NCBI RefSeq assembly: GCF_025398335.1
Contig: NZ_JAODOO010000017.1
Coordinates: forward strand, 1-64,000
Reading direction: 5' to 3'
Source: Clostridium sp. CX1
Lineage (GTDB): Bacteria; Bacillota; Clostridia; Clostridiales; Clostridiaceae
Length of the DNA: 64,000 nucleotides
The position numbers and the translations under genes were made by a program. This document shows, piece after piece, positions 1-64,000 of the stretch (positions are counted from its first letter, which is position 1; the number at the start of each line of letters is the position of its first letter). A model generated the notes under the pieces. That model made no database searches, was not told where the DNA came from, and worked only from the letters and a program-made list of their open reading frames with translations.

Positions 1-55
1 CTTCGCCTTTTAAGAAGACCATTACATAATCTAATATTTAAATTTTATATAGGAT

Positions 56-988
56 TTATTCTATCTTACCTTTTTTAAAACTTTTCAACATTCTTATATA
101 ATGATTTGCTTCTCTAACTACATGATCACCTAAAAGTGGATACGCAATAGACTTAATCTTACATTGTACTAGTCCTTCTGTACCTTGTTTTTTAAAATCT
201 CTAATATCTATTGCATTCTTAAGGCTTCTATTAGTTACTTCTGGTAGCAGTGCCATGTCTTGAGACAGGCTCCTAGCCTCTTGAGTAAGCTCATCAAACT
301 TTTTCCCAAAGTTATTTGCAGTATCAAACAATTTTTCCTCAGTAGGATCTAAAAGTCCTCTGATAAACTTAGAGTGTTCAGCCATAATCCTGTTCCAGAA
401 GGTCTCCTGATATGCGGCTTCTCTTGCTATGTTAAACTCTTCCCTTCTCTGAAGCATGGTAAGCATTCTTAGGTAAAATTTAGCCTCTCTTAGAATATGG
501 TCAAGAAGTAGTGGATAGTTTGTTGTAAACATCCTGCAGCATAAAACATTCTGAAGTATATTACTTTTGAAACCTGCGATTTGCTGTGCCGCTCTTATAG
601 CCCTATTGTTTAGATTTTCTACCATTCTTACAGTATTCATAGAAATCTGTCCTGGACTACTCATAGCAAGAGATGCTTCCATTCTCGTTATGTTCGGATT
701 AACTTTAATATTAGTATAGAATTGAGTTTCTCTTTCTGCATCTAAAGTTAGGTCAGTTACTAATTCACCAGAGTTTGCAACTTCAGGACTGATTATACCC
801 TCAGACATTCTAATAGTTTCTACAAGAAGCTGGCTGAATATATTTTTTAGTGCCTCTGACTGTTCAATGTACTGTTGATCTCTTGTAGTAAATGCTGCCT
901 CTAAAAATATAGAGTGTTCTTTAGCAATTCTCATAAAGAATAGGTTTAACTCCAGGGATTGTCTTACAAATTCGCTATTTGATAACAT
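56..988 (-). CDS. DUF2935 family protein (ferritin-like helical, internally duplicated)
   Basis: The 310-residue product matches the DUF2935 family as I know it from clostridia and bacilli; no function is established. It is built from two related halves of about 130 residues: an N-terminal segment around residues 13-32 with the pattern FxxRIAKEHSIFLE recurs around residue 200 as NRIMAEHSKFIRG, and DHILREAKFYLRM (about 165-177) recurs as DHVVREANHYIRM (about 288-300). The repeated Glu/His pattern is reminiscent of ferritin-like di-metal four-helix proteins, but metal binding is inference. The start ATG has a good upstream box (GGAGG, 6 nt). It stands alone, with a strong terminator hairpin of the neighbouring operon upstream. 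The 55 bases between it and the window edge hold nothing I can call. Confidence 0.75.
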   Translation of the reverse strand: MLSNSEFVRQSLELNLFFMRIAKEHSIFLEAAFTTRDQQYIEQSEALKNIFSQLLVETIRMSEGIISPEVANSGELVTDLTLDAERETQFYTNIKVNPNITRMEASLAMSSPGQISMNTVRMVENLNNRAIRAAQQIAGFKSNILQNVLCCRMFTTNYPLLLDHILREAKFYLRMLTMLQRREEFNIAREAAYQETFWNRIMAEHSKFIRGLLDPTEEKLFDTANNFGKKFDELTQEARSLSQDMALLPEVTNRSLKNAIDIRDFKKQGTEGLVQCKIKSIAYPLLGDHVVREANHYIRMLKSFKKGKIE

Positions 989-1127
989 ATTAGACCTCCA
1001 TATATTTACTCATCATAACATAATATGAGTAATAGAATTACTTTACTACTATATAGTAAAATAATTAGCATTCTTCTTAGCAGCCCTTTCATGTCATTTT
1101 TTAAATTATAGTACCAGTTTACAATAA

Positions 1128-1186
1128 AATATAGCGTTAAAAGAACCAAGCATAAATAGTACGCTTGGTTCTTTTAACGCTATATT
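1128..1186 (-). terminator. Perfect 24-bp hairpin terminator of the efflux operon
   Basis: Arms 1128-1151 and 1163-1186 are perfect reverse complements separated by 11 nt. On the minus strand the stem is followed by TTTTATT. The inner arm overlaps the stop codon of the permease gene by two bases. No T-run on the plus strand follows it, so it acts mainly for the minus-strand operon. Confidence 0.85.
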
Positions 1187-2387
1187 ACACAGCTATGTTA
1201 ACTTCATTATCAACATCATTGTCATTTTCATTAATATCCATCAATTTGCCCTTCTTATTGCGAATTACGCTAACGGAGTATAAAACCAATCCTATAGGAA
1301 GCCAGAATAAAGTATATTTAAGTCCACTATTTATATAAGGAAGTATAACCTCCCATCCTACTCCTTTTAGATTTAAATACTTCAATGGTATTGCAACATG
1401 TATAAATGGCCATAAAGCTCTAACAACCTGTGAAAATCTACCCGGCATCATATATTCAGGATATGTAACCCCACAGGTCATAATCATAACCAAGTTAGAC
1501 ATAAGATAAAATTGAAAAAAGTAAACATTATTATTAATAAAGGATGAAAATACTAATCCTACAGCTGTAAGATTAATAAAAAACAAACTCATCAATACAA
1601 TATATATCACTATGTCCCCCCGAAGAGGAAGCCTATACATTTTTCCAATAATACATAATGCAGTAAAGCTCGATATAATAGATACAATAGAAATCAATAA
1701 TATTCTTCCTAAAATATTAAAAATGTTTTCTATACCTTCTTTTGACCGTAATTTAATAGAAGAAAAAACCTTTTTCTTTTCTATTAGAAGCGGCATTATA
1801 AATTGCGTTAAAAAAACCATTTGTATTGAAAATGGTACAACAGTATAAGCTAAATTTCTAATATAACTAGATTGAGGATCATAAAGTGTACGTTCCACAT
1901 ATGAAAAAGTCCCAAGAGTACTTTTCGCTATGTAGGGCAACAGATTATTTCCTTGTAAAACATTTAGTTGTATACCTGCGCTTAGCGTACCTAGAACTGC
2001 ACTGCTATATCCTAATGCATTACCTCCAATAATCATATTAGTTCCATCTACTAATATGAGTGCATTAGGTGCTTTCTTTAAGCTTAAATTTTTACTAAAA
2101 TCTTCAGGTATTATAATGCCTCCATTTACTTGCTTTTTCTTAATTGCATTTTCTAGTTCAGCCTGAGAATCTGTGTAATAGTTAACCTTTAGCCCAGGGT
2201 GATTTTTAAGTTGTTGAACAATGCTTCTTGACAAGGACGAATTGTCAAGATCTACGACTCCGAAAGGAATATTTTCTACGAAAACCTTACTATAAACAAA
2301 ACTTACAAGAAGTATTCCGATTATAGGAGTCATAATAAAGCTAATAACATTATTTTTCTCTTCCTTTAGCAACTTTAGTAACTTCAT
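1185..2387 (-). CDS. ABC-2 type transport permease (second subunit)
   Basis: A 400-residue membrane protein of the ABC-2 permease family with the typical layout: one N-terminal transmembrane helix (about 15-33), a large extracytoplasmic loop (about 34-180, containing PFGVVDLDNSSLSRSIV and GGIIIPEDFSKNL, features of the YhhJ/YbhR-like export permeases), then about five transmembrane helices to the C terminus. The start overlaps the stop of the upstream permease by four bases (ATGA), indicating translational coupling, and has its own GAGGTGG box. It is a paralogue of that neighbour, so the two probably form a heterodimeric channel. It likely exports a hydrophobic or toxic compound together with the adaptor encoded first in the operon. 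No ATP-binding subunit is present in the operon. Confidence 0.85.
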   Translation of the reverse strand: MKLLKLLKEEKNNVISFIMTPIIGILLVSFVYSKVFVENIPFGVVDLDNSSLSRSIVQQLKNHPGLKVNYYTDSQAELENAIKKKQVNGGIIIPEDFSKNLSLKKAPNALILVDGTNMIIGGNALGYSSAVLGTLSAGIQLNVLQGNNLLPYIAKSTLGTFSYVERTLYDPQSSYIRNLAYTVVPFSIQMVFLTQFIMPLLIEKKKVFSSIKLRSKEGIENIFNILGRILLISIVSIISSFTALCIIGKMYRLPLRGDIVIYIVLMSLFFINLTAVGLVFSSFINNNVYFFQFYLMSNLVMIMTCGVTYPEYMMPGRFSQVVRALWPFIHVAIPLKYLNLKGVGWEVILPYINSGLKYTLFWLPIGLVLYSVSVIRNKKGKLMDINENDNDVDNEVNIAV

Positions 2388-3535
2388 ATTTCTACCACCT
2401 CACTGTATTCTGGCTTTTCAGCTTTTTTACGTCTAGGTAATCTTTGAAGCATAAATATTAAAAATGTAATGCCCCACATAATAATTACAAATTTAGAAAG
2501 CCAGTAAATACTAGGTAAAACATCTTGTATGTTGCCCCCTATAAGTGATAAATCTCTCATAGGTATAGCAAAGTATGTAAACGGAATATACTTTGCTATA
2601 GTTGAAAAAACATTGGGCATAGCTATTAATGGGTATGTATAACCTGAAAGCATAAGCGTTGTTCCTATTATGCCGCAGGAGGACGTTGCTGCTAATTTAT
2701 CCCCTTTTTTAAGCAAATTCATGAGTATTCCAAAGTTTGTCATACCAATACTGAAAAGTATAGTTAATATAACCGCTGCAATAATAGAGCCTCGATAAGG
2801 AAAAGCAAAATATTTATATTGAATCCCAATAGTTAGCGAAATAGAAACCGCTCCTACTAAAGCACAAAGGATTCCTTTAAAAAAGAGGCGTATATAATTC
2901 TCCTTTTCCATTATCATAACACCTACTAAAGCAATTCCCATTTGAGCAATGACTAATAAAACTCCCTGCAGCATGAAATTAGGCATATTTTTTGCAGGAT
3001 TCCCTATAAATCTTGAAGTATATGTCATCGGAATAATATTTTCCTTAACTACGTTTGGTTTTAGACCAAGTTTTCCTTCGCCTATGCTAATTAAATATCC
3101 TGTTTTTATAGTACTTAAAACTTCTGAAATTTTTCCTTTTGCAGAACTAGCTAATGAAGATTGTGCTCCATCATAAAAGGTCATAATTTTAGGAGACTTG
3201 CCATTTAATAAGTCTCTTGAAAAACCTTCAGGTATAAGTATTCCTGCTGCTACTCTTCCCTCATCTATTAGCCTTTTAATATCATCATCATTATTACTGT
3301 ATGCTATAACATTAAAGGTTTCATTTGTTCTTATTTGCTCTACAAGGTTTTGAGTTGTTGAAGAGTTATCATGATTTACAATGATAGTTGGAACACGACT
3401 AACCTGATGGGCACTAAATTCGTACCCCAGAATGAAGCTGGACATAGTAGGTATTACTAAAAGCATAATTATAGGGATCAATATATGCTTAAATCCTGCC
3501 AACTTTCTGAAAACATAAAATATCTTTTCTTTCAT
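2384..3535 (-). CDS. ABC-2 type transport permease (first subunit)
   Basis: A 383-residue ABC-2 permease with an N-terminal helix (about 14-35), an extracytoplasmic domain containing RVPTIIVNHDNSSTTQNLV and AGILIPEGFSRDLL, and five or six C-terminal helices. I place the start at ATG 3535 rather than the longer ORF start at 3568, because AAGAGG lies a suitable distance upstream of 3535 and the longer form would run into the preceding gene. With this start, 13 bases separate it from the adaptor gene. Same fold and loop motifs as the next gene (DxDNSS, GxxIPExFS), so they arose by duplication. Substrate unknown; the divergent MarR regulator suggests drug or toxin export. Confidence 0.85.
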   Translation of the reverse strand: MKEKIFYVFRKLAGFKHILIPIIMLLVIPTMSSFILGYEFSAHQVSRVPTIIVNHDNSSTTQNLVEQIRTNETFNVIAYSNNDDDIKRLIDEGRVAAGILIPEGFSRDLLNGKSPKIMTFYDGAQSSLASSAKGKISEVLSTIKTGYLISIGEGKLGLKPNVVKENIIPMTYTSRFIGNPAKNMPNFMLQGVLLVIAQMGIALVGVMIMEKENYIRLFFKGILCALVGAVSISLTIGIQYKYFAFPYRGSIIAAVILTILFSIGMTNFGILMNLLKKGDKLAATSSCGIIGTTLMLSGYTYPLIAMPNVFSTIAKYIPFTYFAIPMRDLSLIGGNIQDVLPSIYWLSKFVIIMWGITFLIFMLQRLPRRKKAEKPEYSEVVEI

Positions 3536-3548
3536 AACAAGTACCTCT

Positions 3549-4589
3549 TTACTTTCCAAAGTCAACAAAAGCTGTCATTCCCGCACGAAGAGGTACATCT
3601 AAGTTATCAAATTGAATTTTAACCCCATAGGATAATATGTCAAATTCCCCGTTATCATTTGTTGCTCTTTTAACTGCAAAGTCAGCATTTTTGTTAATTC
3701 TAGCAACCTTACCAGTAAATTTCTTGTCCTTATAGCCAGGAATTTTTATAGAAACCTTTTGATCCAATTTAACTTTTGAAATATCAGTTTCTCTTACGTT
3801 GCACATTATTGAAGGGTCATTAGTATTTGTGATAACAATCAGCGGCATTCCTGAGGACACAAGATCACCGGATTTCACGTTAAGCTCAGTGATTACCCCA
3901 TCTGCCGGAGCTGTAATTGTAGTATTTTTCATGTTAACATTAAGCTCCTCTAATGCAGCTTGAGCCTGTTTAAGTTGTCCTTCTACAGCATTAACTGCTG
4001 CACTTGCCTGTTCTACCTGTGCCTGTAGTCTTGCTATAGCCTCAGGTCTTGTCCCTTTTTTAAGTAACTCATATTTATTTTTTGCAATTTCAAATTGAGA
4101 CTGAGCATTATCTAGAACTTCCTTAGCTGCATATCCTGAATCGAATAACTGTTTTGTTCTATTGTAATTCGTTTCAGCAAGATCACAAGTTATTTTAGCT
4201 TGGTTAATTTCTTCCTCTCTTGAGCCATTTTGCGCCTCCTGGAGCTGAGAATCCACAACATTTCTAGCAGCTTGTGATGCACTGAGCTGTGCAGTTACAG
4301 TTTCTATTTGAGCTTGTATCTGAGATTTTCTTGCTGCTAAAGAATCGCTATTTACTGATACTAAAACTTGACCCTTTTTAACAGTATCACCTTCTTTTAC
4401 AAATACTGTTTCAATTTGGCCTCCGGTTTGAGAATTCACATTGTTACTTTCCATTGATACATTTGATTGGACCGTCAAAGTCTTATTATCATTATTTATT
4501 ATTTTATCTCCTGTTAACTTTGTACATGAAGTAAAAAAAATTGCCATGATTACTAATGATAATAATGCAGTAACTTTTCTAATTTTCAT
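3549..4589 (-). CDS. HlyD/AcrA-type efflux adaptor lipoprotein
   Basis: A 346-residue membrane-fusion-type adaptor. The N terminus (MKIRKVTALLSLVIMAIFF then TSCTK) is a lipoprotein signal with the Cys near residue 22. A first biotinyl-lipoyl half (GQIETVFVKEGDTVKKGQVL, about 54-73) precedes a long Ala/Gln-rich alpha-helical hairpin (about 80-215), followed by the second lipoyl half (TTITAPADGVITELNVKSG) and a beta-barrel C terminus. ATG 4589 is preferred over the ORF start at 4607 because AGGAGG lies 6 nt upstream. First gene of the operon; it should bridge the two permeases to the cell envelope. In Gram-positives such adaptors work without an outer-membrane channel. Confidence 0.88.
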   Translation of the reverse strand: MKIRKVTALLSLVIMAIFFTSCTKLTGDKIINNDNKTLTVQSNVSMESNNVNSQTGGQIETVFVKEGDTVKKGQVLVSVNSDSLAARKSQIQAQIETVTAQLSASQAARNVVDSQLQEAQNGSREEEINQAKITCDLAETNYNRTKQLFDSGYAAKEVLDNAQSQFEIAKNKYELLKKGTRPEAIARLQAQVEQASAAVNAVEGQLKQAQAALEELNVNMKNTTITAPADGVITELNVKSGDLVSSGMPLIVITNTNDPSIMCNVRETDISKVKLDQKVSIKIPGYKDKKFTGKVARINKNADFAVKRATNDNGEFDILSYGVKIQFDNLDVPLRAGMTAFVDFGK

Positions 4590-4809
4590 AAAAAACCTCC
4601 TAAACAAAATAATAGTTTTAAAACTTTTTTTGATTAAGGATAAGATTTCCTATAAAATTAAATGAGAGATTATATTAATTTAGAGAAATTTTATTGTTCT
4701 AAAGTAATTTAGTCTGTAACTTAATGATAGATATGTTGATTGTGAAAAAATTTGATAAACCTGTAATTACTAAAATGAATATCTTTTGGAATTAGAGCGA
4801 CAATACAAA

Positions 4810-4837
4810 ATTATATATAATATTGAAATATTGTCAA
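4810..4837 (-). promoter_or_regulatory. Predicted promoter of the efflux operon
   Basis: On the minus strand a perfect -35 TTGACA (4832-4837) is followed by a 16-nt spacer and a perfect -10 TATAAT (4810-4815). Transcription would start near 4803, leaving a leader of roughly 210 nt before the adaptor gene. The promoter is about 70 bp from the MarR operator on the other strand; no second copy of that operator is visible at this promoter. Confidence 0.65.
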
Positions 4838-4905
4838 TATAAATATTGAACTTTTTTATTAAGAATTTTATAAATAGAGAAGTAAAGACAATTTAAATCA
4901 TTATA

Positions 4906-4956
4906 GTTGCAAAGGAAACTAATATCTGCTATACTCAAATTAGTTTCCTTTGCAAC
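4906..4956 (+). promoter_or_regulatory. marR promoter embedded in an 18-bp inverted repeat (autoregulatory operator)
   Basis: Arms 4906-4923 and 4939-4956 are perfect reverse complements (core GTTGCAAAGGAAACT), separated by 15 nt. The left arm contains TTGCAA (4907-4912) as -35; 17 nt later TATACT (4930-4935), with an upstream TG, forms an extended -10. The right arm covers the predicted start of transcription and the leader. A protein bound to both arms would cover -35 and +1, so repression of marR by its own product is the natural reading. Confidence 0.75.
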
Positions 4957-4977
4957 CAACTTAAAGGAGATGTTGAT

Positions 4978-5421
4978 ATGAAAAATGAATCCTTTGGAAA
5001 ATACATAGGTGCGATTAATAGAAGATCTCAAAGTTTGATAAACAAAAAACTCGAAGGAATTGAAATTGGAAGTGGACAGTATGAATTTTTTTACCTTATA
5101 TCACAAAATCAAGGGATAAGTCAAAAGGAATTAAGTGAGAGATTAGAAATAGGCAAAGCTACAACTGCAAAAGCAGTTAAGGTTCTTATGAAGAATGGAT
5201 ATGTAAGAAGAGAAAAAGATTTAGAGGATAAAAGATTTTATAAACTGTATCTTACAGAAGAAGGTACAAAAATTGCTCATTTGGTCACCCCAGCTCTCGA
5301 AGAAATAATGGCAATTTATTCAAGTGGTTTTACAGATGAGGAAAGTGTTTATGTATTAAAGGTATTGAAAAAAATACTTAATAATGTTTATAATGCCACA
5401 AAAGACATGGATTTGGACTAA
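4978..5421 (+). CDS. MarR family transcriptional regulator
   Basis: A 147-residue winged-helix regulator. The DNA-binding domain spans about residues 35-100: ISQKELSERLEIGKATTAKAVKVLMKNGYVRREKDLEDKRF in pieces, with the wing DKRFYKLYLTEEG; flanking helices form the dimer interface. The start has AAAGGAG 8 nt upstream. It is divergent from the efflux operon, a common arrangement in which a MarR protein senses a toxic ligand and controls both units. The inverted repeat over its own promoter supports autoregulation; control of the efflux operon is inference because that promoter has no obvious copy of the repeat. Confidence 0.9.
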   Translation: MKNESFGKYIGAINRRSQSLINKKLEGIEIGSGQYEFFYLISQNQGISQKELSERLEIGKATTAKAVKVLMKNGYVRREKDLEDKRFYKLYLTEEGTKIAHLVTPALEEIMAIYSSGFTDEESVYVLKVLKKILNNVYNATKDMDLD

Positions 5422-5460
5422 ATAAAAGAGCTTATTGATATACTTCTACAATGAAAAAAA

Positions 5461-5509
5461 CTACAATAAAGTTTTTGGAATTTCCCAAACTTTACTGTAG
5501 CCTTTTTTT
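5461..5509 (+). terminator. Bidirectional terminator after marR
   Basis: A stem formed by CTACAATAAAGTTT and AAACTTTACTGTAG (5461-5500) is followed by seven T (5503-5509) on the plus strand and preceded by seven A, giving a T-run on the minus strand as well. It separates marR from the convergent large activator gene. Confidence 0.85.
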
Positions 5510-5596
5510 ATTAACTAACAAAACCTTATTTTATATTTTCTCGCCCTAATGTAACTATATTCCATATACTTGAGACATTATGGATTTTATATCTAC

Positions 5597-8500
5597 CTAT
5601 TTTTTTATCTTTTCTGCTGCAATTTGCTCTCTAGCTTCTCTATCCAATCTTGCAGCTTCACTTTCCATAGCCTTAAATGCCACTGAAAGCATAAGTTTTA
5701 TTCTATTAAGTTGATTAACTTCACTAGCTCCTGGATCATAATCTATAGCTGCTATATTAGCTCCTGGATATCTCCTTCTAAGCTCTTTTATCATTCCTTT
5801 GCCAGTTACATGATTAGGCAGGCATGCAAAGGGCTGCATACATATAATATTTTTAGCACCACTTTCTATTAGCTCAACCATTTCTGCAGTTAGGAACCAT
5901 CCTTCTCCTGTCTGGTTGCCTAGGGATACTATAGGTGATGCTCCTTCTGCTAATCTTTCTATATCCACTGGAGGATCAAATCTATGACTATTTAGTAGTG
6001 CAGCTCTCATATATCTTCTATAGAACTCGATAACTTTAATAACAGCTCCTCGAATAGCCTTACTTACTCTGTCTCCTGATAAATATTCATATTTAAATTT
6101 AGCATCATAAGCGCAGTATAGGAAAAAATCCATCAAATCTGGTACTACCGCTTCAGCACCTTCTTTTTCAATTATATCAACTATATTGTTATTGGCTGTT
6201 GGGTGGAATTTAACAAGTATTTCTCCTACTACTCCAACCCTTGGCTTTTCTATATTATTAATTTCTAGAGTATCAAAATCTTCTACTATAGAGTAAACAT
6301 TTTCTTTAAACTGCTTGTGATTTCCGTTTCTCACATTTTCCTTGCATTTTTCAATCCATTTTTCATATAAAACATTTGCAGATCCTGAAATTTTCTCATA
6401 TGGTCTTATTTTGTAAAGTACTTTCATAAATAAGTCCCCATATAAAATACCTATGATTGCTTTATTTAAAAGACTAGGCGTGATTTTAAATCCAGGATTC
6501 TTTTCCATACCTACAAGGTTTAAGGATATTACCGGAACTTGAGGCATGCCTGCATCTTTTAATGCCTTCCTTAAAAAGCCTATATAATTTGTTGCTCTGC
6601 AGCCACCTCCAGTTTGACTTATCATAACTGAAATATTATTTAAATCATATTTATTAGATTTAAGTGCCTCAATTAATTGTCCAACCACAATTATTGACGG
6701 ATAACAGGCATCATTATTTACATATTTCAATCCTTCATCTACAGCTTTTTTATCTACTGAAGGAAGCACTTCTAAATTATACCCACAGGCTTTAAAGGCC
6801 TCTTCTAAAAATTGAAAATGTATTGGTGACATCTGAGGGCATAAAATAGTGTGATTTTTTTTCATTTCCTTTGTAAAAGCAACTCTTTCATCAAGTAAAG
6901 TAATCTTATGTGGTTTAAATTCTCTGGCATCTCTTTCTTCTAAAGCTGCCTTTAAGGATCGTATTCTTATTTTTACAGCACCTAGATTACTTCCCTCATC
7001 TATTTTTAATACTGTAAATATTTTTTCGTAACTATTTAGTATTTCCTGTACTTGATCTGTAGTTACTGCATCCAAACCACAACCAAAAGAATTTAATTGT
7101 ATTATATCTAAATTTTCCTGAGTAGCTACAAAGCTTGCAGCAGCATATAATCTTGAGTGATATACCCATTGGTCTACAACCCTTAGAGGTCTTTCTATTT
7201 CCCCAAAATGCGCTACAGAGTCCTCTGTAAGCACTGCCATTCCATAGGAGCTGATTATATCAGGAATACCATGGTTAATTTCTGGATCTATGTGGTATGG
7301 TCTTCCTGCAAGTACTATTCCTCTTTTTCCCGTTTCATTAAGATACTCTAAAACCTCTTTACCCTTTTGTCTTATATCTTCTTTTACAGCTCTATCTTCC
7401 TCGTAAGCCTTCCTAACAGCTTCAGCGATTTCACTTTTTGGTATATTAAACTCTCTTAGTTCGTCAAATAATCTTTTTATCAGTCTATTTTTGTTATCTA
7501 AAGGCAAAAATGGACTCATAAATTTTATATTTTCTTCCTTTAGAATGTCCATATTATTTTTTATTACCTCAGGGTAAGAAGTAACCATAGGACAGTTGTA
7601 ATTATTATCTGCCTCTATCTGTTCTTTTTGTTCATAAGGAATACATGGATAGAATATGAACTTTACCCCTCTCTTAACTAAGCTTACTATATGCCCATGT
7701 ACTATCTTCGCAGGGTAACAGGCTGACTCGGAAGGTATAGTTTCAATTCCAAGTTCATATACTTGTTTAGATGACCTTGGAGACAACTCTACTCTAAATC
7801 CTAATTGGGTAAAAAAAGTAAACCAGAAAGGGTAATTCTCATACATGTTAAGTACCCTTGGTATTCCTATTTGGCCTCTTTTAGCCTCCTCCTTTTTAAG
7901 AGGAGTATACTTAAAGATTCTCCTATATTTATAATCATATAAATTAGGTATATCTACATCAGCTTTTTCTAACCCAGTTCCCCTTTCGCATCTATTTCCT
8001 GAAATAAAGGCTCTTCCGTCAGAAAATGTATTTATAGTAAGAAGACAGTTGTTAGCACACTTTCCGCATCTCTTCATATCTACTTCTGTAGTAAACTTAT
8101 CCAACTCATCAGAACTTAACAGTGTGCTTTTATATCCCTCTAAATACCTCTCTCTAGCAATTAATCCGGCACCGAAAGCCCCCATGATACCTGCTATATC
8201 CGGCCTTATTACCTCTCTTTCTGATATAAGTTCAAAGGCCCTTAAAACAGAATCATTATAAAAAGTTCCGCCTTGTACAATTATCTTGCCTCCAAGTTCT
8301 TTCGGGTTTCTTATCTTTATAACCTTAAAGAGAGCATTTTTAATTACTGAATAGGAAAGACCTGCGGATATATCTCCTACAGTAGCTCCTTCCTTTTGTG
8401 CTTGTTTAACCTTGGAATTCATAAAAACTGTACATCTAGATCCTAAATCTACAGGGTTTTTTGAGCTTATTGCTGTTTCCGCAAATTCCTTAACATTCAT

Positions 8501-9883
8501 GTTTAATGAGTGAGCAAAGGTTTCTATAAAAGACCCACAACCTGAAGAGCAAGCCTCATTCAACATGATACTATCAATAACACCTTCTTTAATCTTTAGA
8601 CATTTCATATCCTGTCCACCAATATCTAAGATAAAATCTACTCCTGGCCTAAAAAACTCTGCTGCCTTGTAATGAGCTACCGTTTCAACTTCCCCTATAT
8701 CCACTAAAAGCCCAGATTTTATAAGCCCCTCTCCATACCCGGTAACTGCTGAGTTAACTATTTTTGCTTTTGAGGTTAATCTGCCATATAAGTCCTTTAA
8801 TATATTTATTGCAGACTTTAACGGACTTCCTTCATTGCTTCCGTAAAAAGAATAGAGAAGATTTCCCACCTCATCTACAAGTGCTGCCTTTGTAGTTGTA
8901 GATCCTGCATCTATTCCTAAAAAACAATTTCCTTCAAAATCTTCTAAACGTTTTTTGTTAACAGCATATCTACTATGACGTTTTCTAAACTCTGCTAACT
9001 CCTCTTCGTCTTTAAAAAGAGGTCTTAAGGACTGTACTTCCCCAGTGGTAACAAGTTCTAGTTTAGGGAGCCTTTCTACCAAGGCACTAGAAGAGATAGT
9101 AGATTCTTTTTTTGAAGCTAGTGCTGCTCCCATAGCCACAAATAACTGAGAATTCCTAGGAAATATCACTTGCTTCTCTGTTAGTTTTAAAGTTTCAATA
9201 AATCTCTTTCTAAGCTCAGATAAAAAATAAAGAGGCCCCCCTAAAAAAGCTACATTACCTTTTATTGATTTGCCACAAGCAAGTCCACCAATTGTTTGAT
9301 TTACTACTGCCTGAAATATTGATGCTGCTATATCTTCTTTGGCCGCCCCTTCATTTAATAAAGGTTGAATATCAGTTTTAGCAAAAACTCCACACCTTGC
9401 AGCAATAGGGTAAATCACCTTATACCCCTTTGCCAGATCATTTAAACCCTGAGCATCTGTTTGCAGAAGAGATGACATTTGATCAATAAATGCCCCAGTT
9501 CCTCCAGCACAGGTTCCATTCATCCTTTGATCTATTCCATCGTCAAAAAAGGTTATTTTGGCATCCTCACCACCAAGTTCTATTGCAACATCAGTAATTG
9601 GAATAAATCTTTCTATGGTATTTGTGCATGCTATTACCTCCTGTATAAATGGTATATCCAACCATTTAGATACAGATAGCCCACCTGAACCTGTAGCCAT
9701 TATCGTGATATTCGCATCTTTAATATGCTTATAGGCTTCTTTTATAACGCTGATTATAGTGCTTCTTATATCAGAAAAATGTCTTTGATAACTGCTATAT
9801 ACTATACTATCTTTATTGTCTGACACAATGATTTTTACTGTAGTTGACCCAATATCAAGTCCTATATGAAATAACTTTCTCAT
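5597..9883 (-). CDS. 2-hydroxyacyl-CoA dehydratase activator-type protein (BcrA/BadF ATPase repeats + DUF2229 + HgdB-like region)
   Basis: A 1428-residue fusion protein. Two ASKHA-type ATPase modules are visible: the first near residues 5-260 ([30 protein letters not shown]), the second near 325-580 ([38 protein letters not shown]). A DUF2229 region follows ([20 protein letters not shown]), then a C-terminal part resembling the dehydratase B-subunit fold ([15 protein letters not shown]). Family knowledge: single-module relatives hydrolyse ATP to drive an electron from a [4Fe-4S] cluster into 2-hydroxyacyl-CoA dehydratases. The fused form is widespread in anaerobes and its substrate is unknown. 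No dehydratase subunits lie nearby. ATG 9883 is chosen over the upstream GTG at 9895 because AAGGTG then lies 9 nt upstream. Confidence 0.85.
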
Positions 9884-10305
9884 AAATCTTATCACCTTTT
9901 TACAAATTAATAAAAACAGTTCGATTGAAAGTATAAACCTATCACAACATTATATTAATCCTGAGACCATTTGTTAAATGTCTTGTTTACTATTAAATAT
10001 ATAATTTTTAGTGAAAAAAATAACCATACCTTTTAAATATACGGTTATTATGTAAGCCTATAGATTTAATTAACTTTTAATTAAGATTCAACTAACTTTT
10101 TATTAATTTTTATTTAAATCTATATGCTTTCTCCTATTAGGACCTGTTAAAATTACCCTGTATATTAATATTATAACATATATCTGCCTTTGTCTATTTC
10201 AAATTTTTGGTTATACACTGTACAATTATAAATTAGCAATATATCCTCCTAATTCATATAATGAACTAGAATATTTTTAAATAAAATTTGATAGGGGATG
10301 ATCTT
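9884..10305. other. AT-rich divergent intergenic region with an 11-bp inverted repeat
   Basis: This stretch separates the divergent activator and ABC ATPase genes and must contain both promoters. It holds a perfect 11-bp inverted repeat, arms 10059-10069 (TATAGATTTAA) and 10114-10124, 44 nt apart, and a weaker ATAACC/GGTTAT hairpin near 10020-10048. I looked for a TPP, SAM or cobalamin-type riboswitch in front of the transporter and saw none. Confidence 0.5.
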
Positions 10306-11064
10306 TTGAACAAGGTATCAATTAACAATATTCATATGAACTATCACTCCTTGAAAACTTGGACTAAGGCATTAAATAATATATCCTTTGACGTAAAAGA
10401 AGGAGAATTTTTAACTATTGTTGGTCCTTCTGGTTGTGGGAAATCAACGCTTCTAAATATAATTGCTGGTCTTTTAAAGCCATCTTTTGGTGAAATCCAT
10501 GTTGATAATGAAAAACTATCCTCTGTTTCAACAAAAATGGGTTATATGTTCCAAAGAGATCAATTATTTGAATGGCTCACTGTGTGGGACAATATAGTTT
10601 TAGGGCTTAAAATTCAGCATAAATCTATAAAGGATTACAAAGAAAATTTAGACACACTTCTTAAAGACTATGGTCTGTGGGATTTTAAGTCTCATTATCC
10701 TGATGAACTTTCTGGTGGAATGCGTCAGAAAGTGGCTTTGATAAGAACCCTTGCACTGAATCCAGAAGTACTATTGTTAGATGAACCTTTCTCCGCTTTA
10801 GACTATCAGACTAGACTTAATATAAGTGATGAAATATTTAAGATAATAAAAAAAGAGGGTAAAACTGCCATAATGGTTACCCATGATATTTCAGAGGCAA
10901 TAGCAATGTCAAATAGAATAATTGTCTTATCTAAGAGACCTGCAGAAATACGAAAAATTTTCGACATCCAGTTTGCAAATAATCACGATTCGCCATTAAA
11001 GTGTAGAGAAGAACCTGAATTTAGAGTTTACTTTAATGACATATGGAAGGAGTTGAATACTTAA
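10306..11064 (+). CDS. ABC transporter ATP-binding protein, nitrate/sulfonate/taurine type
   Basis: A 252-residue ATPase of the SsuB/TauB/NrtD group. Visible motifs: Walker A GPSGCGKST (about 43-51), Q-loop FQRDQLFEW, signature LSGGMRQKVALIR, Walker B VLLLDEPFSALD, H-loop VTHDISEA. It should energise the permease encoded next, importing a small anion or vitamin precursor. I place the start at TTG 10306, with AGGGG 8 nt upstream, rather than the TTG at 10288, which has no box. The stop overlaps the permease start (TAATG). Substrate cannot be deduced: no binding protein gene is present. Confidence 0.88.
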   Translation: MNKVSINNIHMNYHSLKTWTKALNNISFDVKEGEFLTIVGPSGCGKSTLLNIIAGLLKPSFGEIHVDNEKLSSVSTKMGYMFQRDQLFEWLTVWDNIVLGLKIQHKSIKDYKENLDTLLKDYGLWDFKSHYPDELSGGMRQKVALIRTLALNPEVLLLDEPFSALDYQTRLNISDEIFKIIKKEGKTAIMVTHDISEAIAMSNRIIVLSKRPAEIRKIFDIQFANNHDSPLKCREEPEFRVYFNDIWKELNT

Positions 11065-11867
11065 TGAAAGATGAAATTAGAGAACATGATTTATATATTC
11101 AAGGAGTAACTAAAAGAAAAAGAAAGATTATAGCAACAAGATTTATAATACTAATACTATTCTTTGCACTTTGGGAAATCGCTGGAGACCTTAGATGGGT
11201 AGATCCTTTCCTCACCAGTACTCCGTCAAGAATGTGGAAGGCTCTCATTAAGTTATATGCTGAAGGAGCTTTATTCAAGCACATTTGGATAACTTGCTGG
11301 GAAACTATAGTTGGCTTTGTACTTGGAACTATTCTAGGAACTATAATTGCCATTATCTTATGGTGGTCTGATTTTGTTTCTCAAGTTCTAGATCCATATA
11401 TTGTTGTCCTTAACGCTCTTCCAAAAGTAGCTCTAGCCCCTATTATTATATTCTGGGTTGGTAATGGTGCTGCAGCTATAATTTTGGTAGCTCTATTAAT
11501 TTCTATAGTAGTAACAATTCTAACTGTGTTAACGGGATTTAAGGAAGTAGATATAGATAAAATAAAGCTTCTTCAAACCTTTGGGGCTTCCAAATTACAA
11601 ATTTTAAATCATCTTATACTTCCAGCTTCTATCCCTACTCTAGTTTCAGCATTAAAGATAAATGTAGGTCTCTCTTGGGTCGGAGTTATAATGGGAGAAT
11701 TCTTGGTAGCAAAGGATGGTCTAGGCTTCCTAATAATCTTTGGAGGTCAAATTTCTCAATTGGACACAGTTATGCTTAGTATAATAATACTAGCTATCCT
11801 AGCTTATATAATGTATGAAGCTGTAGAATTTATTGAAAAACGGGTAAGAGTAAAAGCTCAACATTAA
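11064..11867 (+). CDS. ABC transporter permease, SsuC/TauC type
   Basis: A 267-residue binding-protein-dependent permease. About six transmembrane helices follow a basic cytoplasmic N terminus (TKRKRK). The EAA-type coupling loop is TFGASKLQILNHLILPASIPTLVSALKINVG in pieces (about residues 170-200), which docks on the ATPase. ATG 11064 overlaps the ATPase stop codon and has AAGGAG about 11 nt upstream; the in-frame ATG at 11043 lies inside the ATPase gene. A substrate-binding protein would normally be the third gene but the next gene, about 200 bp on, encodes a TPR protein. The transporter must use a binding protein encoded elsewhere. Confidence 0.85.
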   Translation: MKDEIREHDLYIQGVTKRKRKIIATRFIILILFFALWEIAGDLRWVDPFLTSTPSRMWKALIKLYAEGALFKHIWITCWETIVGFVLGTILGTIIAIILWWSDFVSQVLDPYIVVLNALPKVALAPIIIFWVGNGAAAIILVALLISIVVTILTVLTGFKEVDIDKIKLLQTFGASKLQILNHLILPASIPTLVSALKINVGLSWVGVIMGEFLVAKDGLGFLIIFGGQISQLDTVMLSIIILAILAYIMYEAVEFIEKRVRVKAQH

Positions 11868-11999
11868 ATCTAAGTATATAACCTAGATAATATATCTTTG
11901 TAAACTTACTCTCTTAGCTCATTTATTCATATTAGCTATATAGAAACAGATTACTACTTGTTGAATAAAAATCCAATATGTGGTTAATATCTTAATATT

Positions 12000-12022
12000 A
12001 AATCTTATATTTTATAAGATTT
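12000..12022 (+). terminator. Small AT-only hairpin after the ABC pair
   Basis: Perfect 10-bp arms AAATCTTATA / TATAAGATTT with a 3-nt loop, followed by TC. It could be a weak terminator for the ABC transporter or a structure at the start of the TPR gene transcript. The lack of G/C makes the call tentative. Confidence 0.35.
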
Positions 12023-12069
12023 TCACGGAAATCTAACAGAAGAATATAAGACACTCAAGGAGGATTTAA

Positions 12070-12429
12070 ATGAGCTATTTTCAGAAGGCTAATGATTACT
12101 ATAATACTAAAGATTATAAAAAAGCTATAGATATGTATGAAAAAGCTATTAAATATAAGGATAATGAAGCTTCTTCCTTTTATAATTCTGCTGTATGTTT
12201 TATTAAGCTTAAAGAGTATAAAAAAGCCATTCCTCTGCTAAAGTCAGCTATTAACTTAAAAATGGATAGTAAATATTTTTTTAATCTTGCATACTGCTAT
12301 ACTATGTTAAAGGATAACAGAAAAGCTTTGGTATACTTTAATACAGCCTGGTGCTTGGATAATAACGACAGTGATTGTGAGAAAGCTATAAACATCATAT
12401 TAAAAAACTACTTGCTAAAGTCAAATTAG
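12070..12429 (+). CDS. TPR-repeat protein
   Basis: A 119-residue protein made of three tetratricopeptide repeats: residues about 1-34 (FQKANDYYNTKDYKKAIDMYEKAI), 35-68 (SSFYNSAVCFIKLKEYKKAIPLLKSAI) and 69-102 (KYFFNLAYCYTMLKDNRKALVYFNTA). No signal peptide or other domain. Such proteins are scaffolds for protein-protein contacts; the partner is unknown. It has a strong CAAGGAGG box 7 nt before ATG and a strong terminator directly after its stop codon, so it is probably monocistronic. Confidence 0.8.
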   Translation: MSYFQKANDYYNTKDYKKAIDMYEKAIKYKDNEASSFYNSAVCFIKLKEYKKAIPLLKSAINLKMDSKYFFNLAYCYTMLKDNRKALVYFNTAWCLDNNDSDCEKAINIILKNYLLKSN

Positions 12430-12433
12430 AAAT

Positions 12434-12469
12434 AAGCATGAAGACTCCCATCTTCATGCTTATTTTTTT
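12434..12469 (+). terminator. Terminator after the TPR gene
   Basis: Stem AAGCATGAAGA / TCTTCATGCTT (12434-12444, 12451-12461), loop of six, then ATTTTTTT. The T-run overlaps the stop codon of the convergent transglutaminase-like gene by two bases. Confidence 0.9.
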
Positions 12470-13658
12470 ACCATTCTCCTGCTATTTGTGCACCTTTATG
12501 ATCTAATTCAAATCTCTTACTATTAAAATAATTTCCTCCTTTATAGAAGGTAGTATCTACGTTAATCCACTTATCCTCCTCTGGTATATAAACCTGATTC
12601 CAGGCATGACTTACCCAACTTACTCCATTAAAGCCTTCACCTGTTATAAGTCTTACCTTTATACCATTGGCTCTGCACATGGCAACATATAAACAAGAAT
12701 AATCAAAACAAATCCCTTTTCTAGAGTTAAAAGCAGATATTGCACCGGATTCAACATCAAAATCATTATTTAAAACTTTATTGGCCTTGTCATGATCATA
12801 AGATATATTACTACCTACCCAGTTATATAGTGCTCTAGCTTTGATTTTAGTGTCACCATCTTCTTGTACAACACTTCTGGCAAGCTTATCTACTTGACTA
12901 TTAGATTTTACCCCCTGATCCAAGGTAACTCCATTATAATAAACTATAGTCCTTCCTTTGCTTATAGCTTTACCTGGAGATGTTTCCTTAGAATCATTTT
13001 CCCTAACCACTATCTTGAATGAATTATTAATTATGTCTGGCAGCTGTCTAGCTATATTGGAATTGGTAACAGGTATAACTACCTCTTTGCAAATACGACT
13101 GTATATCTTTGAGTTCTCTAAATATTTATTTAATCTGCCATTTGTACTAAACATAGATACTACGTTTAGTACAAATGTTACTATAAGTATATAGCATATA
13201 GCCTTAGGAACTCCGAAAAATAGCCCTGTTATTCTTTTAAAAAGACTATTTTTTGAGCTTAGATATCTTTCTATGCTATCTAAAATAGGGTAGAAAGTTA
13301 AATAGTTAATTAATTCAAAAACAAGCTTTATTATCTTATAGCATATTAATACCATTAACGGTATTATTAAAGCGTAAACAATAAAACTGTTACTTTCTAT
13401 ATATTGAAGTATGTCTGGCGGTATTCTGTTATATATTTCTTTATATATGCCATAATCATGGGTTATAAAAATTCTTTTCCCAGAATAGACACCTAAAAAA
13501 ATAGATACTATAAAAGATATATTCCTATTTACTTCATCAATGTCCCCTTTTAAATCCTGTGAGGAGAACTTAAATAGAAATCCCTTTAATAGAGGATATG
13601 AAAATATTAAAACTAACATTAGCGTTACAGGATTAATATTAGTATTTATAGTTATCAC
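12468..13658 (-). CDS. Membrane protein with C-terminal transglutaminase-like domain
   Basis: A 396-residue protein. The N-terminal half carries about five hydrophobic segments (near residues 10-28, 40-58, 90-120, 150-172). The C-terminal part (about 260-375) is a transglutaminase-like cysteine-protease fold with the triad Cys-His-Asp visible in GICFDYS, SHAWNQV and WINVDTTF. Relatives are thought to act on the cell surface as peptidases or in protein cross-links; the actual substrate is unknown. The start is a GTG preceded by TTAAGAG, a weak context, so an internal start is possible. It is followed downstream only by the convergent TPR gene. Confidence 0.8.
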   Translation of the reverse strand: MITINTNINPVTLMLVLIFSYPLLKGFLFKFSSQDLKGDIDEVNRNISFIVSIFLGVYSGKRIFITHDYGIYKEIYNRIPPDILQYIESNSFIVYALIIPLMVLICYKIIKLVFELINYLTFYPILDSIERYLSSKNSLFKRITGLFFGVPKAICYILIVTFVLNVVSMFSTNGRLNKYLENSKIYSRICKEVVIPVTNSNIARQLPDIINNSFKIVVRENDSKETSPGKAISKGRTIVYYNGVTLDQGVKSNSQVDKLARSVVQEDGDTKIKARALYNWVGSNISYDHDKANKVLNNDFDVESGAISAFNSRKGICFDYSCLYVAMCRANGIKVRLITGEGFNGVSWVSHAWNQVYIPEEDKWINVDTTFYKGGNYFNSKRFELDHKGAQIAGEW

Positions 13659-13685
13659 CTCTTAAATTTAATAGCGATATTTTAT

Positions 13686-14534
13686 TTAAAGATCTTGATA
13701 AGTCAAAATGTCTTTAAGCACTGTTTTTATACTTTCCCATGAATATCCTCTACGTAATAGATAATCACTTAGTTTCTTATAGATCTTTTTATGGTCACTC
13801 TCTGATTTTGTTATTATTCTATATCTTTTTTCTGCTAGTTCTCTTATTGAGCTTAATTCATCATTTTCCTTTAACCTCTCCGATTCATCTTGCTCTTGGA
13901 AGTCTTCTCTTACTATCTTTTTTACTACCTTTTGAATCACTTCTAAATTATATCCATTTCTAGACAAATAATCCCATACCTTTTTATAAAGTTTCTTGTA
14001 GTTAGTTTCGCTTTTAATGAGTATTTTGTACTTCTTCTCAGCTAGTTTTAAGGCTGCCTCTTCTTCCAAATCTTTATCAAAATCACTCAACGCTTCATTT
14101 ATTAACTTTTCACTAATTCCTTTCTTTATAAGTTCATACTTTATTCTATTCCTCCCATAGGAATGACTCTTGTCATTTACATACATCTTTATAAACTTTT
14201 CATCATCAATAAACTTATATTCTTTTAAAAAGTTCATAGCTCGTTTTACTATCTTCTCCTCATAGCCCTTTTCTATAAGCTTGTCATATACTTGCTGCTC
14301 TGTTTTATAAGCCCTCTCTATGCTCTTAAGTGCACTATTTTTACACTTTAAGTAGTTATCTTCATCTATTATTTCTTGAAGATATTCCATATCAGCAATT
14401 TTTCCTTTTGAAAGGTTATGAGCATAAATAAGCTCTGCACTACAGGCAAAGGAAAATTCATCGTTTATATAAACATTTACTCTTTCCTTATCTCTCTTTT
14501 GTAGTTCAATTTTTGTAATGACTTTTTTATTCAT
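13686..14534 (-). CDS. recX: RecX family regulatory protein with an extra C-terminal repeat
   Basis: A 282-residue protein. RecX binds RecA filaments and inhibits or moderates RecA activity. The N-terminal segment (KVITKIELQKRDKERVNVYINDEFSFACS) and the helical repeats containing YGRNRIKYELIKKGIS are characteristic. Known RecX proteins have three three-helix repeats; here the C terminus contains a recent tandem copy, LAEKKYKILIKSETNYKKLY (about 170) and LAEKRYRIITKSESDHKKIY (about 232), making the protein longer than usual. The start at 14534 has GGAG 9 nt upstream; the ORF's first ATG at 14549 has no box. The gene follows the M16 peptidase by 18 nt, so the two are probably co-transcribed. 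Confidence 0.85.
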   Translation of the reverse strand: MNKKVITKIELQKRDKERVNVYINDEFSFACSAELIYAHNLSKGKIADMEYLQEIIDEDNYLKCKNSALKSIERAYKTEQQVYDKLIEKGYEEKIVKRAMNFLKEYKFIDDEKFIKMYVNDKSHSYGRNRIKYELIKKGISEKLINEALSDFDKDLEEEAALKLAEKKYKILIKSETNYKKLYKKVWDYLSRNGYNLEVIQKVVKKIVREDFQEQDESERLKENDELSSIRELAEKRYRIITKSESDHKKIYKKLSDYLLRRGYSWESIKTVLKDILTYQDL

Positions 14535-14552
14535 ACTTATAATCTCCATTTA

Positions 14553-15782
14553 TTATTCATTTTTAAGTATGTGTATTGTAGGATCCTTAAACACTAATTT
14601 AGCTACATTATATATGTCTTCTTTTTTAATCTTTTCTATATCTTCCATGTCCACTGAAAACTTATATATATTCTCATCATCTATGATCTGATGCAATACA
14701 TAGTTACCTATATCTGTAGCGTCCTCTAGGGTAAATGCCACTGCCGTTCTCAAAACCTTTTTCATAAGTGCTATGGTGCTGTCATCAAAAACTATTTCTT
14801 CTTTTTTTATTCTTTGAATGCAATCATCAATAGTATTTAAGGTCTCATCGATATTTTCTTCACTTACTGCTGTGTAAATATATAAGGTTTTAACCTGATT
14901 AGTTAAATCTAAATCAGTATAAACATCGTAGGCAAGTCCTCTTTCTTCTCGAAGCTCTCTAAATAATATAGAATTAGCGCTCTCGCCAAATTTGTGATTC
15001 AGTATCCTAAGAGCTAACTCCTCTTCCTTACTTACGTTATGAAAAGTAAAAAGATATATTATGGTACTTTGCTCTATGTCCTTTTTATAAGAAATTCTCT
15101 TACAAGGTATATTATTTTCAACAATTACTTGCTGTCTCTTAAATTCCTTCCATTCCCAATCTTTAAAATACTTTAAAACAATATCTAATACCTCTTCATG
15201 GTCAAAGGAAGACACTACAGATATATAACAATTGTTTGGAGCGTAGTTTTCATGATAAAACTTCATAAGTTTTTCCTTATTAAACCTTCTTACTGTCTTT
15301 TCATCTCCTATAGTTTCATATCTTAAAGGGCTTTTATTGAAAGCTATTTCATTTATTCTCTTAAAGCTGTAGTCTTCCACATCATCTCTGCTTGTTCTAA
15401 TCTCCGCTAGTATGACATCTCTCTCCTTCTCAATTTCCTCCTCAGGAAATATAGAATTTATAAGCATGTCTGATAACAGTTCCAATGACTTTTTAAGTTC
15501 TTCATTTAAAGCTGTTATACTATATACTGTAGATGTGTTATCAGTATAGGCATTATACTCTCCTCCTAAAGCCTCAAGCTCTTCGTTAAGTTTTTCATTA
15601 GTTCTATTTTTAGTTCCCTTGAAAAGCATATGCTCAATAAAATGAGAAATTCCTTTTAAATTTATATCTTCATAAATAGACCCAATTTTTATACCTGCAT
15701 GTATAGCTGCTAATTGAGTATCCTTCTTTATAGTAACTAATTTTATTCCATTAGGCAGAACCTTCTGTCTAGCATCAAACAT
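14553..15782 (-). CDS. M16 family zinc metallopeptidase (processing-peptidase/PqqF-like)
   Basis: A 409-residue insulinase-superfamily peptidase. The inverted zinc motif HxxEH is seen as HFIEHMLFKGT near residues 47-57, with the distal Glu expected in LGGEYNAYTDNT to EIRTSRDD. The two M16 half-domains fill the length, close to the usual 410-430 residues of the clostridial YmxG-type enzyme. Start ATG has GAAGGAG upstream. In Bacillus and Clostridium relatives this is a cytoplasmic single-chain peptidase of uncertain substrate. It is the first gene of the pair with recX. Confidence 0.88.
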   Translation of the reverse strand: MFDARQKVLPNGIKLVTIKKDTQLAAIHAGIKIGSIYEDINLKGISHFIEHMLFKGTKNRTNEKLNEELEALGGEYNAYTDNTSTVYSITALNEELKKSLELLSDMLINSIFPEEEIEKERDVILAEIRTSRDDVEDYSFKRINEIAFNKSPLRYETIGDEKTVRRFNKEKLMKFYHENYAPNNCYISVVSSFDHEEVLDIVLKYFKDWEWKEFKRQQVIVENNIPCKRISYKKDIEQSTIIYLFTFHNVSKEEELALRILNHKFGESANSILFRELREERGLAYDVYTDLDLTNQVKTLYIYTAVSEENIDETLNTIDDCIQRIKKEEIVFDDSTIALMKKVLRTAVAFTLEDATDIGNYVLHQIIDDENIYKFSVDMEDIEKIKKEDIYNVAKLVFKDPTIHILKNE

Positions 15783-15959
15783 ATAATTATCTCCTTCAAA
15801 ATGTATTATAAAAATCTATATTAATGTTATTTGAGAACTTTTCAAATCACTTACCTTATAGATAGTATATCATTATTATAATTTATATCATTAAAAATAA
15901 AAAGATATCTAAAGCTTACAATAAATCTCAAAAATTTCTTAAAGATTTTTAAATAAAAT

Positions 15960-15988
15960 TTGCTAATATATACATACTATGTTATGAT
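15960..15988 (+). promoter_or_regulatory. Predicted promoter of the DEAD-box helicase gene
   Basis: TTGCTA (15960-15965), 17-nt spacer, TATGAT (15983-15988). Predicted start of transcription near 15995, giving a short leader of about 35 nt before ATG 16030. Confidence 0.55.
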
Positions 15989-16029
15989 AGAATTTGTTTT
16001 TGTATTATAAAAAAGAAAGAGGAATTTTA

Positions 16030-17598
16030 ATGGAAAATATAAAATTTAATGAATTACAGCTTCATACTAAAGTACTACAGGCTATAGATGCTATGGGATT
16101 CGAAGAACCTTCCCAAATTCAAGCTGAAGCGATTCCAGTAGTGCTAGAAGGTCATGATATGATAGGTCAGGCTCAAACTGGTACGGGAAAAACTTTAGCC
16201 TTTGGTGCTCCAGTAGTAAGTGGAATAGAAAAAGATAATAAAACATCAGCTTTAGTTCTTACTCCAACTCGTGAATTAGCAATTCAAGTAAATGACGAAT
16301 TATCACGTATTGCAAAGTTTAAAAGGCTTCAACTTCTTCCTGTCTACGGCGGTCAACCAATTGAAAGACAAATTAAAGCCTTAAGAAGAGGTGTAGAAAT
16401 AGTTGTAGGAACACCTGGCAGAATATTGGATCATATCAAAAGAAACACCATAGATTTATCAGAAATAAAATTTTTAATACTTGATGAGGCAGATGAAATG
16501 CTTAACATGGGTTTCATAGATGATATAGAAGAAATTATCAAGGCTTCAAATAGTGAAAGACAGACCTTACTTTTCTCAGCTACTATGCCAGATCAGATAA
16601 AGAGATTAGCTTCTAAATATATGAAAAAAGATGTAAAGCATATTAAAATAGTAAAAAGTGCTTTAACTGTTGAAAAAATAAAACAACATTATTATGAAGT
16701 AAAAGCTAAAGACAGATTTGAATCTCTTTGCAGAATCTTAGATGTAGATGAACCTTCCAGTGCTATAGTCTTCTGTAAAACAAAAAAAGGTGTAGATGAG
16801 TTAGTTGAATCTATGCAATCAAGAGGATATAATGTTGAAGGTATGCATGGAGATATGAACCAAAATCAAAGACTTAACACTCTTAGAAAATTCAAAGAAG
16901 GTACTTTAGACTATTTAGTAGCTACAGATGTTGCCGCAAGAGGTATTGATGTAGATGATGTATCTCATGTAATAAACTATGAACTGCCTCAGGATATAGA
17001 ATCCTATGTTCATAGAATAGGAAGAACTGGAAGAGCAAATAAGGAAGGTACTGCTTATTCTCTTGTTACTCCTAGAGAGTATATGTTCTTAAAACAAATA
17101 GAAAAAGCTACTAAGAGCAAGATAAAGAGAAAAGAAATACCAACTGTCGATGAAATTTTTGAAACAAAGTATAAAAATATAATAAAAAATATTAAGCAAA
17201 CTCTAGAAGAAGATGACTACAAGAATTTTATTCCAGTAGCAACTGAGCTAGATGAGGAGTATAATTTAGTTGATGTAGCTGCAGCTCTTATGAAGATGAT
17301 GTTTGAAAAAGAACTCAGCTTTGACTATAGCGAGAATGCTTTAGCATCTACTAATGGCAATGTTAGACTATTCTTATCTGTAGGTAGAATAGATAGAATT
17401 TCACCTAAGACTTTATTACAATTCATGAGAACCAATTCCGGTTTAGATGTTGGAGAAATAGGTGATATAGATATATTCGATAAATTTACATTCATGGACG
17501 TTCCTGAAAAATTTGTAACTCCTATTATAGATAAGGTTAGTGGAAAGAGATTCCAAGGAAGAAAATTAAATATCGAAGTAGCAAAAAGTAAAAAATAA
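16030..17598 (+). CDS. DEAD-box ATP-dependent RNA helicase with DbpA-type RNA-binding domain
   Basis: A 522-residue helicase. Motifs in order: Q motif and Walker A AQTGTGKT (about 43-50), PTRELA, GTPGR, DEAD (DEADEML), SAT, then the second RecA-like domain with FCKTKKG, ATDVAARGIDV and HRIGRTGR. The C-terminal 75 residues (NVRLFLSVGRIDRISPKTLLQF) form a DbpA-type RNA-binding domain, which in family members recognises structured RNA such as 23S rRNA; likely role in ribosome assembly or RNA turnover. Start at 16030 is supported by AGAGG upstream; the longer ORF start has no box. Confidence 0.92.
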   Translation: MENIKFNELQLHTKVLQAIDAMGFEEPSQIQAEAIPVVLEGHDMIGQAQTGTGKTLAFGAPVVSGIEKDNKTSALVLTPTRELAIQVNDELSRIAKFKRLQLLPVYGGQPIERQIKALRRGVEIVVGTPGRILDHIKRNTIDLSEIKFLILDEADEMLNMGFIDDIEEIIKASNSERQTLLFSATMPDQIKRLASKYMKKDVKHIKIVKSALTVEKIKQHYYEVKAKDRFESLCRILDVDEPSSAIVFCKTKKGVDELVESMQSRGYNVEGMHGDMNQNQRLNTLRKFKEGTLDYLVATDVAARGIDVDDVSHVINYELPQDIESYVHRIGRTGRANKEGTAYSLVTPREYMFLKQIEKATKSKIKRKEIPTVDEIFETKYKNIIKNIKQTLEEDDYKNFIPVATELDEEYNLVDVAAALMKMMFEKELSFDYSENALASTNGNVRLFLSVGRIDRISPKTLLQFMRTNSGLDVGEIGDIDIFDKFTFMDVPEKFVTPIIDKVSGKRFQGRKLNIEVAKSKK

Positions 17599-17654
17599 AT
17601 AATTATGATGAAGTATTCTCAATTCAAACACTAAATATAAATCAATTCAAACTT

Positions 17655-17692
17655 ACAAAAGGCATACAGACTACGGTCTGCATGCCTTTTGT
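17655..17692. terminator. Bidirectional terminator between helicase and GH57 genes
   Basis: 17-bp stem with one mismatch (arms 17655-17671 and 17676-17692, ACAAAAGGCAT... / ...GCCTTTTGT), 4-nt TACG loop. T-rich on both strands, serving the convergent helicase and branching-enzyme genes. Confidence 0.85.
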
Positions 17693-17699
17693 AATAATG

Positions 17700-19289
17700 T
17701 TAATAAATATTTCCCCTATAAACCTCATAGTCTATATTTTTAAATATGTTATCTAATTCCTCTAAACTAGCAACGTATTTAATGTCAATACTATCTTTAG
17801 TTATGTCTTCATATAACTTATTAAATCTCTCTAAATGAGTATTAACTCTTTTTACTGCATACTCTACAGTTGTATTATTTTTAATAATAAATGGCCAGTC
17901 AGATGATTCCGCTAACATCAATTCTCTGGCAGCCTGGTTAAGTGCTCTTCTTTGAGTGTCCGTAGGACTAGAATAAGTGTTTGCAAGTCTTATCATTGCC
18001 TCTGCACATTTGTGGAGTTCCCTATATATCCAGTGATTAGATGGATTTATCCATACAGAAAAATCTCCATTCTCTCCCCAACTGGAGGGATTGGGACTGC
18101 TGCACTGTACTATTGGATATTTATCTAGATACTGTGATGGAGTTATCAGGCTATAGTTAGTCCAATTTTCTGAAGACCTTCTTATGAAATTGTCTATGAA
18201 ATCTGGTCCCTCAAACCACCAATGTCCAAAAAGTTCTGTATCATAAGGACATGTTATTATTGGAGGCTGCTCCATATGTTTACTAATATAGTCAATTTGG
18301 TTATGTCTGCTGGATGCAAAATGATCTGCATGCTCTTTAGCTTTAACTAAAGCATTCTCCCTATTGTAGTATTCCTTATCATCGGTTTTTCCAGTAATCT
18401 TATAATACTTTATGCCAGTATCTAGTCTTATACCACTCTTGTTTATATATGGCTTAATATATTCATTTGGTAGTTCATACCCTATGTCCCTATAAAATTC
18501 TCTATAGTTAAAGTCACCTGGATACCCTGTAAAATTACTCCACACTTGATAAGAAGATTCCATGTCCCTTGCAAAAGCACAAATTCCATTAGGGGTAGAA
18601 ATTGGTGCATGTGTTCCATACTTAGGTTTAGGAGATCCATTAAGTACTGCTTTGTTTTCCGATATGAAATACTGTATTCCAAATTCCTTAAGTATAGAGT
18701 CTAAAGAATAACTATATGCACATTCTGGTAACCATATCCCTTTAGGAGCATGGCCTATACAATCTATGTAGGATTGCACACCTGTAGCTATCTGTGCTTT
18801 AACCGTTTCTTGATTAATTGTCAACAATGGTAATAATCCGTGGGTAGCGGCACAAGTTATTATTTCTAGATACCCTAAATTATCAAACTTTTTAAATGCA
18901 TTCATTAAATTATAATCATACTGTTTATATATAGTTAGCAATTTATTAAACCTATCATTATAAAACAAAGACAATCTATTTAGTTCACTATTACTATTAG
19001 TTCTGACTATCTCTTTTTCTGAGAGTTCTATAGATTTATTTAGATATTCTAAATACCTCCTCTGAAGATATTCATCCTGCAGCATGCTCATAAGAGTCGG
19101 AGTTATAGACATAGTAATTTGAAATTTAATATTGTCTTTTATTAAGTTATCATATACATCTATTAAAGGTATATAACACTCATTGATAGCTTCAAAAAGC
19201 CACCTTTCTTCCATGGCATCATCTATTTCTGGATGCCTTACAAAAGGCATATGACTGTGAAGCACTATTGAAACATATCCTTTAACCAT
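17700..19289 (-). CDS. Glycoside hydrolase family 57, probable 1,4-alpha-glucan branching enzyme (DUF1957-type)
   Basis: A 529-residue GH57 enzyme beginning GYVSIVLHSHMPFVRHP, the conserved first strand of the GH57 (beta/alpha)7 barrel. The catalytic nucleophile Glu is expected in GIWLPECAYS and the acid/base Asp in PYDTELFGHWWFEGP, both present; SSWGENGDFSVWINPSN near residue 410 belongs to the substrate-binding C-terminal helical domain. Family members create alpha-1,6 branches in glycogen or starch-like polymers. GGGGG lies 6 nt before the start. It follows the DUF4912 gene by about 50 nt on the same strand, an association I recall from other Firmicutes and Thermotogales, so the two are likely one operon. 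Confidence 0.88.
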   Translation of the reverse strand: MVKGYVSIVLHSHMPFVRHPEIDDAMEERWLFEAINECYIPLIDVYDNLIKDNIKFQITMSITPTLMSMLQDEYLQRRYLEYLNKSIELSEKEIVRTNSNSELNRLSLFYNDRFNKLLTIYKQYDYNLMNAFKKFDNLGYLEIITCAATHGLLPLLTINQETVKAQIATGVQSYIDCIGHAPKGIWLPECAYSYSLDSILKEFGIQYFISENKAVLNGSPKPKYGTHAPISTPNGICAFARDMESSYQVWSNFTGYPGDFNYREFYRDIGYELPNEYIKPYINKSGIRLDTGIKYYKITGKTDDKEYYNRENALVKAKEHADHFASSRHNQIDYISKHMEQPPIITCPYDTELFGHWWFEGPDFIDNFIRRSSENWTNYSLITPSQYLDKYPIVQCSSPNPSSWGENGDFSVWINPSNHWIYRELHKCAEAMIRLANTYSSPTDTQRRALNQAARELMLAESSDWPFIIKNNTTVEYAVKRVNTHLERFNKLYEDITKDSIDIKYVASLEELDNIFKNIDYEVYRGNIY

Positions 19290-19343
19290 ATTTTACCCCC
19301 ATATCATTATACAATTTGTCTATATTTTCTCAAAGAACATATA

Positions 19344-19469
19344 CTATTTGTTTCCTGAAGAATTTAATTTATACTTTTTCATCATTTCATCAAAGTAATC
19401 ATCGAAGAAACTATTCTTGTAGTTCCTCTCTCCTATTATTATTTCAGGATAGTAGAAGTGTTTTTTTTT
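19344..19469 (-). other. Out-of-frame C-terminal extension of the DUF4912 gene
   Basis: Just after the A9 tract (T9 on the plus strand, 19461-19469) the minus strand stays open in another frame for 38 codons (HFYYPEIIIGERNYKNSF... ending KLNSSGNK) until TAG at 19344-19346. Its composition (aromatic-rich, acidic, YFDEMMKKYK) looks like a real protein tail, and it fills the gap to the GH57 gene. Adding one A to the run, or slipping one base back, would join it to the upstream frame. Confidence 0.7.
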
Positions 19470-19951
19470 ATATTTGAAAATGGATAAGGTTTAGGTTCCT
19501 TATGTTCAATATGATCTATTTTATCTTCTTCATATCTTGGAAGAGCTACTTCTGAATTAAAGTTAACCTTTTGAGAAAGATCAACGAAATATACAGAGGT
19601 ATCTGCAGATTCTAAATCTCTAGGAGTTGTGACAGTATTAGATACTGCGAAAGCTGCAAAAGTATTGTCTGGAAGCACCCTCCCCATCTTTATAAATATA
19701 TCTAAATCACCTTTGTCCATATCTATGTACCAGTTGTTTGCAAAGGCATCTATAAAAATTGTTTTTATTTCTCTAGGAATACCATTTTCCACAGAATAAA
19801 CCTTAAGAACAGGTTTAGAATTTTTCCATGAATTCTCTCCATATCTATCTTCAAATTCTTTTACAGTCATAGGTGAAACGTTAAAATAACAAAATACCTT
19901 CTTTGCGCTTTGAACCATTAAAATCAACTTAGATTTCTCGTTAACTAGCAT
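19439..19951 (-). CDS. DUF4912 domain protein, apparently frameshifted near its end
   Basis: As read, 170 residues. The DUF4912 domain covers about residues 5-130 (LMVQSAKKVFCYFNVSPMTV, WYIDMDKGDLDIFIKMGRV). The domain's function is unknown; its pairing with the GH57 branching enzyme downstream suggests a carbohydrate-related or regulatory role. The end (IKKNTSTILK) follows an A9 run and looks artificial: a different frame continues for 38 more sensible codons to 19344. The zero-frame codons are ata aaa aaa aac, i.e. an A_AAA_AAA slippery heptamer, so a -1 ribosomal or transcriptional slip is possible as well as a sequencing or real indel. GGGGGGAG precedes the start. Confidence 0.75.
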   Translation of the reverse strand: MLVNEKSKLILMVQSAKKVFCYFNVSPMTVKEFEDRYGENSWKNSKPVLKVYSVENGIPREIKTIFIDAFANNWYIDMDKGDLDIFIKMGRVLPDNTFAAFAVSNTVTTPRDLESADTSVYFVDLSQKVNFNSEVALPRYEEDKIDHIEHKEPKPYPFSNIKKNTSTILK

Positions 19952-20051
19952 AAACTCCCCCCAAAAACATAATAAACATATTATAACTTAAAATACAATA
20001 TATGTCACTTGATTGATATAAAACTTTTATATAACACTTTCCAACCTTCTT

Positions 20052-20060
20052 TGGTATAAT
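20052..20060 (+). promoter_or_regulatory. Extended -10 promoter of the flavin reductase-like gene
   Basis: TGGTATAAT, a perfect extended -10; the -35 region 17 nt upstream (20032-20037, TAACAC) is poor, as is common for extended -10 promoters. Start of transcription would be near 20067, about 30 nt before the gene. Confidence 0.5.
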
Positions 20061-20097
20061 ATATTTGATTAAAAAACTAGGGAAAGGAAGAAAACAA

Positions 20098-20691
20098 ATG
20101 ACAAAAATAAACTTTAAGGGTAGTGCTATGTTAAACCCTGTACCTGCCGTACTTATAACTTCTAAAAACAGTGAAGGCAAAGTAAATGTTTTTACTGTAG
20201 GCTGGGTTGGAACTGCCTGTACAAGACCTCCTATGGTGACAGTGGCTATAAGACCAGAAAGGTTATCCTATGCTTATATTAAAGAACTTGGTGAATTCGT
20301 AATAAATCTCCCTTCAAAAGACCTAGTTAAAACTGTTGATTTTTGTGGAGTTAGATCTGGTAAGAATATAGACAAAATTAAGGAATGTGATTTAACATTA
20401 GAGGACAGTGAAAAGGTTCAGGTTCCTGGTATAAAGGAATGTCCTGTAACAATAGAATGCAGGGTTAAAAATATAACTCCACTAGGAAGTCATGATCTTT
20501 TCCTGGCGGAGGTATTAGCAGTTAATGTAGAAGATACCTTAATCGATGACAGCGGTAAAATTCGCCTGGAAAAAGCAGATTTAATAGCTTATTCTCATGG
20601 AGAGTATTTTTCATTACCTTCTAAACCTTTAGGCAAGTTCGGTTACTCTGTTCAAAAAAGAAAAAAAAGCAAGAGCAAGTTGAAAAAATAA
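20098..20691 (+). CDS. Flavin reductase-like / flavoredoxin family protein
   Basis: A 197-residue FMN-binding split-barrel protein. The N-terminal segment PVPAVLITSKNSEGKVNVFTVGWVGTACTRPPMVTVAIRPERLSY in pieces (about 15-60) is the flavin-binding core of the flavin reductase-like domain; the C terminus is very basic (KRKKSKSKLKK). Clostridial and Desulfovibrio flavoredoxins of this type bind FMN and pass electrons between reductases and acceptors. ATG 20098 is preceded by AAAGGAAG; the longer ORF start is upstream of this box. Monocistronic, followed by a hairpin. Confidence 0.85.
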   Translation: MTKINFKGSAMLNPVPAVLITSKNSEGKVNVFTVGWVGTACTRPPMVTVAIRPERLSYAYIKELGEFVINLPSKDLVKTVDFCGVRSGKNIDKIKECDLTLEDSEKVQVPGIKECPVTIECRVKNITPLGSHDLFLAEVLAVNVEDTLIDDSGKIRLEKADLIAYSHGEYFSLPSKPLGKFGYSVQKRKKSKSKLKK

Positions 20692-20703
20692 TCCTGTAAC
20701 ATG

Positions 20704-20734
20704 TCCCTCCTACATAGACTTATGTTAGGAGGGA
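20704..20734 (+). terminator. Hairpin after the flavin reductase-like gene, containing AGGAGGG
   Basis: TCCCTCCTACATA (20704-20716) pairs with TATGTTAGGAGGGA (20721-20734) with one bulge; GATATTTTA follows. It may be the terminator of the upstream gene, but its 3' arm is also a near-perfect Shine-Dalgarno sequence 8 nt before a small ORF. If that ORF is real, the hairpin would hide its ribosome-binding site. Confidence 0.6.
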
Positions 20735-20740
20735 TATTTT

Positions 20741-20830
20741 ATGTCAACTTTTAAAAAGCTATTGTTCACCTTAATGTTTATACTAATTATTGAGATTATT
20801 TTAATATACATAAGATATAAAATAGCTTGA
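20741..20830 (+). CDS. Candidate 29-residue single-pass membrane peptide
   Basis: The reading frame gives MSTFKKLLFTLMFILIIEII followed by LIYIRYKIA and a TGA stop. It has a short basic N terminus, one hydrophobic helix of about 20 residues with a central Glu, and a basic C terminus: the layout of a small inner-membrane protein. AGGAGG lies 8 nt before the ATG, but that same sequence is the 3' arm of a hairpin. I do not recognise a family. It could be fortuitous. Confidence 0.4.
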   Translation: MSTFKKLLFTLMFILIIEIILIYIRYKIA

Positions 20831-20917
20831 ATAACCTCTTGTGCTATAACAGAAACAACAGTAACATTTCGTAATCTCTTGAATAATATAAAATTATCAA
20901 TGTTTGGAGGTATAATA

Positions 20918-22324
20918 ATGTTATGTAACCAATGTTATCGCTGCCCCTTCTCTATGCATCGTCTATGCGGTGAATACTGTGCCTTCGGCTATCCACAACA
21001 TAATTACCCTTTAAAAAATCAATTTAGGAACACTACGGAAGATCTATATGATGATTTATATGATGATCTACCCTATATTCCTGAAGAAATATTACCAGAA
21101 GATGAGATAGATTATATTGAAGAAGAATATTACTTAGATGGAGTTCGAGCTCCTCAGGGAGAAATAAATAGAATACTAGGTTTATTAGCTGCCAGACAGC
21201 CTAATGTCTTTAACGAGTTAAACAGGTATGGTATAGACCGAAGAACCTCAACCTTCTTATTTAGGTTAGTTATAGGTTATGTATTAGATAATGAAGCAAA
21301 TTTAACAGGAAATCAGAATCAAAAGGTAGATACTCTTTTAACAGACTTCGAGCGAAGATATAGAGCAGTTCTAGCAACTTATATTGCTAGAGGAGTACCT
21401 CGCAATAGTTTAAATAATATTCTAAGAACTGTTATAAGATTTTCGTTAAATAACCTAAGACCAGGTACTCGTCCTACTCCTAGACCAACTCCTAGACCAA
21501 CTCCAACAGATGGTTGGAGCAGATGGGAAAATCTTGGTGGAAAATTAACTTCTGGTCCTGGCGCTGCCTCCTGGCAGGCTAATAGATTAGATGTATTTGT
21601 TAGAGGAACTGACAATGCTTTATATCATAAGTGGTGGGATGGCTCAAGATGGAGTGATTTCGAAAACCTTGGCGGCGTTTTAACCTCATCACCAGATGCT
21701 GTATCCTGGGGAAGAAATAGAATAGATGTATTTGCCAGAGGAACTGATAACGCAATGTGGCACATTTGGTGGGATGGTTCAAGGTGGAGTCAATGGGAAA
21801 GCCTAGGCGGTGTTCTAACTTCTGCTCCGGCTGTAGCATCTTGGGCTTCTAATAGGCTAGACACTTTTGTCAGAGGAACTGACAATCAACTATACCACAA
21901 ATGGTGGGACGGTTCTAAGTGGAGCAACTGGGAAGCATTAGGTGGAGTCCTAACATCTGCTCCGGCAGCAGTATCTTGGGGACCTAATCGTATAGATGTA
22001 TTTGCTCGTGGTCAAAATAATGCAATGTGGCATATTTGGTGGGATGGTTCAAGATGGAGCAACTGGGAAGATCTTGGCGGCAACTTAACTTCTGATCCAG
22101 CGGCCTCTTCTAGAGGAGCTAATAGAATAGACTGTTTTGCTAGAGGCAGAAACAATCAATTGATATACAAGAGTTGGAACGGAACCAGGTGGAGCAATTG
22201 GGAAAACCTTGGTGGAAACCTAAACTCAGAACCTGCTTCAGTTTCTTGGTCATCTAACCGTATAGATGTATTTGCCCGTGGACAAAATGATCAATTAATT
22301 CATAGTTGGCGAACTTTTAGGTAG
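20918..22324 (+). CDS. Cys-rich N-terminal module plus six-repeat PLL/fucolectin-like beta-propeller
   Basis: A 468-residue protein without signal peptide. It starts with a Cys cluster (LCNQCYRCPFSMHRLCGEYC), then an acidic stretch (DLYDDLYDDLPYIPEE), a helical domain of about 110 residues (GEINRILGLLAARQPNVFNELNRYG), a Pro/Arg/Thr linker (RPTPRPTPRPTP) and six repeats of about 49 residues with the consensus LGGxLTSxPxxxSWxxNRxDVFxRGxxNxxxHxWWDGSRWSxWE. These repeats match the Photorhabdus lectin/fucolectin-like propeller family, so sugar binding is plausible. The start at 20918 has GGAGG 7 nt upstream. An exposed spore or cell surface role is only a guess from the Cys-rich head. Monocistronic. 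Confidence 0.75.
   Translation: MLCNQCYRCPFSMHRLCGEYCAFGYPQHNYPLKNQFRNTTEDLYDDLYDDLPYIPEEILPEDEIDYIEEEYYLDGVRAPQGEINRILGLLAARQPNVFNELNRYGIDRRTSTFLFRLVIGYVLDNEANLTGNQNQKVDTLLTDFERRYRAVLATYIARGVPRNSLNNILRTVIRFSLNNLRPGTRPTPRPTPRPTPTDGWSRWENLGGKLTSGPGAASWQANRLDVFVRGTDNALYHKWWDGSRWSDFENLGGVLTSSPDAVSWGRNRIDVFARGTDNAMWHIWWDGSRWSQWESLGGVLTSAPAVASWASNRLDTFVRGTDNQLYHKWWDGSKWSNWEALGGVLTSAPAAVSWGPNRIDVFARGQNNAMWHIWWDGSRWSNWEDLGGNLTSDPAASSRGANRIDCFARGRNNQLIYKSWNGTRWSNWENLGGNLNSEPASVSWSSNRIDVFARGQNDQLIHSWRTFR
21513..22321 (+). repeat. Six tandem propeller-blade repeats, partly duplicated as pairs
   Basis: Six in-frame repeats of about 147 bp. Blades 1 and 3 share NxLYHKWWDGS and blades 2 and 4 share NAMWHIWWDGSRWS, so a two-blade unit of about 294 bp was duplicated. 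Blades 5 and 6 are more diverged (LGGNL). The first partial strand GWSRWE would close the ring with the last repeat. Confidence 0.8.
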
Positions 22325-22370
22325 TACTCACTAACAACAAGTAACTAGCCTTTATTTTATAAAATAATAT

Positions 22371-22405
22371 GAAGCCTATAGAGTTTAATATATACTATAG
22401 GCTTC
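22371..22405 (+). terminator. Hairpin after the lectin-like gene
   Basis: Perfect 11-bp arms GAAGCCTATAG (22371-22381) and 22395-22405 with a 13-nt loop. No T-run follows, so termination is uncertain. A second 8-bp hairpin GCTAAAAG / CTTTTAGC (22547-22568) followed by TATTTT lies nearer to greA. The rest of the 340-bp gap holds only the greA promoter. Confidence 0.5.
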
Positions 22406-22575
22406 TGAGTATTACAGCTATATTTTTATAGGCTTACTAAAATATAGCTATTTAAAATTACTTACATATTAACTTAAAGTATTAATTTGGCATAAACTGT
22501 CTATAATTAATTTATATAATAATAAATTACTACTTAAAACTAACCTGCTAAAAGATACAACTTTTAGCTATTTTG

Positions 22576-22604
22576 TTGTGTTATTTGCTTAGTAATATTA
22601 TAAT
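22576..22604 (+). promoter_or_regulatory. Predicted greA promoter
   Basis: TTGTGT (22576-22581), 17-nt spacer, perfect TATAAT (22599-22604). Leader of about 58 nt to the greA start. Confidence 0.6.
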
Positions 22605-22668
22605 TATGTAGTAGCGAAAAATGACATATACTATAAAAGTTTAAAATATAAGATTGTAGGTGGTTTTT

Positions 22669-23136
22669 ATGAAAAATGTAATGTTAACAGAAGCTGGCAA
22701 GAAAAAACTAGAAGAAGAGTTAGAATACTTAAAAACAGTTAAAAGGGTAGAAATTAAAACTGCTTTAAAACATGCTCGTGCTCAAGGCGACTTAAGTGAG
22801 AATGCCGATTATTCTGCTGCTAAGGATGATCAGTCTATGAATGAAACTAGAATAATGGAGTTAGAAGAGCAGTTAAAAAATGCAGTCATAATAGAGGACT
22901 CAGAGGAAGCAGATGTATTTGGTATAAACAAAACTGCAGTAGTTAAATTTTATGATATGGATGATGAAGAAGAAGTTACATTAGTAAGTTCTGTTGAAGC
23001 AGACGCTAAAAACATGAAAATAAGCATCGAGTCTCCTTTAGGAAGTACACTATACAAATTAAAGGTAGGTCAAAAGAGAACAGTAGCTTCACCAGACGGA
23101 GAGTACGATGTAGAAGTTATAAAGATATTAGACTAG
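22669..23136 (+). CDS. greA: Transcription elongation factor GreA
   Basis: A 155-residue GreA. The N-terminal coiled coil (EAGKKKLEEELEYLKTVKR ... ARAQGDLSENADYSAAKD, with the acidic tip residues D and E of GDLSENADY) enters the RNA polymerase secondary channel and stimulates cleavage of backtracked transcripts. The C-terminal FKBP-like domain ends with SPLGSTLYKLKVGQKRTVASPDG. Length is normal. ATG 22669 has AGGTGG 5 nt upstream; the GTG at 22660 lies inside that box. Single gene. Confidence 0.95.
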   Translation: MKNVMLTEAGKKKLEEELEYLKTVKRVEIKTALKHARAQGDLSENADYSAAKDDQSMNETRIMELEEQLKNAVIIEDSEEADVFGINKTAVVKFYDMDDEEEVTLVSSVEADAKNMKISIESPLGSTLYKLKVGQKRTVASPDGEYDVEVIKILD

Positions 23137-23199
23137 TACATAATTTGATACAAGTAGTCTGATAAAAATTAATAATGAAACATAATAGAATTAAAGCTA

Positions 23200-23354
23200 T
23201 TGACAGGTAAATATTCCATGTGGTAACATATTTATATATGAAGTTATATTTAATTTTTGAAAAGACATTCACACATAATGGCCTATTATTGTGTGTGTAA
23301 TGAGAGCATATAAATCTGATGAGATTATTCTCTTGGATTCATATGCTCTTTTTT
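23200..23354 (+). promoter_or_regulatory. Promoter and structured leader ending in a terminator-like hairpin before yitT-family gene
   Basis: TTGACA (23200-23205), 18-nt spacer, TAACAT (23224-23229). About 35 nt into the predicted transcript a stem forms between CATTCACACATAAT and ATTATTGTGTGTGTAATG (about 23269-23302). Directly after it a second stem, AGAGCATATAAATC / GATTCATATGCTCT (23303-23349) is followed by six T. The layout (promoter, structured element, terminator, then gene with its own RBS) resembles an attenuated leader. Alternatively the terminator simply ends the greA transcript. No known riboswitch class was recognised. Confidence 0.45.
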
Positions 23355-23385
23355 AATGAATAAATATAATAAGGAGGAATGTTAT

Positions 23386-24234
23386 ATGATGAAAAACTTA
23401 AGGAGTTATTTTTTAATTTTACTTGGTGGATTATTAGTTGCAATTGGTACCTATTTCTTTCTTGCTCCAAACAAAATTGCTGCTGGTGGAATAAGTGGAG
23501 CTGCAATAATTATTAATAGCATCTTCCCTCAATTACCAATAGGTGGATTAATGATGGTTATGGAGGTTATATTATTTACAATTGGAATTATAGTAATTGG
23601 TCCTGTTTTCGGCGGAAGAACTATTTTTTGTAGTTTTTCAATCTCTGGAATGGTTTTACTATTAGAAAAGGTACATCCTAATGTTAAACCATTAAGTAAT
23701 GATATTTTAGTTCAGCTAATCTTTGGCATATTGATATGTGGCTTAGGTATGGCTATTGTATTTAATCAAAATGCTTCAACAGGCGGAACAGACATAATTG
23801 CTAAAATAATAAATAAATACTTTAAAGTAAGCATAGGTAAATCCCTTTTAGCTGCGGATATTGTCATCACTATGGCTGCTACAGCAATATTGGGAGTAGA
23901 TAAAGGTCTTTATGCAATATTAGGTGTTATTGTTACTTCTACAGTTATAGACAAGGTTATTGCAAGCCTTAACACTTATAAACAGGTAGCAATAATCAGC
24001 AAAGAAGGAGAAGTTATCAAAAATTATATAATGCAGGAGTTAGATAGAAGTGCTACTATATACTACGCAAAAGGTGCTTATAAAAATGATGAGAGCGAAG
24101 TTATAACTACCGTAGTTGATAGAAAGCAATTTCTAAAGTTAAAGGATTATATAGGAAACATTGATAGCAGAGCTTTTATTACAGTAAATGAAGTAAATGA
24201 AGTCCTTGGTGAAGGTTTTGCTGAAATGGCTTAG
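23386..24234 (+). CDS. YitT family membrane protein
   Basis: A 282-residue YitT/DUF161-type protein. Five or six N-terminal transmembrane helices include the family pattern APNKIAAGGISGAAII (about 25-40) and NQNASTGGTDIIAKI (about 128-142). The C-terminal cytosolic DUF2179 domain (about 205-282, QVAIISKEGEVIKNYI, VITTVVDRKQFLKLKDYI) resembles a ligand-binding regulatory domain. The transported substrate of the family is unknown. AGGAGG lies 8 nt before ATG 23386; the 10-residue extension upstream in the ORF lacks a box. Possibly controlled by the preceding leader. Confidence 0.9.
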   Translation: MMKNLRSYFLILLGGLLVAIGTYFFLAPNKIAAGGISGAAIIINSIFPQLPIGGLMMVMEVILFTIGIIVIGPVFGGRTIFCSFSISGMVLLLEKVHPNVKPLSNDILVQLIFGILICGLGMAIVFNQNASTGGTDIIAKIINKYFKVSIGKSLLAADIVITMAATAILGVDKGLYAILGVIVTSTVIDKVIASLNTYKQVAIISKEGEVIKNYIMQELDRSATIYYAKGAYKNDESEVITTVVDRKQFLKLKDYIGNIDSRAFITVNEVNEVLGEGFAEMA

Positions 24235-24248
24235 TTTTTATAAACTTA

Positions 24249-24278
24249 AAGGAGCAGTTTTTATTCTGCTCCTTTTTT
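24249..24278 (+). terminator. Terminator after the YitT gene
   Basis: Stem AAGGAGCAG / CTGCTCCTT (24249-24257, 24266-24274) followed by a run of six T. Confidence 0.9.
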
Positions 24279-24311
24279 ATTGTTAAAAAGGTTTTATATA
24301 TAATTTTAAGT

Positions 24312-24863
24312 CTATTTTATGTAGGTTACTACCTCTCTATTTCTTTCTGGAATTCTAGTTGGTCTCACCTGCTTATATCCAAAGGTAACAGCATAATAAG
24401 GAGTGTATCCTTCCGGTATGTTTAACTTTTTCATTTCTTCTTCCTGTTCAAAAAAGAAGCTTACAAGACCAATCCAGCAGGAACCAATATTTAAACTTTC
24501 AGCTGCAAGCATCATGTTTTCAATTGCTGCTGAGCAATCTGTTAATGACGAATAGGCCTCCTTTTTTCCTGAAACAATGATAACTGTAGGTGCATTGTAA
24601 AAAAGGTGAAGCTTTTCATTGGTTCCCATTTTCTCTATCCAATCTACACCACAATTAGTCATAAAGCCTTTAGTTGTTATACTGATATGATCAAGCAATT
24701 CTTTATTCTGTATAACAGTAAAATGCCATGGCTGTTCGTTATGAGCAGTAGGTGCATAGATACCTGCCTCTATTATGGTATTTAGCTCCTCATCCCTTAT
24801 CTGCTCTGGTAGATATCTTCTAATACTTCTTCTATTTTTGATGTTTTCAACTATTGCGTTCAT
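24312..24863 (-). CDS. Nitroreductase family protein
   Basis: A 183-residue FMN-dependent nitroreductase. Characteristic motifs: NRRSIRRYLPEQI (about 10-22, FMN phosphate contacts), IYAPTAHNEQPWHFTVI (about 36-52), and ESLNIGSCWIGLV near residue 125. Family members reduce nitro compounds, quinones or flavins with NAD(P)H. GGAGG precedes the start. It is the last gene before the YitT terminator and is separated from the DUF1858 gene by a strong hairpin, so it is monocistronic. Its place among redox and stress genes suggests a detoxification role, which is inference. Confidence 0.88.
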   Translation of the reverse strand: MNAIVENIKNRRSIRRYLPEQIRDEELNTIIEAGIYAPTAHNEQPWHFTVIQNKELLDHISITTKGFMTNCGVDWIEKMGTNEKLHLFYNAPTVIIVSGKKEAYSSLTDCSAAIENMMLAAESLNIGSCWIGLVSFFFEQEEEMKKLNIPEGYTPYYAVTFGYKQVRPTRIPERNREVVTYIK

Positions 24864-24979
24864 TTACAAAAGCCTCCTCTATTCTATAACCTTAATATAC
24901 TTTTAAAAGTATAACCTAATCATTCCATTATATCAATAACCATAATTCTATTACTTACACCTAAGCTGCATCATAAATT

Positions 24980-25030
24980 AAAACCCTGTTGGGGATATAT
25001 CCTATTTAGATATATCCCCAACAGGGTTTT
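24980..25030. terminator. Perfect 22-bp hairpin terminator between nitroreductase and DUF1858 genes
   Basis: Arms 24980-25001 and 25009-25030 pair perfectly around a 7-nt loop; both sides end in A/T4 runs (AAAACCCTGTTGGGG at the 5' side). It terminates the minus-strand DUF1858 transcript. Confidence 0.9.
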
Positions 25031-25060
25031 ATTAAACATTTATTTTAAATTTTCCTATGG

Positions 25061-25261
25061 TTACTCTCCTAAGATTTCCTTGTTTAAATCTGCCAATAAA
25101 GCATCTAAGCTTATCCCATGAATTGCTACTGCTTGTTCAATTGATTCTGCTTGTGAAGATGGGCATCCTACACATCCCATTCCATGATTCATTAATATTT
25201 CAGCTGCTTTATCGCTCATTCTTAAAACTTCACCTATTAATGTACTACCTGTTATTTTCAT
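25061..25261 (-). CDS. DUF1858 / hybrid-cluster-protein-associated redox disulfide domain protein
   Basis: A 66-residue protein composed of one DUF1858 domain with the conserved GMGCVGCPSSQAESIEQA segment; the CxxC pair (about residues 30 and 33) is thought to form a redox-active disulfide. The domain is named for its frequent occurrence beside hybrid cluster protein genes, which respond to nitric oxide or hydroxylamine. AGGAGGG lies 6 nt before the start. Its promoter carries a GTAAC-N4-GTTAC operator (see separate entry), matching that association. A paralogue lies at 36006-36197. Confidence 0.88.
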   Translation of the reverse strand: MKITGSTLIGEVLRMSDKAAEILMNHGMGCVGCPSSQAESIEQAVAIHGISLDALLADLNKEILGE

Positions 25262-25335
25262 TTATAACCCTCCTTATATTTAAAAACATCTTATATCATA
25301 ATTTTTAATTTCTCTTATGTACTACTTATAGGTTT

Positions 25336-25377
25336 ATTTTAATTGATTTGATTCTTATTTTCTGTAACCTGTGTTAC
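25336..25377 (-). promoter_or_regulatory. DUF1858 promoter with CRP/FNR-type (HcpR-like) operator
   Basis: GTAAC-CTGT-GTTAC (25364-25377) is a perfect dyad of the 14-bp CRP/FNR layout. The -10 TAAAAT reads on the minus strand at 25336-25341. The dyad centre is 29.5 bp from the upstream edge of the -10, placing it about -41.5 from the expected start: the classic class II activator position. Confidence 0.65.
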
Positions 25378-25482
25378 CAATGTAAAATATTTTTTAATAG
25401 TTAAAACTAGAAAATAATAACCATCTAAAACCTAAAGTTTTTATCCATGTCTTAATTTTATTAGAAATAAATTAAATAATCG

Positions 25483-25524
25483 GTAACTTCTGTTACAGAA
25501 AAAATAAATGTTTAATAGTATAAT
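25483..25524 (+). promoter_or_regulatory. Promoter of the repeat-containing unknown gene with CRP/FNR-type (HcpR-like) operator
   Basis: GTAAC-TTCT-GTTAC (25483-25496) shares both half-sites with the operator at 25364. The -10 TATAAT is at 25519-25524; no -35 is visible. The dyad centre is again 29.5 bp from the -10 edge, i.e. about -41.5. The identical geometry on divergent promoters argues for one activator controlling both genes. Confidence 0.7.
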
Positions 25525-25587
25525 GAATTTCATAAAATAAGAAAAACAAAGCTTATAGTTAAGCAAAAAAGAGAGGAGAACATAATT

Positions 25588-26232
25588 ATGAGTAGATTTT
25601 TAGCACCAATTCATACTTGGTTATTTAACAAAATAAGATTATATGAAAACTTAGAGGCAGGTTTAGTAAAAAACTATACAGAAAAATACGGCAAGGATGT
25701 AGAAGCTTTATATAATCAGATACAAGAAAGACATGGTCACCCTTTAGAAGATAAGCCTATTGAAGAGTTAATTGATGTTTCAAATATTCATGGATGGCTT
25801 CAAAACAAGATATCTATTGCTGAAACAAGACAGGCAGCATTACTTACTGAGTTAACAAATAAGCATGGTGAAGAGGTTAAAAATATAGCCCTTAACCATT
25901 ATTCTAGCCAGGGTAGTGAATGCGGCAGGGATGCAGCTGCAAAATATGAAGTTAATAGTGCTCCTGAACTTTACCAGGCCTTAAATAACTATATCTTAGA
26001 AGGAATGCCTTGTGACAGAGTTAACGTTACAACTGTAAATACTGAAGACAAGTTAGAATGGAAAAATGAAATGTGTCTTCATAGAGGTTATTGGGATGCT
26101 GTAAGTGGAGATATAAGCTTTTTCTATGAATTAAGAGATGCTTGGATTAAATCCTTCGTAGAAGATGCTAATGATAACTTTGTTTATAATGCAAATCGTA
26201 ATGAATCTACTTTTGAAATTGTAAGAAAGTAA
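25588..26232 (+). CDS. Unrecognised protein with internal 42-residue duplication and conserved-looking Cys
   Basis: A 214-residue, probably cytoplasmic protein that I cannot assign to a family. The first half contains a tandem repeat: residues 8-50 (IHTWLFNKIRLYENLEAGLV...) and 67-109 (IHGWLQNKISIAETRQAALL...) share IHxWLxNKI, then E, A-x-L and T-x-K-x-G-x-x-V. The second half has Cys at 112, 142 and 163 in ECGRD, GMPCDRVN and EMCLHRGYWD, which could bind a metal or form a redox site. GAGGAG lies 9 nt before the ATG. It is divergent from the DUF1858 gene and shares the same operator type, suggesting a role in nitrosative or redox stress. That role is inference. Confidence 0.75.
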   Translation: MSRFLAPIHTWLFNKIRLYENLEAGLVKNYTEKYGKDVEALYNQIQERHGHPLEDKPIEELIDVSNIHGWLQNKISIAETRQAALLTELTNKHGEEVKNIALNHYSSQGSECGRDAAAKYEVNSAPELYQALNNYILEGMPCDRVNVTTVNTEDKLEWKNEMCLHRGYWDAVSGDISFFYELRDAWIKSFVEDANDNFVYNANRNESTFEIVRK

Positions 26233-26237
26233 TTACT

Positions 26238-26266
26238 AAGCCGGATGGGTATTACCCTTCCGGCTT
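26238..26266 (+). terminator. Hairpin after the repeat-containing unknown gene
   Basis: AAGCCGGA and TCCGGCTT pair, extended inward by GGGT/ACCC across a T-T mismatch; only TTTAAATT follows, so a moderate terminator. Confidence 0.7.
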
Positions 26267-26345
26267 TAAATTATGCCTTAATAAGTGAATTAAACTTCTA
26301 TTCTTTATGGTACAATTTCTTCAGTGTTAAAAAACCTCATTGTCT

Positions 26346-26909
26346 TTAGGAGCCTTTTTTACTCCACTTAGATTCTAACTCATCTAATATCCTCATGTAA
26401 TTGCCTTGTGTATTTTTTCCCTCCCCTATTTTCTCCACTTCACCTGCTTCACTATTTACTTCCTCCAGTATTTCTGGACTTAAAGCTCTTCTTGCAAAGG
26501 AATATATTGCTTTATCTTCTTTCTCTATATGTCTATTAAGTAAGTCTGTATAGCCTACTGCATTTGCAATAACATCTACCCTTGAATCCTTATCTCCTTC
26601 TTTAACTCTCTTTAAGGCCTCTTCAAGGTTGGTGGTAAAAAGTCTTCCTAAATCATGCTCAACGAGCATCCCTGAAAGAGGTGCCTTTACCATATCTCCT
26701 ATTACCTCTTCCATTCTCTTAAAAAGAATAGATTCTTCTTTATTATGATGGTGTTTGTCAGCATAGTTTCTTATAAAATCAATCATTTCATAGAAATCAT
26801 CCTCAGCTACTTCACCAGTCTCTATTATAGATATACACATTTTTCTAATAACAGCTAATCCTCTTTTTATATTTTTATGTTCTTCTTTCATTAAATCTAT
26901 AGCATCCAT
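26346..26909 (-). CDS. Hemerythrin-domain protein
   Basis: A 187-residue HHE/hemerythrin-like four-helix protein. Candidate di-iron ligands: HKNIKRG (about H11), HHHNKEESILF (His and Glu near 54-60), HDLGRLF (about H85) and HIEKEDKAIY (His and Glu near 126-130). Bacterial relatives sense or store O2 or repair iron-sulfur clusters after NO stress. ATG 26909 is preferred over 26924 because GGGAGGG lies 6 nt upstream. Single gene in a redox/stress neighbourhood; convergent with the previous gene. Confidence 0.88.
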   Translation of the reverse strand: MDAIDLMKEEHKNIKRGLAVIRKMCISIIETGEVAEDDFYEMIDFIRNYADKHHHNKEESILFKRMEEVIGDMVKAPLSGMLVEHDLGRLFTTNLEEALKRVKEGDKDSRVDVIANAVGYTDLLNRHIEKEDKAIYSFARRALSPEILEEVNSEAGEVEKIGEGKNTQGNYMRILDELESKWSKKGS

Positions 26910-27070
26910 ATTAATCCCTCCCACTATAGTTTTTCCTTTTTTTTCTCTTATATGCTATAAAATAAATCTCTACTGTAAGTAGATTAATTACTTTAATCTA
27001 AAGTTAACGAATATTTATCCTTAGTTTTGGGTCAACTAGACTTATATTATATTAAAAGATGGTGATATAT

Positions 27071-27982
27071 TTGGCTCAATATATGTTATTGGTTTTACTA
27101 ATAGTTATAGCCCTTGTATCCTATATTATCATGGTCATTACCACTAATAACCAATTCCTAGGGCAGCATGCGGATGAGATACAGCAGATTAATTATATTT
27201 ACATTAATGGAATAAGAATAAACTATGTTAAAAAAGGTAAAGGTAAGCCTTTACTTCTTGTACACGGCTTTATTAATTCCTTATTAATGTTTGATAAGTT
27301 AATTAATATTCTCTCAAAAGACTATACTATCTTTGCTCTAGATCTGATTGGCTTCGGATTTTCCGATAAACATCTAAACTTGACCTATACTAGAAAAAAC
27401 ATGGCAGAACTAGCAGTGAAATTCATGGTATCCCAGGGCTTTGATAAATTTGCTTTAATGGGTCATTCAATGGGAGGCGAAGTTGCCTTAAATATGTCAT
27501 ACTATCACCCTGAAAATATAACTAAATTAATTTTAATAGATGCTACTGGTTGTACAGACATACTTAAGCTTCCTAACTTTATGAAAAAGTTCAGCTTTTT
27601 GGGGATTTTTCTATTGAAAATTTCCTTTAGAAACTATTATTTTTTAAAATTCTGCTTTAGGCTAGGCTTCTATGACCAAAAAAACTTTGATAAAAAATTA
27701 TTTGATAGAATATATTCCATCCTTCTTCGGATACCTATTAAAACCTTATATAAGTTCGGTATACAAGGAGATAGAATGCTGATAAAAGATAAAATTCCGC
27801 TTATAGACACAGATACCCTTATAATTTGGGGTAGGGATGATAGAATAGTCCCTTTAAAACAAGGTGAATCATTAAATAGAAAGATTAAAAACAGTAAATT
27901 GCTAGTTATAGACAACTGCGGGCACATACCCTTTGTAGAGAAACTGGAACCTTTTATATCCTCTTTACAAAAATATCTCTAG
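27071..27982 (+). CDS. Alpha/beta hydrolase with N-terminal membrane anchor
   Basis: About 303 residues. An N-terminal hydrophobic helix (residues 4-24, MLLVLLIVIALVSYIIMV) anchors the protein. The hydrolase core shows the oxyanion HGF (LLVHGFINS), nucleophile elbow GHSMGGE, acid Asp in WGRDDRIVP and His in NCGHIPFVE, so the triad is complete. Substrate unknown; possibly a lipase or esterase at the membrane. Start uncertain: TTG 27071 has GGTGAT upstream; an in-frame ATG at 27059 has no clear box. Single gene with a hairpin downstream. Confidence 0.82.
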   Translation: MAQYMLLVLLIVIALVSYIIMVITTNNQFLGQHADEIQQINYIYINGIRINYVKKGKGKPLLLVHGFINSLLMFDKLINILSKDYTIFALDLIGFGFSDKHLNLTYTRKNMAELAVKFMVSQGFDKFALMGHSMGGEVALNMSYYHPENITKLILIDATGCTDILKLPNFMKKFSFLGIFLLKISFRNYYFLKFCFRLGFYDQKNFDKKLFDRIYSILLRIPIKTLYKFGIQGDRMLIKDKIPLIDTDTLIIWGRDDRIVPLKQGESLNRKIKNSKLLVIDNCGHIPFVEKLEPFISSLQKYL

Positions 27983-28030
27983 TATCATCAAGATATTCAT
28001 TAATTCTACCTATACTTATAAAAAACTGCT

Positions 28031-28066
28031 TAAAGGCTCTTTACTTTAGATTATAAAGAGCCTTTA
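28031..28066. terminator. Hairpin between convergent hydrolase and rubredoxin genes
   Basis: Perfect 13-bp arms TAAAGGCTCTTTA (28031-28043) and 28054-28066, 10-nt loop. T-runs are short on both sides. Confidence 0.7.
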
Positions 28067-28112
28067 AATAATTAATATTATATTTTTTATTTACTTTTTT
28101 AAAATAGCAATT

Positions 28113-28274
28113 CTAATCTGTTGGCTCAAACTGATCCTTACCTACTCCACATAATGGACATACCCAATCATCTGGTACATCTTCAAAGGATGTGCCTGGT
28201 TCTACACCGTTATCTGGGTCTCCTACTTCTGGATCATAAATATATCCACATGCAATACATAAATATTTTGTCAT
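28113..28274 (-). CDS. Rubredoxin
   Basis: A 53-residue rubredoxin. Both iron-binding loops are intact: [10 protein letters not shown] near residue 6 and [13 protein letters not shown] near residue 38, giving the four Cys ligands. It transfers single electrons, in anaerobes usually to rubrerythrin, superoxide reductase or flavodiiron proteins during oxygen stress. ATG 28274 has AAGGAG 8 nt upstream; the ORF's first ATG lies before this box. It sits directly downstream of the Mn-catalase-like gene (about 100 bp), so both may be part of a common oxidative stress response. Confidence 0.96.
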
Positions 28275-28373
28275 AAAAATCTCTCCTTTTAACATAGTTA
28301 TTTTGATCTAAAAGTAATACTGTAAAAGTTTATGTAATCGCCATTTATATTATTCAGAGATTAAAATAAACCC

Positions 28374-29048
28374 TTAATTCCTCCTTGGCTCTGCAAAGCT
28401 TGGTGGTGTTGGATTTGGATTTTCAAAGAATTTTCCTGGTGTTGATAAATCAAAGTATAGTCTTGAATCTTCTGTTACTCCAAAATCCTTATTTGATGCT
28501 TCATTTTTCATTTTATTTAAAGCTTCTCTAAATAAAGCATTATGTGCTTCTTCACGATTTAGTAAGAAATCTATAGTTTTTCTTACTTCCTTATCATTTA
28601 TCTGACGGTATAAGTACTCGTAAACCACCTTTGCTCTTTGTTCTGCTGCAATATCTGATAGTAAGTCTGCCGTGATATCTCCAGTTACATTTACGTAATG
28701 TGCTGTCCATGGATCACCGGATGAGTTTATTAACATAGGTGATAAGCCACTAAGTACATGAGCTTCAATATTACCTGCGGATACTTGGCTAGCATTTACT
28801 TCATGCCCATTAAGAAGATTAATAGTTTGTGCTACCATCTCCATGTGGCTCATTTCCTCTGCAGCTATATCTAAGAATAAATCCTTTATAGCTGGGTCTT
28901 TTATTCTAAAGCTTTGAGACATATATTGAAGGGCAGCCTTTAATTCACCATTGGCACCGCCTAGTTGTTCCTGCAGTAATACTGCATATTGTGGGTTTAC
29001 TCTTTCAACTTTAACATCTTGCAATAAGCTTTTATCGTGTTTAAACAT
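28374..29048 (-). CDS. Manganese catalase family protein (CotJC-like)
   Basis: A 224-residue ferritin-like protein. Expected dinuclear manganese ligands are present: E35 (GELKAAL), E65 and H68 (EEMSHME), E136 (AAEQRAK) and E166/H169 (REEAHNAL). The C terminus is Pro-rich (ENPNPTPPSFAEP), typical of the clostridial and CotJC-type members. Such proteins decompose H2O2, and the CotJC relatives are found in the spore coat. GGAGGTG lies before ATG 29048. With rubredoxin downstream it points to peroxide defence. Confidence 0.88.
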   Translation of the reverse strand: MFKHDKSLLQDVKVERVNPQYAVLLQEQLGGANGELKAALQYMSQSFRIKDPAIKDLFLDIAAEEMSHMEMVAQTINLLNGHEVNASQVSAGNIEAHVLSGLSPMLINSSGDPWTAHYVNVTGDITADLLSDIAAEQRAKVVYEYLYRQINDKEVRKTIDFLLNREEAHNALFREALNKMKNEASNKDFGVTEDSRLYFDLSTPGKFFENPNPTPPSFAEPRRN

Positions 29049-29222
29049 TAATATAACACCTCCATACAAATATTATTTAAATAAGTCACCTTAATTATAG
29101 CTAGTAAAGATTTCCTAAACCTAATTAGTCTTATCTATTTATCTCTTGGTGATTACTGGAATAATTTTTCTAACTAATGGTAATACTGTGATTAGTGCTG
29201 TATTTAGAGGAGGTGTCTTGAT

Positions 29223-29867
29223 ATGAGAATTCCAAATCATATTGGAATTATACCAGACGGAAATAGACGTTGGGCCGTAAAAAATGGCTTAAATAAAGAA
29301 CAGGGTTATGGCCCTGGATTAAACCCCGGATTAGAACTTTTTAAAATTTGTAAAGGACTCGGCGTAAAGGAGTTAACCTATTATGGTTTTACTACTGACA
29401 ATACTAAGCGTCCCTCAGTCCAAACTAGAGCCTTTACAATAGCATGTATAGAGGCAGTTAAAATACTTGCAAAAGAGGATGCTTCTCTCTTAGTTGTTGG
29501 AAATACTGACTCACCTATGTTTCCTAAAGAACTACTGCCTTTCACCGAAAGAAAGACTTTTGGAGACGGATCTATGAAAGTAAACTTTTTAGTTAACTAT
29601 GGCTGGGAGTGGGATTTAAGTGATGTGATGGATTTAGAGACTACCAATAGAAAATATATAATGGGCACCTTAAAATCGTCGGATATAACCAGAGTAGACT
29701 TGATAGTAAGATGGGGAGGAAGAAGAAGACTTAGTGGTTTTCTACCAGTACAGTCTGTGTACTCTGATTTCTACATAATAGATGATTATTGGCCAGACTT
29801 TAAGCCTTCACATATATATGACGCTCTGAAATGGTATGATAAACAGGATGTTACATTAGGGGGTTAA
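29223..29867 (+). CDS. Divergent cis-prenyltransferase (undecaprenyl diphosphate synthase-like)
   Basis: A 214-residue protein, shorter than the usual 240-250 of UppS. The N-terminal motif HIGIIPDGNRRWA (about 6-18) corresponds to HVAIIMDGNGRW with the Mg-binding Asp kept. The C-terminal motif reads VRWGGRRRLSGFLPVQSVYSDF, where UppS has RTGGExRxSxFLxWQxxYxE; the Glu after GG is Arg, and the Trp before Q is Val. These changes and the altered middle region suggest a paralogue with a different chain length or substrate; catalytic activity is uncertain. GGAGGTG lies 7 nt before ATG. Single gene. Confidence 0.8.
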   Translation: MRIPNHIGIIPDGNRRWAVKNGLNKEQGYGPGLNPGLELFKICKGLGVKELTYYGFTTDNTKRPSVQTRAFTIACIEAVKILAKEDASLLVVGNTDSPMFPKELLPFTERKTFGDGSMKVNFLVNYGWEWDLSDVMDLETTNRKYIMGTLKSSDITRVDLIVRWGGRRRLSGFLPVQSVYSDFYIIDDYWPDFKPSHIYDALKWYDKQDVTLGG

Positions 29868-29895
29868 TCCCTTACATAATTAAAGTAAGTTTTCA

Positions 29896-29926
29896 GCAGG
29901 TAGAATCAAAACCATACCTGCTTTTT
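29896..29926 (+). terminator. Terminator after the cis-prenyltransferase-like gene
   Basis: GCAGGTA / TACCTGC (29896-29902, 29915-29921) followed by five T. Confidence 0.85.
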
Positions 29927-29936
29927 CTATCCTATA

Positions 29937-30398
29937 CTATTTGCCCTTTTTTATCGAGCTCTTTACTCCCTTAACTATTTCAGCAATACTGTTATAGGCT
30001 TTTAATGTTCCGTAGGTTACTATAGGCCTTCCTATGCTTACTATACCCAATTTCCTAGAAGTAAAACCTCCAATCTTCATCCACATGTTTACCGTTGGGT
30101 GGGTATCAACTATTTTTAGTTCTTCTTCTCCTCCTGCTATATTAAAAATATCTTTTATAGCTGGTATCAATAGCTCAGGACTATATTTACGGCCTACAGT
30201 ATATACCTTGCTCCCAAATTCATCCTTTCCGATATATATCATGTGTCCTAGCTGATTCTTATGTATTTTATCAAAGGTCGGTAATGCTAATAGTTCACTC
30301 TTATTTGGTATTCTATCTACAGGTAAGTTGTTTATATGAATATTTGCTGCCGTGGCAGTAGAATGTGTTCCTCCAACATCATGGTAAATTACTATCAT
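29937..30398 (-). CDS. DUF3189 family protein
   Basis: A 153-residue protein of the DUF3189 family found in sporulating Firmicutes; no function is established. The N terminus is IVIYHDVGGTHSTATAANIH, a conserved-looking segment with a GGTH core and several His residues; LGHMIYIGKDEFGSKVYTVGRK follows around residue 50. No signal peptide or membrane segment. GGGGG lies 9 nt upstream of the ATG. Single gene on the minus strand, convergent with the prenyltransferase-like gene. Confidence 0.78.
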   Translation of the reverse strand: MIVIYHDVGGTHSTATAANIHINNLPVDRIPNKSELLALPTFDKIHKNQLGHMIYIGKDEFGSKVYTVGRKYSPELLIPAIKDIFNIAGGEEELKIVDTHPTVNMWMKIGGFTSRKLGIVSIGRPIVTYGTLKAYNSIAEIVKGVKSSIKKGK

Positions 30399-30569
30399 TT
30401 ACAATGACCCCCTTAACTAAGATTTAGTAATATTATTTTACAAAAATCAACTGTATATCTCATACAACTATTAAATATTATTAATTATTTTACTTATAGC
30501 TTTAGCAAACTTTGAAAATACTATTAGATGAAAGATAAGTAAAAATAATGATAATAAGGAGTGTTATAA

Positions 30570-30737
30570 ATGACTAAAAAAACAATTAAAAGTTGTTCTT
30601 TTGAAACACCTATAGAAAGACATGAAACTGCTTCTTGGGCAAATATTGAAGAAACAAAGCCTGTTTCAAATGTTACCATACCTAGTGATAACGAAGTGAG
30701 AAATGCAAAAGACTATGTTGATGATAATCAAAAATAA
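30570..30737 (+). CDS. DUF3787-type small protein (putative spore-surface protein)
   Basis: A 55-residue reading frame beginning MTKKTIKSCSFETPIERHET and containing ASWANIEETKPVSNVTIPSD, ending in DNQK. The pattern PIERHETASWAN ... KPVSNVTIPS matches the DUF3787 family of clostridia, which I recall as including a C. difficile spore-surface protein. AAGGAG lies 9 nt before ATG and a strong terminator follows the stop by 18 nt, so this is a complete short transcription unit. Function beyond spore association is unknown. Confidence 0.8.
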   Translation: MTKKTIKSCSFETPIERHETASWANIEETKPVSNVTIPSDNEVRNAKDYVDDNQK

Positions 30738-30755
30738 ATCTTGTAGTGATTTTTT

Positions 30756-30785
30756 AAAAGTCCTTCTGTTCATTGAAGGACTTTT
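30756..30785 (+). terminator. Terminator after the DUF3787-type gene
   Basis: Perfect 11-bp arms AAAAGTCCTTC / GAAGGACTTTT with an 8-nt loop, then ATATTT. Confidence 0.9.
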
Positions 30786-30841
30786 ATATTTAAGCTTAAA
30801 TTACCTACAAGATACTGAAACATAATTGTATTGGTATAATT

Positions 30842-30886
30842 AAAATAAGCATTATATGATTTATTTTCTCACATAATGCTTATTTT
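30842..30886 (-). terminator. Terminator of the PFOR gene
   Basis: AAATAAGCATTATATG pairs with CATAATGCTTATTT with a mismatch near the loop; on the minus strand the stem ends in TTATTTTAATT. Confidence 0.75.
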
Positions 30887-30910
30887 TCTACATTTTATTA
30901 ACTTTTAAAA

Positions 30911-33900
30911 CTAGTACTGCATATCAGCCAATCTTCTATAAGTTTGATACTTATCCTTAGCGTGCTTTTCAGCAGTTGTAAACATTTCTTCTGCAATATC
31001 AGGGAATACAGTTGCTAATGAGCTGTATCTTATTTCACTATTTATAAACTCTCTAAATGGAGCAGTTGGCTCTTTAGAATCAAGGACAAATGGATTTTTT
31101 CCTTCCTCTTTTAGTACTGGATTATACCTGTATAAATGCCAATATCCTGACTCTACAGCCTTCTTTTCTTGTCTTTGACTAGTTCCCATGCCTGATTTTA
31201 TACCGTGACTGATACATGGAGCATAAGCTATTATTAATGATGGTCCTTTGTACTTCTCTGCTTCAAGTATTGCCTTCATTGTATGATTCATATTTGCTCC
31301 CATAGCAATTTGAGCAACGTATACATATCCATAAGTCATAGCCATAAGTCCTAAATCTTTCTTTCTTACCTTTTTACCTGAAGCTGCAAATTTTGCCACT
31401 GCTGCAGTTGGAGTAGCCTTAGATGACTGTCCTCCAGTATTTGAGTATATCTCTGTATCCATTACAAAGATATTTACATCTTCACCAGAGGCAAGAACAT
31501 GGTCTAGTCCGCCGTATCCTATATCGTAAGCCCAACCATCTCCACCTATTAACCAGTGAGACTTTTTAATTAAGAAATCCTTTTTCTCCATTATTTCTTT
31601 TAATATTGGATTAACATTGTAGTTTTCAGATTGTAGAGCCTCTATAACTCTAGTAGAAGCTGATGCAGATGCCTCTCCATCTTCCTTACACTTAAGCCAT
31701 TCATCAAAAGCTTCTCTAATGTTATCCTTTGCGTCGCCATCCATGTACTGCCTCATTAAATCCGCTATTCTATTTCTCATTTGACCGACAGCTAAGTACA
31801 TTCCATATCCAAACTCGGCATTATCCTCGAATAGAGAGTTAGCCCAAGATGGTCCCTTTCCTTCAGCATTTACAGTATATGCTATTGATGGAGAACTTGC
31901 ACCCCAGATAGAGGAGCATCCAGTAGCATTAGCTATCATCATTCTATCGCCAAATAGCTGAGTAAGTAATCTTATATAAGGTGTTTCACCGCATCCTGGA
32001 CATGCTCCGTTGAACTCTAATAGAGGTCTAGCAAATTGACTTCCTTTTAAAGTCTTCTTATCCATTAAATTATCTTTATTGGTAACTTTGCTGCTTACAT
32101 ATTCCCAATTATCTGCCTGAGCTTCTATTTCCTGTTCTGCAGTCTGCATAACTAGAGCCTTTCCTGGAGCAGGACATACGTCTGCACAGTTTCCGCATCC
32201 TGTACAATCTAATGGAGCTACTTGAATACGGAAGCCTAAGCCCTCTAACCCCTTTCCTATAGCTTTCTTAGTTACAAATCCTTCCGGTGCATTTTTCATT
32301 TCTTCCTCATCTAATAAGAAGGCTCTTATAGTAGCATGTGGACATACGTAGGCGCATTGGTTACACTGAATACATTTTTCCGGTTGCCACTGAGGCAACA
32401 TTACTGCAATACCTCTCTTTTCATAAGCAGTAGTTCCCATTGGATGTCTTCCATCTTCCATTCCTTTGAAAGCACTTACTGGAAGCTCATCACCTTCAGC
32501 TCTAGCCATAGGTTTTTGAATATTTCTAACGAATTCATTTTTGATTTCACCTACAACTTCCCTATCCTCAGCATTTTTCCATGAATCTGGCACTTTCACT
32601 TTTACAAGAGCCTCTATTGCCCTATCTACTGCTGCCTTATTCATATCTACTATTTTTGGACCTTTCTTTCCATAGGTCTTTTCAATGGAATCCTTTAGAT
32701 ATCTAATAGCATCTTCAATAGGAATTACATTTGCTAATTTAAAGAAGGCAGTTTGCATTATCATATTAATTCTTCCGCCTAAACCTATTTCACTAGCAAT
32801 TTTCACAGCATCTACAGTATAGAAATTAATATTATTTTCAGCAATATATTTCTTAAAGGTTCCTGGAAGCTTTTCCTCTAATTCTTTTTCAGTCCATGGA
32901 CAGTTTAATACAAATATTCCACCCTTTTTAAGTCCCTTTACTAAATCGAATTGATATACAAAAGATTTATTATGGCATGCCACATAGTCTGCATCATAAA
33001 CTAAATAAGGAGATTTTATTGGCTGCTTTCCAAATCTTAAATGTGAAACAGTACTTCCTCCTGATTTTTTACTATCGTAGGAAAAATATGCTTGAGCATA
33101 GAGATTTGTGTTATCTCCAATTATCTTAATAGCAGATTTATTAGCCCCTACTGTACCGTCAGAACCTAAGCCCCAGAATCTACAGCTTATTGTTCCTTCC
33201 GGTGTAGTATCTATAATTTCTTCTTCTTTCAGTGAAGTGTTTGTAACATCATCTACTATACCAATAGTAAACCCATTCTTAGGGTTATCTTTTTTCAAGT
33301 TATCAAATACTGAAAGTATTTGTGATGGTCTTGTATCCTTAGAACCTAATCCATATCTTCCGCCTACAATTACAGGCTTATCTTCTCTATTATAGAATAG
33401 GTTGGTTACATCAAGATATAATGGCTCTCCTACTGATCCCGGCTCCTTTGTTCTATCTAAAACAGATATTTTCTTTACACTTTTAGGCAAAACATCAAAG
33501 AAATATTTTGGTGAGAAAGGTCTGTATAAATGTACTTTAATACGTCCTACTTTCTCTCCCTTTTTCATAAGATAATCTATTGTTTCATCTATGGTATCAC
33601 ATACTGATCCCATTGCTACAATTATGTATTCTGCATTCTCTGCTCCATAGTAGTCAAAAGGATGATATACTCTTCCTGTAATTTTTTCTATTTCTCTCAT
33701 ATAATTTTCTACTACATCAGGAACAGCATCAAAAAATCTATTTGATGACTCTCTTCCTTGGAAGTATATATCTGGATTTTGTGCAGTTCCTGCTACAGTT
33801 GGGCGTTCTGGATTTAATGCTCTATCCCTAAACTCCTTTATGGCATCATAATCTACTAACTTGCCTAAATCCTCATAATCTATAACCTCTATTTTTTGAT

Positions 33901-34438
33901 ATTCATGAGAAGTTCTAAATCCATCGAAGAAATGTAAAAATGGTACTCTTGATTTAATAGCAGCAAGATGAGCTATAGGGGCAATATCCATAACCTCCTG
34001 CACACTTGATGAAGCTAATAATGCAAAACCAGTTTGCCTAGTAGCCATTACGTCTTGGTGATCTCCAAATATTGATAGTGCGTGGGTTGCAATAGCACGA
34101 GCACTTACGTGGAAAACTGCTGGAAGAAGTTCTCCAGCCATCTTATACATATTAGGAATCATTAATAGCAATCCTTGTGATGCTGTATAAGTGGTAGTTA
34201 GAGCTCCTGCTATAATAGAACCATGCACTGCTCCAGAAGCACCTGCTTCTGACTGTAATTCTGAAACTCTAACTGTCTGCCCAAACAAATTCTTCTTGCC
34301 ATGAGCGGACCAGTCATCAGCTAATTCTCCCATTGGGGTTGATGGAGTAATGGGGAATATGGCTGCAACATCTGTAAATGCATAGGATGCATAGGTTGCT
34401 GCCTGATTTCCATCCATAGTTTTCATAACTTTAGCCAT
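30911..34438 (-). CDS. nifJ: Pyruvate:ferredoxin (flavodoxin) oxidoreductase
   Basis: A 1175-residue single-chain PFOR of the usual length. It decarboxylates pyruvate to acetyl-CoA and CO2 with reduction of ferredoxin, the central energy step of clostridial fermentation. Domains in order: the pyruvate-binding N-terminal domains, the gamma-type domain (about 420-620), a two-cluster ferredoxin domain near residues 680-770 (CIQCNQCAYVCPHA and CTGCGNCADVCPAPGK), and the TPP domain with the proximal cluster Cys (FNGACPGCGETPY) and GDGWAYDIGYGGLDHV ... DTEIYSNTGGQ. AGGAGGG precedes the ATG. Monocistronic, bounded by hairpins on both sides. Confidence 0.97.
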   Translation of the reverse strand: MAKVMKTMDGNQAATYASYAFTDVAAIFPITPSTPMGELADDWSAHGKKNLFGQTVRVSELQSEAGASGAVHGSIIAGALTTTYTASQGLLLMIPNMYKMAGELLPAVFHVSARAIATHALSIFGDHQDVMATRQTGFALLASSSVQEVMDIAPIAHLAAIKSRVPFLHFFDGFRTSHEYQKIEVIDYEDLGKLVDYDAIKEFRDRALNPERPTVAGTAQNPDIYFQGRESSNRFFDAVPDVVENYMREIEKITGRVYHPFDYYGAENAEYIIVAMGSVCDTIDETIDYLMKKGEKVGRIKVHLYRPFSPKYFFDVLPKSVKKISVLDRTKEPGSVGEPLYLDVTNLFYNREDKPVIVGGRYGLGSKDTRPSQILSVFDNLKKDNPKNGFTIGIVDDVTNTSLKEEEIIDTTPEGTISCRFWGLGSDGTVGANKSAIKIIGDNTNLYAQAYFSYDSKKSGGSTVSHLRFGKQPIKSPYLVYDADYVACHNKSFVYQFDLVKGLKKGGIFVLNCPWTEKELEEKLPGTFKKYIAENNINFYTVDAVKIASEIGLGGRINMIMQTAFFKLANVIPIEDAIRYLKDSIEKTYGKKGPKIVDMNKAAVDRAIEALVKVKVPDSWKNAEDREVVGEIKNEFVRNIQKPMARAEGDELPVSAFKGMEDGRHPMGTTAYEKRGIAVMLPQWQPEKCIQCNQCAYVCPHATIRAFLLDEEEMKNAPEGFVTKKAIGKGLEGLGFRIQVAPLDCTGCGNCADVCPAPGKALVMQTAEQEIEAQADNWEYVSSKVTNKDNLMDKKTLKGSQFARPLLEFNGACPGCGETPYIRLLTQLFGDRMMIANATGCSSIWGASSPSIAYTVNAEGKGPSWANSLFEDNAEFGYGMYLAVGQMRNRIADLMRQYMDGDAKDNIREAFDEWLKCKEDGEASASASTRVIEALQSENYNVNPILKEIMEKKDFLIKKSHWLIGGDGWAYDIGYGGLDHVLASGEDVNIFVMDTEIYSNTGGQSSKATPTAAVAKFAASGKKVRKKDLGLMAMTYGYVYVAQIAMGANMNHTMKAILEAEKYKGPSLIIAYAPCISHGIKSGMGTSQRQEKKAVESGYWHLYRYNPVLKEEGKNPFVLDSKEPTAPFREFINSEIRYSSLATVFPDIAEEMFTTAEKHAKDKYQTYRRLADMQY

Positions 34439-34600
34439 AAGATTAACCCTCCTAGCGGTTACTAAATTTAAAGTTCAGATTTTTCTCTAACTTATTATTT
34501 GAAATAGAAAAATTATCATACATAAAAACTAGAATTTTATTATTTTTATTACTTAACATTAAATTTGGGGTTAAATGCTTTCTGATAATACTTTTCATAA

Positions 34601-34651
34601 AAATAAGAATTGGGAGTGGTAAAAAGTTCACTTCACTCCCAATTCTTATTT
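34601..34651 (-). terminator. Perfect 18-bp hairpin terminator of the DUF362 gene
   Basis: Arms 34601-34618 (AAATAAGAATTGGGAGTG) and 34634-34651 with a 15-nt loop; TTTTTATG follows on the minus strand. It lies 8 bp beyond the stop codon. The 160 bp between it and nifJ must hold the nifJ promoter; none stood out. Confidence 0.9.
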
Positions 34652-34658
34652 GCTAAGA

Positions 34659-35780
34659 TTATATTTCTATTAAATTATATTCTCTGCTTCCTAATCCTAA
34701 TTCTTCTCCATAAGATAGTTGAATATCTCCACAGGTATTGCTTCTCATTGACTTAAACTTATCATGCTCACAATTTTCATCATGATGATGATGTTCATTT
34801 TCTAATAATGAGTTATTTAACGCCTTTGCCTTGTTTACTAAATCTAAGCATGCTTGATCAAGGGCTATAGGATCTTCAGATGCAAGAATCCCTATATCAG
34901 AAACTATAGGTGCGTCACTCCATGGAACGCAATCACAGTCTGGTGTTATGTTTATAAGGAAATTAATATATCCTACCTTGCCCTCCTTGCCTTTCACCGC
35001 TCCATAAGCATACTCGGTAAGTTTCTCTGTGAACTCTTTCATTTCCACATCCCAGTTCAATTCAATAGCTTTTACAGAACATACTGTCATACACTCACCA
35101 CAGCCTATGCACTTTTGTCTATCTATATAAGATTTTTTATTTTCAATAATTGCAGCTGCTTGAGGGCATACCTTTGCACACTTTTCACAACCTACACAAT
35201 TATCAGCATTTACAAAAGGTCTTGTAGAGTGTTGTTCTCTTTTTCCTGACGCTGGAGCACAACCCATAGCTAAATTCTTAATTGAACCGCCAAAACCAGC
35301 CATTTCATGTCCTTTAAAGTGAGACATAACAATCATACTGTCTGCAGCGGTTATTCCCCCTGCTATTTTAGCATTTTTAAAATGCTTTTTATTAATTTCT
35401 ATCTCTTTAACATCTTCCCCTAAGATTCCATCAGCAATAACTACTGGAGCCCCTGTCACAGCGTAGTCAAAACCATGCATTACTGCAGTTTCTAAATGGT
35501 CTACTGCATTATGTCTGCTTCCAGAGTATAATGTGTTTGTATCTGTAAGGTATGGCTTAGCCTTACTTTCTTTTATTTTGTTAACAACTTGTCTAACATA
35601 AACAGGACTTATAAAAGAATCATTTCCTAATTCCCCAAAGTGAATTTTAATCGCTGTTAAGTCCCCTTCATTTAAAAGCTTTGAAAATCCTGCTCTATCA
35701 AATAATCTTTGAATTTTAGTTATTTTATTTTCTTTTTCACTTCTAGCTCTAAGATTAGCAAAGTATACATTACTTGTCAT
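34659..35780 (-). CDS. DUF362 domain protein with two [4Fe-4S] clusters and His-rich tail
   Basis: A 373-residue protein. The DUF362 part covers residues about 1-185 (GDLTAIKIHFGELGNDSFISP, VMSHFKGHEMAGFGGSIKNLAMG). A bacterial two-cluster ferredoxin segment follows (CVGCEKCAKVCPQA near 191 and CIGCGECMTVCSVKA near 221), then the rest of DUF362 (PWSDAPIVSDIGILASEDPIALD). Near the C terminus ENEHHHHDENCEHD is a likely metal-binding loop. The biochemical role of DUF362 is unknown; the ferredoxin insert implies electron transfer. AAGGGG lies upstream of the start. Single gene beside PFOR. Confidence 0.88.
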   Translation of the reverse strand: MTSNVYFANLRARSEKENKITKIQRLFDRAGFSKLLNEGDLTAIKIHFGELGNDSFISPVYVRQVVNKIKESKAKPYLTDTNTLYSGSRHNAVDHLETAVMHGFDYAVTGAPVVIADGILGEDVKEIEINKKHFKNAKIAGGITAADSMIVMSHFKGHEMAGFGGSIKNLAMGCAPASGKREQHSTRPFVNADNCVGCEKCAKVCPQAAAIIENKKSYIDRQKCIGCGECMTVCSVKAIELNWDVEMKEFTEKLTEYAYGAVKGKEGKVGYINFLINITPDCDCVPWSDAPIVSDIGILASEDPIALDQACLDLVNKAKALNNSLLENEHHHHDENCEHDKFKSMRSNTCGDIQLSYGEELGLGSREYNLIEI

Positions 35781-35951
35781 AGATAGTCATCCCCTTTATA
35801 TTTTATAATAGCTTCTTTTATTTCTAGAAAATACCACAATTAAAATACTAAATATTAATGTAGTTATATTCAAGTAGTTACTTTTATGTAATATAGTAAC
35901 AATGTGTAAACCAGTATGACTTTAAATGCAAAAAACTATAGAAATAAATAA

Positions 35952-35977
35952 AACCTCCATCAATAATAATGGAGGTT
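35952..35977 (-). terminator. Terminator of the second DUF1858 gene
   Basis: AACCTCCA / TGGAGGTT (35952-35959, 35970-35977); on the minus strand TTTTATTTATTTC follows. Confidence 0.85.
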
Positions 35978-36005
35978 AGTACTCTTCTGAAATTAAATAC
36001 TGTTA

Positions 36006-36197
36006 CTATAGTGCATTTAGAGCTCTTAATAAGTTATCTAACTCTAAACCATGAACTTGAGCAGCCTGCTCTAAAGTTTCAGCTTGAGATGCTGGGCATC
36101 CTACACATCCCATTCCAAATGTCATTAGAACTTCTGCGTATCTAGGGTTCATTCTGATTATTTCTCCTATTGTCATGTCCTTTGTTACTTTTTCCAT
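36006..36197 (-). CDS. DUF1858 / hybrid-cluster-associated redox disulfide domain protein (second copy)
   Basis: A 63-residue DUF1858 protein with FGMGCVGCPASQAETLEQAAQVHG, nearly the same core as the copy at 25061-25261, including the CxxC. AGAGAGG lies 8 nt before the ATG. Unlike the first copy, its upstream region (36198-36340) has no perfect GTAAC-N4-GTTAC dyad; it only shows two GTTAC in direct orientation at 36313-36317 and 36324-36328. It may therefore be expressed under different conditions. Confidence 0.88.
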   Translation of the reverse strand: MEKVTKDMTIGEIIRMNPRYAEVLMTFGMGCVGCPASQAETLEQAAQVHGLELDNLLRALNAL

Positions 36198-36529
36198 AGC
36201 ATATACCTCTCTTTACCATTTTTATAAGAACATTTTTATTATATACTTTAACTATAAATTTATTATATTTTTATTTTATAATAAATTCAAGATAGCACTT
36301 TAAAGTCTATTAGTTACATTTTTGTTACCTAATATAAGTTTAATGTTAATTATTTTATATATCAAGCTTTATAACTTTTTTCTATAATTACCATATTTTC
36401 TATTGCCTAATTTTGATATTACATTACTCTATAACTTTCGTCAAGGAATTAAAGTATTGGTGCTGGTAAAATATTATTGATAATTACTTAACCCAATGTT
36501 ATAATTCAGTTAAAAGTAAATAATATGGA
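36198..36529. other. AT-rich divergent intergenic region upstream of the riboswitch
   Basis: No gene visible. It must contain the promoters of the DUF1858 gene (minus; a TATAAT reads at 36262-36267) and of the cobalamin operon (plus). Two direct GTTAC half-sites occur near 36313-36328. Nothing else stands out. Confidence 0.5.
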
Positions 36530-36720
36530 TTTAGGTACTTATGGAGCAAATCATAAGTTTAAAAGGGAAACGAGTTAAAGCCTCGTGCGGTCCCGCCACT
36601 GTAATGAGGAGTATATTGATATTATGTCACTTGGTAACAGGGAAGGCATCAATATGCGATGAATCAGAGCCAGGAGACCTGCCTAAATTTTTCACTGAGC
36701 ATGCTTACGTGGATAAGCTG
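36530..36720 (+). ncRNA. Cobalamin (B12) riboswitch aptamer
   Basis: Conserved cobalamin-aptamer segments appear in order: AAAAGGGAA near 36560, GCCTCGTGCGGTCCCGCCACTG ending at 36600 (core of the receptor), GTAACAGGGAAGGC near 36636-36650 and the B12 box GCCAGGAGACCTGCC (36669-36683). The aptamer precedes the BtuFCD-type uptake operon, and a terminator lies 23 nt after it, so binding of adenosyl- or another cobalamin should stop transcription. Confidence 0.95.
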
Positions 36721-36742
36721 GTGAACAAATAGTTTTGTTTGT

Positions 36743-36773
36743 AAACCGTTATCTAGCTGATAGCGGTTTTATT
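36743..36773 (+). terminator. Riboswitch expression-platform terminator
   Basis: AAACCGTTATC / GATAGCGGTTT (36743-36753, 36759-36769) with a 5-nt loop and a T-rich tail. Its position directly after the aptamer and 73 nt before the first gene marks it as the ligand-controlled terminator. Confidence 0.85.
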
Positions 36774-36845
36774 ATTAAGATAATTATATTCAGGTAGTAT
36801 ATTTCTGTCTGATAGAATTTTTAATTTATTTCAGGAGGATGACAT

Positions 36846-37811
36846 ATGATAAACTTTAAAAAGATTGTTACGTTTCTAATTTGCTCCATTTTTGTTATAT
36901 CTCTAAGTGCTTGTTCAAATAAAAGTTCCTCTTCAGAAAATAGTAATGGTTCTAGTAATAACAACTCTAAAATTACCTCTTACCCACTAACCTTCAAAGA
37001 CTTCTATGGAAGAGATGTAAAAATAGACAAAGAACCTCAAAGGATAGTTTCAGGCGCACCTAATATTACAGAAATATTATTTGCTTTAGGTGAAAAGGAT
37101 AAGCTAGTTGGAAGGACTGATTTTTGTAATTTTCCTCAAGAAACTAAAAGTATTCAATCTATCGGAGGAATTCAAAATCCTAATATAGAAAAAATAGTAG
37201 AGCTAAAGCCAGATATTCTTATCGCTTCATCAATCTTTCCAAAGGAAGCAGTAGAAAAATTAGAAGCTTTAAATGTTAAGGTTGTTATAATCCAAGGCGA
37301 TGAAAGCTTTGAAGGAACTTATACTACAATAAAAAAAGTAGGACAAATCGCAAATGCTAATGAAAAGGCAGCTGAAATTGTAACTAATATGGAAAAGAAG
37401 ATTGCTGAAGTTAAAGAAAAAGTTACTGGTAAAAATACTCCTAGCGTATATTACGTTATATCCTATGGTAAAGATGGAGATTTTACTGCAGGAAAAAATA
37501 CCTTTATCAGCAAAATGATAAGTATGGCTGGCGGTAAAAATGCTGCTGATGATGCTGAAGGATGGGCTTACAGCCTGGAAAAACTCATAGAAAAAAATCC
37601 TGATATTTTAGTTTGCTCTACTTATATCGCAGGAAGTCCTGATGATATTAAGACTGGAATTAAAAATACTAACGGATATAAAGACTTAACAGCTGTAAAA
37701 AATAATAAATTATTTGATATTAACCCTGATATTTTAGAAAGACAAGGTCCTAGACTGGCAGAAGGCTTCGAGCAGCTAGCTAAGATAATACATCCAGAAG
37801 CATTTAAATAA
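36846..37811 (+). CDS. btuF: Cobalamin/corrinoid ABC transporter substrate-binding lipoprotein (BtuF-like)
   Basis: A 321-residue binding protein. The signal peptide ends at the lipobox LSAC (Cys about residue 22). A Ser/Asn linker is followed by the TroA-like bilobed fold with PQRIVSGAPNITEILFALG (about 65-83) and GRTDFCNFPQE. The gene begins after a B12 riboswitch and is followed by a BtuC-type permease and ATPase, so corrinoid is the expected ligand; the fold alone would also fit iron-siderophores. AGGAGG lies 7 nt before the ATG. Confidence 0.88.
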   Translation: MINFKKIVTFLICSIFVISLSACSNKSSSSENSNGSSNNNSKITSYPLTFKDFYGRDVKIDKEPQRIVSGAPNITEILFALGEKDKLVGRTDFCNFPQETKSIQSIGGIQNPNIEKIVELKPDILIASSIFPKEAVEKLEALNVKVVIIQGDESFEGTYTTIKKVGQIANANEKAAEIVTNMEKKIAEVKEKVTGKNTPSVYYVISYGKDGDFTAGKNTFISKMISMAGGKNAADDAEGWAYSLEKLIEKNPDILVCSTYIAGSPDDIKTGIKNTNGYKDLTAVKNNKLFDINPDILERQGPRLAEGFEQLAKIIHPEAFK

Positions 37812-37834
37812 TTTTATCGATGAGAGGCTTTATT

Positions 37835-38884
37835 ATGGTATCATCAACAAATAATAAACACTACAAACTTTATCTTACATTATTAATTATTATACTTTTT
37901 GCTTCTTCAATTCTTTGCAGTACCTTAGGTACTGCAAATATATCCTTTTTAGAATCTCTACAAATTATTTTACATAACATTCCCTTTATAAGTAACTTGA
38001 TTTCAGTAGATAGCTTTTCATCTACTCATACTGTAATAATACTTAACATAAGATTGCCCCGTATTATACTATCCGGTATTGTGGGCATGGGATTATCTAT
38101 TGTAGGTGCGGCATTTCAGGCAATGTTTAAAAACCCAATGGCAGATCCTTATGTATTAGGTGTATCCTCAGGCTCTGCTCTTGGTGCTGCATTAGCAATA
38201 GTTACAGGTATGGATAACTCTTTCAGCGGACTGGGCATTACTACCCTTCTGGCTTTTGCTGGTGCAATTATAACCACTATAATAGTATATAGCATTGCTA
38301 AAGTTGGTAATAAAGTTCCTATAAATACCTTATTGCTTTCTGGTATATCTGTAAGCTTTCTTTTGTCTTCGCTAATATCCTTACTAATGGTATTTAATCG
38401 TGAAAGCATTGAAAAAATAATATTTTGGACTATGGGAAGTGTTTCAACTGCAAGTTGGAATCAAGTTATAATGCTCTCTATATTTGTAATTATAGGCTTA
38501 TTAATTTTTATGATTTTTTCAAGAGACCTAAATATAATGCTCACTGGCGATGAAACTGCAAAAAGTTTAGGCATTGAAGTTGAAAACTTGAAGAAAATAA
38601 CGCTAATTATATCTTCTTTAGTTGTTGCAGCCTGCGTATCTGTTAGCGGAGTTATAGGCTTTGTAGGTTTAATAATACCTCACATAATAAGAATACTCTT
38701 AGGACCTGATCATAGAATTCTAATTCCATTTTCAGCTGTAGGTGGAGCTCTGTTTATGATACTATCAGATACTTTAGCTAGAACTTTAGCATCACCTGCT
38801 GAAATCCCCGTAGGAGCTATTACCTCAGTAATTGGGGCCCCTTACTTTATCTATCTTTTAATAAAAAATAAAAGGAAGGTGTAA
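37835..38884 (+). CDS. btuC: Cobalamin ABC transporter permease (BtuC/FecCD type)
   Basis: A 349-residue FecCD-family permease with about ten transmembrane helices. Characteristic motifs: LNIRLPRIILSGIVGMGLSIVGAAFQAMFKNPMADPYVLGVSSGSALGA in pieces (about 75-125) and FVGLIIPHIIRILLGPDHRILIPFSAVGGA near residue 290. ATG 37835 with GAGAGG 7 nt upstream is preferred over the ORF start at 37820. It is 24 nt after btuF and 3 nt before btuD, a single operon under the riboswitch. Confidence 0.9.
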   Translation: MVSSTNNKHYKLYLTLLIIILFASSILCSTLGTANISFLESLQIILHNIPFISNLISVDSFSSTHTVIILNIRLPRIILSGIVGMGLSIVGAAFQAMFKNPMADPYVLGVSSGSALGAALAIVTGMDNSFSGLGITTLLAFAGAIITTIIVYSIAKVGNKVPINTLLLSGISVSFLLSSLISLLMVFNRESIEKIIFWTMGSVSTASWNQVIMLSIFVIIGLLIFMIFSRDLNIMLTGDETAKSLGIEVENLKKITLIISSLVVAACVSVSGVIGFVGLIIPHIIRILLGPDHRILIPFSAVGGALFMILSDTLARTLASPAEIPVGAITSVIGAPYFIYLLIKNKRKV

Positions 38885-38887
38885 TAG

Positions 38888-39709
38888 GTGACTAAACCTA
38901 AAGCTTATTCAGTACAGGTTCAAAATCTAGACTATAGCTATGAAGACAAGAAAATTCTTCAGGATATAAATATCAATTTTAAAGAAAATAAGTTTTATAG
39001 TATTATAGGTCCTAACGGCTCTGGTAAAACTACTTTTATAAAGAACTTATCTAAAATTTTAGAGCCTAAAAAGAATTCTATATTAATTGAGGACAAAGAT
39101 ATTATAAGTTACAAAAATAAAGAGTTAGCTAAAAAAGTCTCCACTGTTCCTCAAAATACTATTTTAGACTTTGACTTTTCTGCTTTGGATATAGTTTTAA
39201 TGGGAAGATCACCATACATATCCAGACTTCAATCAGAAAATGACAAGGATATGGAATTAGTAAAAAATGCAATGGAGATGACCAATACCTGGCAGTTAAG
39301 AGAAAAAAATATTTCCTCCCTAAGTGGAGGCGAACAGCAGAGAGTTTTAATAGCTAGAGCACTTGCTCAAGATACAAAAATAATTCTGTTAGATGAACCA
39401 ATTTCTCACCTTGATTTATATCATCAGGTAGAATTGCTAGATACTATCAAGTTTCTAAATAGAGACATTACCATCATAACTGTACTTCATGATTTGAATC
39501 TAGCTGCTCAATACAGTGATGAAATACTGTTAATGAGCAAAGGTAGAATTATTTCTCAAGGGTCTCCTGAAGAAGTAATAACTAAAAAAAATATAAAAGA
39601 AGTTTATAATATGGATGTACATTTATTAAAAAATCCTTCAAATGGAAGACCACATATTATCCCAATAAGCAAATCTTTAGAAAATAAGAAGGAGTTATAC
39701 GCAACATAG
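38888..39709 (+). CDS. btuD: Cobalamin ABC transporter ATP-binding protein (BtuD-type)
   Basis: A 273-residue ATPase. Walker A GPNGSGKT (about 39-46), Q-loop VPQNT, signature LSGGEQQRVLIARAL, Walker B IILLDEPISHLD and H-loop VLHDLNLA are all intact, as in FecE/BtuD-type subunits. The start is a GTG with AAGGTG overlapping the end of btuC. The last codons and stop codon lie inside the stem and loop of the terminator shared with the convergent cobU gene. Confidence 0.9.
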   Translation: MTKPKAYSVQVQNLDYSYEDKKILQDININFKENKFYSIIGPNGSGKTTFIKNLSKILEPKKNSILIEDKDIISYKNKELAKKVSTVPQNTILDFDFSALDIVLMGRSPYISRLQSENDKDMELVKNAMEMTNTWQLREKNISSLSGGEQQRVLIARALAQDTKIILLDEPISHLDLYHQVELLDTIKFLNRDITIITVLHDLNLAAQYSDEILLMSKGRIISQGSPEEVITKKNIKEVYNMDVHLLKNPSNGRPHIIPISKSLENKKELYAT

Positions 39710-39726
39710 TATAACTCCTTCTTATT
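39683..39726. terminator. Shared terminator overlapping the ends of btuD and cobU
   Basis: Perfect 18-bp arms 39683-39700 and 39709-39726 (AATAAGAAGGAGTTATAC and its complement) with an 8-nt loop that includes most of the btuD stop region. The 5' arm encodes the last residues of btuD, and the 3' arm reaches the cobU stop codon. Only 15 bp separate the two convergent genes. Confidence 0.85.
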
Positions 39727-40273
39727 ACTTTAACTTTAAAGGAAACCCACAGGCCACCAAATACGCTTCATCACTGAAGCTTCCTATATATTGATTTACA
39801 TGTCCTAAAATATCACTAAATATTCTTCCAAGTCTATATTCAGGCACTAAACTCCAACCTACTTCGTTAGTAACAATAACTACTTCTTTGTCACTGTCCT
39901 TTGCCGCTAAAAGCAGTGTTTCTACCTCTGATTTTATCTTCTTACTAAGCTCTGATATATCTTCCTGTGACATAGTATCAAAGTTGTACTCTTTGTCAAA
40001 CATAAAGTTTGTTACCATAGTGCCTATACATTCAATCATTATATATTTATGGCTATCTTTTTTTATAACTTCCGCTAAATTTTTAAAGCCTTCATAGGTT
40101 GCCCATTTTTGATTTCTCTGTTTTTTGTGCTTTTCAATTCTTTTTTCCATTTCCTTGTCTGTTACTATAGCCGTTGCAATATATAACACATCATTTTTGT
40201 TCTCTAATAACTTTTCTGCAAAGGTACTTTTTCCACTTCTGCTGCCGCCAGTAACCAAGATTATCTTTCCCAT
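39725..40273 (-). CDS. cobU: Adenosylcobinamide kinase / adenosylcobinamide-phosphate guanylyltransferase
   Basis: A 182-residue CobU. It phosphorylates adenosylcobinamide and then transfers GMP to give adenosylcobinamide-GDP in the cytoplasm. P-loop GGSRSGKSTFAE (about 8-19); the guanylylated His is expected in RIEKHKKQR (about residue 45); TNEVGWSLVPEYRLGRIFSD is the conserved C-terminal motif. The start ATG 40273 has AAGGAG 8 nt upstream; the ATG two codons earlier overlaps that box. Last gene of the cobC-cobS-cobU set. Confidence 0.92.
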   Translation of the reverse strand: MGKIILVTGGSRSGKSTFAEKLLENKNDVLYIATAIVTDKEMEKRIEKHKKQRNQKWATYEGFKNLAEVIKKDSHKYIMIECIGTMVTNFMFDKEYNFDTMSQEDISELSKKIKSEVETLLLAAKDSDKEVVIVTNEVGWSLVPEYRLGRIFSDILGHVNQYIGSFSDEAYLVACGFPLKLK

Positions 40274-40371
40274 GTCCATATCTCCTTATAATACTATTTA
40301 ATAATTGCAAGACCATTTTATTATATTTCTTAGTCTGCTTTTATCCTCTTAATTTTCTATTGAATATGTAA

Positions 40372-41121
40372 CTATCTTAAAATAACTGCTATTAAAATTA
40401 ATGTTAGTATTTCCACCAATTCGTTATTTGCTCCTAAAATATCTCCTGTAATTCCCCCAATTTTACTCTTAGAAAACTCATTAAATATTGCAGTGAAAAC
40501 CACTCCAGCAAATAGTAGTATTATTACATGTATAGCATTCATCATTAAGATTAAAATTCCTGTAGTTAATAAAAAGCTGATAAAAAGTTGAAGCTTTCCA
40601 ACATTCTCCACAAAAAGGTTGCCAGATCCCGTCTTTTTAGCATTTTTACCTATAGTAATTATAAAAACCGTGGTGAATCTTGATATAATAGGTACAACTA
40701 TAATTCCTATAGGAAAACTTGGAGCTATTGATGAGAATAAAGCATACTTAAAGAGCAAGTCAAATATTACTGCAATACAAGCATAGCTTCCTATTCTACT
40801 GTCCTTCATTATCTCAATTATTCTATCATTGCCTTTAAAGGCGAAAAAACCATCACAGGTATCTCCTAACCCATCTAAATGTAGCGCTCCTGTTACTATG
40901 ATTCCAGCTAACAGTATTATTACAATAGTAGGTTCTAATGGTAAAATCCTTATAAAAAGCTCATATATACCCCATTGAATAGCTCCTATTATAAATCCAA
41001 CTACAGGAAGAAATATAGCTCCTCTTTTAAAATCTTCTTTCTCACAAGGTAAATTTAGGTTAACTGGAATTCTGGTTAAAAATTGAACCATTAATAATAG
41101 ATTTTGTATTATTCTTTTCAT
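40372..41121 (-). CDS. cobS: Adenosylcobinamide-GDP ribazoletransferase (cobalamin synthase)
   Basis: A 249-residue integral membrane enzyme with about six transmembrane helices. The signature HLDGLGDTCDGFFAF (about 81-95) carries the Asp residues that bind Mg and the GDP-linked substrate. It joins adenosylcobinamide-GDP and alpha-ribazole to adenosylcobalamin. GGGGG lies 9 nt before ATG. Placed 50 bp after cobC and about 100 bp before cobU, all on one strand. Confidence 0.92.
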   Translation of the reverse strand: MKRIIQNLLLMVQFLTRIPVNLNLPCEKEDFKRGAIFLPVVGFIIGAIQWGIYELFIRILPLEPTIVIILLAGIIVTGALHLDGLGDTCDGFFAFKGNDRIIEIMKDSRIGSYACIAVIFDLLFKYALFSSIAPSFPIGIIVVPIISRFTTVFIITIGKNAKKTGSGNLFVENVGKLQLFISFLLTTGILILMMNAIHVIILLFAGVVFTAIFNEFSKSKIGGITGDILGANNELVEILTLILIAVILR

Positions 41122-41170
41122 TTTTTGTTTCCCCCATCATTTTTTAAGCTTGTCTTTTGATTTAAAAAAC

Positions 41171-41758
41171 TTAGACATGAGTTATACTATCTATAAATAG
41201 ATTTCCATACTCATATTTTATTAAAGTTATATCACAATTCTTAGAGCCAAAACTCCAGAAGAAGTCTAAGTTGCCTCCTAATATGTAACAATAAATAGAC
41301 CTTATAACTCCACCGTGGGTTACGATTAGAATATTTTCTTCATCAAGCTTTAAAATGTCATCCATGAAGCTTTTAACTCTATCATAAACCTGTAAATAAC
41401 TCTCTCCCCCTGGTGGTGCAAAGTCCCTCCAATTTTCACACCAGAGCCTCCATTCTGCAGGGTACAGCTCTTTTATTTTATCATAAGCTTTTCCTTCAAA
41501 CTCTCCAAAGTTTGTTTCATTTATTCTACTATCTCTGATTAAATTGCAATGTTTATTTTTCAATAAAATATCAGCTGTTTGCTCTGCTCTCTTTTTTTCA
41601 CTGATATATACTGTTTTAAAGTTTATATCTCTTAGTATCTCTTCTGCCCTATGTGATTGTAATATACCTTGCTCTGTAAGTTCTACATCAAGGCTTCCAT
41701 AGTAACTTCCGCCCTGATTTTCCTTAGTTTCCCCATGTCTTACAAAATATAAATTCAT
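41171..41758 (-). CDS. cobC: Histidine phosphatase, probable alpha-ribazole phosphatase
   Basis: A 195-residue member of the histidine phosphatase superfamily: phosphohistidine motif FVRHGET (about 4-10), second Arg in SEKKRAEQTA, and the second catalytic His in VTHGGVIRS near residue 150. The fold alone fits many phosphatases, but it opens the cobS-cobU gene set, so removal of the phosphate from alpha-ribazole phosphate (or adenosylcobalamin phosphate) is the likely step. GGGGGAG precedes the ATG. A TATAAT reads on the minus strand at 41819-41824. No riboswitch precedes it. Confidence 0.85.
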   Translation of the reverse strand: MNLYFVRHGETKENQGGSYYGSLDVELTEQGILQSHRAEEILRDINFKTVYISEKKRAEQTADILLKNKHCNLIRDSRINETNFGEFEGKAYDKIKELYPAEWRLWCENWRDFAPPGGESYLQVYDRVKSFMDDILKLDEENILIVTHGGVIRSIYCYILGGNLDFFWSFGSKNCDITLIKYEYGNLFIDSITHV

Positions 41759-41905
41759 TTAATTTCTCCCCCAATTATTTAATTTATTAAAACTAAATAC
41801 TACTTCTACACCCCTTACATTATAATACAATTAGTAAAATTTTTCACTTCATCCTAATCCTCTATAGTGTAAAATATCCTACTCTACAATAAATACTCTT
41901 AAAAT

Positions 41906-41945
41906 AAAAGTTACAGACTACACTAACCTATAGTCTGTAACTTTT
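41906..41945 (-). terminator. Perfect 15-bp hairpin terminator downstream of larA
   Basis: AAAAGTTACAGACTA (41906-41920) pairs with 41931-41945 around a 10-nt loop; on the minus strand the stem ends in TTTTATTTTAAG. It closes the inositol cluster on its 3' side. Confidence 0.9.
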
Positions 41946-41973
41946 AAATTTCCTTAAACCTATCCTTTTCTAC

Positions 41974-43221
41974 TTAATCTAAATTTGGTAAGGTTGAGCC
42001 TCCGAAAGGCATGAGAATTACCTTAGAATCTTCCCCAGTTTCTTTGAAAGCAGCTTCCACAGCACTTTGTGCATCGCTAAAAGGCTCCATAAATATACTT
42101 CTTACAAATCCTTCTTCAAGTTCAGAAACTAGGTATACCTTACACCTTTTTAATATCATAGCAATTGCTGCTGCTTTATGACCTCCTAATTGAAAATTCT
42201 TTTTTACTTGTTCTATCATATCTTCAGGTTTTTCTGCTTCTAACATCCAGTTCTCAAATACCTTTTCTCCTAATCCTTCCCTGCAGGAGGCAACTAATAT
42301 TATTATCCCACCTTCTTTTACCGCATGTTTGGAGTTGTCCAACGCTTTTTGGGCTTGATATAAGTTTAAATCCTTAGGGTATCCTCCCGGTGTTGTGATA
42401 ACAATATCCGCTTTTTCTTTTATTCTTATCTTATAAAAACTATCTAAAAACTTACAGCCTTCTCTATGAGCTTTTATATAGTGACCGGCTACCGCTTTAA
42501 TTATTTGTTTGTTACTATCTAGTACTACATTTACTATAAAGTCTATAGGTACAAACTTTTCTACAGTTTCTATATCCATTCTTACAGGATTATCTTTTAC
42601 ATTCCCCGTTGTTGCTTTTTCATGCACCATTTTGCTATGATTTGCCTGAATAGCTGCCCTTGTTGAAACTCCCGGCATTATGGCCTTGGCACCTCCGCTG
42701 TATCCTGCAAAATAATGATATTCTATATTTCCTAAGCAAATTCTTCTGTCAGCTTTAACAACAATTTTACTAATGTCCACCGGCGTTCCCTCTGATGTTA
42801 CTCCAAGATGCACAAACTCTGTTGAACTGCTGTCTATGCAGTTTATTTTTTCATATATCTCTTTACCAACTAAATATTTTTTTTCTTCCTCTGTGTGAGA
42901 TCTATGACTACCAAGAGCAAATACTATGGTAATATCCTGATCCTTAATTCCAGCACTATTTAGTTCTTCTATTACTACAGGTAGAACTATTTTACTTGGC
43001 ATAGGTCTGGTTATATCACTAGTAACTATTACTACTTTCTCTCCTGGTTTTACTATGTCCTTTAATCTGCTGGACGCAATAGGGTTTTCCATCGCCCTTC
43101 TGACCTCATCTGCACCAGTTAGCTCTATTTTCACCTCGTTAGGCTCTAATATGCCCAAAATATTTTCACTATCTATGTCAAAGTTCATCTTTCCCTTTCC
43201 AAATCCAAAACTATATTCCAT
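41974..43221 (-). CDS. LarA-family nickel-pincer 2-hydroxyacid racemase; predicted malate racemase
   Basis: A 415-residue LarA homologue. Family knowledge: LarA uses a covalently bound Ni-pincer nucleotide to racemise lactate; other family members act on malate and other 2-hydroxyacids. Visible LarA signatures: TSDITRPMP (Asp and Arg near 70), GSHRSHT (catalytic His), EYHYFAGYSGGAKAIMPG (second catalytic His and the cofactor-linking Lys) and QANHSKM (nickel His). It follows iolG on the same strand with a hairpin between them. In this cluster, malate racemisation would join D-malate from the upstream steps to malic enzyme. No larB, larC or larE in the window. ATG 43221 is preferred over TTG 43227 because of AAGGGGG about 9 nt upstream. 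Confidence 0.8.
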   Translation of the reverse strand: MEYSFGFGKGKMNFDIDSENILGILEPNEVKIELTGADEVRRAMENPIASSRLKDIVKPGEKVVIVTSDITRPMPSKIVLPVVIEELNSAGIKDQDITIVFALGSHRSHTEEEKKYLVGKEIYEKINCIDSSSTEFVHLGVTSEGTPVDISKIVVKADRRICLGNIEYHYFAGYSGGAKAIMPGVSTRAAIQANHSKMVHEKATTGNVKDNPVRMDIETVEKFVPIDFIVNVVLDSNKQIIKAVAGHYIKAHREGCKFLDSFYKIRIKEKADIVITTPGGYPKDLNLYQAQKALDNSKHAVKEGGIIILVASCREGLGEKVFENWMLEAEKPEDMIEQVKKNFQLGGHKAAAIAMILKRCKVYLVSELEEGFVRSIFMEPFSDAQSAVEAAFKETGEDSKVILMPFGGSTLPNLD

Positions 43222-43243
43222 CCCCAATTTCCCCCTTATTTTT

Positions 43244-43299
43244 AAATAAAAACAGTAGAATTAGAATAAAGGACTTTATGCTAATCTACTGTTTTATTT
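43244..43299 (-). terminator. Strong hairpin between iolG and larA (terminator or attenuator)
   Basis: AAATAAAAACAGTAGAATTAG (written in part, 43244-43264) pairs with 43281-43299 over about 19 bp with two bulges; TTTTTATTT forms the tail on the minus strand. Only 22 nt separate it from the larA ATG, too little for a promoter, so larA probably depends on read-through and is expressed at a lower level than the iol genes. Confidence 0.75.
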
Positions 43300-43309
43300 A
43301 ACTTTTGAA

Positions 43310-44320
43310 TTACTCTATTATTTTTATTGGTCTTTTCTCTTCATAGGACTTTCTTGCAGCCATTGCAATTATAATTGGCTTTAATCCATCTATGCCTTCA
43401 ACAGGAGTTTTGGTATCATTTTTGATTGCATTAAAGAACTGTCTTAGTTCCTCCACAAAGGAATCCTTATATCTTTCTAAGAAGAAATATTTAGGCTTAT
43501 CAGCAAACACTCCTTCTGAAGTGCTAAGTACAGCTGAAGATGGAGTATCATTACTTACCGTTACCCCTCCCTTAGAACCGAATACTTCAACTCTTTGATC
43601 ATATCCGTAGGCAGCTCTCCTGCTGTTATCTATAACACCTATAGCTCCATTTTTGAATTTTAGTGTAATTAAGGCTGTATCTACATCTCCAGCTTCTCCA
43701 ATAGCAGGATCTACAAGCACTGCTGCATTTGTATATACCTCTTCTACCTCACTTCCAGATAGATATCGTACCATATCAAAATCGTGGATAGTCATATCCA
43801 TGAACATTCCACCAGAAACCTTAACATACTCAATTGGCGGCGGCTCTGGGTCTCTAGAAGTAACCTTAATGATATGAGGGTCACCTATTTTTCCTTCTTT
43901 TATAAGCTCATGTACCTTTCTAAAGTTGTGATCAAATCTCCTGTTAAAACCTACCTGAAACTTAACTCCTGCCTTTTTAACGGCATCGAGAGCAGCAACT
44001 ATCTTTTCAAGATCAAAATCTATAGGCTTTTCACAAAAAATATGCTTTCCTGCTTCAGCAGCTTCTATAGTTATAGTTGAATGGGTATTGGTTGAAGAAC
44101 ATATGAGAACTGTATTTATCTCAGGATCTTTTAATATATCCCTATAGTCTTCATAAACCTCTTCTATTCCTATTCCCTGTGCCCATTCAATTATCTTATC
44201 TGCGTATATATCGGCAATTGCCTTAAGTCTTATATCTGGAAAATTATTGACTATATTCTCCCCATGTAGTTTTCCTATTCTTCCTGCACCGATTATTCCA
44301 AGGACAATGTTATTTGACAT
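43310..44320 (-). CDS. iolG: Inositol 2-dehydrogenase
   Basis: A 336-residue Gfo/Idh/MocA oxidoreductase that oxidises myo-inositol to 2-keto-myo-inositol (scyllo-inosose) with NAD. Rossmann motif GIIGAGRIGKLHGENI (about 6-21); catalytic Lys in FCEKPIDFD (about 93-101); Asp and His in MDMTIHDFDMVRY (about 170-182). Neighbours IolE, IolD and IolB fix the substrate. GAGAGG lies before the ATG. It is the last iol gene before the hairpin leading to larA. Confidence 0.93.
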   Translation of the reverse strand: MSNNIVLGIIGAGRIGKLHGENIVNNFPDIRLKAIADIYADKIIEWAQGIGIEEVYEDYRDILKDPEINTVLICSSTNTHSTITIEAAEAGKHIFCEKPIDFDLEKIVAALDAVKKAGVKFQVGFNRRFDHNFRKVHELIKEGKIGDPHIIKVTSRDPEPPPIEYVKVSGGMFMDMTIHDFDMVRYLSGSEVEEVYTNAAVLVDPAIGEAGDVDTALITLKFKNGAIGVIDNSRRAAYGYDQRVEVFGSKGGVTVSNDTPSSAVLSTSEGVFADKPKYFFLERYKDSFVEELRQFFNAIKNDTKTPVEGIDGLKPIIIAMAARKSYEEKRPIKIIE

Positions 44321-44394
44321 TTTTAACCTCTCCCATCTAATGCTACTGGTATTTTTTATCAGATCTTTTTCGGATTAACTCCCAGTACTCCTAT

Positions 44395-45291
44395 CTATAA
44401 GCCAGTTTGCTCTTTTATAAATTTTCTTGCCTTAATTGCATATTCTAAAGGATTCGCTTTGGCTGGGTCTTGTTCAGCCTCAACAATAAACCATCCTTCA
44501 TAATTATTTTTGTCTAAGATTTTGAAAAGAGGGGCATAATTAATCATCCCATCACCTGGAACAGTAAAGACTCCATGCTTAACTGCATTAAGAAAGCTCA
44601 TCTGTTCCTTATAAACTTTATCTAATACTTCTTCTCTTATATCCTTTAAATGTACGTGTTTTATTCTATTTATATACTTATTTAAAACCACCTCTGGGTT
44701 TACCTGTGAAAAAGTAAGATGCCCTGTATCAAATAGTAAATAAACTAACTCTGGGTCTGTCATTGCCATCAGCTTATCTATTTCCTCTAGAGTCTGTACT
44801 CCCGTCCCCATATGATGGTGATAAACAATGTTCATATCTTGCTCTTTAGCAAGTTTTCCAAGCTCCTCTAAGCCTCTTGCAAGCTTAACCCATTCCTCCT
44901 CTGAAAAATGAGGCTTCCTACTTATAACAGGCATATCTATCATTCCCTGAATGCTGTGGCCCTGTTCCGCTACAACAATCACCTCTGCTCCCATTTCCTT
45001 TAGAAAATCTCTATGCTTTATAAAGGCTTCAGCAGTTTCTTCAAAGGGTTTAGTAGTTAAAAAGGAACTAAACCAAGCGCTGGCTATACTTATACCCCTT
45101 AGTTCTAAAGCTTTTTTTAATACTTGAATATCTCTAGGGTACTTATTCCCCACCTCACTTCCTGTAAATCCTGCAAGTGCCATTTCACTTATACATTGCT
45201 GAAAGGTATTTTCTCTCCCAAGCTCAGGCATATCATCATTTGTCCATGCTATAGGAGCTATCCCAAGTCTTACTTTATTTTTATCTAACAT
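44395..45291 (-). CDS. iolE: Myo-inosose-2 dehydratase
   Basis: A 298-residue TIM-barrel enzyme of the xylose-isomerase/AP-endonuclease 2 fold. It dehydrates 2-keto-myo-inositol to the trihydroxycyclohexanedione. The start (RLGIAPIAWTNDDMPELG) is diagnostic of IolE. Metal ligands are expected in YHHHMGTG, LFDTGHLTFS, HVHLKD and FIVEAEQDP, all present. GGTGGAGG precedes the ATG; 21 nt separate it from iolD. Length normal. Confidence 0.95.
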   Translation of the reverse strand: MLDKNKVRLGIAPIAWTNDDMPELGRENTFQQCISEMALAGFTGSEVGNKYPRDIQVLKKALELRGISIASAWFSSFLTTKPFEETAEAFIKHRDFLKEMGAEVIVVAEQGHSIQGMIDMPVISRKPHFSEEEWVKLARGLEELGKLAKEQDMNIVYHHHMGTGVQTLEEIDKLMAMTDPELVYLLFDTGHLTFSQVNPEVVLNKYINRIKHVHLKDIREEVLDKVYKEQMSFLNAVKHGVFTVPGDGMINYAPLFKILDKNNYEGWFIVEAEQDPAKANPLEYAIKARKFIKEQTGL

Positions 45292-45312
45292 ACTATTCCT
45301 CCACCCATCTCC

Positions 45313-47247
45313 CTAATATTCTCTAGCTTTTTTCATTTCTTCTTCTAATTCTTCACGGGCTTTCCTTATACTTTCCTTATTGGATACCTCTGCAATGCCT
45401 ACTCGCCACCAGGATTCATAATCATGAGTCATAGTTTTTGGCAGTATCTTAATGTCAATTAAGGTGGATACAGTTTGTTTTTTAGAATCTTCAATGGCTG
45501 TCCTTAGTTCTCCTACAGTTTTAACCCTATAGGTTTTACATCCATAGGCAGCGGCACTCATAGCAAAATCTATTGGAACTAAGCCACCATCCAGCTTGCC
45601 TGTTTCCTCATTTCTAAATCTAAACTCAGTTCCAAAGCTTCCCATGCCCTTACCCATTTGCAAATTATTTATACATCCAAATGACATGTTGTCAAAGACT
45701 ATAATATTTATTTTCTTTTTCTCCTGAATAGATGTTGGTAATTCTGAATGAAGCATCATATATGAACCATCCCCTAATAGTGAATACACTTCTTTTTCTG
45801 GAGCTGCAATCTTAACTCCTAAAGCTGCATTTACCTCATAGCCCATACAGGAATAGCCGTATTCCATATGGTAGCTGTTAACTGTCTTTGGTCTCCATCC
45901 CCTCTGCAGATCCCCTGGAAGACTTCCTGAAGAACCTACCACTATTGCGTCATCATCCAGCATTTCATCTAGCATCCCTAATACTTTAGTTTGAGTAAGA
46001 TAAGCTCCTGTTTTCTTTCCAAACTCCTCTAGTACATGATCTAAGTGACCAGCCACTTCCGGCTTAAAAGTTTCACCGGTATATTCTAAATTAAATAATC
46101 TATCTAATTCAGCCTGCCACTTATCTTTAGCTTCTTTTATTTCCTCTTTATAGCATGATTTATATCCAACCTTCTCCAATTCATCACCTATAGCTTCCAA
46201 GGCTGCTTTAGCATCTGCAGTAACTTTAATTGCATCTAGTTTATAGGAATCAAATTCAGCTATGTTTATATTCAAAAATTCAACCTCTGGATTTTGAAAT
46301 AACCACTTAGAGGAGGTTGTAAAATCTGTATATCTAGTTCCAACACCTATTATAAGATCTGCCTCCTTGGCAATAGTGTTCGCTGCTAAGTTTCCTGTAG
46401 CTCCTATTCCTCCTAAATTTAATTTGTGACTCCACAAAACAGCACTTTTTCCCGCCTGTGTTTCTCCAAAAGGAATATTAAATCTCTCCGCAAAACCTTT
46501 AAATACTTCCGCAGCTTCAGAATACCTTACCCCACCACCGCAGATTAGTATAGGCTTTTTCTTCCTAAGAATTAGCTCTGCTGCCTCTTTAACCATTTCC
46601 TTTGTTGCAGGCCTTCTTTCTATTCTGTGAATTCTCTTTTTAAAGAAATACTCTGGATAATCATAGGCTTCACCCTGAACATCCTGTGGAAGTGCTAATG
46701 TAACAGCTCCTGTATCTGCAGGGTCTGTCAGTACCCTCATAGCATTTATAGCTGCTGTCATTAGCTGCTCCGGTCTGCTTATTCTATCCCAGTACTTACT
46801 TACTGCTTTAAAGGCATCATTTGTGCTTATATTTAAATTATGAAAATGCTCTACCTGCTGCAATACAGGGTCTGGCTGCCTTGCTGCATATACATCTCCT
46901 GGTAAGAAAAGTACAGGAATTCTGTTTGCAGTTGCAGTTGCTGCTGCTGTCACCATATTAGCTGCCCCTGGTCCTACAGAGGAGGTGCAGGCATATATCT
47001 GCTTTCTGTGCATTTGCTTTGCAAACCCCATAGCTGCATGAGCCATTCCCTGCTCATTTCTACCTTGATGAACTATTAAGTCTCCTGAATCTTCTTCTAG
47101 GGCTTGACCTAGTCCAAGTACATTTCCATGTCCAAAGACTGTAAATATCCCCTTAACAAATTTAGTTACAGTGCCATCAAACTCTATATACTGGTTATCA
47201 AGAAACTTAACAAGAGCCTGAGCCATTGTAAGTCTTATAGTTTTCAT
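45313..47247 (-). CDS. iolD: 3D-(3,5/4)-trihydroxycyclohexane-1,2-dione acylhydrolase
   Basis: A 644-residue TPP-dependent ring-opening enzyme that produces 5-deoxy-D-glucuronate. Three-domain acetolactate-synthase-like architecture: N-terminal pyrimidine domain ([14 protein letters not shown] ... [19 protein letters not shown] with the catalytic Glu), central domain ([15 protein letters not shown]) and C-terminal TPP/Mg domain ([16 protein letters not shown]). AAGAGGTG precedes the ATG. It lies 80 bp after iolB. Confidence 0.95.
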
Positions 47248-47328
47248 ATTTTCACCTCTTAAAAACTCTTACGAGTATATTACTTAAGCTGATTTTTTTA
47301 AAATTCACTTTATATTATTAACTGAATT

Positions 47329-48123
47329 CTATTTATCCGGCCAAATTTTAGCATCCTTTTCTGTAACCCATAAATGTTCAGGAACAAAGGTTGGAGTTAT
47401 ATATGGATTTCCATCTAAGTGTCTTATAACCCAGATGTAGTACATTGCATATCCTGGTGCTGTAGTTTGAGGATGAGTAGCGTTATCTAATATTTTTACA
47501 GTATCATTATTTTTTATTTTTACTACGTCCTCTCCTAGTTCAGAGAAGCCATATCCATTTTCAGGGTTAAACTTATAGAAGTATATCTCTGGCTGTGGAT
47601 GATAGTGTGGAGGGTAGCTCGACCATTTTCCTGGATAATCTACTACTTCCCCTACTACTAGGTTTGAATAATCTGCATTTGAATAATCAAAAACAGTTCT
47701 TACAATTCTTGTGGATGCCTCCTTCATTGTTCCAGCTCCACGATTTTCACTTCTACATTCTTTATTTGTATATAATTTAGATTGAAATACCTTGTCATTA
47801 GTGGTCTTCGTAACAGAGATTTCCGTATCTTCCGAAAGACCAGTAATTTTTACCTCTACATCCTTCGGTACATGAAGCACCCATGGATCCTCATCAAAAC
47901 AAGATTTTCTTGCAGCTATTTCTTTTTTTTCTTCATATTCAAAAACCACTTCACCTTTTATTAAAAGAAATGCCCTTTCTTTACTGTCTTTATCTATTTC
48001 CACCTGCCCTTTAGCAATTCTCAATATGCCAAAGTCCATCATAGTATTATGCTCTTTTTCATCAATTGCAGCTATAGAGTTATAGCCATAACTAAAAGCT
48101 TCCTTTTGTCTAATTCTCAACAC
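47329..48123 (-). CDS. iolB: 5-deoxy-glucuronate isomerase
   Basis: A 264-residue bicupin that converts 5-deoxy-D-glucuronate to 5-dehydro-2-deoxy-D-gluconate. The metal site is seen in YPPHYHPQPEIYFYKF (about 168-183: two His and Glu) with a further His in DNATHPQTTAPGYAMYY. GTG start with GAGGTG 7 nt upstream. It lies 34 bp after the transketolase C-terminal subunit gene. Its product is a ketose with the D-threo arrangement that transketolases accept, which is central to the pathway hypothesis. Confidence 0.93.
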   Translation of the reverse strand: MLRIRQKEAFSYGYNSIAAIDEKEHNTMMDFGILRIAKGQVEIDKDSKERAFLLIKGEVVFEYEEKKEIAARKSCFDEDPWVLHVPKDVEVKITGLSEDTEISVTKTTNDKVFQSKLYTNKECRSENRGAGTMKEASTRIVRTVFDYSNADYSNLVVGEVVDYPGKWSSYPPHYHPQPEIYFYKFNPENGYGFSELGEDVVKIKNNDTVKILDNATHPQTTAPGYAMYYIWVIRHLDGNPYITPTFVPEHLWVTEKDAKIWPDK

Positions 48124-48157
48124 CTTACGTCACCTCTCCATAAATTTTAAATATAAG

Positions 48158-49132
48158 CTATTTGCTACACTTTCTTTCTAACACTCTTTTAACCTTTGTA
48201 ATTATGTGGTTGTAGGTAAGTCCATACTCTTCTTTTAAATAATCTACCGGTCCAACTTGACCAAATCTATCTTCTACACCTACCCTTTCAACAGGTACTG
48301 GTACACTCTCTACAACAACCTCCGCCACTGCCGAACCTAATCCGTTAAGAATACTGTGATTTTCAGCAGTTACAATTGCTCCTGTCTCCTCAGCGCATTT
48401 TATTATTGCTTCTTTATCTATAGGCTTTAAGGTAAATACATTTTCAACTCTTACAGAAATTCCTTCTTTATCCAACTCTTCAGCCGCTTTAAGGGCCTCT
48501 TCCACCATTATGCCCGTAGCAAAGACTGTTACATCCTTGCCGTCTCTTAGTGGTATAGCCTTTCCGATTTCAAAGGTAGATCCTTCTGCATAAATCTTTG
48601 TGGCATTTTTCCTTAGAAGTCTTGTATAAAACACACCATATTTGTAAGCAATCTGTCCTATTATATCTTTAAGCATGGTACTATCTACAGGTTCAATAAT
48701 GGTTATATTAGGAACATTTCTTAATATTCCCATATCCTCAAAAGGCATATGAGTGCCTCCATTATAAGCAGCAGTTACTCCTGGATCACTACCGGTTATT
48801 TTCACATTTAACTTTCCATAACCACAGGATAAAAATATTTGATCAAAGCACCTTCTTGTAGCAAAAGGACCAAAGCTGTGGGCAAAGGGAATCAGCCCTA
48901 CTGCAGACATGCCTGCTGCTGTTCCCATCATATTAGCTTCCTGTATTCCAACATTAAAGGTTCTTTCAGGATATTTCTTCTGGAAAGACACCATTCCCAT
49001 AGAACTCATTAAATCAGCATCAAGTACAACTACATTCTCATCTTTTTCAGCCAACTCCATAAGAGTCTCACAGTACATAGTTCTCATTTCTTTTTCTTCT
49101 TTTACTCTTTTTTCAGCTAATTTTACAACCAC
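48158..49132 (-). CDS. Transketolase, C-terminal subunit
   Basis: A 324-residue subunit comprising the pyrimidine-binding and C-terminal domains of a split transketolase. The pyrimidine domain shows VVLDADLMSSMGMVSFQKKYP and VGIQEANMMGTAAGMS with the catalytic Glu (about 75-90). The substrate loop reads GVTAAYNGGTHMPFEDMG, where usual transketolases have GLGEDGPTHQPVE, so the acidic residue that helps recognise the sugar is changed. GTG start overlaps the stop codon of the N-subunit gene (TAGTG). With its partner it probably transfers a two-carbon ketol unit from an inositol-derived ketose. Confidence 0.88.
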   Translation of the reverse strand: MVVKLAEKRVKEEKEMRTMYCETLMELAEKDENVVVLDADLMSSMGMVSFQKKYPERTFNVGIQEANMMGTAAGMSAVGLIPFAHSFGPFATRRCFDQIFLSCGYGKLNVKITGSDPGVTAAYNGGTHMPFEDMGILRNVPNITIIEPVDSTMLKDIIGQIAYKYGVFYTRLLRKNATKIYAEGSTFEIGKAIPLRDGKDVTVFATGIMVEEALKAAEELDKEGISVRVENVFTLKPIDKEAIIKCAEETGAIVTAENHSILNGLGSAVAEVVVESVPVPVERVGVEDRFGQVGPVDYLKEEYGLTYNHIITKVKRVLERKCSK

Positions 49133-49977
49133 TATTTCTCCACCTCCTTCAGCTTATCTTCTAAAAGTCTTATAGCTTCTTTCATCTGTTCTTCGCTTAC
49201 TGTAATATGGTGGTTACTTACAATGCCTTCACCAAAACAATAACCTTTACTTTTTATAGTGTTAAGCACTATAACCGAAGGTTTTCCCTTGTTCTCCTTA
49301 GCTTTAATAACTGCATTATATATCTCCTCAACATCATGGCCACAAACCTCTTGTGAAAACCATCCAAAGCTTTGGAATTTAGCCACTATATCCCCTAAAT
49401 CATTTATATCCTTTGTAAATCCATCTAATTGCTGCTTATTATAGTCAACAAAGGCTATAAGATGATCTGCCTTTTGTTGGGCAGCACACATAACCATTTC
49501 CCATACCTGACCTTCCTGAATTTCTCCATCGCCAAGAATTAGATAAATATAATTGCTTCTTCCTTTTAGTCTGTTTCCAATTGTTACTCCTAAAGCTGTT
49601 GATGCACCTTGACCTAGAGAGCCTGTAGTCATATCTATACCTGTAGTAAGATTTCTATCACAATGGCTTGGTAAATGAGTAGCTGGTTTGTTTAGGGTAA
49701 GTAGGTCTTCTTTAGGAAAATAGCCCTTTAATGCTAAGGTAGAGTATACCGCAGGGCCGGCATGTCCCTTTGAGCATACAAGCCAATCTCTTTCCTCCCA
49801 GCTTGGGTTTTTCGGATCTATATTCATTACGTCACCATAAAGAACTGCTAATGTATCAACTACTGACATAGCTCCACCCATATGTCCAAAACCTAAGGTG
49901 CCAATAGTTCTTATAGTCTCAATCCTTATTTTAAGAGCCAGTGCTTCTAGCTCCTTCTTTTTTTCTAAGCTTAACAT
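49132..49977 (-). CDS. Transketolase, N-terminal subunit
   Basis: A 281-residue TPP-pyrophosphate-binding subunit. GHMGGAMSVVDTLAVLYGD (about 30-48), SKGHAGPAVYSTLALKGYF (His contacts to TPP), TTGSLGQGASTALG and the Mg/TPP motif GDGEIQEGQVWE (about 149-160) are intact, with DYNKQQLDG following. GGAGG lies 6 nt before ATG, one base after the PGK-like gene. Split transketolases of this layout occur in specialised sugar routes as well as in general pentose metabolism; the position inside the inositol operon favours a dedicated role. Confidence 0.9.
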   Translation of the reverse strand: MLSLEKKKELEALALKIRIETIRTIGTLGFGHMGGAMSVVDTLAVLYGDVMNIDPKNPSWEERDWLVCSKGHAGPAVYSTLALKGYFPKEDLLTLNKPATHLPSHCDRNLTTGIDMTTGSLGQGASTALGVTIGNRLKGRSNYIYLILGDGEIQEGQVWEMVMCAAQQKADHLIAFVDYNKQQLDGFTKDINDLGDIVAKFQSFGWFSQEVCGHDVEEIYNAVIKAKENKGKPSVIVLNTIKSKGYCFGEGIVSNHHITVSEEQMKEAIRLLEDKLKEVEK

Positions 49978-49978
49978 A

Positions 49979-51247
49979 CTATACCTCCACTTCCCGTGTA
50001 TAAGCCTTTTTCATTGCTTCAATTAAAGGTAATTTTACTCCAGATAAGAACCTAACCATAGCACCACCAGCAGTACAAACATAATTTATCCTTGACGTAT
50101 CAATAAAACGCTGTGCGGCACTAACAGTATCTCCTCCACCTATAACAGAATATCCTTTTGCTTCTGCTATAGAAGTCCATATTCCCTTAGTTCCATTTTC
50201 AAAAATTTTATTTTCATAAACTCCTGCTGGTCCATTGACAAATATAGTCCCTGCTTTAGAGAGTTCTTTCTTAAACAACTCTATAGTTTCACAACCTATA
50301 TCCATGAACATATGGTTTAAAGGAAGTTTATCAATAGAAGTCTCTTTTCTCATACCACCTTCTTCATAGGCTAAATCTAGAGGATAAACTATCTTTTCAC
50401 TATACTTTTCTAAATACTCCTTTGCAGAGCCTATAAATACATCTAGTTTTCTATCCTTAATAAATTTTTCGTTAACCTCTCCTATGTTATAGCCCTTAGC
50501 CATCAACATAATATTGCCTGTAACTCCGCAGCATAATATTTTGTCTGCAGTTCCATTTTCTAATACTTGTTTCATCATTCCAAAGGCATCAGATATCTTA
50601 AGTCCACCAAGTACAAAAACAGAGGGTTTGCTCGGGCATTCCATAACCTTTGTAAGTGCACTTAACTCTTGAAACATAAGCAAACCTGCTGCCGTAGGAA
50701 GTAATTCCTGAAAGGCTACCATTGAAGGAGCATTTCTGTGAGCTGCTGCAAAGGCATCATTTACATAGAAGTCTACTATTGGAGCAAGACTTCTTACTAA
50801 ATAGGTATTCAGCATATCCTTAGCCTCAAGTTTTACTGCATCCTCAAAGGTTGATATTTCTTCTGTTAGATATCTAAGATTTCCTAGGAGAACTACTTCT
50901 CCTGATTTTAAATTCTTAACTGCCTCCTGTGCTGCAGGACCACAAACATCGTCAATATATTTAACTTCTCTACCTAGCTTTTGTGATAACTTTTCTGCAT
51001 GTTCTCCCATTGGTATTAAATTGTGATAGTCCAGCGTATCTCCCTGGTGGGCAATTATAGCTACTTTTGCTCCCCTGTCTATAAGATATTTAACTGTAGG
51101 AATACTCTTATTTATTCTATTTTCACTTACAATCTTTTTAGTTTCTATGTCTATAGGAGAGTTTATATCAAGCCTTAATAAAACTCTTTTATCCTTATAG
51201 TCAAACTCCTCCATAGACCTTATTCCAACATCTACTTTGACATCCAT
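49979..51247 (-). CDS. Archaeal-type phosphoglycerate kinase homologue; predicted acyl-phosphate kinase (malyl phosphate?)
   Basis: A 422-residue PGK-fold protein. N-terminal domain: VLLRLDINSPID, ENRINKSIPTVKYLIDRGAKV; hinge and C-terminal nucleotide domain: VFVLGGLKISDAF, FVNGPAGVYE, GGGDTVSAA, all as in PGKs, closest in pattern to archaeal ones (NDAFAAAHRNAPSM). However, the substrate motif SHxGRP/SHQGRPG reads AHQGDTLDY (residues 66-74): the Arg that holds the 3-phosphate is Asp70. This suggests a substrate without that phosphate. It overlaps the GAPDH-like gene by 16 bp. A later start at Met12 is possible. I infer ATP formation from an acyl phosphate made by that neighbour. Confidence 0.85.
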   Translation of the reverse strand: MDVKVDVGIRSMEEFDYKDKRVLLRLDINSPIDIETKKIVSENRINKSIPTVKYLIDRGAKVAIIAHQGDTLDYHNLIPMGEHAEKLSQKLGREVKYIDDVCGPAAQEAVKNLKSGEVVLLGNLRYLTEEISTFEDAVKLEAKDMLNTYLVRSLAPIVDFYVNDAFAAAHRNAPSMVAFQELLPTAAGLLMFQELSALTKVMECPSKPSVFVLGGLKISDAFGMMKQVLENGTADKILCCGVTGNIMLMAKGYNIGEVNEKFIKDRKLDVFIGSAKEYLEKYSEKIVYPLDLAYEEGGMRKETSIDKLPLNHMFMDIGCETIELFKKELSKAGTIFVNGPAGVYENKIFENGTKGIWTSIAEAKGYSVIGGGDTVSAAQRFIDTSRINYVCTAGGAMVRFLSGVKLPLIEAMKKAYTREVEV

Positions 51248-52260
51248 TTTCCCAACCCCAAATACTTATTTGTTTCTGTAACTGCTTCAATTCTGTCCCT
51301 TTGCATTTCCATAGCTGCTCTTATCGCATCTATATTTTCTGGTATAACTACCGCTTCCTGTGGAATATTTATAGCAAACATTATATCCTTACCAGACTTA
51401 ACAACAGACTCCTCAAATACAGCTATTTCATACATATCTCCTCTTGGGTTTCCAAGGTCCCTTGCATACCTGAATAAAGACGCATTTCCTAAGAATCCAT
51501 CAACAAGTCTTACATTTCTTATTCTTGGATGCTGACTAAAAATATCTAATAGTTCTTCTTTTAATATATCTTCCTTAGGCGTAGCTACAACAGTAATTAT
51601 ATGGCCGTGAGTTACTGGTGTATGAACAAGTATCCCTGTAGCATCTACATGAGGCATTATAGTCATAAGATCTAAGGCTTGATGGCTTGGAGCCTTATCT
51701 ACCTGAAGTGCGTTAGTAAGCCCTCTGTGGTAATCTCCTGGATCTGCAACTCTTCTTATTATGGTAATTGCAACCTTTTCTACACCAACTTTTCTATCTA
51801 TGCAGTCTACTGCTCTTATTAATCCAGTAGTATTACAGGATGTTAGCTTTAAAAATTGCTTTCCTATACCTTTCTCATAGTTTGCATAGCCATGGAAAAA
51901 CACATCTGCTACATCATTATTTTCTCCACCTTGGAATATTGCTTTTTTATTATATTTTTTATAAAGCTCCTTATTTTTAGCACCTATACCAGCACTGGTA
52001 GCATCAAGAATTACATCACATTTTTGAATCAAATCTTCTAGTGTTCCACTTATAGGTATTCCAGCTTCCTTGAATAATCCTTCATTTCCAGCCATCGCAT
52101 TATATAAGTTATAAGGCATACCCTTTTCCTTTAAAGCTCTTACCGCTAAAGTAGGCGAAACATCAGCAACCCCTACAAGCTCCATATCTCCTTGCAGAGC
52201 AACTCCATCTGCCAATCTTTGTCCAATAACGCCGTATCCAACAACTCCTACTTTTATCAT
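51232..52260 (-). CDS. Archaeal-type (type II) glyceraldehyde-3-phosphate dehydrogenase homologue; predicted D-malate-semialdehyde dehydrogenase
   Basis: A 342-residue protein with the archaeal GAPDH pattern: GVVGYGVIGQRLADGV (Rossmann, 5-20), LQGGENND-like IFQGGENNDV, catalytic Cys in TSCNTTGLIRAVD (about 139-151), IIRRVADPGDYHRG, APSHQALDLM with the catalytic His region, RDLGNPRGDMYEI and the C terminus IPENIDAIRAAMEM. Bacteria normally use the other GAPDH type for glycolysis, so this copy is probably specialised and perhaps acquired from archaea. Its gene overlaps the PGK-like gene, implying the pair works in sequence: aldehyde to acyl phosphate to acid plus ATP. D-malate semialdehyde is a carboxymethyl analogue of glyceraldehyde 3-phosphate. 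AGGAGG precedes ATG. Confidence 0.85.
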   Translation of the reverse strand: MIKVGVVGYGVIGQRLADGVALQGDMELVGVADVSPTLAVRALKEKGMPYNLYNAMAGNEGLFKEAGIPISGTLEDLIQKCDVILDATSAGIGAKNKELYKKYNKKAIFQGGENNDVADVFFHGYANYEKGIGKQFLKLTSCNTTGLIRAVDCIDRKVGVEKVAITIIRRVADPGDYHRGLTNALQVDKAPSHQALDLMTIMPHVDATGILVHTPVTHGHIITVVATPKEDILKEELLDIFSQHPRIRNVRLVDGFLGNASLFRYARDLGNPRGDMYEIAVFEESVVKSGKDIMFAINIPQEAVVIPENIDAIRAAMEMQRDRIEAVTETNKYLGLGKWMSK

Positions 52261-52318
52261 CCTTAATTCCTCCTAAAACTCAAATTATACTTATACTCTT
52301 TTTAGACAAATCTATCTC

Positions 52319-53554
52319 TTATAGACCTTGTCTAAGAAGTTCAATTGTATGCTCTTCAACCATTTCTGGAGTAATATCCTTTCTTCTTGCAACCCCTGTT
52401 TCAATAGCAGCCTTCGCCACATATAAAGCAACCTTTGGTGCTATTCTCAAATCAAAGGCCTCTGGAATAACATAGTCTTCTCTTAACTGATCCTCATTTA
52501 TAAGTTCTGCTATTGCATAGGCTGCTGCAATCTTCATCTCATCATTAATTTCGCTAGCACGAACATCTAATGCCCCTCTAAATATTCCTGGAAAAGCTAA
52601 GACATTGTTAACTTGATTTGGGTAATCAGATCTTCCAGTGCATACAACCCTAGCCCCTGCTTCCTTTGCTAAGTTAGGAAGTATTTCTGGGTTTGGGTTT
52701 GCCATCGCCATTATTATTGAGTCACTATTCATTGATTTAACCATTTCCTGTGTTACACAGTTTGCTGCTGAAACTCCTAAAAATACATCTGCTCCCTTTA
52801 GCACCTTTTCAAGATTACCTTGTTCTTGGTCAGGATTTGTTATTTGAGCAATTTCCTCTTTATATTTGTTCATGCCCTCTGTTCTGCTTTTATATATAGC
52901 TCCCTTAGTATCACAAAGTATTATATTTTTTGTTCCCATCTTTAACAGAAGCTTTGTTATAGCAATTCCAGCAGAACCAGCACCATTAATAACCACTTTT
53001 AAATCTTCAAATTTTTTATTAGTAATTTTTAGGGCATTAATTAGGCAGGCAGAAGACACCACTGCAGTTCCATGCTGATCGTCATGAAATATTGGTATAT
53101 TACATATTTCCTTTAATTTATCTTCTATTTCAAAACACTCCGGTGCCTTAATATCCTCTAAGTTTATGCCGCCAAAAGCAGATTCCATAAGTTTTACCGT
53201 CTCTACAATCTTATTTATGTCTTTAGTTTCTAAGCATATTGGAAAAGCATCCACTCCTCCAAAGGATTTAAATAAAACAGCTTTACCCTCCATAACTGGA
53301 AGCCCTGCTGCTGCACCAATATCTCCAAGTCCCAGTACAGCTGTTCCATTAGTAACAACAGCTACCCAATTTCCCTTTGCTGTATAGTCATATATACAAT
53401 CATAGTTTTTCTCAATCTCTAAGCAGGGTTCTGCTACCCCTGGAGTATATGCAAGAGTTAAGTCCTCCTTATTCTTTACCGGCACCTTGCACCTTAAGGC
53501 AATTTTTCCTTTGTTATCTTTATGAAATTTTAATGCTCTTTCTCTTAATTCCAA
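52319..53554 (-). CDS. NAD(P)-dependent malic enzyme
   Basis: A 411-residue short bacterial malic enzyme without a phosphotransacetylase tail. It oxidatively decarboxylates L-malate to pyruvate. Motifs: TLAYTPGVAEPC (about 32-43), GDIGAAAGLPVMEGKA, the catalytic Lys/Asp region INLEDIKAPECFEIE and FHDDQHGTAVV (metal Asp), Rossmann GAGSAGIAITKLL (about 190-202) and MANPNPEI. TTG start with GGGAGG upstream. It lies between the sugar ABC permease and the GAPDH-like gene, which makes malate a likely intermediate of the pathway encoded here. Confidence 0.92.
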   Translation of the reverse strand: MELRERALKFHKDNKGKIALRCKVPVKNKEDLTLAYTPGVAEPCLEIEKNYDCIYDYTAKGNWVAVVTNGTAVLGLGDIGAAAGLPVMEGKAVLFKSFGGVDAFPICLETKDINKIVETVKLMESAFGGINLEDIKAPECFEIEDKLKEICNIPIFHDDQHGTAVVSSACLINALKITNKKFEDLKVVINGAGSAGIAITKLLLKMGTKNIILCDTKGAIYKSRTEGMNKYKEEIAQITNPDQEQGNLEKVLKGADVFLGVSAANCVTQEMVKSMNSDSIIMAMANPNPEILPNLAKEAGARVVCTGRSDYPNQVNNVLAFPGIFRGALDVRASEINDEMKIAAAYAIAELINEDQLREDYVIPEAFDLRIAPKVALYVAKAAIETGVARRKDITPEMVEEHTIELLRQGL

Positions 53555-53628
53555 TGTTTTTTCCTCCCGTCCTTGCTATTTTCAATTTTAGATAGAAACT
53601 CTTTATTGTATGAATAATATTCCAATTT

Positions 53629-54675
53629 TTATGCTTTTACATTAACCGGTGTATTAGTATTTGTGTTGCTATTTGAATTTGTCTTAGCCTTCTTTTGAGC
53701 CTGAGTTCTTAAAACATCCACATAAACAGCACCAATTATAACTAATCCTATAGCAACAGTCTGTACGTCTGCTGGTACTCCTAGAAGATTCAGTCCATTT
53801 CTAAGTACAGCCATAATCATAGAACCTATTAGTGTACCCCATACTGTACCGGAACCACCCATGAAGGAAGCCCCTCCTATGATACAGGCTGCAATAGCAT
53901 CCGCATCATAGTTTAATCCTGCCAGCGGAAAAGCAGCGTTAACTCTTCCTACTAAAACTATTCCACAAAGGGCTGCCATAAAACCGCTTAGAGAATAGAC
54001 TAGAACTAGAGTTTTTGATACATTAACTCCTGATAACTTTGCAGCTTCTGGATTACCTCCAACTGCATATATATATCTTCCTTGAGCAGTTCTATTCAAA
54101 AATATGTGAAATATAGCGTATACAGCTATAACTAATATAAAACTAACTGGAATTAGACCTATTTTCTCTGAACCTAAGAATTGAACAGATTTAGAAAAAC
54201 CTGATATCGGTGATGCTCCTGTAACTATAAGTGCCAAGCCTGCTGCCACATTTTTCATAGCTAATGTAGATATAAATGGATGAGGTAATTTCAATTTTGT
54301 AAGCAGTATCCCATTGATAAACCCTAGAAAAGAGCCAACTACTAGACATAGTATAATTGCCATCATAGCATTAAGGTGCCATTTTGTTATTGCTACTGCC
54401 ATTACGCAAATAGATAAAGCTAATACAGAACCAACAGACAAGTCTATCCCTGCTGTTAATATAGTTAACAGCATACCTACTGAGATTAAACTATTTAGTG
54501 CTGATTGATTTGCTATGTTCATGATATTTTTAAAAGTTAAAAATTGATCTGAAGCAAAAGTTAAAATAACACAGAGCAATAGTAATCCTAGTAAAGACCC
54601 AAATTTAGATAAAATTGCTCTTAAGGATTTATCTTCTGATACGTTAAACCTATCCTTTTTTCTCTCTTGTTCCAT
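53629..54675 (-). CDS. Sugar ABC transporter permease (RbsC type), predicted inositol importer
   Basis: A 348-residue permease with 8-10 transmembrane helices. Family motifs: TILTAGIDLSVGSVLALS (about 69-86), PHPFISTLAMKNVAAGLALIVTG, GGNPEAAKLSGVNVSKTLVLVYSLSG (coupling loop, about 205-230) and ACIIGGASFMGGSGTVWGTLIG. The C terminus is Asn/Thr-rich. Its start is 3 bp after the ATPase gene. Placement at the head of the iol operon implies myo-inositol or a related cyclitol as substrate. Confidence 0.9.
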   Translation of the reverse strand: MEQERKKDRFNVSEDKSLRAILSKFGSLLGLLLLCVILTFASDQFLTFKNIMNIANQSALNSLISVGMLLTILTAGIDLSVGSVLALSICVMAVAITKWHLNAMMAIILCLVVGSFLGFINGILLTKLKLPHPFISTLAMKNVAAGLALIVTGASPISGFSKSVQFLGSEKIGLIPVSFILVIAVYAIFHIFLNRTAQGRYIYAVGGNPEAAKLSGVNVSKTLVLVYSLSGFMAALCGIVLVGRVNAAFPLAGLNYDADAIAACIIGGASFMGGSGTVWGTLIGSMIMAVLRNGLNLLGVPADVQTVAIGLVIIGAVYVDVLRTQAQKKAKTNSNSNTNTNTPVNVKA

Positions 54676-54678
54676 TAC

Positions 54679-56175
54679 TTACACCCCCCCTGAAGCTGCT
54701 TTCATAATATTTTCTTGGTTTGCATTTTCTCTAGCAAATTCTCCAGTAATCCTTCCCTCATGCATAACAATAACTCTATCACTCATGCCTAGTATCTCTG
54801 GCATTTCAGAAGATATCATTATTATTGCTGCACCATTAGAGACTAGCTCATTCATAACGTTGTAAACCTCTACCTTTGCCCCTACATCTATTCCTCTAGT
54901 AGGCTCATCAAAGATAAATATGTCTGCCTTTGTATTCAGCCACTTTGCTATAACAACCTTTTGCTGGTTTCCTCCACTTAACTGTCTTACTATAAACTTT
55001 TCTGACGGAGGATTTATATTTAGCTTTTTGATATTTTCTTTACATCTTTCTTTAGACTTTTTCATGTTCAATAGAAACCTAGATTTTATTTTATCGTATG
55101 AAGAAATGTTCATATTGAAGGAAACAGTATTGCCAAGAATCAAACCTTGTCCCTTTCTGTCCTCCGTAAGAAATGCAATTCCTGATTTCATAGCATCCTC
55201 AGGAGACTTTATTCTTACTTTTCTACCATGAATATATACGTCACCTGAGTTTATCCGGTCTGCACCAAATATTGCTCTAGCAACCTCTGTTCTTCCTGCC
55301 CCTACAAGTCCTGCTAGACCTAAAATTTCCCCTCTTCTAACACTAAAGCTTATGCTCTCAAATACTCCTGTACTTTTCAAATTTTCAACTCTTAAAACTT
55401 CTTCTCCTAAGGTTGTGTTCACCTTTGGAAATTGATGCTCTAAATTTCTTCCAACCATTAGCTTAATTAACTCATCAGTAGTAACCTCACCAATAGGAAG
55501 AGTCTTTACCTTTTCTCCATCTCTCATTACGGTAACTCTATCGCATATCTCCATTATTTCATCAAGTCTATGGGATATAAATATTATAGCTATACCTTTA
55601 CTTTTTAAATTTTTTACAGTTCTTAACAACTCTCTTACCTCTCTGTTACTTAAACTGGAGGTAGGCTCATCCATTATAAGAAGTTTTGTTTTAACACTAA
55701 GGGCTTTAGCAATTTCCACCATTTGCTGCTTTCCCATTCCCAATCTATCTATACCTATTCTAGGATCAATCTCCTGACCTAATTCTCTCAATAATTCTGA
55801 GGATCTTTTCCTCATTTCTTTTATATTAAGCAATCCAGATCTACCATTATTCTTTAACTCTCTACCTAGAAATACGTTCTCTGCCACAGTAAGCTGTTTA
55901 ACAATATTTAATTCTTGATAAATAGCTGTTATACCTAATTCCATGGCATGCTTAGGTCCATTAATTTTAGTTTCTTTTCCCTCTATTAATATCTGTCCTT
56001 CATCATTTTTATGAGCTCCTGTTAAAATTTTAATTAATGTAGATTTACCTGCACCATTTTCCCCAACTAGTCCTAGTACCTCTCCTGGATATACATCTAA
56101 GTCTATGTCATTTAAGGCCCGTACTCCCGGAAAAATCTTAGAAACACCTTTTAGCTCAATAAACGGTTTTTCCAT
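54679..56175 (-). CDS. Sugar ABC transporter ATP-binding protein (RbsA type, two ATPase domains)
   Basis: A 498-residue duplicated ATPase. The first domain has Walker A GENGAGKST (about 37-45), signature LGMGKQQMVEIAKAL and Walker B LLIMDEPTSSLS. The second has the degenerate Walker A region GLVGAGRTE (about 290-298), signature LSGGNQQKVVIAKWL and Walker B IFIFDEPTRGID. This is the usual carbohydrate uptake CUT2 layout. GAGGTGG precedes ATG. Works with the permease and the binding lipoprotein; inositol is the probable cargo from context. Confidence 0.92.
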   Translation of the reverse strand: MEKPFIELKGVSKIFPGVRALNDIDLDVYPGEVLGLVGENGAGKSTLIKILTGAHKNDEGQILIEGKETKINGPKHAMELGITAIYQELNIVKQLTVAENVFLGRELKNNGRSGLLNIKEMRKRSSELLRELGQEIDPRIGIDRLGMGKQQMVEIAKALSVKTKLLIMDEPTSSLSNREVRELLRTVKNLKSKGIAIIFISHRLDEIMEICDRVTVMRDGEKVKTLPIGEVTTDELIKLMVGRNLEHQFPKVNTTLGEEVLRVENLKSTGVFESISFSVRRGEILGLAGLVGAGRTEVARAIFGADRINSGDVYIHGRKVRIKSPEDAMKSGIAFLTEDRKGQGLILGNTVSFNMNISSYDKIKSRFLLNMKKSKERCKENIKKLNINPPSEKFIVRQLSGGNQQKVVIAKWLNTKADIFIFDEPTRGIDVGAKVEVYNVMNELVSNGAAIIMISSEMPEILGMSDRVIVMHEGRITGEFARENANQENIMKAASGGV

Positions 56176-56217
56176 TATTCAAACCACCTCAATTTTTGTA
56201 AGCTATAAAACTTATTT

Positions 56218-56291
56218 GATGGGCCCAACATAGTATTTTGATGCAATTTCATTTTGTAACTCCGTTGGAGTTTTTACTAGTTGGGCTCATC
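56218..56291 (-). other. Long stem-loop between binding-protein and ATPase genes
   Basis: GATGGGCCCAACATAGTA (56218-56235) pairs with 56275-56291 (one mismatch, one bulge); inside it AACTCC-GTT-GGAGTT (56258-56272) forms a second hairpin. There is no T-run after it on the minus strand, so it is more likely an mRNA-stabilising or processing element that keeps the binding-protein message abundant relative to the rest of the operon. Confidence 0.65.
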
Positions 56292-56343
56292 TTTCAATTT
56301 AATTGCTTTGCTTTATAAAAGCTATAATATGGCTATATTATTC

Positions 56344-57333
56344 TTATTTTTTCAAAATCTTATCTAAGTCTGCTTGAGCTTGGTCTACGTTTTCCTTTGA
56401 TATTACACTTGTTCCAGTATCAACTCTAACATCAACCTTTTCACCCTTTGCAGCCTTAACTGCAGTTTCAACACCTAGTTTTCCTATATTGTATGGACTT
56501 TGTGCAACTGATGCTGTAAGTTCTCCTGCTTTTATTGATTTTAAAGCATCTGGAGAACCGTCAAATCCTACTACAGCTACGTTAGCTTTATTAGCTTGCT
56601 TAAGAGCTCTTTCAGCACCTAAAGCCATCTCGTCATTTGAACAGAAAACGCCTTTTACATTAGGATGAGTTTGTAATAAGTTTTCCATTACGGACATAGC
56701 TTTGTTTCTATCACTATTTGCAGGTTGTACTTCTACTACTTTTACTCCAGCAGCTTCAAGTTCTGTCTTGGCACCGTTTACACGTTCATCATGAGTTGCA
56801 TCACCTAATGCTCCCCTTATAATAACTACTTCTGCTCCCTTTCCAATTTTATCAGCTAAGAATTTACCACCAAGTTTACCACCAGCTAAGTTTCCTGTTC
56901 CTACAAAAGATTTCTTCTTATCCCACTTTGCGTCAGTATCTATAAGTACAACAGGGATTTTAGCCTCATCAGCCTTATCAAAGGTAGCTAATGCTGCACT
57001 TGGTTGAGATGGTGCTACTACCAATACGGATACTTTTTTAGTTATTTGGTCTTCCATAATAGATGTTTGTCCTGCTATATCCGTTTCATCATTTGGACCA
57101 AGCACCTTTACTTCTACTCCTAAAGCCTTACCAGCATCCATTGCTCCAGCCTGAACTATTTTCCAGTAGTCACTATTTAACGCTTTTAATACAACTGCTA
57201 CATTAGTCTTTCCATCCTTACTGCCTGATGTCTGCTGACTGTTATCTGCTGCCTTATTTCCACAACCAGCAAAAGTTGATGATAATACCGCTGTAATAGC
57301 AAGTATTCCTAAAATTTTTCCATACCTCTTCAT
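56344..57333 (-). CDS. Sugar-binding lipoprotein (RbsB type), predicted inositol binding protein
   Basis: A 329-residue periplasmic-binding-protein-like lipoprotein. The signal peptide ends in the lipobox FAGC (Cys about 24). The type I binding fold begins NVAVVLKALNSDYWKIVQAGAMDAGKALG in pieces (about 45-73), with hinge-region motifs VLVVAPSQPSAAL, VVLIDTDAKWD, VEVQPANSDRNKAMSVMENLL and FCSNDEMALGA. First gene of the 12-gene inositol cluster; AAGGGGG lies before ATG. It resembles ribose/inositol binding proteins; context points to inositol. Confidence 0.9.
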   Translation of the reverse strand: MKRYGKILGILAITAVLSSTFAGCGNKAADNSQQTSGSKDGKTNVAVVLKALNSDYWKIVQAGAMDAGKALGVEVKVLGPNDETDIAGQTSIMEDQITKKVSVLVVAPSQPSAALATFDKADEAKIPVVLIDTDAKWDKKKSFVGTGNLAGGKLGGKFLADKIGKGAEVVIIRGALGDATHDERVNGAKTELEAAGVKVVEVQPANSDRNKAMSVMENLLQTHPNVKGVFCSNDEMALGAERALKQANKANVAVVGFDGSPDALKSIKAGELTASVAQSPYNIGKLGVETAVKAAKGEKVDVRVDTGTSVISKENVDQAQADLDKILKK

Positions 57334-57783
57334 TAAAATTCCCCCTTATTTAATTAAGTTTCAATTTATAAATGCAATTTATAAGCTGTACTACCCTCCT
57401 CCTATCGAAACTATATATTAATTTATGTGAAAGATATTTAGTACAACCGTAGAAAAACGCCATTTTTTCCCTCTGCATGTTTATAATAATTCATTTTTTT
57501 AAAGCTTCAAACTTTTACTTTTAATTTTTTCTTTGTTTTTTGAATAAAATAATAATACAAATACCGTTCCATTATTTAACTTTTCTGATATAATTATTCT
57601 ATCAATGTATAGTTTATTATTATTACTTTTATTTTTGAGACAGACATTCTTTAACTTTCCCAATTACTATGTACATAGATATAAATCTATTACTTTTATT
57701 TATGACTTTTTATTTAAAAATGAATAGGGTATGTCTATAAATTAGTCCTAAATATAAATAATACTTAGGAAAGGAAAGAGATA
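57334..57783. other. Divergent regulatory region between inositol operon and AraC-type regulator
   Basis: This 450-bp AT-rich region must contain the operon promoter (minus) and the regulator promoter (plus). On the plus strand an extended -10, TGATATAAT (57596-57604), is the best candidate for the regulator. For the operon, TATAA sequences near 57500-57510 are candidates, without a convincing -35. A TCCTAA/TTAGGA hairpin lies just before the regulator RBS (about 57747-57769). I did not find a clear AraC direct repeat or CcpA cre site. Confidence 0.45.
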
Positions 57784-60126
57784 ATGAAAGGTTTTTTAAT
57801 AAATAAAAAGATTAATTTAAAAAGTACCTTTATAAAACTAATCCTATCTTACATAATACTTACTTCGCTGATACTTTCTATAACAACCACAGTTCTATAT
57901 AATAGCTATAAAAATCAACTAATAGAAAACTCCATAGGAAGTTCTGAAAAAACACTAAATCAAGCTATTTATTATACAGACTACATATTAAATTGGTCCA
58001 AGCTGTTTTTATATCAGTTATACCTAAACGAAGATATATATAGCCTAATGTATTACGGTAAAAATAATTATTATAGTTCCAACGAAAATTCGAAGATACT
58101 TCAATTGAATTTTCCTTTACCATCTATTCATTCAGTCTATGTCTACAATAATAATAGTGGAAAGGTCTATAGCTCTATAAGTGAAACTGTAGACATCAAC
58201 AACTTTTATGATAAGGGTCTTTTACCCCTTATCAGTGATTCTCCTGACGGCTTTAGTACAGGTTTAACTCCAAGAAAAGTAAGCTTTTTATCTAAGGACA
58301 ACTTGAAATATGATAGAAATATTCTTTCTATCACATTTTCTAATACTAAGAATTCTAAAAATAACTTGCCGGATGGAGCTATAATTTTAAATTTATCTGT
58401 AGATGAAATTGAAAAATACTTTAAAACTATTTCTAAGGATAAGTGTGATATATTCGCTATTGATAACACTGGAAATATAATTTTCCACTCAAATTCAAGT
58501 ATGTTTCTTAAAAATGTTTCATCCCTTGAATACGTAAAAACTATACTTAATGAACATAATTCTAAAGGTAGTTTTTTATCAGACATAAATGGTGAGCCTT
58601 GTGTAATATCTTATAATTCTTCAGATAAACTTGGTTTAAAGCTTATAGCAGTAGCTCCATATCATACGTTACTAGGAAGTATGGAGGAAATGAATCATCT
58701 AATGTTAATAATCTTTATAAGCTTGCTTTTTATAGGTATTATAGTTTCCTACTTCATATCTAAAAAAATATATTCGCCTATAGGGAGAATTGTAAAAGAT
58801 GTTGAAAATAAAATTATAAAACATAATCTGATAGGCGAAATACAATCAAATGAATTCGATTTTTTATCTTTAGCTATAGATTCAGTATTTAATGAGAATA
58901 TTTCCTTAAAAAAACTTTCCTTTGAGGATAGAAAATTTTTAAGAAATCGGTTAATAGAAAGTCTCTTACTAAATAATTTAACAAATTTCAAAGACATAAA
59001 AGAAAGGTTAGATGAATTAAGTATTAAAGTATCAGAAGGAACTAATTTAGTTATCTTATTTAAGATTGATCAAATTTCTGAGTTTTACTCTAAATATTCC
59101 CATGAAGACAGAAAACTTCTAAGGTTTGGAATATGCAACATATGTCAGGATGTTTCTTCAAAGGCTTATAATAGTGAATGTATATCCATAGGTAAAAAAC
59201 ATATTTCTCTTATTTTAAACACATCAGACAGAGGAAGTCTTGACAATTTAGACTTAGTTGAAAATCTTATAAAAGAAATTCAGAACTACGTTATGTTGTT
59301 TTATAATATTTCTCTATCTGCTGCTATAGGATGTTGTGCTGATAATTTATACAAAATATCTACTTCTTATGAAGTTGCTATGAACTATTTAAATTACACA
59401 TTAAAATTTGGCTCAGGCTCTATATTAAATTATGATAAAATCATCCTAAACTTAAATAGTGAGTATCAGTATCCAGATGAGATTGAAAACGCTTTATTTA
59501 GTGCAGTTAAGCTAGCAAATATAAAAAACATGGAAAAGGAACTGGACAGAATACTAGAAAAAATAAGTTCTTACTCTTACAGCAATATGCTCCTTGGAAT
59601 ATCTCAATTAGCATTACATTCAAAAAAACTAATTGATACTTTGTACAACATTAATAATGAGAGTTCAAACATTAACCTTAAAAGTTTCTTAAACAATTTA
59701 GATAAACTAGAAACCTTTACCGAGGTAAAAAGCTGGTTTATTGATTTATATACAAGTTCTATTACTCAATTAGATGAGAAAAAATCAAACAAAAAAAATG
59801 ATATTATAAAAAATACCATAGCTTATATAAACGAAAATTATAATAACCCAAATTTATCTGTAGATATTATATCCGACTATGTAAATATCTCATCTAGCTA
59901 TCTAAGAGCAATATTTAAGACTACAGAGAATAAATCTTTATCTACTTATATATCTGAGTTGAGATTTAACAAGGCAAAGGTTTTACTTGAAACAACTAGC
60001 CTAACAGTTTCTGAAATATCTACTGAAGTTGGTTTTAGTAATAGTAATTATTTTTATACTGCATTTAAGAAAAAATATGGTATTTCGCCTAATCAGTATA
60101 GAAACACCTTCAAAATCCGGGGCTAG
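57784..60126 (+). CDS. Membrane-bound AraC-family regulator with extracytoplasmic sensor domain
   Basis: A 780-residue one-component regulator. A transmembrane helix (about 17-38), an extracytoplasmic Cache-like sensor (about 39-300), a second transmembrane helix (about 303-325), a cytoplasmic linker (about 330-670) and a C-terminal AraC/XylS DNA-binding domain (about 680-778): LSVDIISDYVNISSSYLRAIFK (first HTH) and TVSEISTEVGFSNSNYFYTAFKKKYGISPNQYR (second HTH and family signature). It diverges from the inositol operon and so probably senses inositol, or the loaded binding protein, outside the cell and activates the operon. This is unlike the DeoR-type IolR of Bacillus. AAAGGAAAG precedes the ATG. 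Confidence 0.88.
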   Translation: MKGFLINKKINLKSTFIKLILSYIILTSLILSITTTVLYNSYKNQLIENSIGSSEKTLNQAIYYTDYILNWSKLFLYQLYLNEDIYSLMYYGKNNYYSSNENSKILQLNFPLPSIHSVYVYNNNSGKVYSSISETVDINNFYDKGLLPLISDSPDGFSTGLTPRKVSFLSKDNLKYDRNILSITFSNTKNSKNNLPDGAIILNLSVDEIEKYFKTISKDKCDIFAIDNTGNIIFHSNSSMFLKNVSSLEYVKTILNEHNSKGSFLSDINGEPCVISYNSSDKLGLKLIAVAPYHTLLGSMEEMNHLMLIIFISLLFIGIIVSYFISKKIYSPIGRIVKDVENKIIKHNLIGEIQSNEFDFLSLAIDSVFNENISLKKLSFEDRKFLRNRLIESLLLNNLTNFKDIKERLDELSIKVSEGTNLVILFKIDQISEFYSKYSHEDRKLLRFGICNICQDVSSKAYNSECISIGKKHISLILNTSDRGSLDNLDLVENLIKEIQNYVMLFYNISLSAAIGCCADNLYKISTSYEVAMNYLNYTLKFGSGSILNYDKIILNLNSEYQYPDEIENALFSAVKLANIKNMEKELDRILEKISSYSYSNMLLGISQLALHSKKLIDTLYNINNESSNINLKSFLNNLDKLETFTEVKSWFIDLYTSSITQLDEKKSNKKNDIIKNTIAYINENYNNPNLSVDIISDYVNISSSYLRAIFKTTENKSLSTYISELRFNKAKVLLETTSLTVSEISTEVGFSNSNYFYTAFKKKYGISPNQYRNTFKIRG

Positions 60127-60220
60127 AAAACTTTTCGCACTAGCCATTTATTATATGTTATTTTTTCATTAATAATAAATAAAGGGTATATAGAACTTTT
60201 ATACTATGGAGGGATAGTAA

Positions 60221-61183
60221 TTGAAAACTATAGGAGTTTTAACAAGTGGTGGAGATGCACCAGGAATGAATGCGGCTATAAGAGCCGTTGTAAAAGCTGC
60301 AGCTTACAATAACATTAAGGTAATAGGTATAGAAAGGGGTTATAAGGGATTAATTAATGGGGAATTTAAACATTTAACTCCTTCAGTAGTTGAGGATATT
60401 ATTGATAAAGGAGGAACTATCCTCAAAACGGCAAGGTCCCAGGAGTTTATGACAGATGACGGCCAAAAAAAGGCACTAAATGTTTTAGATATACTTGGAA
60501 TAGAAGGTTTGATAGTTATAGGGGGCGAAGGCTCCTTCAAAGGCGCGTCAAAATTAAACAGATTAGGCGTTAAAATAGTAGCTATACCTGCAACAATAGA
60601 TAACGACTTAGGTTATACAGACTATTCAATTGGTTTTGATACCACATTAAATATAGTTATAGACTGTATAAGTAAAGTACGAGATACTACTATCTCCCAT
60701 GAAAAGGCTACTATTATTGAAGTTATGGGAAGATATTGCGGAGATATAGCCCTATATGCTGGGATAGCAGGAGGCGCTAAAATTACACTTATACCAGAAA
60801 AGGGAATAGAAGTTAACTCAGTTTGCCAAAAACTCCTTGAGGATAAAGCTAAGGGAAATCTAAATAATATTATTATACTAGCTGAAAATTTGTATGATCC
60901 ATTGCAACTAAAAAAAGAGATAGAGGAAAAAACAGGAATTAATACAAGAGTTACAATGCTCGGCTTTATACAAAGGGGTGGTAGCCCTTCTGCCTTTGAT
61001 AGAATACTTGCTAGTAGAATGGGTGCAAAATCCATAACTTTATTAGTAAAAGAGAGCACCTCAAAGGCAATTGGTATCAGAGGAAATTTCATGATTGATG
61101 TAGATATTGATGATGCTATAGCTTCCAAAAAAGAATTAAATGTTGAGTGCTATGAACTTTTAAAGGAATTCTCTATAATTTAA
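60221..61183 (+). CDS. pfkA: 6-phosphofructokinase family protein with D103E substitution
   Basis: A 320-residue ATP-type phosphofructokinase by pattern: GVLTSGGDAPGMNAAIR (5-21), TARSQEF (R72), GGEGSFKGA (101-109), TIDNDLGYTDYSIGFDT (125-141, catalytic D127), MGRYCGDIAL and LGFIQRGGSPSAFDR. Gly104 is the mark of ATP use, but the usual GGDGS reads GGEGS, so the Mg-ATP-contacting Asp103 is Glu. It may be a second PFK with altered properties, for example for sedoheptulose 7-phosphate; this is inference. TTG start with GGAGGG upstream. It follows the AraC-type regulator by 95 bp without a clear terminator. Confidence 0.88.
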   Translation: MKTIGVLTSGGDAPGMNAAIRAVVKAAAYNNIKVIGIERGYKGLINGEFKHLTPSVVEDIIDKGGTILKTARSQEFMTDDGQKKALNVLDILGIEGLIVIGGEGSFKGASKLNRLGVKIVAIPATIDNDLGYTDYSIGFDTTLNIVIDCISKVRDTTISHEKATIIEVMGRYCGDIALYAGIAGGAKITLIPEKGIEVNSVCQKLLEDKAKGNLNNIIILAENLYDPLQLKKEIEEKTGINTRVTMLGFIQRGGSPSAFDRILASRMGAKSITLLVKESTSKAIGIRGNFMIDVDIDDAIASKKELNVECYELLKEFSII

Positions 61184-61195
61184 GATTTTTAATAG

Positions 61196-61242
61196 TAAAA
61201 AAAGCTGTAAGAAGAAATCTATCTAGATTATCTTCTTACAGC
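61196..61242 (-). terminator. Terminator of the amino-acid permease gene
   Basis: Perfect 12-bp arms GCTGTAAGAAGA (61204-61215) and 61231-61242; on the minus strand seven T follow. No T-run on the plus strand, so pfkA termination here is less certain. Confidence 0.85.
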
Positions 61243-61257
61243 CTCACTTATCTAAAA

Positions 61258-62595
61258 TTAAGCTATATCTTCATCAGACTTTATAAACTTATCTTTTCTT
61301 GATTTATAAACTGGGTATCCTATTAAAGTAGCTACAAGTCCTAATCCTGCATTCATAGGTTGAGTGAATAGAGTGTTTAATATTATATATAAACCTCCTA
61401 TTATAGCTATAGCTGGTATTACAGGATATAGAGGAACTTTATATGGTCTGTGTAATTCTGGTCTGTTCTTTCTAAGAGTAAATACAGCACAGAATGTCAT
61501 AACATAGAATATCCAAATTACGAATATTAATAAGTCTGTTAACTGGTCAAACTTACCTGAGAATATTAATAGTATTGAGATAACACCTATTAATATACCA
61601 CTGTTTATTGGAGTTTTGAAAGTTGGGTGTAATTTTCCTAACCAGTTACTGAATGGTAGTTTATTTTCAACTGCCATAGCATATGGAATTCTCATTCCTG
61701 TCATTATATATCCGTTTAATGATCCAAATATTGAGATTAGAATACCTATAGTAATAATCTTTCCACCACCTGGTCCGAATATTACTGATGCTACGTCTGC
61801 AGCTGGTGTCTTAGTTGCAGCTAGTGTTGTTGCTGGTAATACGAATAGATAAGCAACGTTTATTAATAGGTAAATTGCCATAACTACTGATATACCACCA
61901 ATGATTGCCTTAGGTAAATCTTTACCTGGGTTTTTCATTTCTCCTGCTATAGCTCCAACGTTTATCCATCCATCATAAGCGAACATTGTAGCTACAAGTG
62001 CTGATCCAAGACTTGTACCTATCGGATGATCAGCAGCAGTCATTGGGAATAATCTTACTACTCCACCATCACCTTTTGTTAAACCAACTAATATTATTGC
62101 AAATAAAGGTACTAACTTAGCAACAGTTGCAACAGTTTGGATAGCTCCACCTGTTTTTGATCCTAATGAGTTCATGCATATTAAGAATATAGTAGTTATA
62201 ATTGCTATTGGAATTATCATTCCGTCGCCTAATGCTAATAATGAAACTGCTTGTGTTGCAAATATTATTCCAAGAGCTGCGATATTTGCTGGGAAATATA
62301 TTACTGTCTGAGCCCAACCTAAAAGATATCCCCAAACATCTCCGTATGTCTCATTTAAGTAAGCTACCATACCACCTGTTTTTGGAATTGCAGCAGATAC
62401 TTCAGCTGCTGTAAGTCCACCAGCTACGGATATTATTCCGCCTAGAACCCACGCCATCATACCTAGTCCTGGTGCGCCTGTCGCAGTAAATACAGCTGTA
62501 GGCTTAAAGAATACTCCTCCACCTATAACCATACCGATAACGATTGCAAGGGCGGGTACGAGACCGATTTCTTTTTTTAATTCATTTTTGCTCAT
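61258..62595 (-). CDS. APC-family amino acid permease (SteT-like)
   Basis: A 445-residue transporter with about twelve transmembrane helices. The APC signature near the N terminus (LVPALAIVIGMVIGGGVFFKPTAVF in pieces, about 11-35) carries the GxGxF-like unwound helix that contacts the amino-acid carboxylate; GWINVGAIAGEMKNPGKDLPKAI (about 210-232) is the conserved central loop. Similar proteins are serine/threonine exchangers in Bacillus, but the substrate cannot be read from sequence. ATG 62595 is the first Met that begins a transporter-like N terminus; GGGAGG lies about 11 nt upstream. The ORF's upstream 22 residues have no such support. Confidence 0.87.
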   Translation of the reverse strand: MSKNELKKEIGLVPALAIVIGMVIGGGVFFKPTAVFTATGAPGLGMMAWVLGGIISVAGGLTAAEVSAAIPKTGGMVAYLNETYGDVWGYLLGWAQTVIYFPANIAALGIIFATQAVSLLALGDGMIIPIAIITTIFLICMNSLGSKTGGAIQTVATVAKLVPLFAIILVGLTKGDGGVVRLFPMTAADHPIGTSLGSALVATMFAYDGWINVGAIAGEMKNPGKDLPKAIIGGISVVMAIYLLINVAYLFVLPATTLAATKTPAADVASVIFGPGGGKIITIGILISIFGSLNGYIMTGMRIPYAMAVENKLPFSNWLGKLHPTFKTPINSGILIGVISILLIFSGKFDQLTDLLIFVIWIFYVMTFCAVFTLRKNRPELHRPYKVPLYPVIPAIAIIGGLYIILNTLFTQPMNAGLGLVATLIGYPVYKSRKDKFIKSDEDIA

Positions 62596-63196
62596 TATAC
62601 GATTTACCTCCCTACAAAAATTTTTTATTAAATATATTTTATTTCGATAAAATCTTAACATGTTTTACAGTTTAAATCAAGTGTAATTTTCGCAATAATT
62701 TTATTTTTATACCTAATTGTTGTATTAATCATCATAATTCTGATATCATAAGTATGAAATTACAAGTATAAAGTCGTTTTGCGAAGCGAAAAAACTCGAA
62801 TATTGTAACTTTTTAAATATAAAATTTAAACCAAACATTGTTTTTATTAAAACTATTTTTAAATATGAATTCAATTATTCACAACGGTTTTTGTATTGTA
62901 ATATAGATTATTAAAGTTTCTCTTTAGAAAATCATTATTTTAACAAAGCTAGCATAATTTTATTAGGTTTTATTGAGATTTTGTAAAAAATTATTAGAAT
63001 ATTGCTTAGCTATTAATAGACTTTCCCTAATAACCTTATTGTTATGCCATATAAATATAATTTTATTTCTAAAAATTGAATTTATCACAATCTATTTTTT
63101 TCAGCACAATTATTTTTTTTAATAAGCGTAAAATATTGAAGACTTTTTAGTCAAATATAGTTTCATTTATTTTAATAAACTTTTATTTATAAATTT
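62596..63196. other. 600-bp AT-rich gene-free stretch
   Basis: No credible coding frame. On the minus strand TTGATT-17-TAAGAT (near 62658-62686) could serve the permease gene. A small G/C-containing hairpin occurs near 62774-62795 (TTTTGCGAAGCGAAAA). The remainder is homopolymer-rich A/T. No T-box, c-di-AMP or lysine riboswitch pattern was recognised. Confidence 0.5.
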
Positions 63197-64000
63197 TTAT
63201 GTTAATATTTTCCCAGAATCCCTCATTTCCACAAGGCTGTGAGGGTATGGTTCAAAAAAACTTTGATTAATAAAACTAAAAACTTCAAATCTTATTAAAT
63301 ATCCTTTTATTAAGTATAAAGGAACTGAAAAAGGTATATTTCCACTTCTATATTTTTCTAAAGTATCTAATATAAATACGGTTTCTCTTTCTGAGATTTT
63401 ATCCTGGAATACTTTTATAATGCTTAGCATTAAGCTAATATTTGATGTATATCTGGGCACCCTTGCCAAGACTAGTCCCAAATAATACTCATATTCCTTA
63501 ATAATTCTTTCTGTGCTTTCCTCACTTTCTTTCTTTATTATATCGGACAGCTTTCTAAATCCCTTTTTATTGTAGTACATGAATAGCAGCTCATTATATT
63601 TATGAAACTTCTTTAACTCTACAATGGAATTTGTCTTTTTTAGTTCTCTAAATCTAGCCATTGTATACAATTTTGTTAAAAAGTGTTCTCTAATTTTATA
63701 ATCTTTCAACCTCCCTTCATCTTCAACAGCTAGATTAGGATATCTTTTTGTTACCTCTCCCCCAAAAAAACCCTTTCCCTTTCTAACTGCTGCTCCCTTA
63801 TCTATACTGCTATATATTTTTACGTCTTTAATTCCACAAGAAGGAGACCTAGTTTTTAATAGAAACCCATCTACTTCTTCCAGGTTATTTAGAAATGTGT
63901 TAGAAAAATCATTCATCATTACTGATAAGTCCCTTCCTGTTTTAGTTTCAATAATTTTAAAATCTCCATCAATATTTACTACTCTTATGGAGTTCCTGGG
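63197..64000 (-). CDS. DUF523/DUF1722 (YbgA-like) fusion protein, cut by the window edge
   Basis: At least 267 residues; the frame stays open through the last base of the window (27 codons beyond the first internal Met), reading PRNSIRVVNIDGDFKIIETK then TGRDLSVMMND. The N-terminal part is DUF523 (VDGFLLKTRSPSCGI with its conserved Cys, KGFFGG); the C-terminal part is DUF1722/YbgA (HFLTKLYTMARFRELKK, KFHKYNELLFMYY). The family is tied to deoxyribodipyrimidine photolyase neighbourhoods in some bacteria but its function is unknown. The true start lies outside the window; the internal ATGs at 63917-63919 or 63914-63916 should not be taken as the start. Confidence 0.88.
   Translation of the reverse strand, partial: PRNSIRVVNIDGDFKIIETKTGRDLSVMMNDFSNTFLNNLEEVDGFLLKTRSPSCGIKDVKIYSSIDKGAAVRKGKGFFGGEVTKRYPNLAVEDEGRLKDYKIREHFLTKLYTMARFRELKKTNSIVELKKFHKYNELLFMYYNKKGFRKLSDIIKKESEESTERIIKEYEYYLGLVLARVPRYTSNISLMLSIIKVFQDKISERETVFILDTLEKYRSGNIPFSVPLYLIKGYLIRFEVFSFINQSFFEPYPHSLVEMRDSGKILT

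Follow-up and report, generated by a model that had tools for sequence, protein, structure and literature searches.

A candidate transketolase route from inositol through D-malate to pyruvate in Clostridium sp. CX1

Introduction

In the sulfo-TK form of sulfoglycolysis, described for Clostridium sp. MSTE9, a transketolase homologue (SqwGH) cleaves a non-phosphorylated ketose and passes the ketol unit to glyceraldehyde 3-phosphate (PMC9594981). In the classical myo-inositol pathway (IolG, IolE, IolD, IolB, IolC, IolJ and IolA), the part after IolB relies on a kinase and an aldolase. With respect to malate, the L-carnitine route of Acinetobacter baumannii generates malic semialdehyde by carnitine monooxygenase, oxidises it to D-malate with an NAD(P)-dependent dehydrogenase and forms pyruvate from D-malate with a D-malate dehydrogenase described as an orthologue of DmlA from E. 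coli (PMC11353897). Furthermore, the structure of the LarAH6 malate racemase Mar2 (6d6z) has been reported and its substrate residues named (PMC7583248).

Here we analyse a window of 64,000 nucleotides from Clostridium sp. CX1 (positions 1 to 64,000 of contig NZ_JAODOO010000017.1) and propose, with a probability of roughly 0.86, that it carries a transketolase route from inositol to D-malate and pyruvate that dispenses with IolC, IolJ and IolA. The upper half (IolG, IolE, IolD and IolB) is common to this locus and the classical pathway; unlike the latter, the locus has no IolC or IolJ and encodes instead a transketolase, GAPDH and PGK homologues, a predicted malate racemase and a malic enzyme. 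To judge from the description of sulfo-TK, the two systems would share an anionic group other than phosphate at the position of the phosphate of the ketose, as well as a clostridial host; a transaldolase exit for inositol, predicted here, would parallel the transaldolase sibling of sulfo-TK, sulfo-TAL (PMC9594981). In contrast to sulfo-TK, the substrate would be the inositol-derived 5-dehydro-2-deoxygluconate, and the product would be oxidised by the GAPDH and PGK homologues, with formation of ATP, to D-malate and fully metabolised, whereas the sulfo-TK product leaves as a sulfonate (PMC9594981). The sequence malic semialdehyde to D-malate to pyruvate would be shared with the carnitine route, with GAPDH and PGK predicted here in place of the NAD(P)-dependent dehydrogenase (PMC11353897).

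Gene content and predicted pathway

Thirteen minus-strand open reading frames called in the window span positions 41974-57333 (Table 1), and the gaps between neighbours, from -16 to +168 bp, make the arrangement operon-like; two short plus-strand frames (98 and 103 aa) also lie inside this span. An earlier note on this DNA, which arrived at D-malate, a racemase and a lack of kinase through chemical reasoning alone, had listed an importer, malic enzyme, GAPDH, PGK, split transketolase, IolB, IolD, IolE, IolG and LarA in the cluster and had noted the absence of IolC, IolJ and IolA there; the family scores confirm both statements. Among the enzymes of the classical pathway, IolG, IolE and IolD pass the NCBIfam equivalog cut-offs; the IolB-like protein passes only that of Pfam, its score against the NCBIfam IolB model being 106 bits for a cut-off of 205. 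The malic enzyme also falls below the cut-off of PRK12861, a model built for a longer protein (424 versus 1178 bits). The divergent gene with an AraC-type domain is the probable regulator of the operon; homologues with 38-59% identity are found at six related loci (L009, L010, L011, L018, L023 and L071), and weaker ones at seven more.

The ABC importer would take up an inositol, which IolG, IolE, IolD and IolB, assigned by family, would convert to 5-dehydro-2-deoxy-D-gluconate. For the steps after IolB, we infer that the split transketolase would transfer carbons 5-6, as a ketol unit, to one of the aldose phosphates in the pentose phosphate pathway, with D-malate semialdehyde as the other product. 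Oxidation of this aldehyde with phosphate by the type II GAPDH homologue would give malyl phosphate, from which the PGK homologue would form D-malate and ATP; the nickel racemase would then yield L-malate, and the malic enzyme pyruvate and CO2, leaving IolC, IolJ and IolA unused. Pentose phosphates and fructose 6-phosphate would carry the C2 units away, and this may explain the 6-phosphofructokinase gene near the operon, a possible partner that would return fructose 6-phosphate to triose phosphates. The route had been called kinase-free, which is apt inasmuch as the sugar-acid kinase IolC is missing but loose given that the PGK homologue is itself a kinase.

Table 1. Predicted genes of the operon and of its plus-strand flank.
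Feature	Position	Strand	Evidence
Nickel-dependent malate racemase of the LarA type (LarAH6), predicted to convert D-malate to L-malate	41974..43227	-	NF052593; PDB 6d6z Mar2
IolG, inositol 2-dehydrogenase	43310..44320	-	TIGR04380, 489 bits vs 355
IolE, inosose dehydratase	44395..45291	-	TIGR04379, 437 bits vs 290
IolD, trihydroxycyclohexanedione hydrolase	45313..47247	-	TIGR04377, 980 bits vs 715
IolB-like isomerase, product 5-dehydro-2-deoxy-D-gluconate	47329..48123	-	Pfam KduI/IolB, 201 bits vs 23.9
Transketolase C-terminal half, predicted substrate 5-dehydro-2-deoxygluconate	48158..49132	-	Pfam Transket_pyr and Transketolase_C; PDB 6yaj
Transketolase N-terminal half	49132..49977	-	Pfam Transketolase_N; best PDB match 6yak
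PGK homologue, predicted to form D-malate and ATP from malyl phosphate	49979..51247	-	PF00162, 373 bits
Type II GAPDH homologue, predicted to oxidise D-malate semialdehyde with phosphate	51232..52260	-	NF003251, 419 bits vs 185
Malic enzyme, predicted L-malate to pyruvate and CO2	52319..53554	-	Pfam malic and Malic_M over cut-off
ABC importer permease, RbsC-like	53629..54675	-	ribose permease model best, 253 bits, below cut-off 398
ABC importer ATPase, RbsA-like	54679..56175	-	RbsA model best, 589 bits, below cut-off 745
Substrate-binding protein, RbsB-like	56344..57333	-	RbsB model best, 203 bits, below cut-off 337
Regulator with AraC-type DNA-binding domain, divergent	57784..60126	+	domain match; homologues at related loci
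6-phosphofructokinase	60221..61183	+	TIGR02482, 389 bits vs 371

The missing enzymes in the host genome

No IolC over the cut-off of 300 bits was detected genome-wide (best match, 119.7 bits); the same search found one in 3 of 14 control genomes. The search for IolJ, which covered PF01116 proteins as distinct from the fused DUF2090 aldolase type (PMC9007349), returned a single class II aldolase, and this scores as a fructose-bisphosphate aldolase (366 versus 343 bits). An IolA-type methylmalonate-semialdehyde dehydrogenase over cut-off is encoded on another contig, next to a class III aminotransferase and an amino-acid permease. The proposal to seek the three enzymes elsewhere in the genome thus turned out in favour of the route, the one qualification being this IolA-type gene. 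Glycolysis has its own GAPDH-I/PGK/TPI cluster, separate from the operon, and three other genes in the genome contain a transketolase pyrimidine domain.

Distribution of the module and IolC across the class

In a sample of 391 genomes of the same class, 28 are IolD-positive and 363 IolD-negative. The operon-type GAPDH is present in 16 of the 391, 12 of which also have IolD (p = 2e-12); it occurs in 4 of the 363 IolD-negative genomes, in two of which LarA is not nearby. IolC over cut-off is found in none of the 12 genomes with both IolD and GAPDH versus 11 of the 16 other IolD genomes (p = 2e-4), and malate racemase over cut-off in 12/12 versus 1/16 (p = 4e-7). The mutual exclusion of IolC over cut-off and this GAPDH within these 28 genomes is the pattern that the earlier note had suggested looking for.

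The transketolase pair is seen beside GAPDH in 10 of the 12 genomes, and was not seen in the stretches fetched from G179, one of the 12, or from G322. In G179 the iol genes form a transaldolase-type operon 160 kb from GAPDH, and the IolC match is sub-cut-off (208 bits); in G340 the route is spread over two contigs. Neither an IolC over cut-off nor a transaldolase of the iol type is present in 11 of the 12. Four further IolD-positive genomes contain a transaldolase and an aldehyde dehydrogenase within the iol operon, an unforeseen candidate for a third exit, so that all 28 are marked: 11 by IolC over cut-off, one by a partial IolC match on the iol contig, 12 by GAPDH and four by transaldolase only.

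The malate end of the pathway

The LarA homologue scores 597 bits against NF052593 (malate racemase LarAH6; curated cut-off, 500), and its nearest PDB sequence is Mar2 (422 bits). In the alignment with Mar2 the catalytic residues are kept, as are three of the four substrate residues named for that enzyme, the exception being Lys173, which is Phe in the window protein (PMC7583248). We accordingly predict from homology that this protein is a malate racemase; the cofactor genes LarB, LarC and LarE, all over cut-offs, are present in the genome. Two scanned Spirochaete LarA proteins fall below the LarAH6 cut-off of 500 (L025, 421; L057, 386). In the main texts of two papers on LarA, neither 'inositol' nor 'transketolase' occurs.

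Among 80 related GAPDH loci, LarA is present in 43 and a TIGR02089-like dehydrogenase in 7, with no locus containing both (p = 0.003); the three of these seven dehydrogenases that were profile-scanned all exceed the TIGR02089 cut-off. Two of the seven, L023 and L073, are full iol-transketolase operons in which a tartrate/D-malate-dehydrogenase homologue takes the place of the racemase. This TIGR02089 member presumably belongs to the same family as DmlA. The malic enzyme is found in just 21 of the 80 loci. The argument made beforehand, that formation of D-malate would call for a racemase, agrees with the malate class of LarA, with Mar2 as its nearest relative and with the dehydrogenase swap in L023 and L073.

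Substitutions at substrate positions

The PGK, transketolase and GAPDH of the module carry conserved substitutions at substrate positions. In GAPDH, the catalytic Cys is kept in 97/97 external loci, and the motif that reads SHH in four aligned PDB members is SHQ in the window and in all 97; the second His of SHH is presumably important in type II GAPDH. The best PDB match of the PGK is 2cun, which we take to be an archaeal protein. Of the seven residues that bind BPG in PGK (Asp23, Asn25, Arg38, His62, Arg65, Arg122 and Arg170), six are kept and the Arg65 position is Asp (PMC3900376); this position is Arg or Lys in three PDB alignments and, by MAFFT, Lys in the housekeeping PGK of the same genome, as against Asp in 80 and a basic residue in none of 91 external loci. 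The transketolase has its thiamine-binding, pyrimidine and C-terminal domains (Pfam) distributed over two chains, and the nearest solved structure to both is itself a split transketolase. The position of human His416 is Asp in 38/38 external loci covering all checked positions; in the window protein, what we presume to be the remaining phosphate-contact positions are retained.

Since PGK and transketolase retain the majority of their substrate residues, ordinary phosphates may still be substrates, and the three enzymes could be additional copies of glycolytic and pentose-phosphate enzymes that raise flux, with a distant enzyme replacing IolC and IolJ. The multiple copies of such genes in the genome, including the full GAPDH-I/PGK/TPI cluster, would be in line with this. 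However, such an explanation leaves the malate racemase and malic enzyme without a role and accounts neither for the IolC exclusion across the class sample nor for the swap with tartrate/D-malate dehydrogenase and the conserved substitutions, and we regard it as very unlikely. As a separate observation, the acceptor in the proposed transketolase step must be phosphorylated in any case.

Related loci and other substrates

In 25 of the 80 related loci the same GAPDH co-occurs with the N- and C-terminal transketolase halves and two or more Iol genes (each with at least 40% identity), which argues for more than a chance arrangement. Conversely, the GAPDH, PGK, transketolase C half, LarA and malic enzyme of the module were detected in 0/13 IolC-type control loci (tblastn, E 1e-10). 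Other loci depart from this pattern: 14 of 39 iol-containing loci, all from Spirochaetota, have no transketolase pair in the fetched stretch, and 20 of the 80 have no iol pair, transketolase, LarA or dehydrogenase nearby.

Conceivably, the module exists as described but works chiefly on the same intermediates derived from elsewhere, for instance from a different deoxy-ketogluconate or from amino or betaine compounds yielding malate semialdehyde, with the iol link being secondary. GAPDH, PGK, LarA and malic enzyme occur without transketolase and without IolD, IolE or IolG in L012, L060 and L082; a class III aminotransferase adjoins GAPDH-PGK in L060, as does one over the GABA aminotransferase cut-off in L080; and in L109 the transketolase module is accompanied by an SDR, a zinc dehydrogenase and a TRAP transporter. 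Moreover, the Spirochaete contig L057 carries IolC (375 versus 300 bits) and a class II aldolase in addition to a separate GAPDH-PGK-transketolase-LarA-malic enzyme cluster; the exclusion of IolC by the module is not universal, and the module may serve other substrates. Malic semialdehyde and D-malate also arise from L-carnitine in Acinetobacter (PMC11353897). Against a mainly non-inositol function stand the association of the transketolase pair with iol genes in the window and the 25 loci, and the 11 genomes with GAPDH and IolD that lack both IolC and transaldolase as defined above; we give this possibility a very small chance, slightly below that of extra copies.

Replacement of IolC and IolJ by a phosphofructokinase-family kinase and a class II aldolase, by analogy with the PfkA-like and FbaA-like enzymes of sulfo-EMP2 (PMC9594981), could draw on the phosphofructokinase near the operon and in five relatives (L008, L009, L010, L016 and L018), and on L016, where this gene follows LarA and precedes an aldolase, but is the least credible of all, given that the kinases of the window and L016 exceed the 6-phosphofructokinase equivalog cut-off, the L016 aldolase exceeds that for fructose-bisphosphate aldolase (430 versus 423 bits), the kinase is present in only these five fetched loci, and transketolase, GAPDH, PGK and LarA would have no job. 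The L016 gene order fits the recycling of C2 units that the transketolase route would need.

Implications

The transketolase route that the earlier note had put forward is supported by concordant evidence from the racemase class, the absence of IolC, the exclusion between GAPDH and IolC and the dehydrogenase swap. We judge that the operon probably represents a new form of inositol catabolism, analogous to transketolase sulfoglycolysis; the note knew of no such report, and our searches of the open-access literature likewise found no description of transketolase-based inositol breakdown. More broadly, it appears likely that in this class the inositol route can leave 5-dehydro-2-deoxygluconate by three alternative exits, in parallel to sulfoglycolysis: a kinase and an aldolase (IolC/IolJ), a transketolase leading to D-malate, or a transaldolase leading to malonate semialdehyde; and that GAPDH, PGK and racemase additionally make up a portable module that handles D-malate semialdehyde of other origin, e.g., from 4-amino-3-hydroxybutyrate.

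If these predictions hold, 10 to 12 of the 28 sampled inositol operons in the class would be complete and not defective, and would be overlooked by models that demand IolC. The GAPDH and PGK folds would gain a carboxylate-bearing analogue of glyceraldehyde 3-phosphate as a new substrate, and the LarAH6 malate racemases would acquire a physiological role. Furthermore, the transketolase and transaldolase strategies of sulfoquinovose breakdown would extend to inositol, a major plant-derived carbon source.

Organization of the operon

The gene cluster described in the earlier note is borne out by open reading frames and by matches to curated models: 13 genes run head-to-tail with intergenic gaps of -16 to +168 bp (see the table for coordinates). 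In order of transcription, as assigned by the curated models, they encode a substrate-binding protein, an ABC ATPase, a permease, malic enzyme, a type II GAPDH, PGK, the N and C halves of a split transketolase, IolB, IolD, IolE, IolG and LarA. With 597 bits, the LarA protein passes the malate racemase model NF052593 (cut-off 500), scores below the cut-offs of lactate racemase and the other LarA groups compared, and has the Mar2 malate racemase as its closest sequence in the PDB; IolB lies above the Pfam and below the NCBIfam cut-off. The closest match to the whole operon among the named loci compared is L009 of Clostridium magnum, with identical gene order and 78-92% protein identity. A promoter and terminator scan yielded signals no more frequent than in shuffled sequences.

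Coordinates of the operon, its neighbors and the loci compared with it
Locus	Coordinates	Content	Remarks
Window	41974-57333	13-gene operon	minus strand
Window	57784-60126	divergent gene with AraC-type domain	homologues (38-59% identity) in six relatives
Window	38888-41758	corrinoid- or heme-type ABC ATPase, cobinamide kinase, cobalamin synthase and alpha-ribazole phosphatase genes	directly 3' of the operon
L098	7548-13694	class III aminotransferase, methylmalonate-semialdehyde dehydrogenase, amino-acid permease	G000:C1; probable omega-amino acid catabolic cluster
L104	6862-7941	transaldolase-family gene	in iol operon without IolC/IolJ
L105	6910-7986	transaldolase-family gene	in iol operon without IolC/IolJ
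L121	7994-9070	transaldolase-family gene	in iol operon without IolC/IolJ
L057	19-16778	IolC (375 vs. 300), class II aldolase, IolD, IolE; separate GAPDH-PGK-transketolase-LarA-malic enzyme cluster	one Spirochaete MAG contig; cluster ~5 kb from the IolC/IolD/IolE genes
L012	8513-13688	second malic enzyme-GAPDH-PGK-LarA copy in Clostridium magnum	no iol or transketolase genes; flanked by genes for metallo-beta-lactamase-fold and 3-hydroxyacyl-CoA-dehydrogenase-like proteins
L060	8638-14778	class III aminotransferase beside GAPDH-PGK, with malic enzyme and LarA	
L080	8618-12266	class III aminotransferase beside GAPDH-PGK	above GABA aminotransferase cut-off
L082	9419-17063	GAPDH-PGK-malic enzyme with Asp/Glu-racemase-like, 2-hydroxyacid dehydrogenase and KduI/IolB-like proteins	last three families scanned here; in L065, Asp/Glu-racemase-like gene only
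L035	8121-14226	as L082	
L109	4051-16850	malic enzyme-LarA-transketolase C-transketolase N-PGK-GAPDH with SDR (D-mannonate oxidoreductase group), zinc dehydrogenase and TRAP transporter	no iol genes

A proposed transketolase exit from the inositol pathway

Reasoning from established structures, 5-dehydro-2-deoxy-D-gluconate written as a ketose would be HOCH2-CO-CHOH-CHOH-CH2-COOH with the D-threo arrangement, that is, xylulose 5-phosphate with CH2-COOH replacing CH2-OPO3. Removal of the ketol unit would leave (R)-malate semialdehyde, the counterpart of glyceraldehyde 3-phosphate, and oxidation of this aldehyde would give D-malate, so that a racemase or a D-malate dehydrogenase would be required ahead of pyruvate. 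By our own book-keeping, three inositols would yield five pyruvate and three CO2, with phosphofructokinase turning twice; this fits the phosphofructokinase genes found close to the operon and in five relatives, as well as the arrangement in the related locus L016, where phosphofructokinase and fructose-bisphosphate aldolase, both above cut-off, are encoded downstream of LarA. Phosphofructokinase might alternatively stand in for IolC, the kinase of the classical lower half of the pathway, a reading in which we place low confidence.

As for that lower half, the host assembly (4.24 Mb in 71 contigs; completeness 99.97%, contamination 2.02%) has no IolC over the cut-off, the top match reaching 119.7 vs. 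300 bits. Among class II (PF01116) aldolases, as distinct from the fused DUF2090 aldolase of PMC9007349, it has a single member, which is above a fructose-bisphosphate aldolase cut-off, and this score rules it out as the aldolase IolJ. A methylmalonate-semialdehyde dehydrogenase homologue of the IolA type is encoded elsewhere in the genome (561 vs. 448.5 bits), next to a class III aminotransferase and an amino-acid permease, neighbors that suggest a probable role in omega-amino acid breakdown instead of the classical route. Thus, the earlier proposal of a route that dispenses with IolC, IolJ and IolA stands at the genome level for the first two enzymes, but an IolA-type homologue does exist, in amino-acid-type surroundings. 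Glycolysis is served by a separate cluster of GAPDH-I, PGK and TPI; the transketolase pyrimidine domain occurs in three further genes, and the genome also has larB, larC and larE for the racemase cofactor.

Co-occurrence across the class

In a sample of 391 genomes from the class, 28 encode IolD, 16 type II GAPDH and 12 both (p = 2e-12; all Fisher tests given here treat genomes as unrelated), and coordinates place the two genes at most 10 kb apart in 9 of these 12. At curated cut-offs, 11 of these 28 genomes encode IolC, namely 0/12 with GAPDH vs. 11/16 without it (p = 2e-4), and malate racemase occurs in 12/12 vs. 1/16 (p = 4e-7), in agreement with the route proposed in the earlier note. Sub-cut-off matches add six of the 28 genomes for the IolC family (E 1e-60), one of them GAPDH-positive (G179, 208 bits), and six for the racemase family (E 1e-100).

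The transketolase pair adjoins GAPDH-PGK in 10 of the 12 genomes and was not found in the stretches retrieved for G179 and G322. G340 carries its iol genes together with malic enzyme and LarA on one contig, whereas its GAPDH, PGK and transketolase lie on another that also terminates in a LarA fragment. GAPDH occurs without IolD in four genomes: G163 has two copies with LarA and malic enzyme, one of them also with the transketolase pair, G382 has it with LarA, G259 with PGK only, and G272 lacks a PGK match. None of 13 IolC-type loci (12 genomes) contains GAPDH, PGK, transketolase C half, LarA or malic enzyme of the operon kind, and a single locus matches the transketolase N half, at 32%; gene presence in loci was scored by tblastn, since ORF calls were faulty at some G+C-rich loci.

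Exchange of the racemase for a putative D-malate dehydrogenase

We further considered the best 80 of 429 GAPDH loci, a non-random set ranked by GAPDH similarity that includes many contig fragments, so that absence of a gene denotes absence from the fetched stretch. PGK is present in 78, at least two Iol genes in 39, the transketolase pair in 30, LarA in 43 and malic enzyme in 21; the transketolase pair is missing from the fetched stretch of 14 of the 39 iol-containing loci, all 14 labelled Spirochaetota, and 20 of the 80 show no iol pair, transketolase, LarA or dehydrogenase nearby. The L023 tartrate/D-malate dehydrogenase has homologues (at least 45%) in seven of these best 80, none of which also carries LarA (p = 0.003). 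Moreover, 22 of the 25 loci with both iol and transketolase genes have either LarA or the dehydrogenase, the exceptions being L041, L042 and L061. L023 (Clostridium ganghwense) and L073 (a Thermotogae MAG) contain a full iol-transketolase operon with the dehydrogenase and without LarA and malic enzyme; the other five dehydrogenase loci lack the iol pair, L074 having transketolase. Both the L023 and L073 dehydrogenases score above the cut-off of TIGR02089, a model named tartrate dehydrogenase that presumably includes the DmlA-type D-malate dehydrogenases. We regard this exchange of LarA for the dehydrogenase as the strongest single indication that D-malate is the intermediate. According to PMC11353897, carnitine breakdown leads from malic semialdehyde through D-malate to pyruvate by a D-malate dehydrogenase orthologous to DmlA.

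Residues at substrate positions

The positions compared, with their roles taken as given, are human Arg318, Ser345, His416 and Arg474 for transketolase and the SHH-motif histidines for archaeal GAPDH. His416 is replaced by Asp in 38/38 external loci and retained in L101, a split transketolase of the host genome; 5 of the 38 loci have Lys for Arg318, and 7 have Ala or Cys for Ser345. In GAPDH, SHQ replaces SHH in 97/97 external loci. The operon PGK keeps six of the seven BPG-binding residues named in one passage of PMC3900376, with Arg65 changed to Asp. Across 91 external loci, this position is Asp in 80, Ser in 8, Gly in 2 and Asn in 1; it is Arg or Lys in three aligned PDB proteins and Lys in the housekeeping PGK of the genome (MAFFT), for which the Glu in a plain BLAST alignment is taken for a gap shift. 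Given duplicate loci (e.g., L108 repeats L082), sequences were merged by a 100-residue core, leaving as distinct 90 PGKs (79 Asp, 8 Ser, 2 Gly, 1 Asn), 89 GAPDHs (all Gln) and 37 transketolases (36 Asp, 1 Gly), the Gly-bearing L065 row, a 24% match, being taken for a dehydrogenase E1-beta chain. These conserved changes suggest that the substrates of all three enzymes differ from the usual ones, the residues leaving unspecified which they are.

Another group of PGKs, which share 43-48% identity with the window PGK and are located beside the same GAPDH, has Ser, Gly or Asn at the Arg65 position (L034, L053, L065, L067, L068, L069, L086, L087, L110, L112 and L113).

Possible other exits and other entries

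Four IolD-positive genomes (G037, G065, G082 and G093) have neither the type II GAPDH, nor IolC over the cut-off, nor a partial IolC like that of G057 (283 bits); their sub-cut-off IolC matches score 209-228 bits. All four encode a transaldolase-family protein (G037 supplying the query sequence, with 97% identity in G065, 93% in G093 and 67% in G082), in 4/4 within the iol operon and together with an aldehyde dehydrogenase gene (L104-L107), and the same type of operon recurs at L121 of G179. The L104 and L105 proteins match Pfam TAL_FSA at 153 bits each, and all three scanned proteins fall below the NCBIfam transaldolase cut-offs. The aldehyde dehydrogenase of L105 is of the MMSDH type (585 vs. 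448.5) and shares 92-95% identity with its counterparts in L106 and L107, and that of L104 is of the acylating sulfoacetaldehyde dehydrogenase type (603 vs. 600), as is that of L121, just under the cut-off (594 vs. 600). Transaldolase cleavage of 5-dehydro-2-deoxygluconate would release malonate semialdehyde, which would be an unexpected third exit beside the kinase-aldolase and transketolase ones. G155 has IolC plus transaldolases (71-72% identity) on contigs separate from its iol genes. Counting G057, 28/28 IolD-positive genomes show a marker of at least one of the three exits.

Several observations count against the interpretation: the Spirochaete contig L057 has an IolC over the cut-off alongside the module, 14 iol-containing loci and 20 GAPDH loci lack the partner genes given above in the stretch examined, and GAPDH-PGK-LarA-malic enzyme clusters also occur without transketolase and without IolD, IolE or IolG (L012, L060 and L082). 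The aminotransferases of L060 and L080 possibly convert 4-amino-3-hydroxybutyrate to malate semialdehyde; proteins of L012 and L080 that weakly match carnitine dehydrogenase all score under the cut-offs compared. For L109, we propose that the cluster may provide another entry to the same lower pathway. Given the clusters without iol or transketolase genes and the aminotransferase-linked GAPDH-PGK pairs, the lower module therefore appears portable.

Relation to known pathways

Searches of an open-access library turned up no paper that, judged by title and the beginning of the abstract, describes inositol breakdown via transketolase or transaldolase, and an account in a subscription journal is possible. 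The Anaerostipes inositol pathway runs via IolC and IolJ, and neither "transketolase" nor "transaldolase" occurs in that paper (PMC8355322). For strains that lack known iol clusters, a 2026 culturomics paper states that there may be an alternative, as yet unidentified pathway for inositol (PMC12838507). Nearest in logic to the proposed exits are the sulfo-TK and sulfo-TAL pathways (PMC9594981). Judged from comparative sequence analysis, we assign a probability of about 0.86 to the transketolase and D-malate interpretation advanced in the earlier note, under which the operon would represent a previously undescribed variant of inositol catabolism that proceeds via transketolase.
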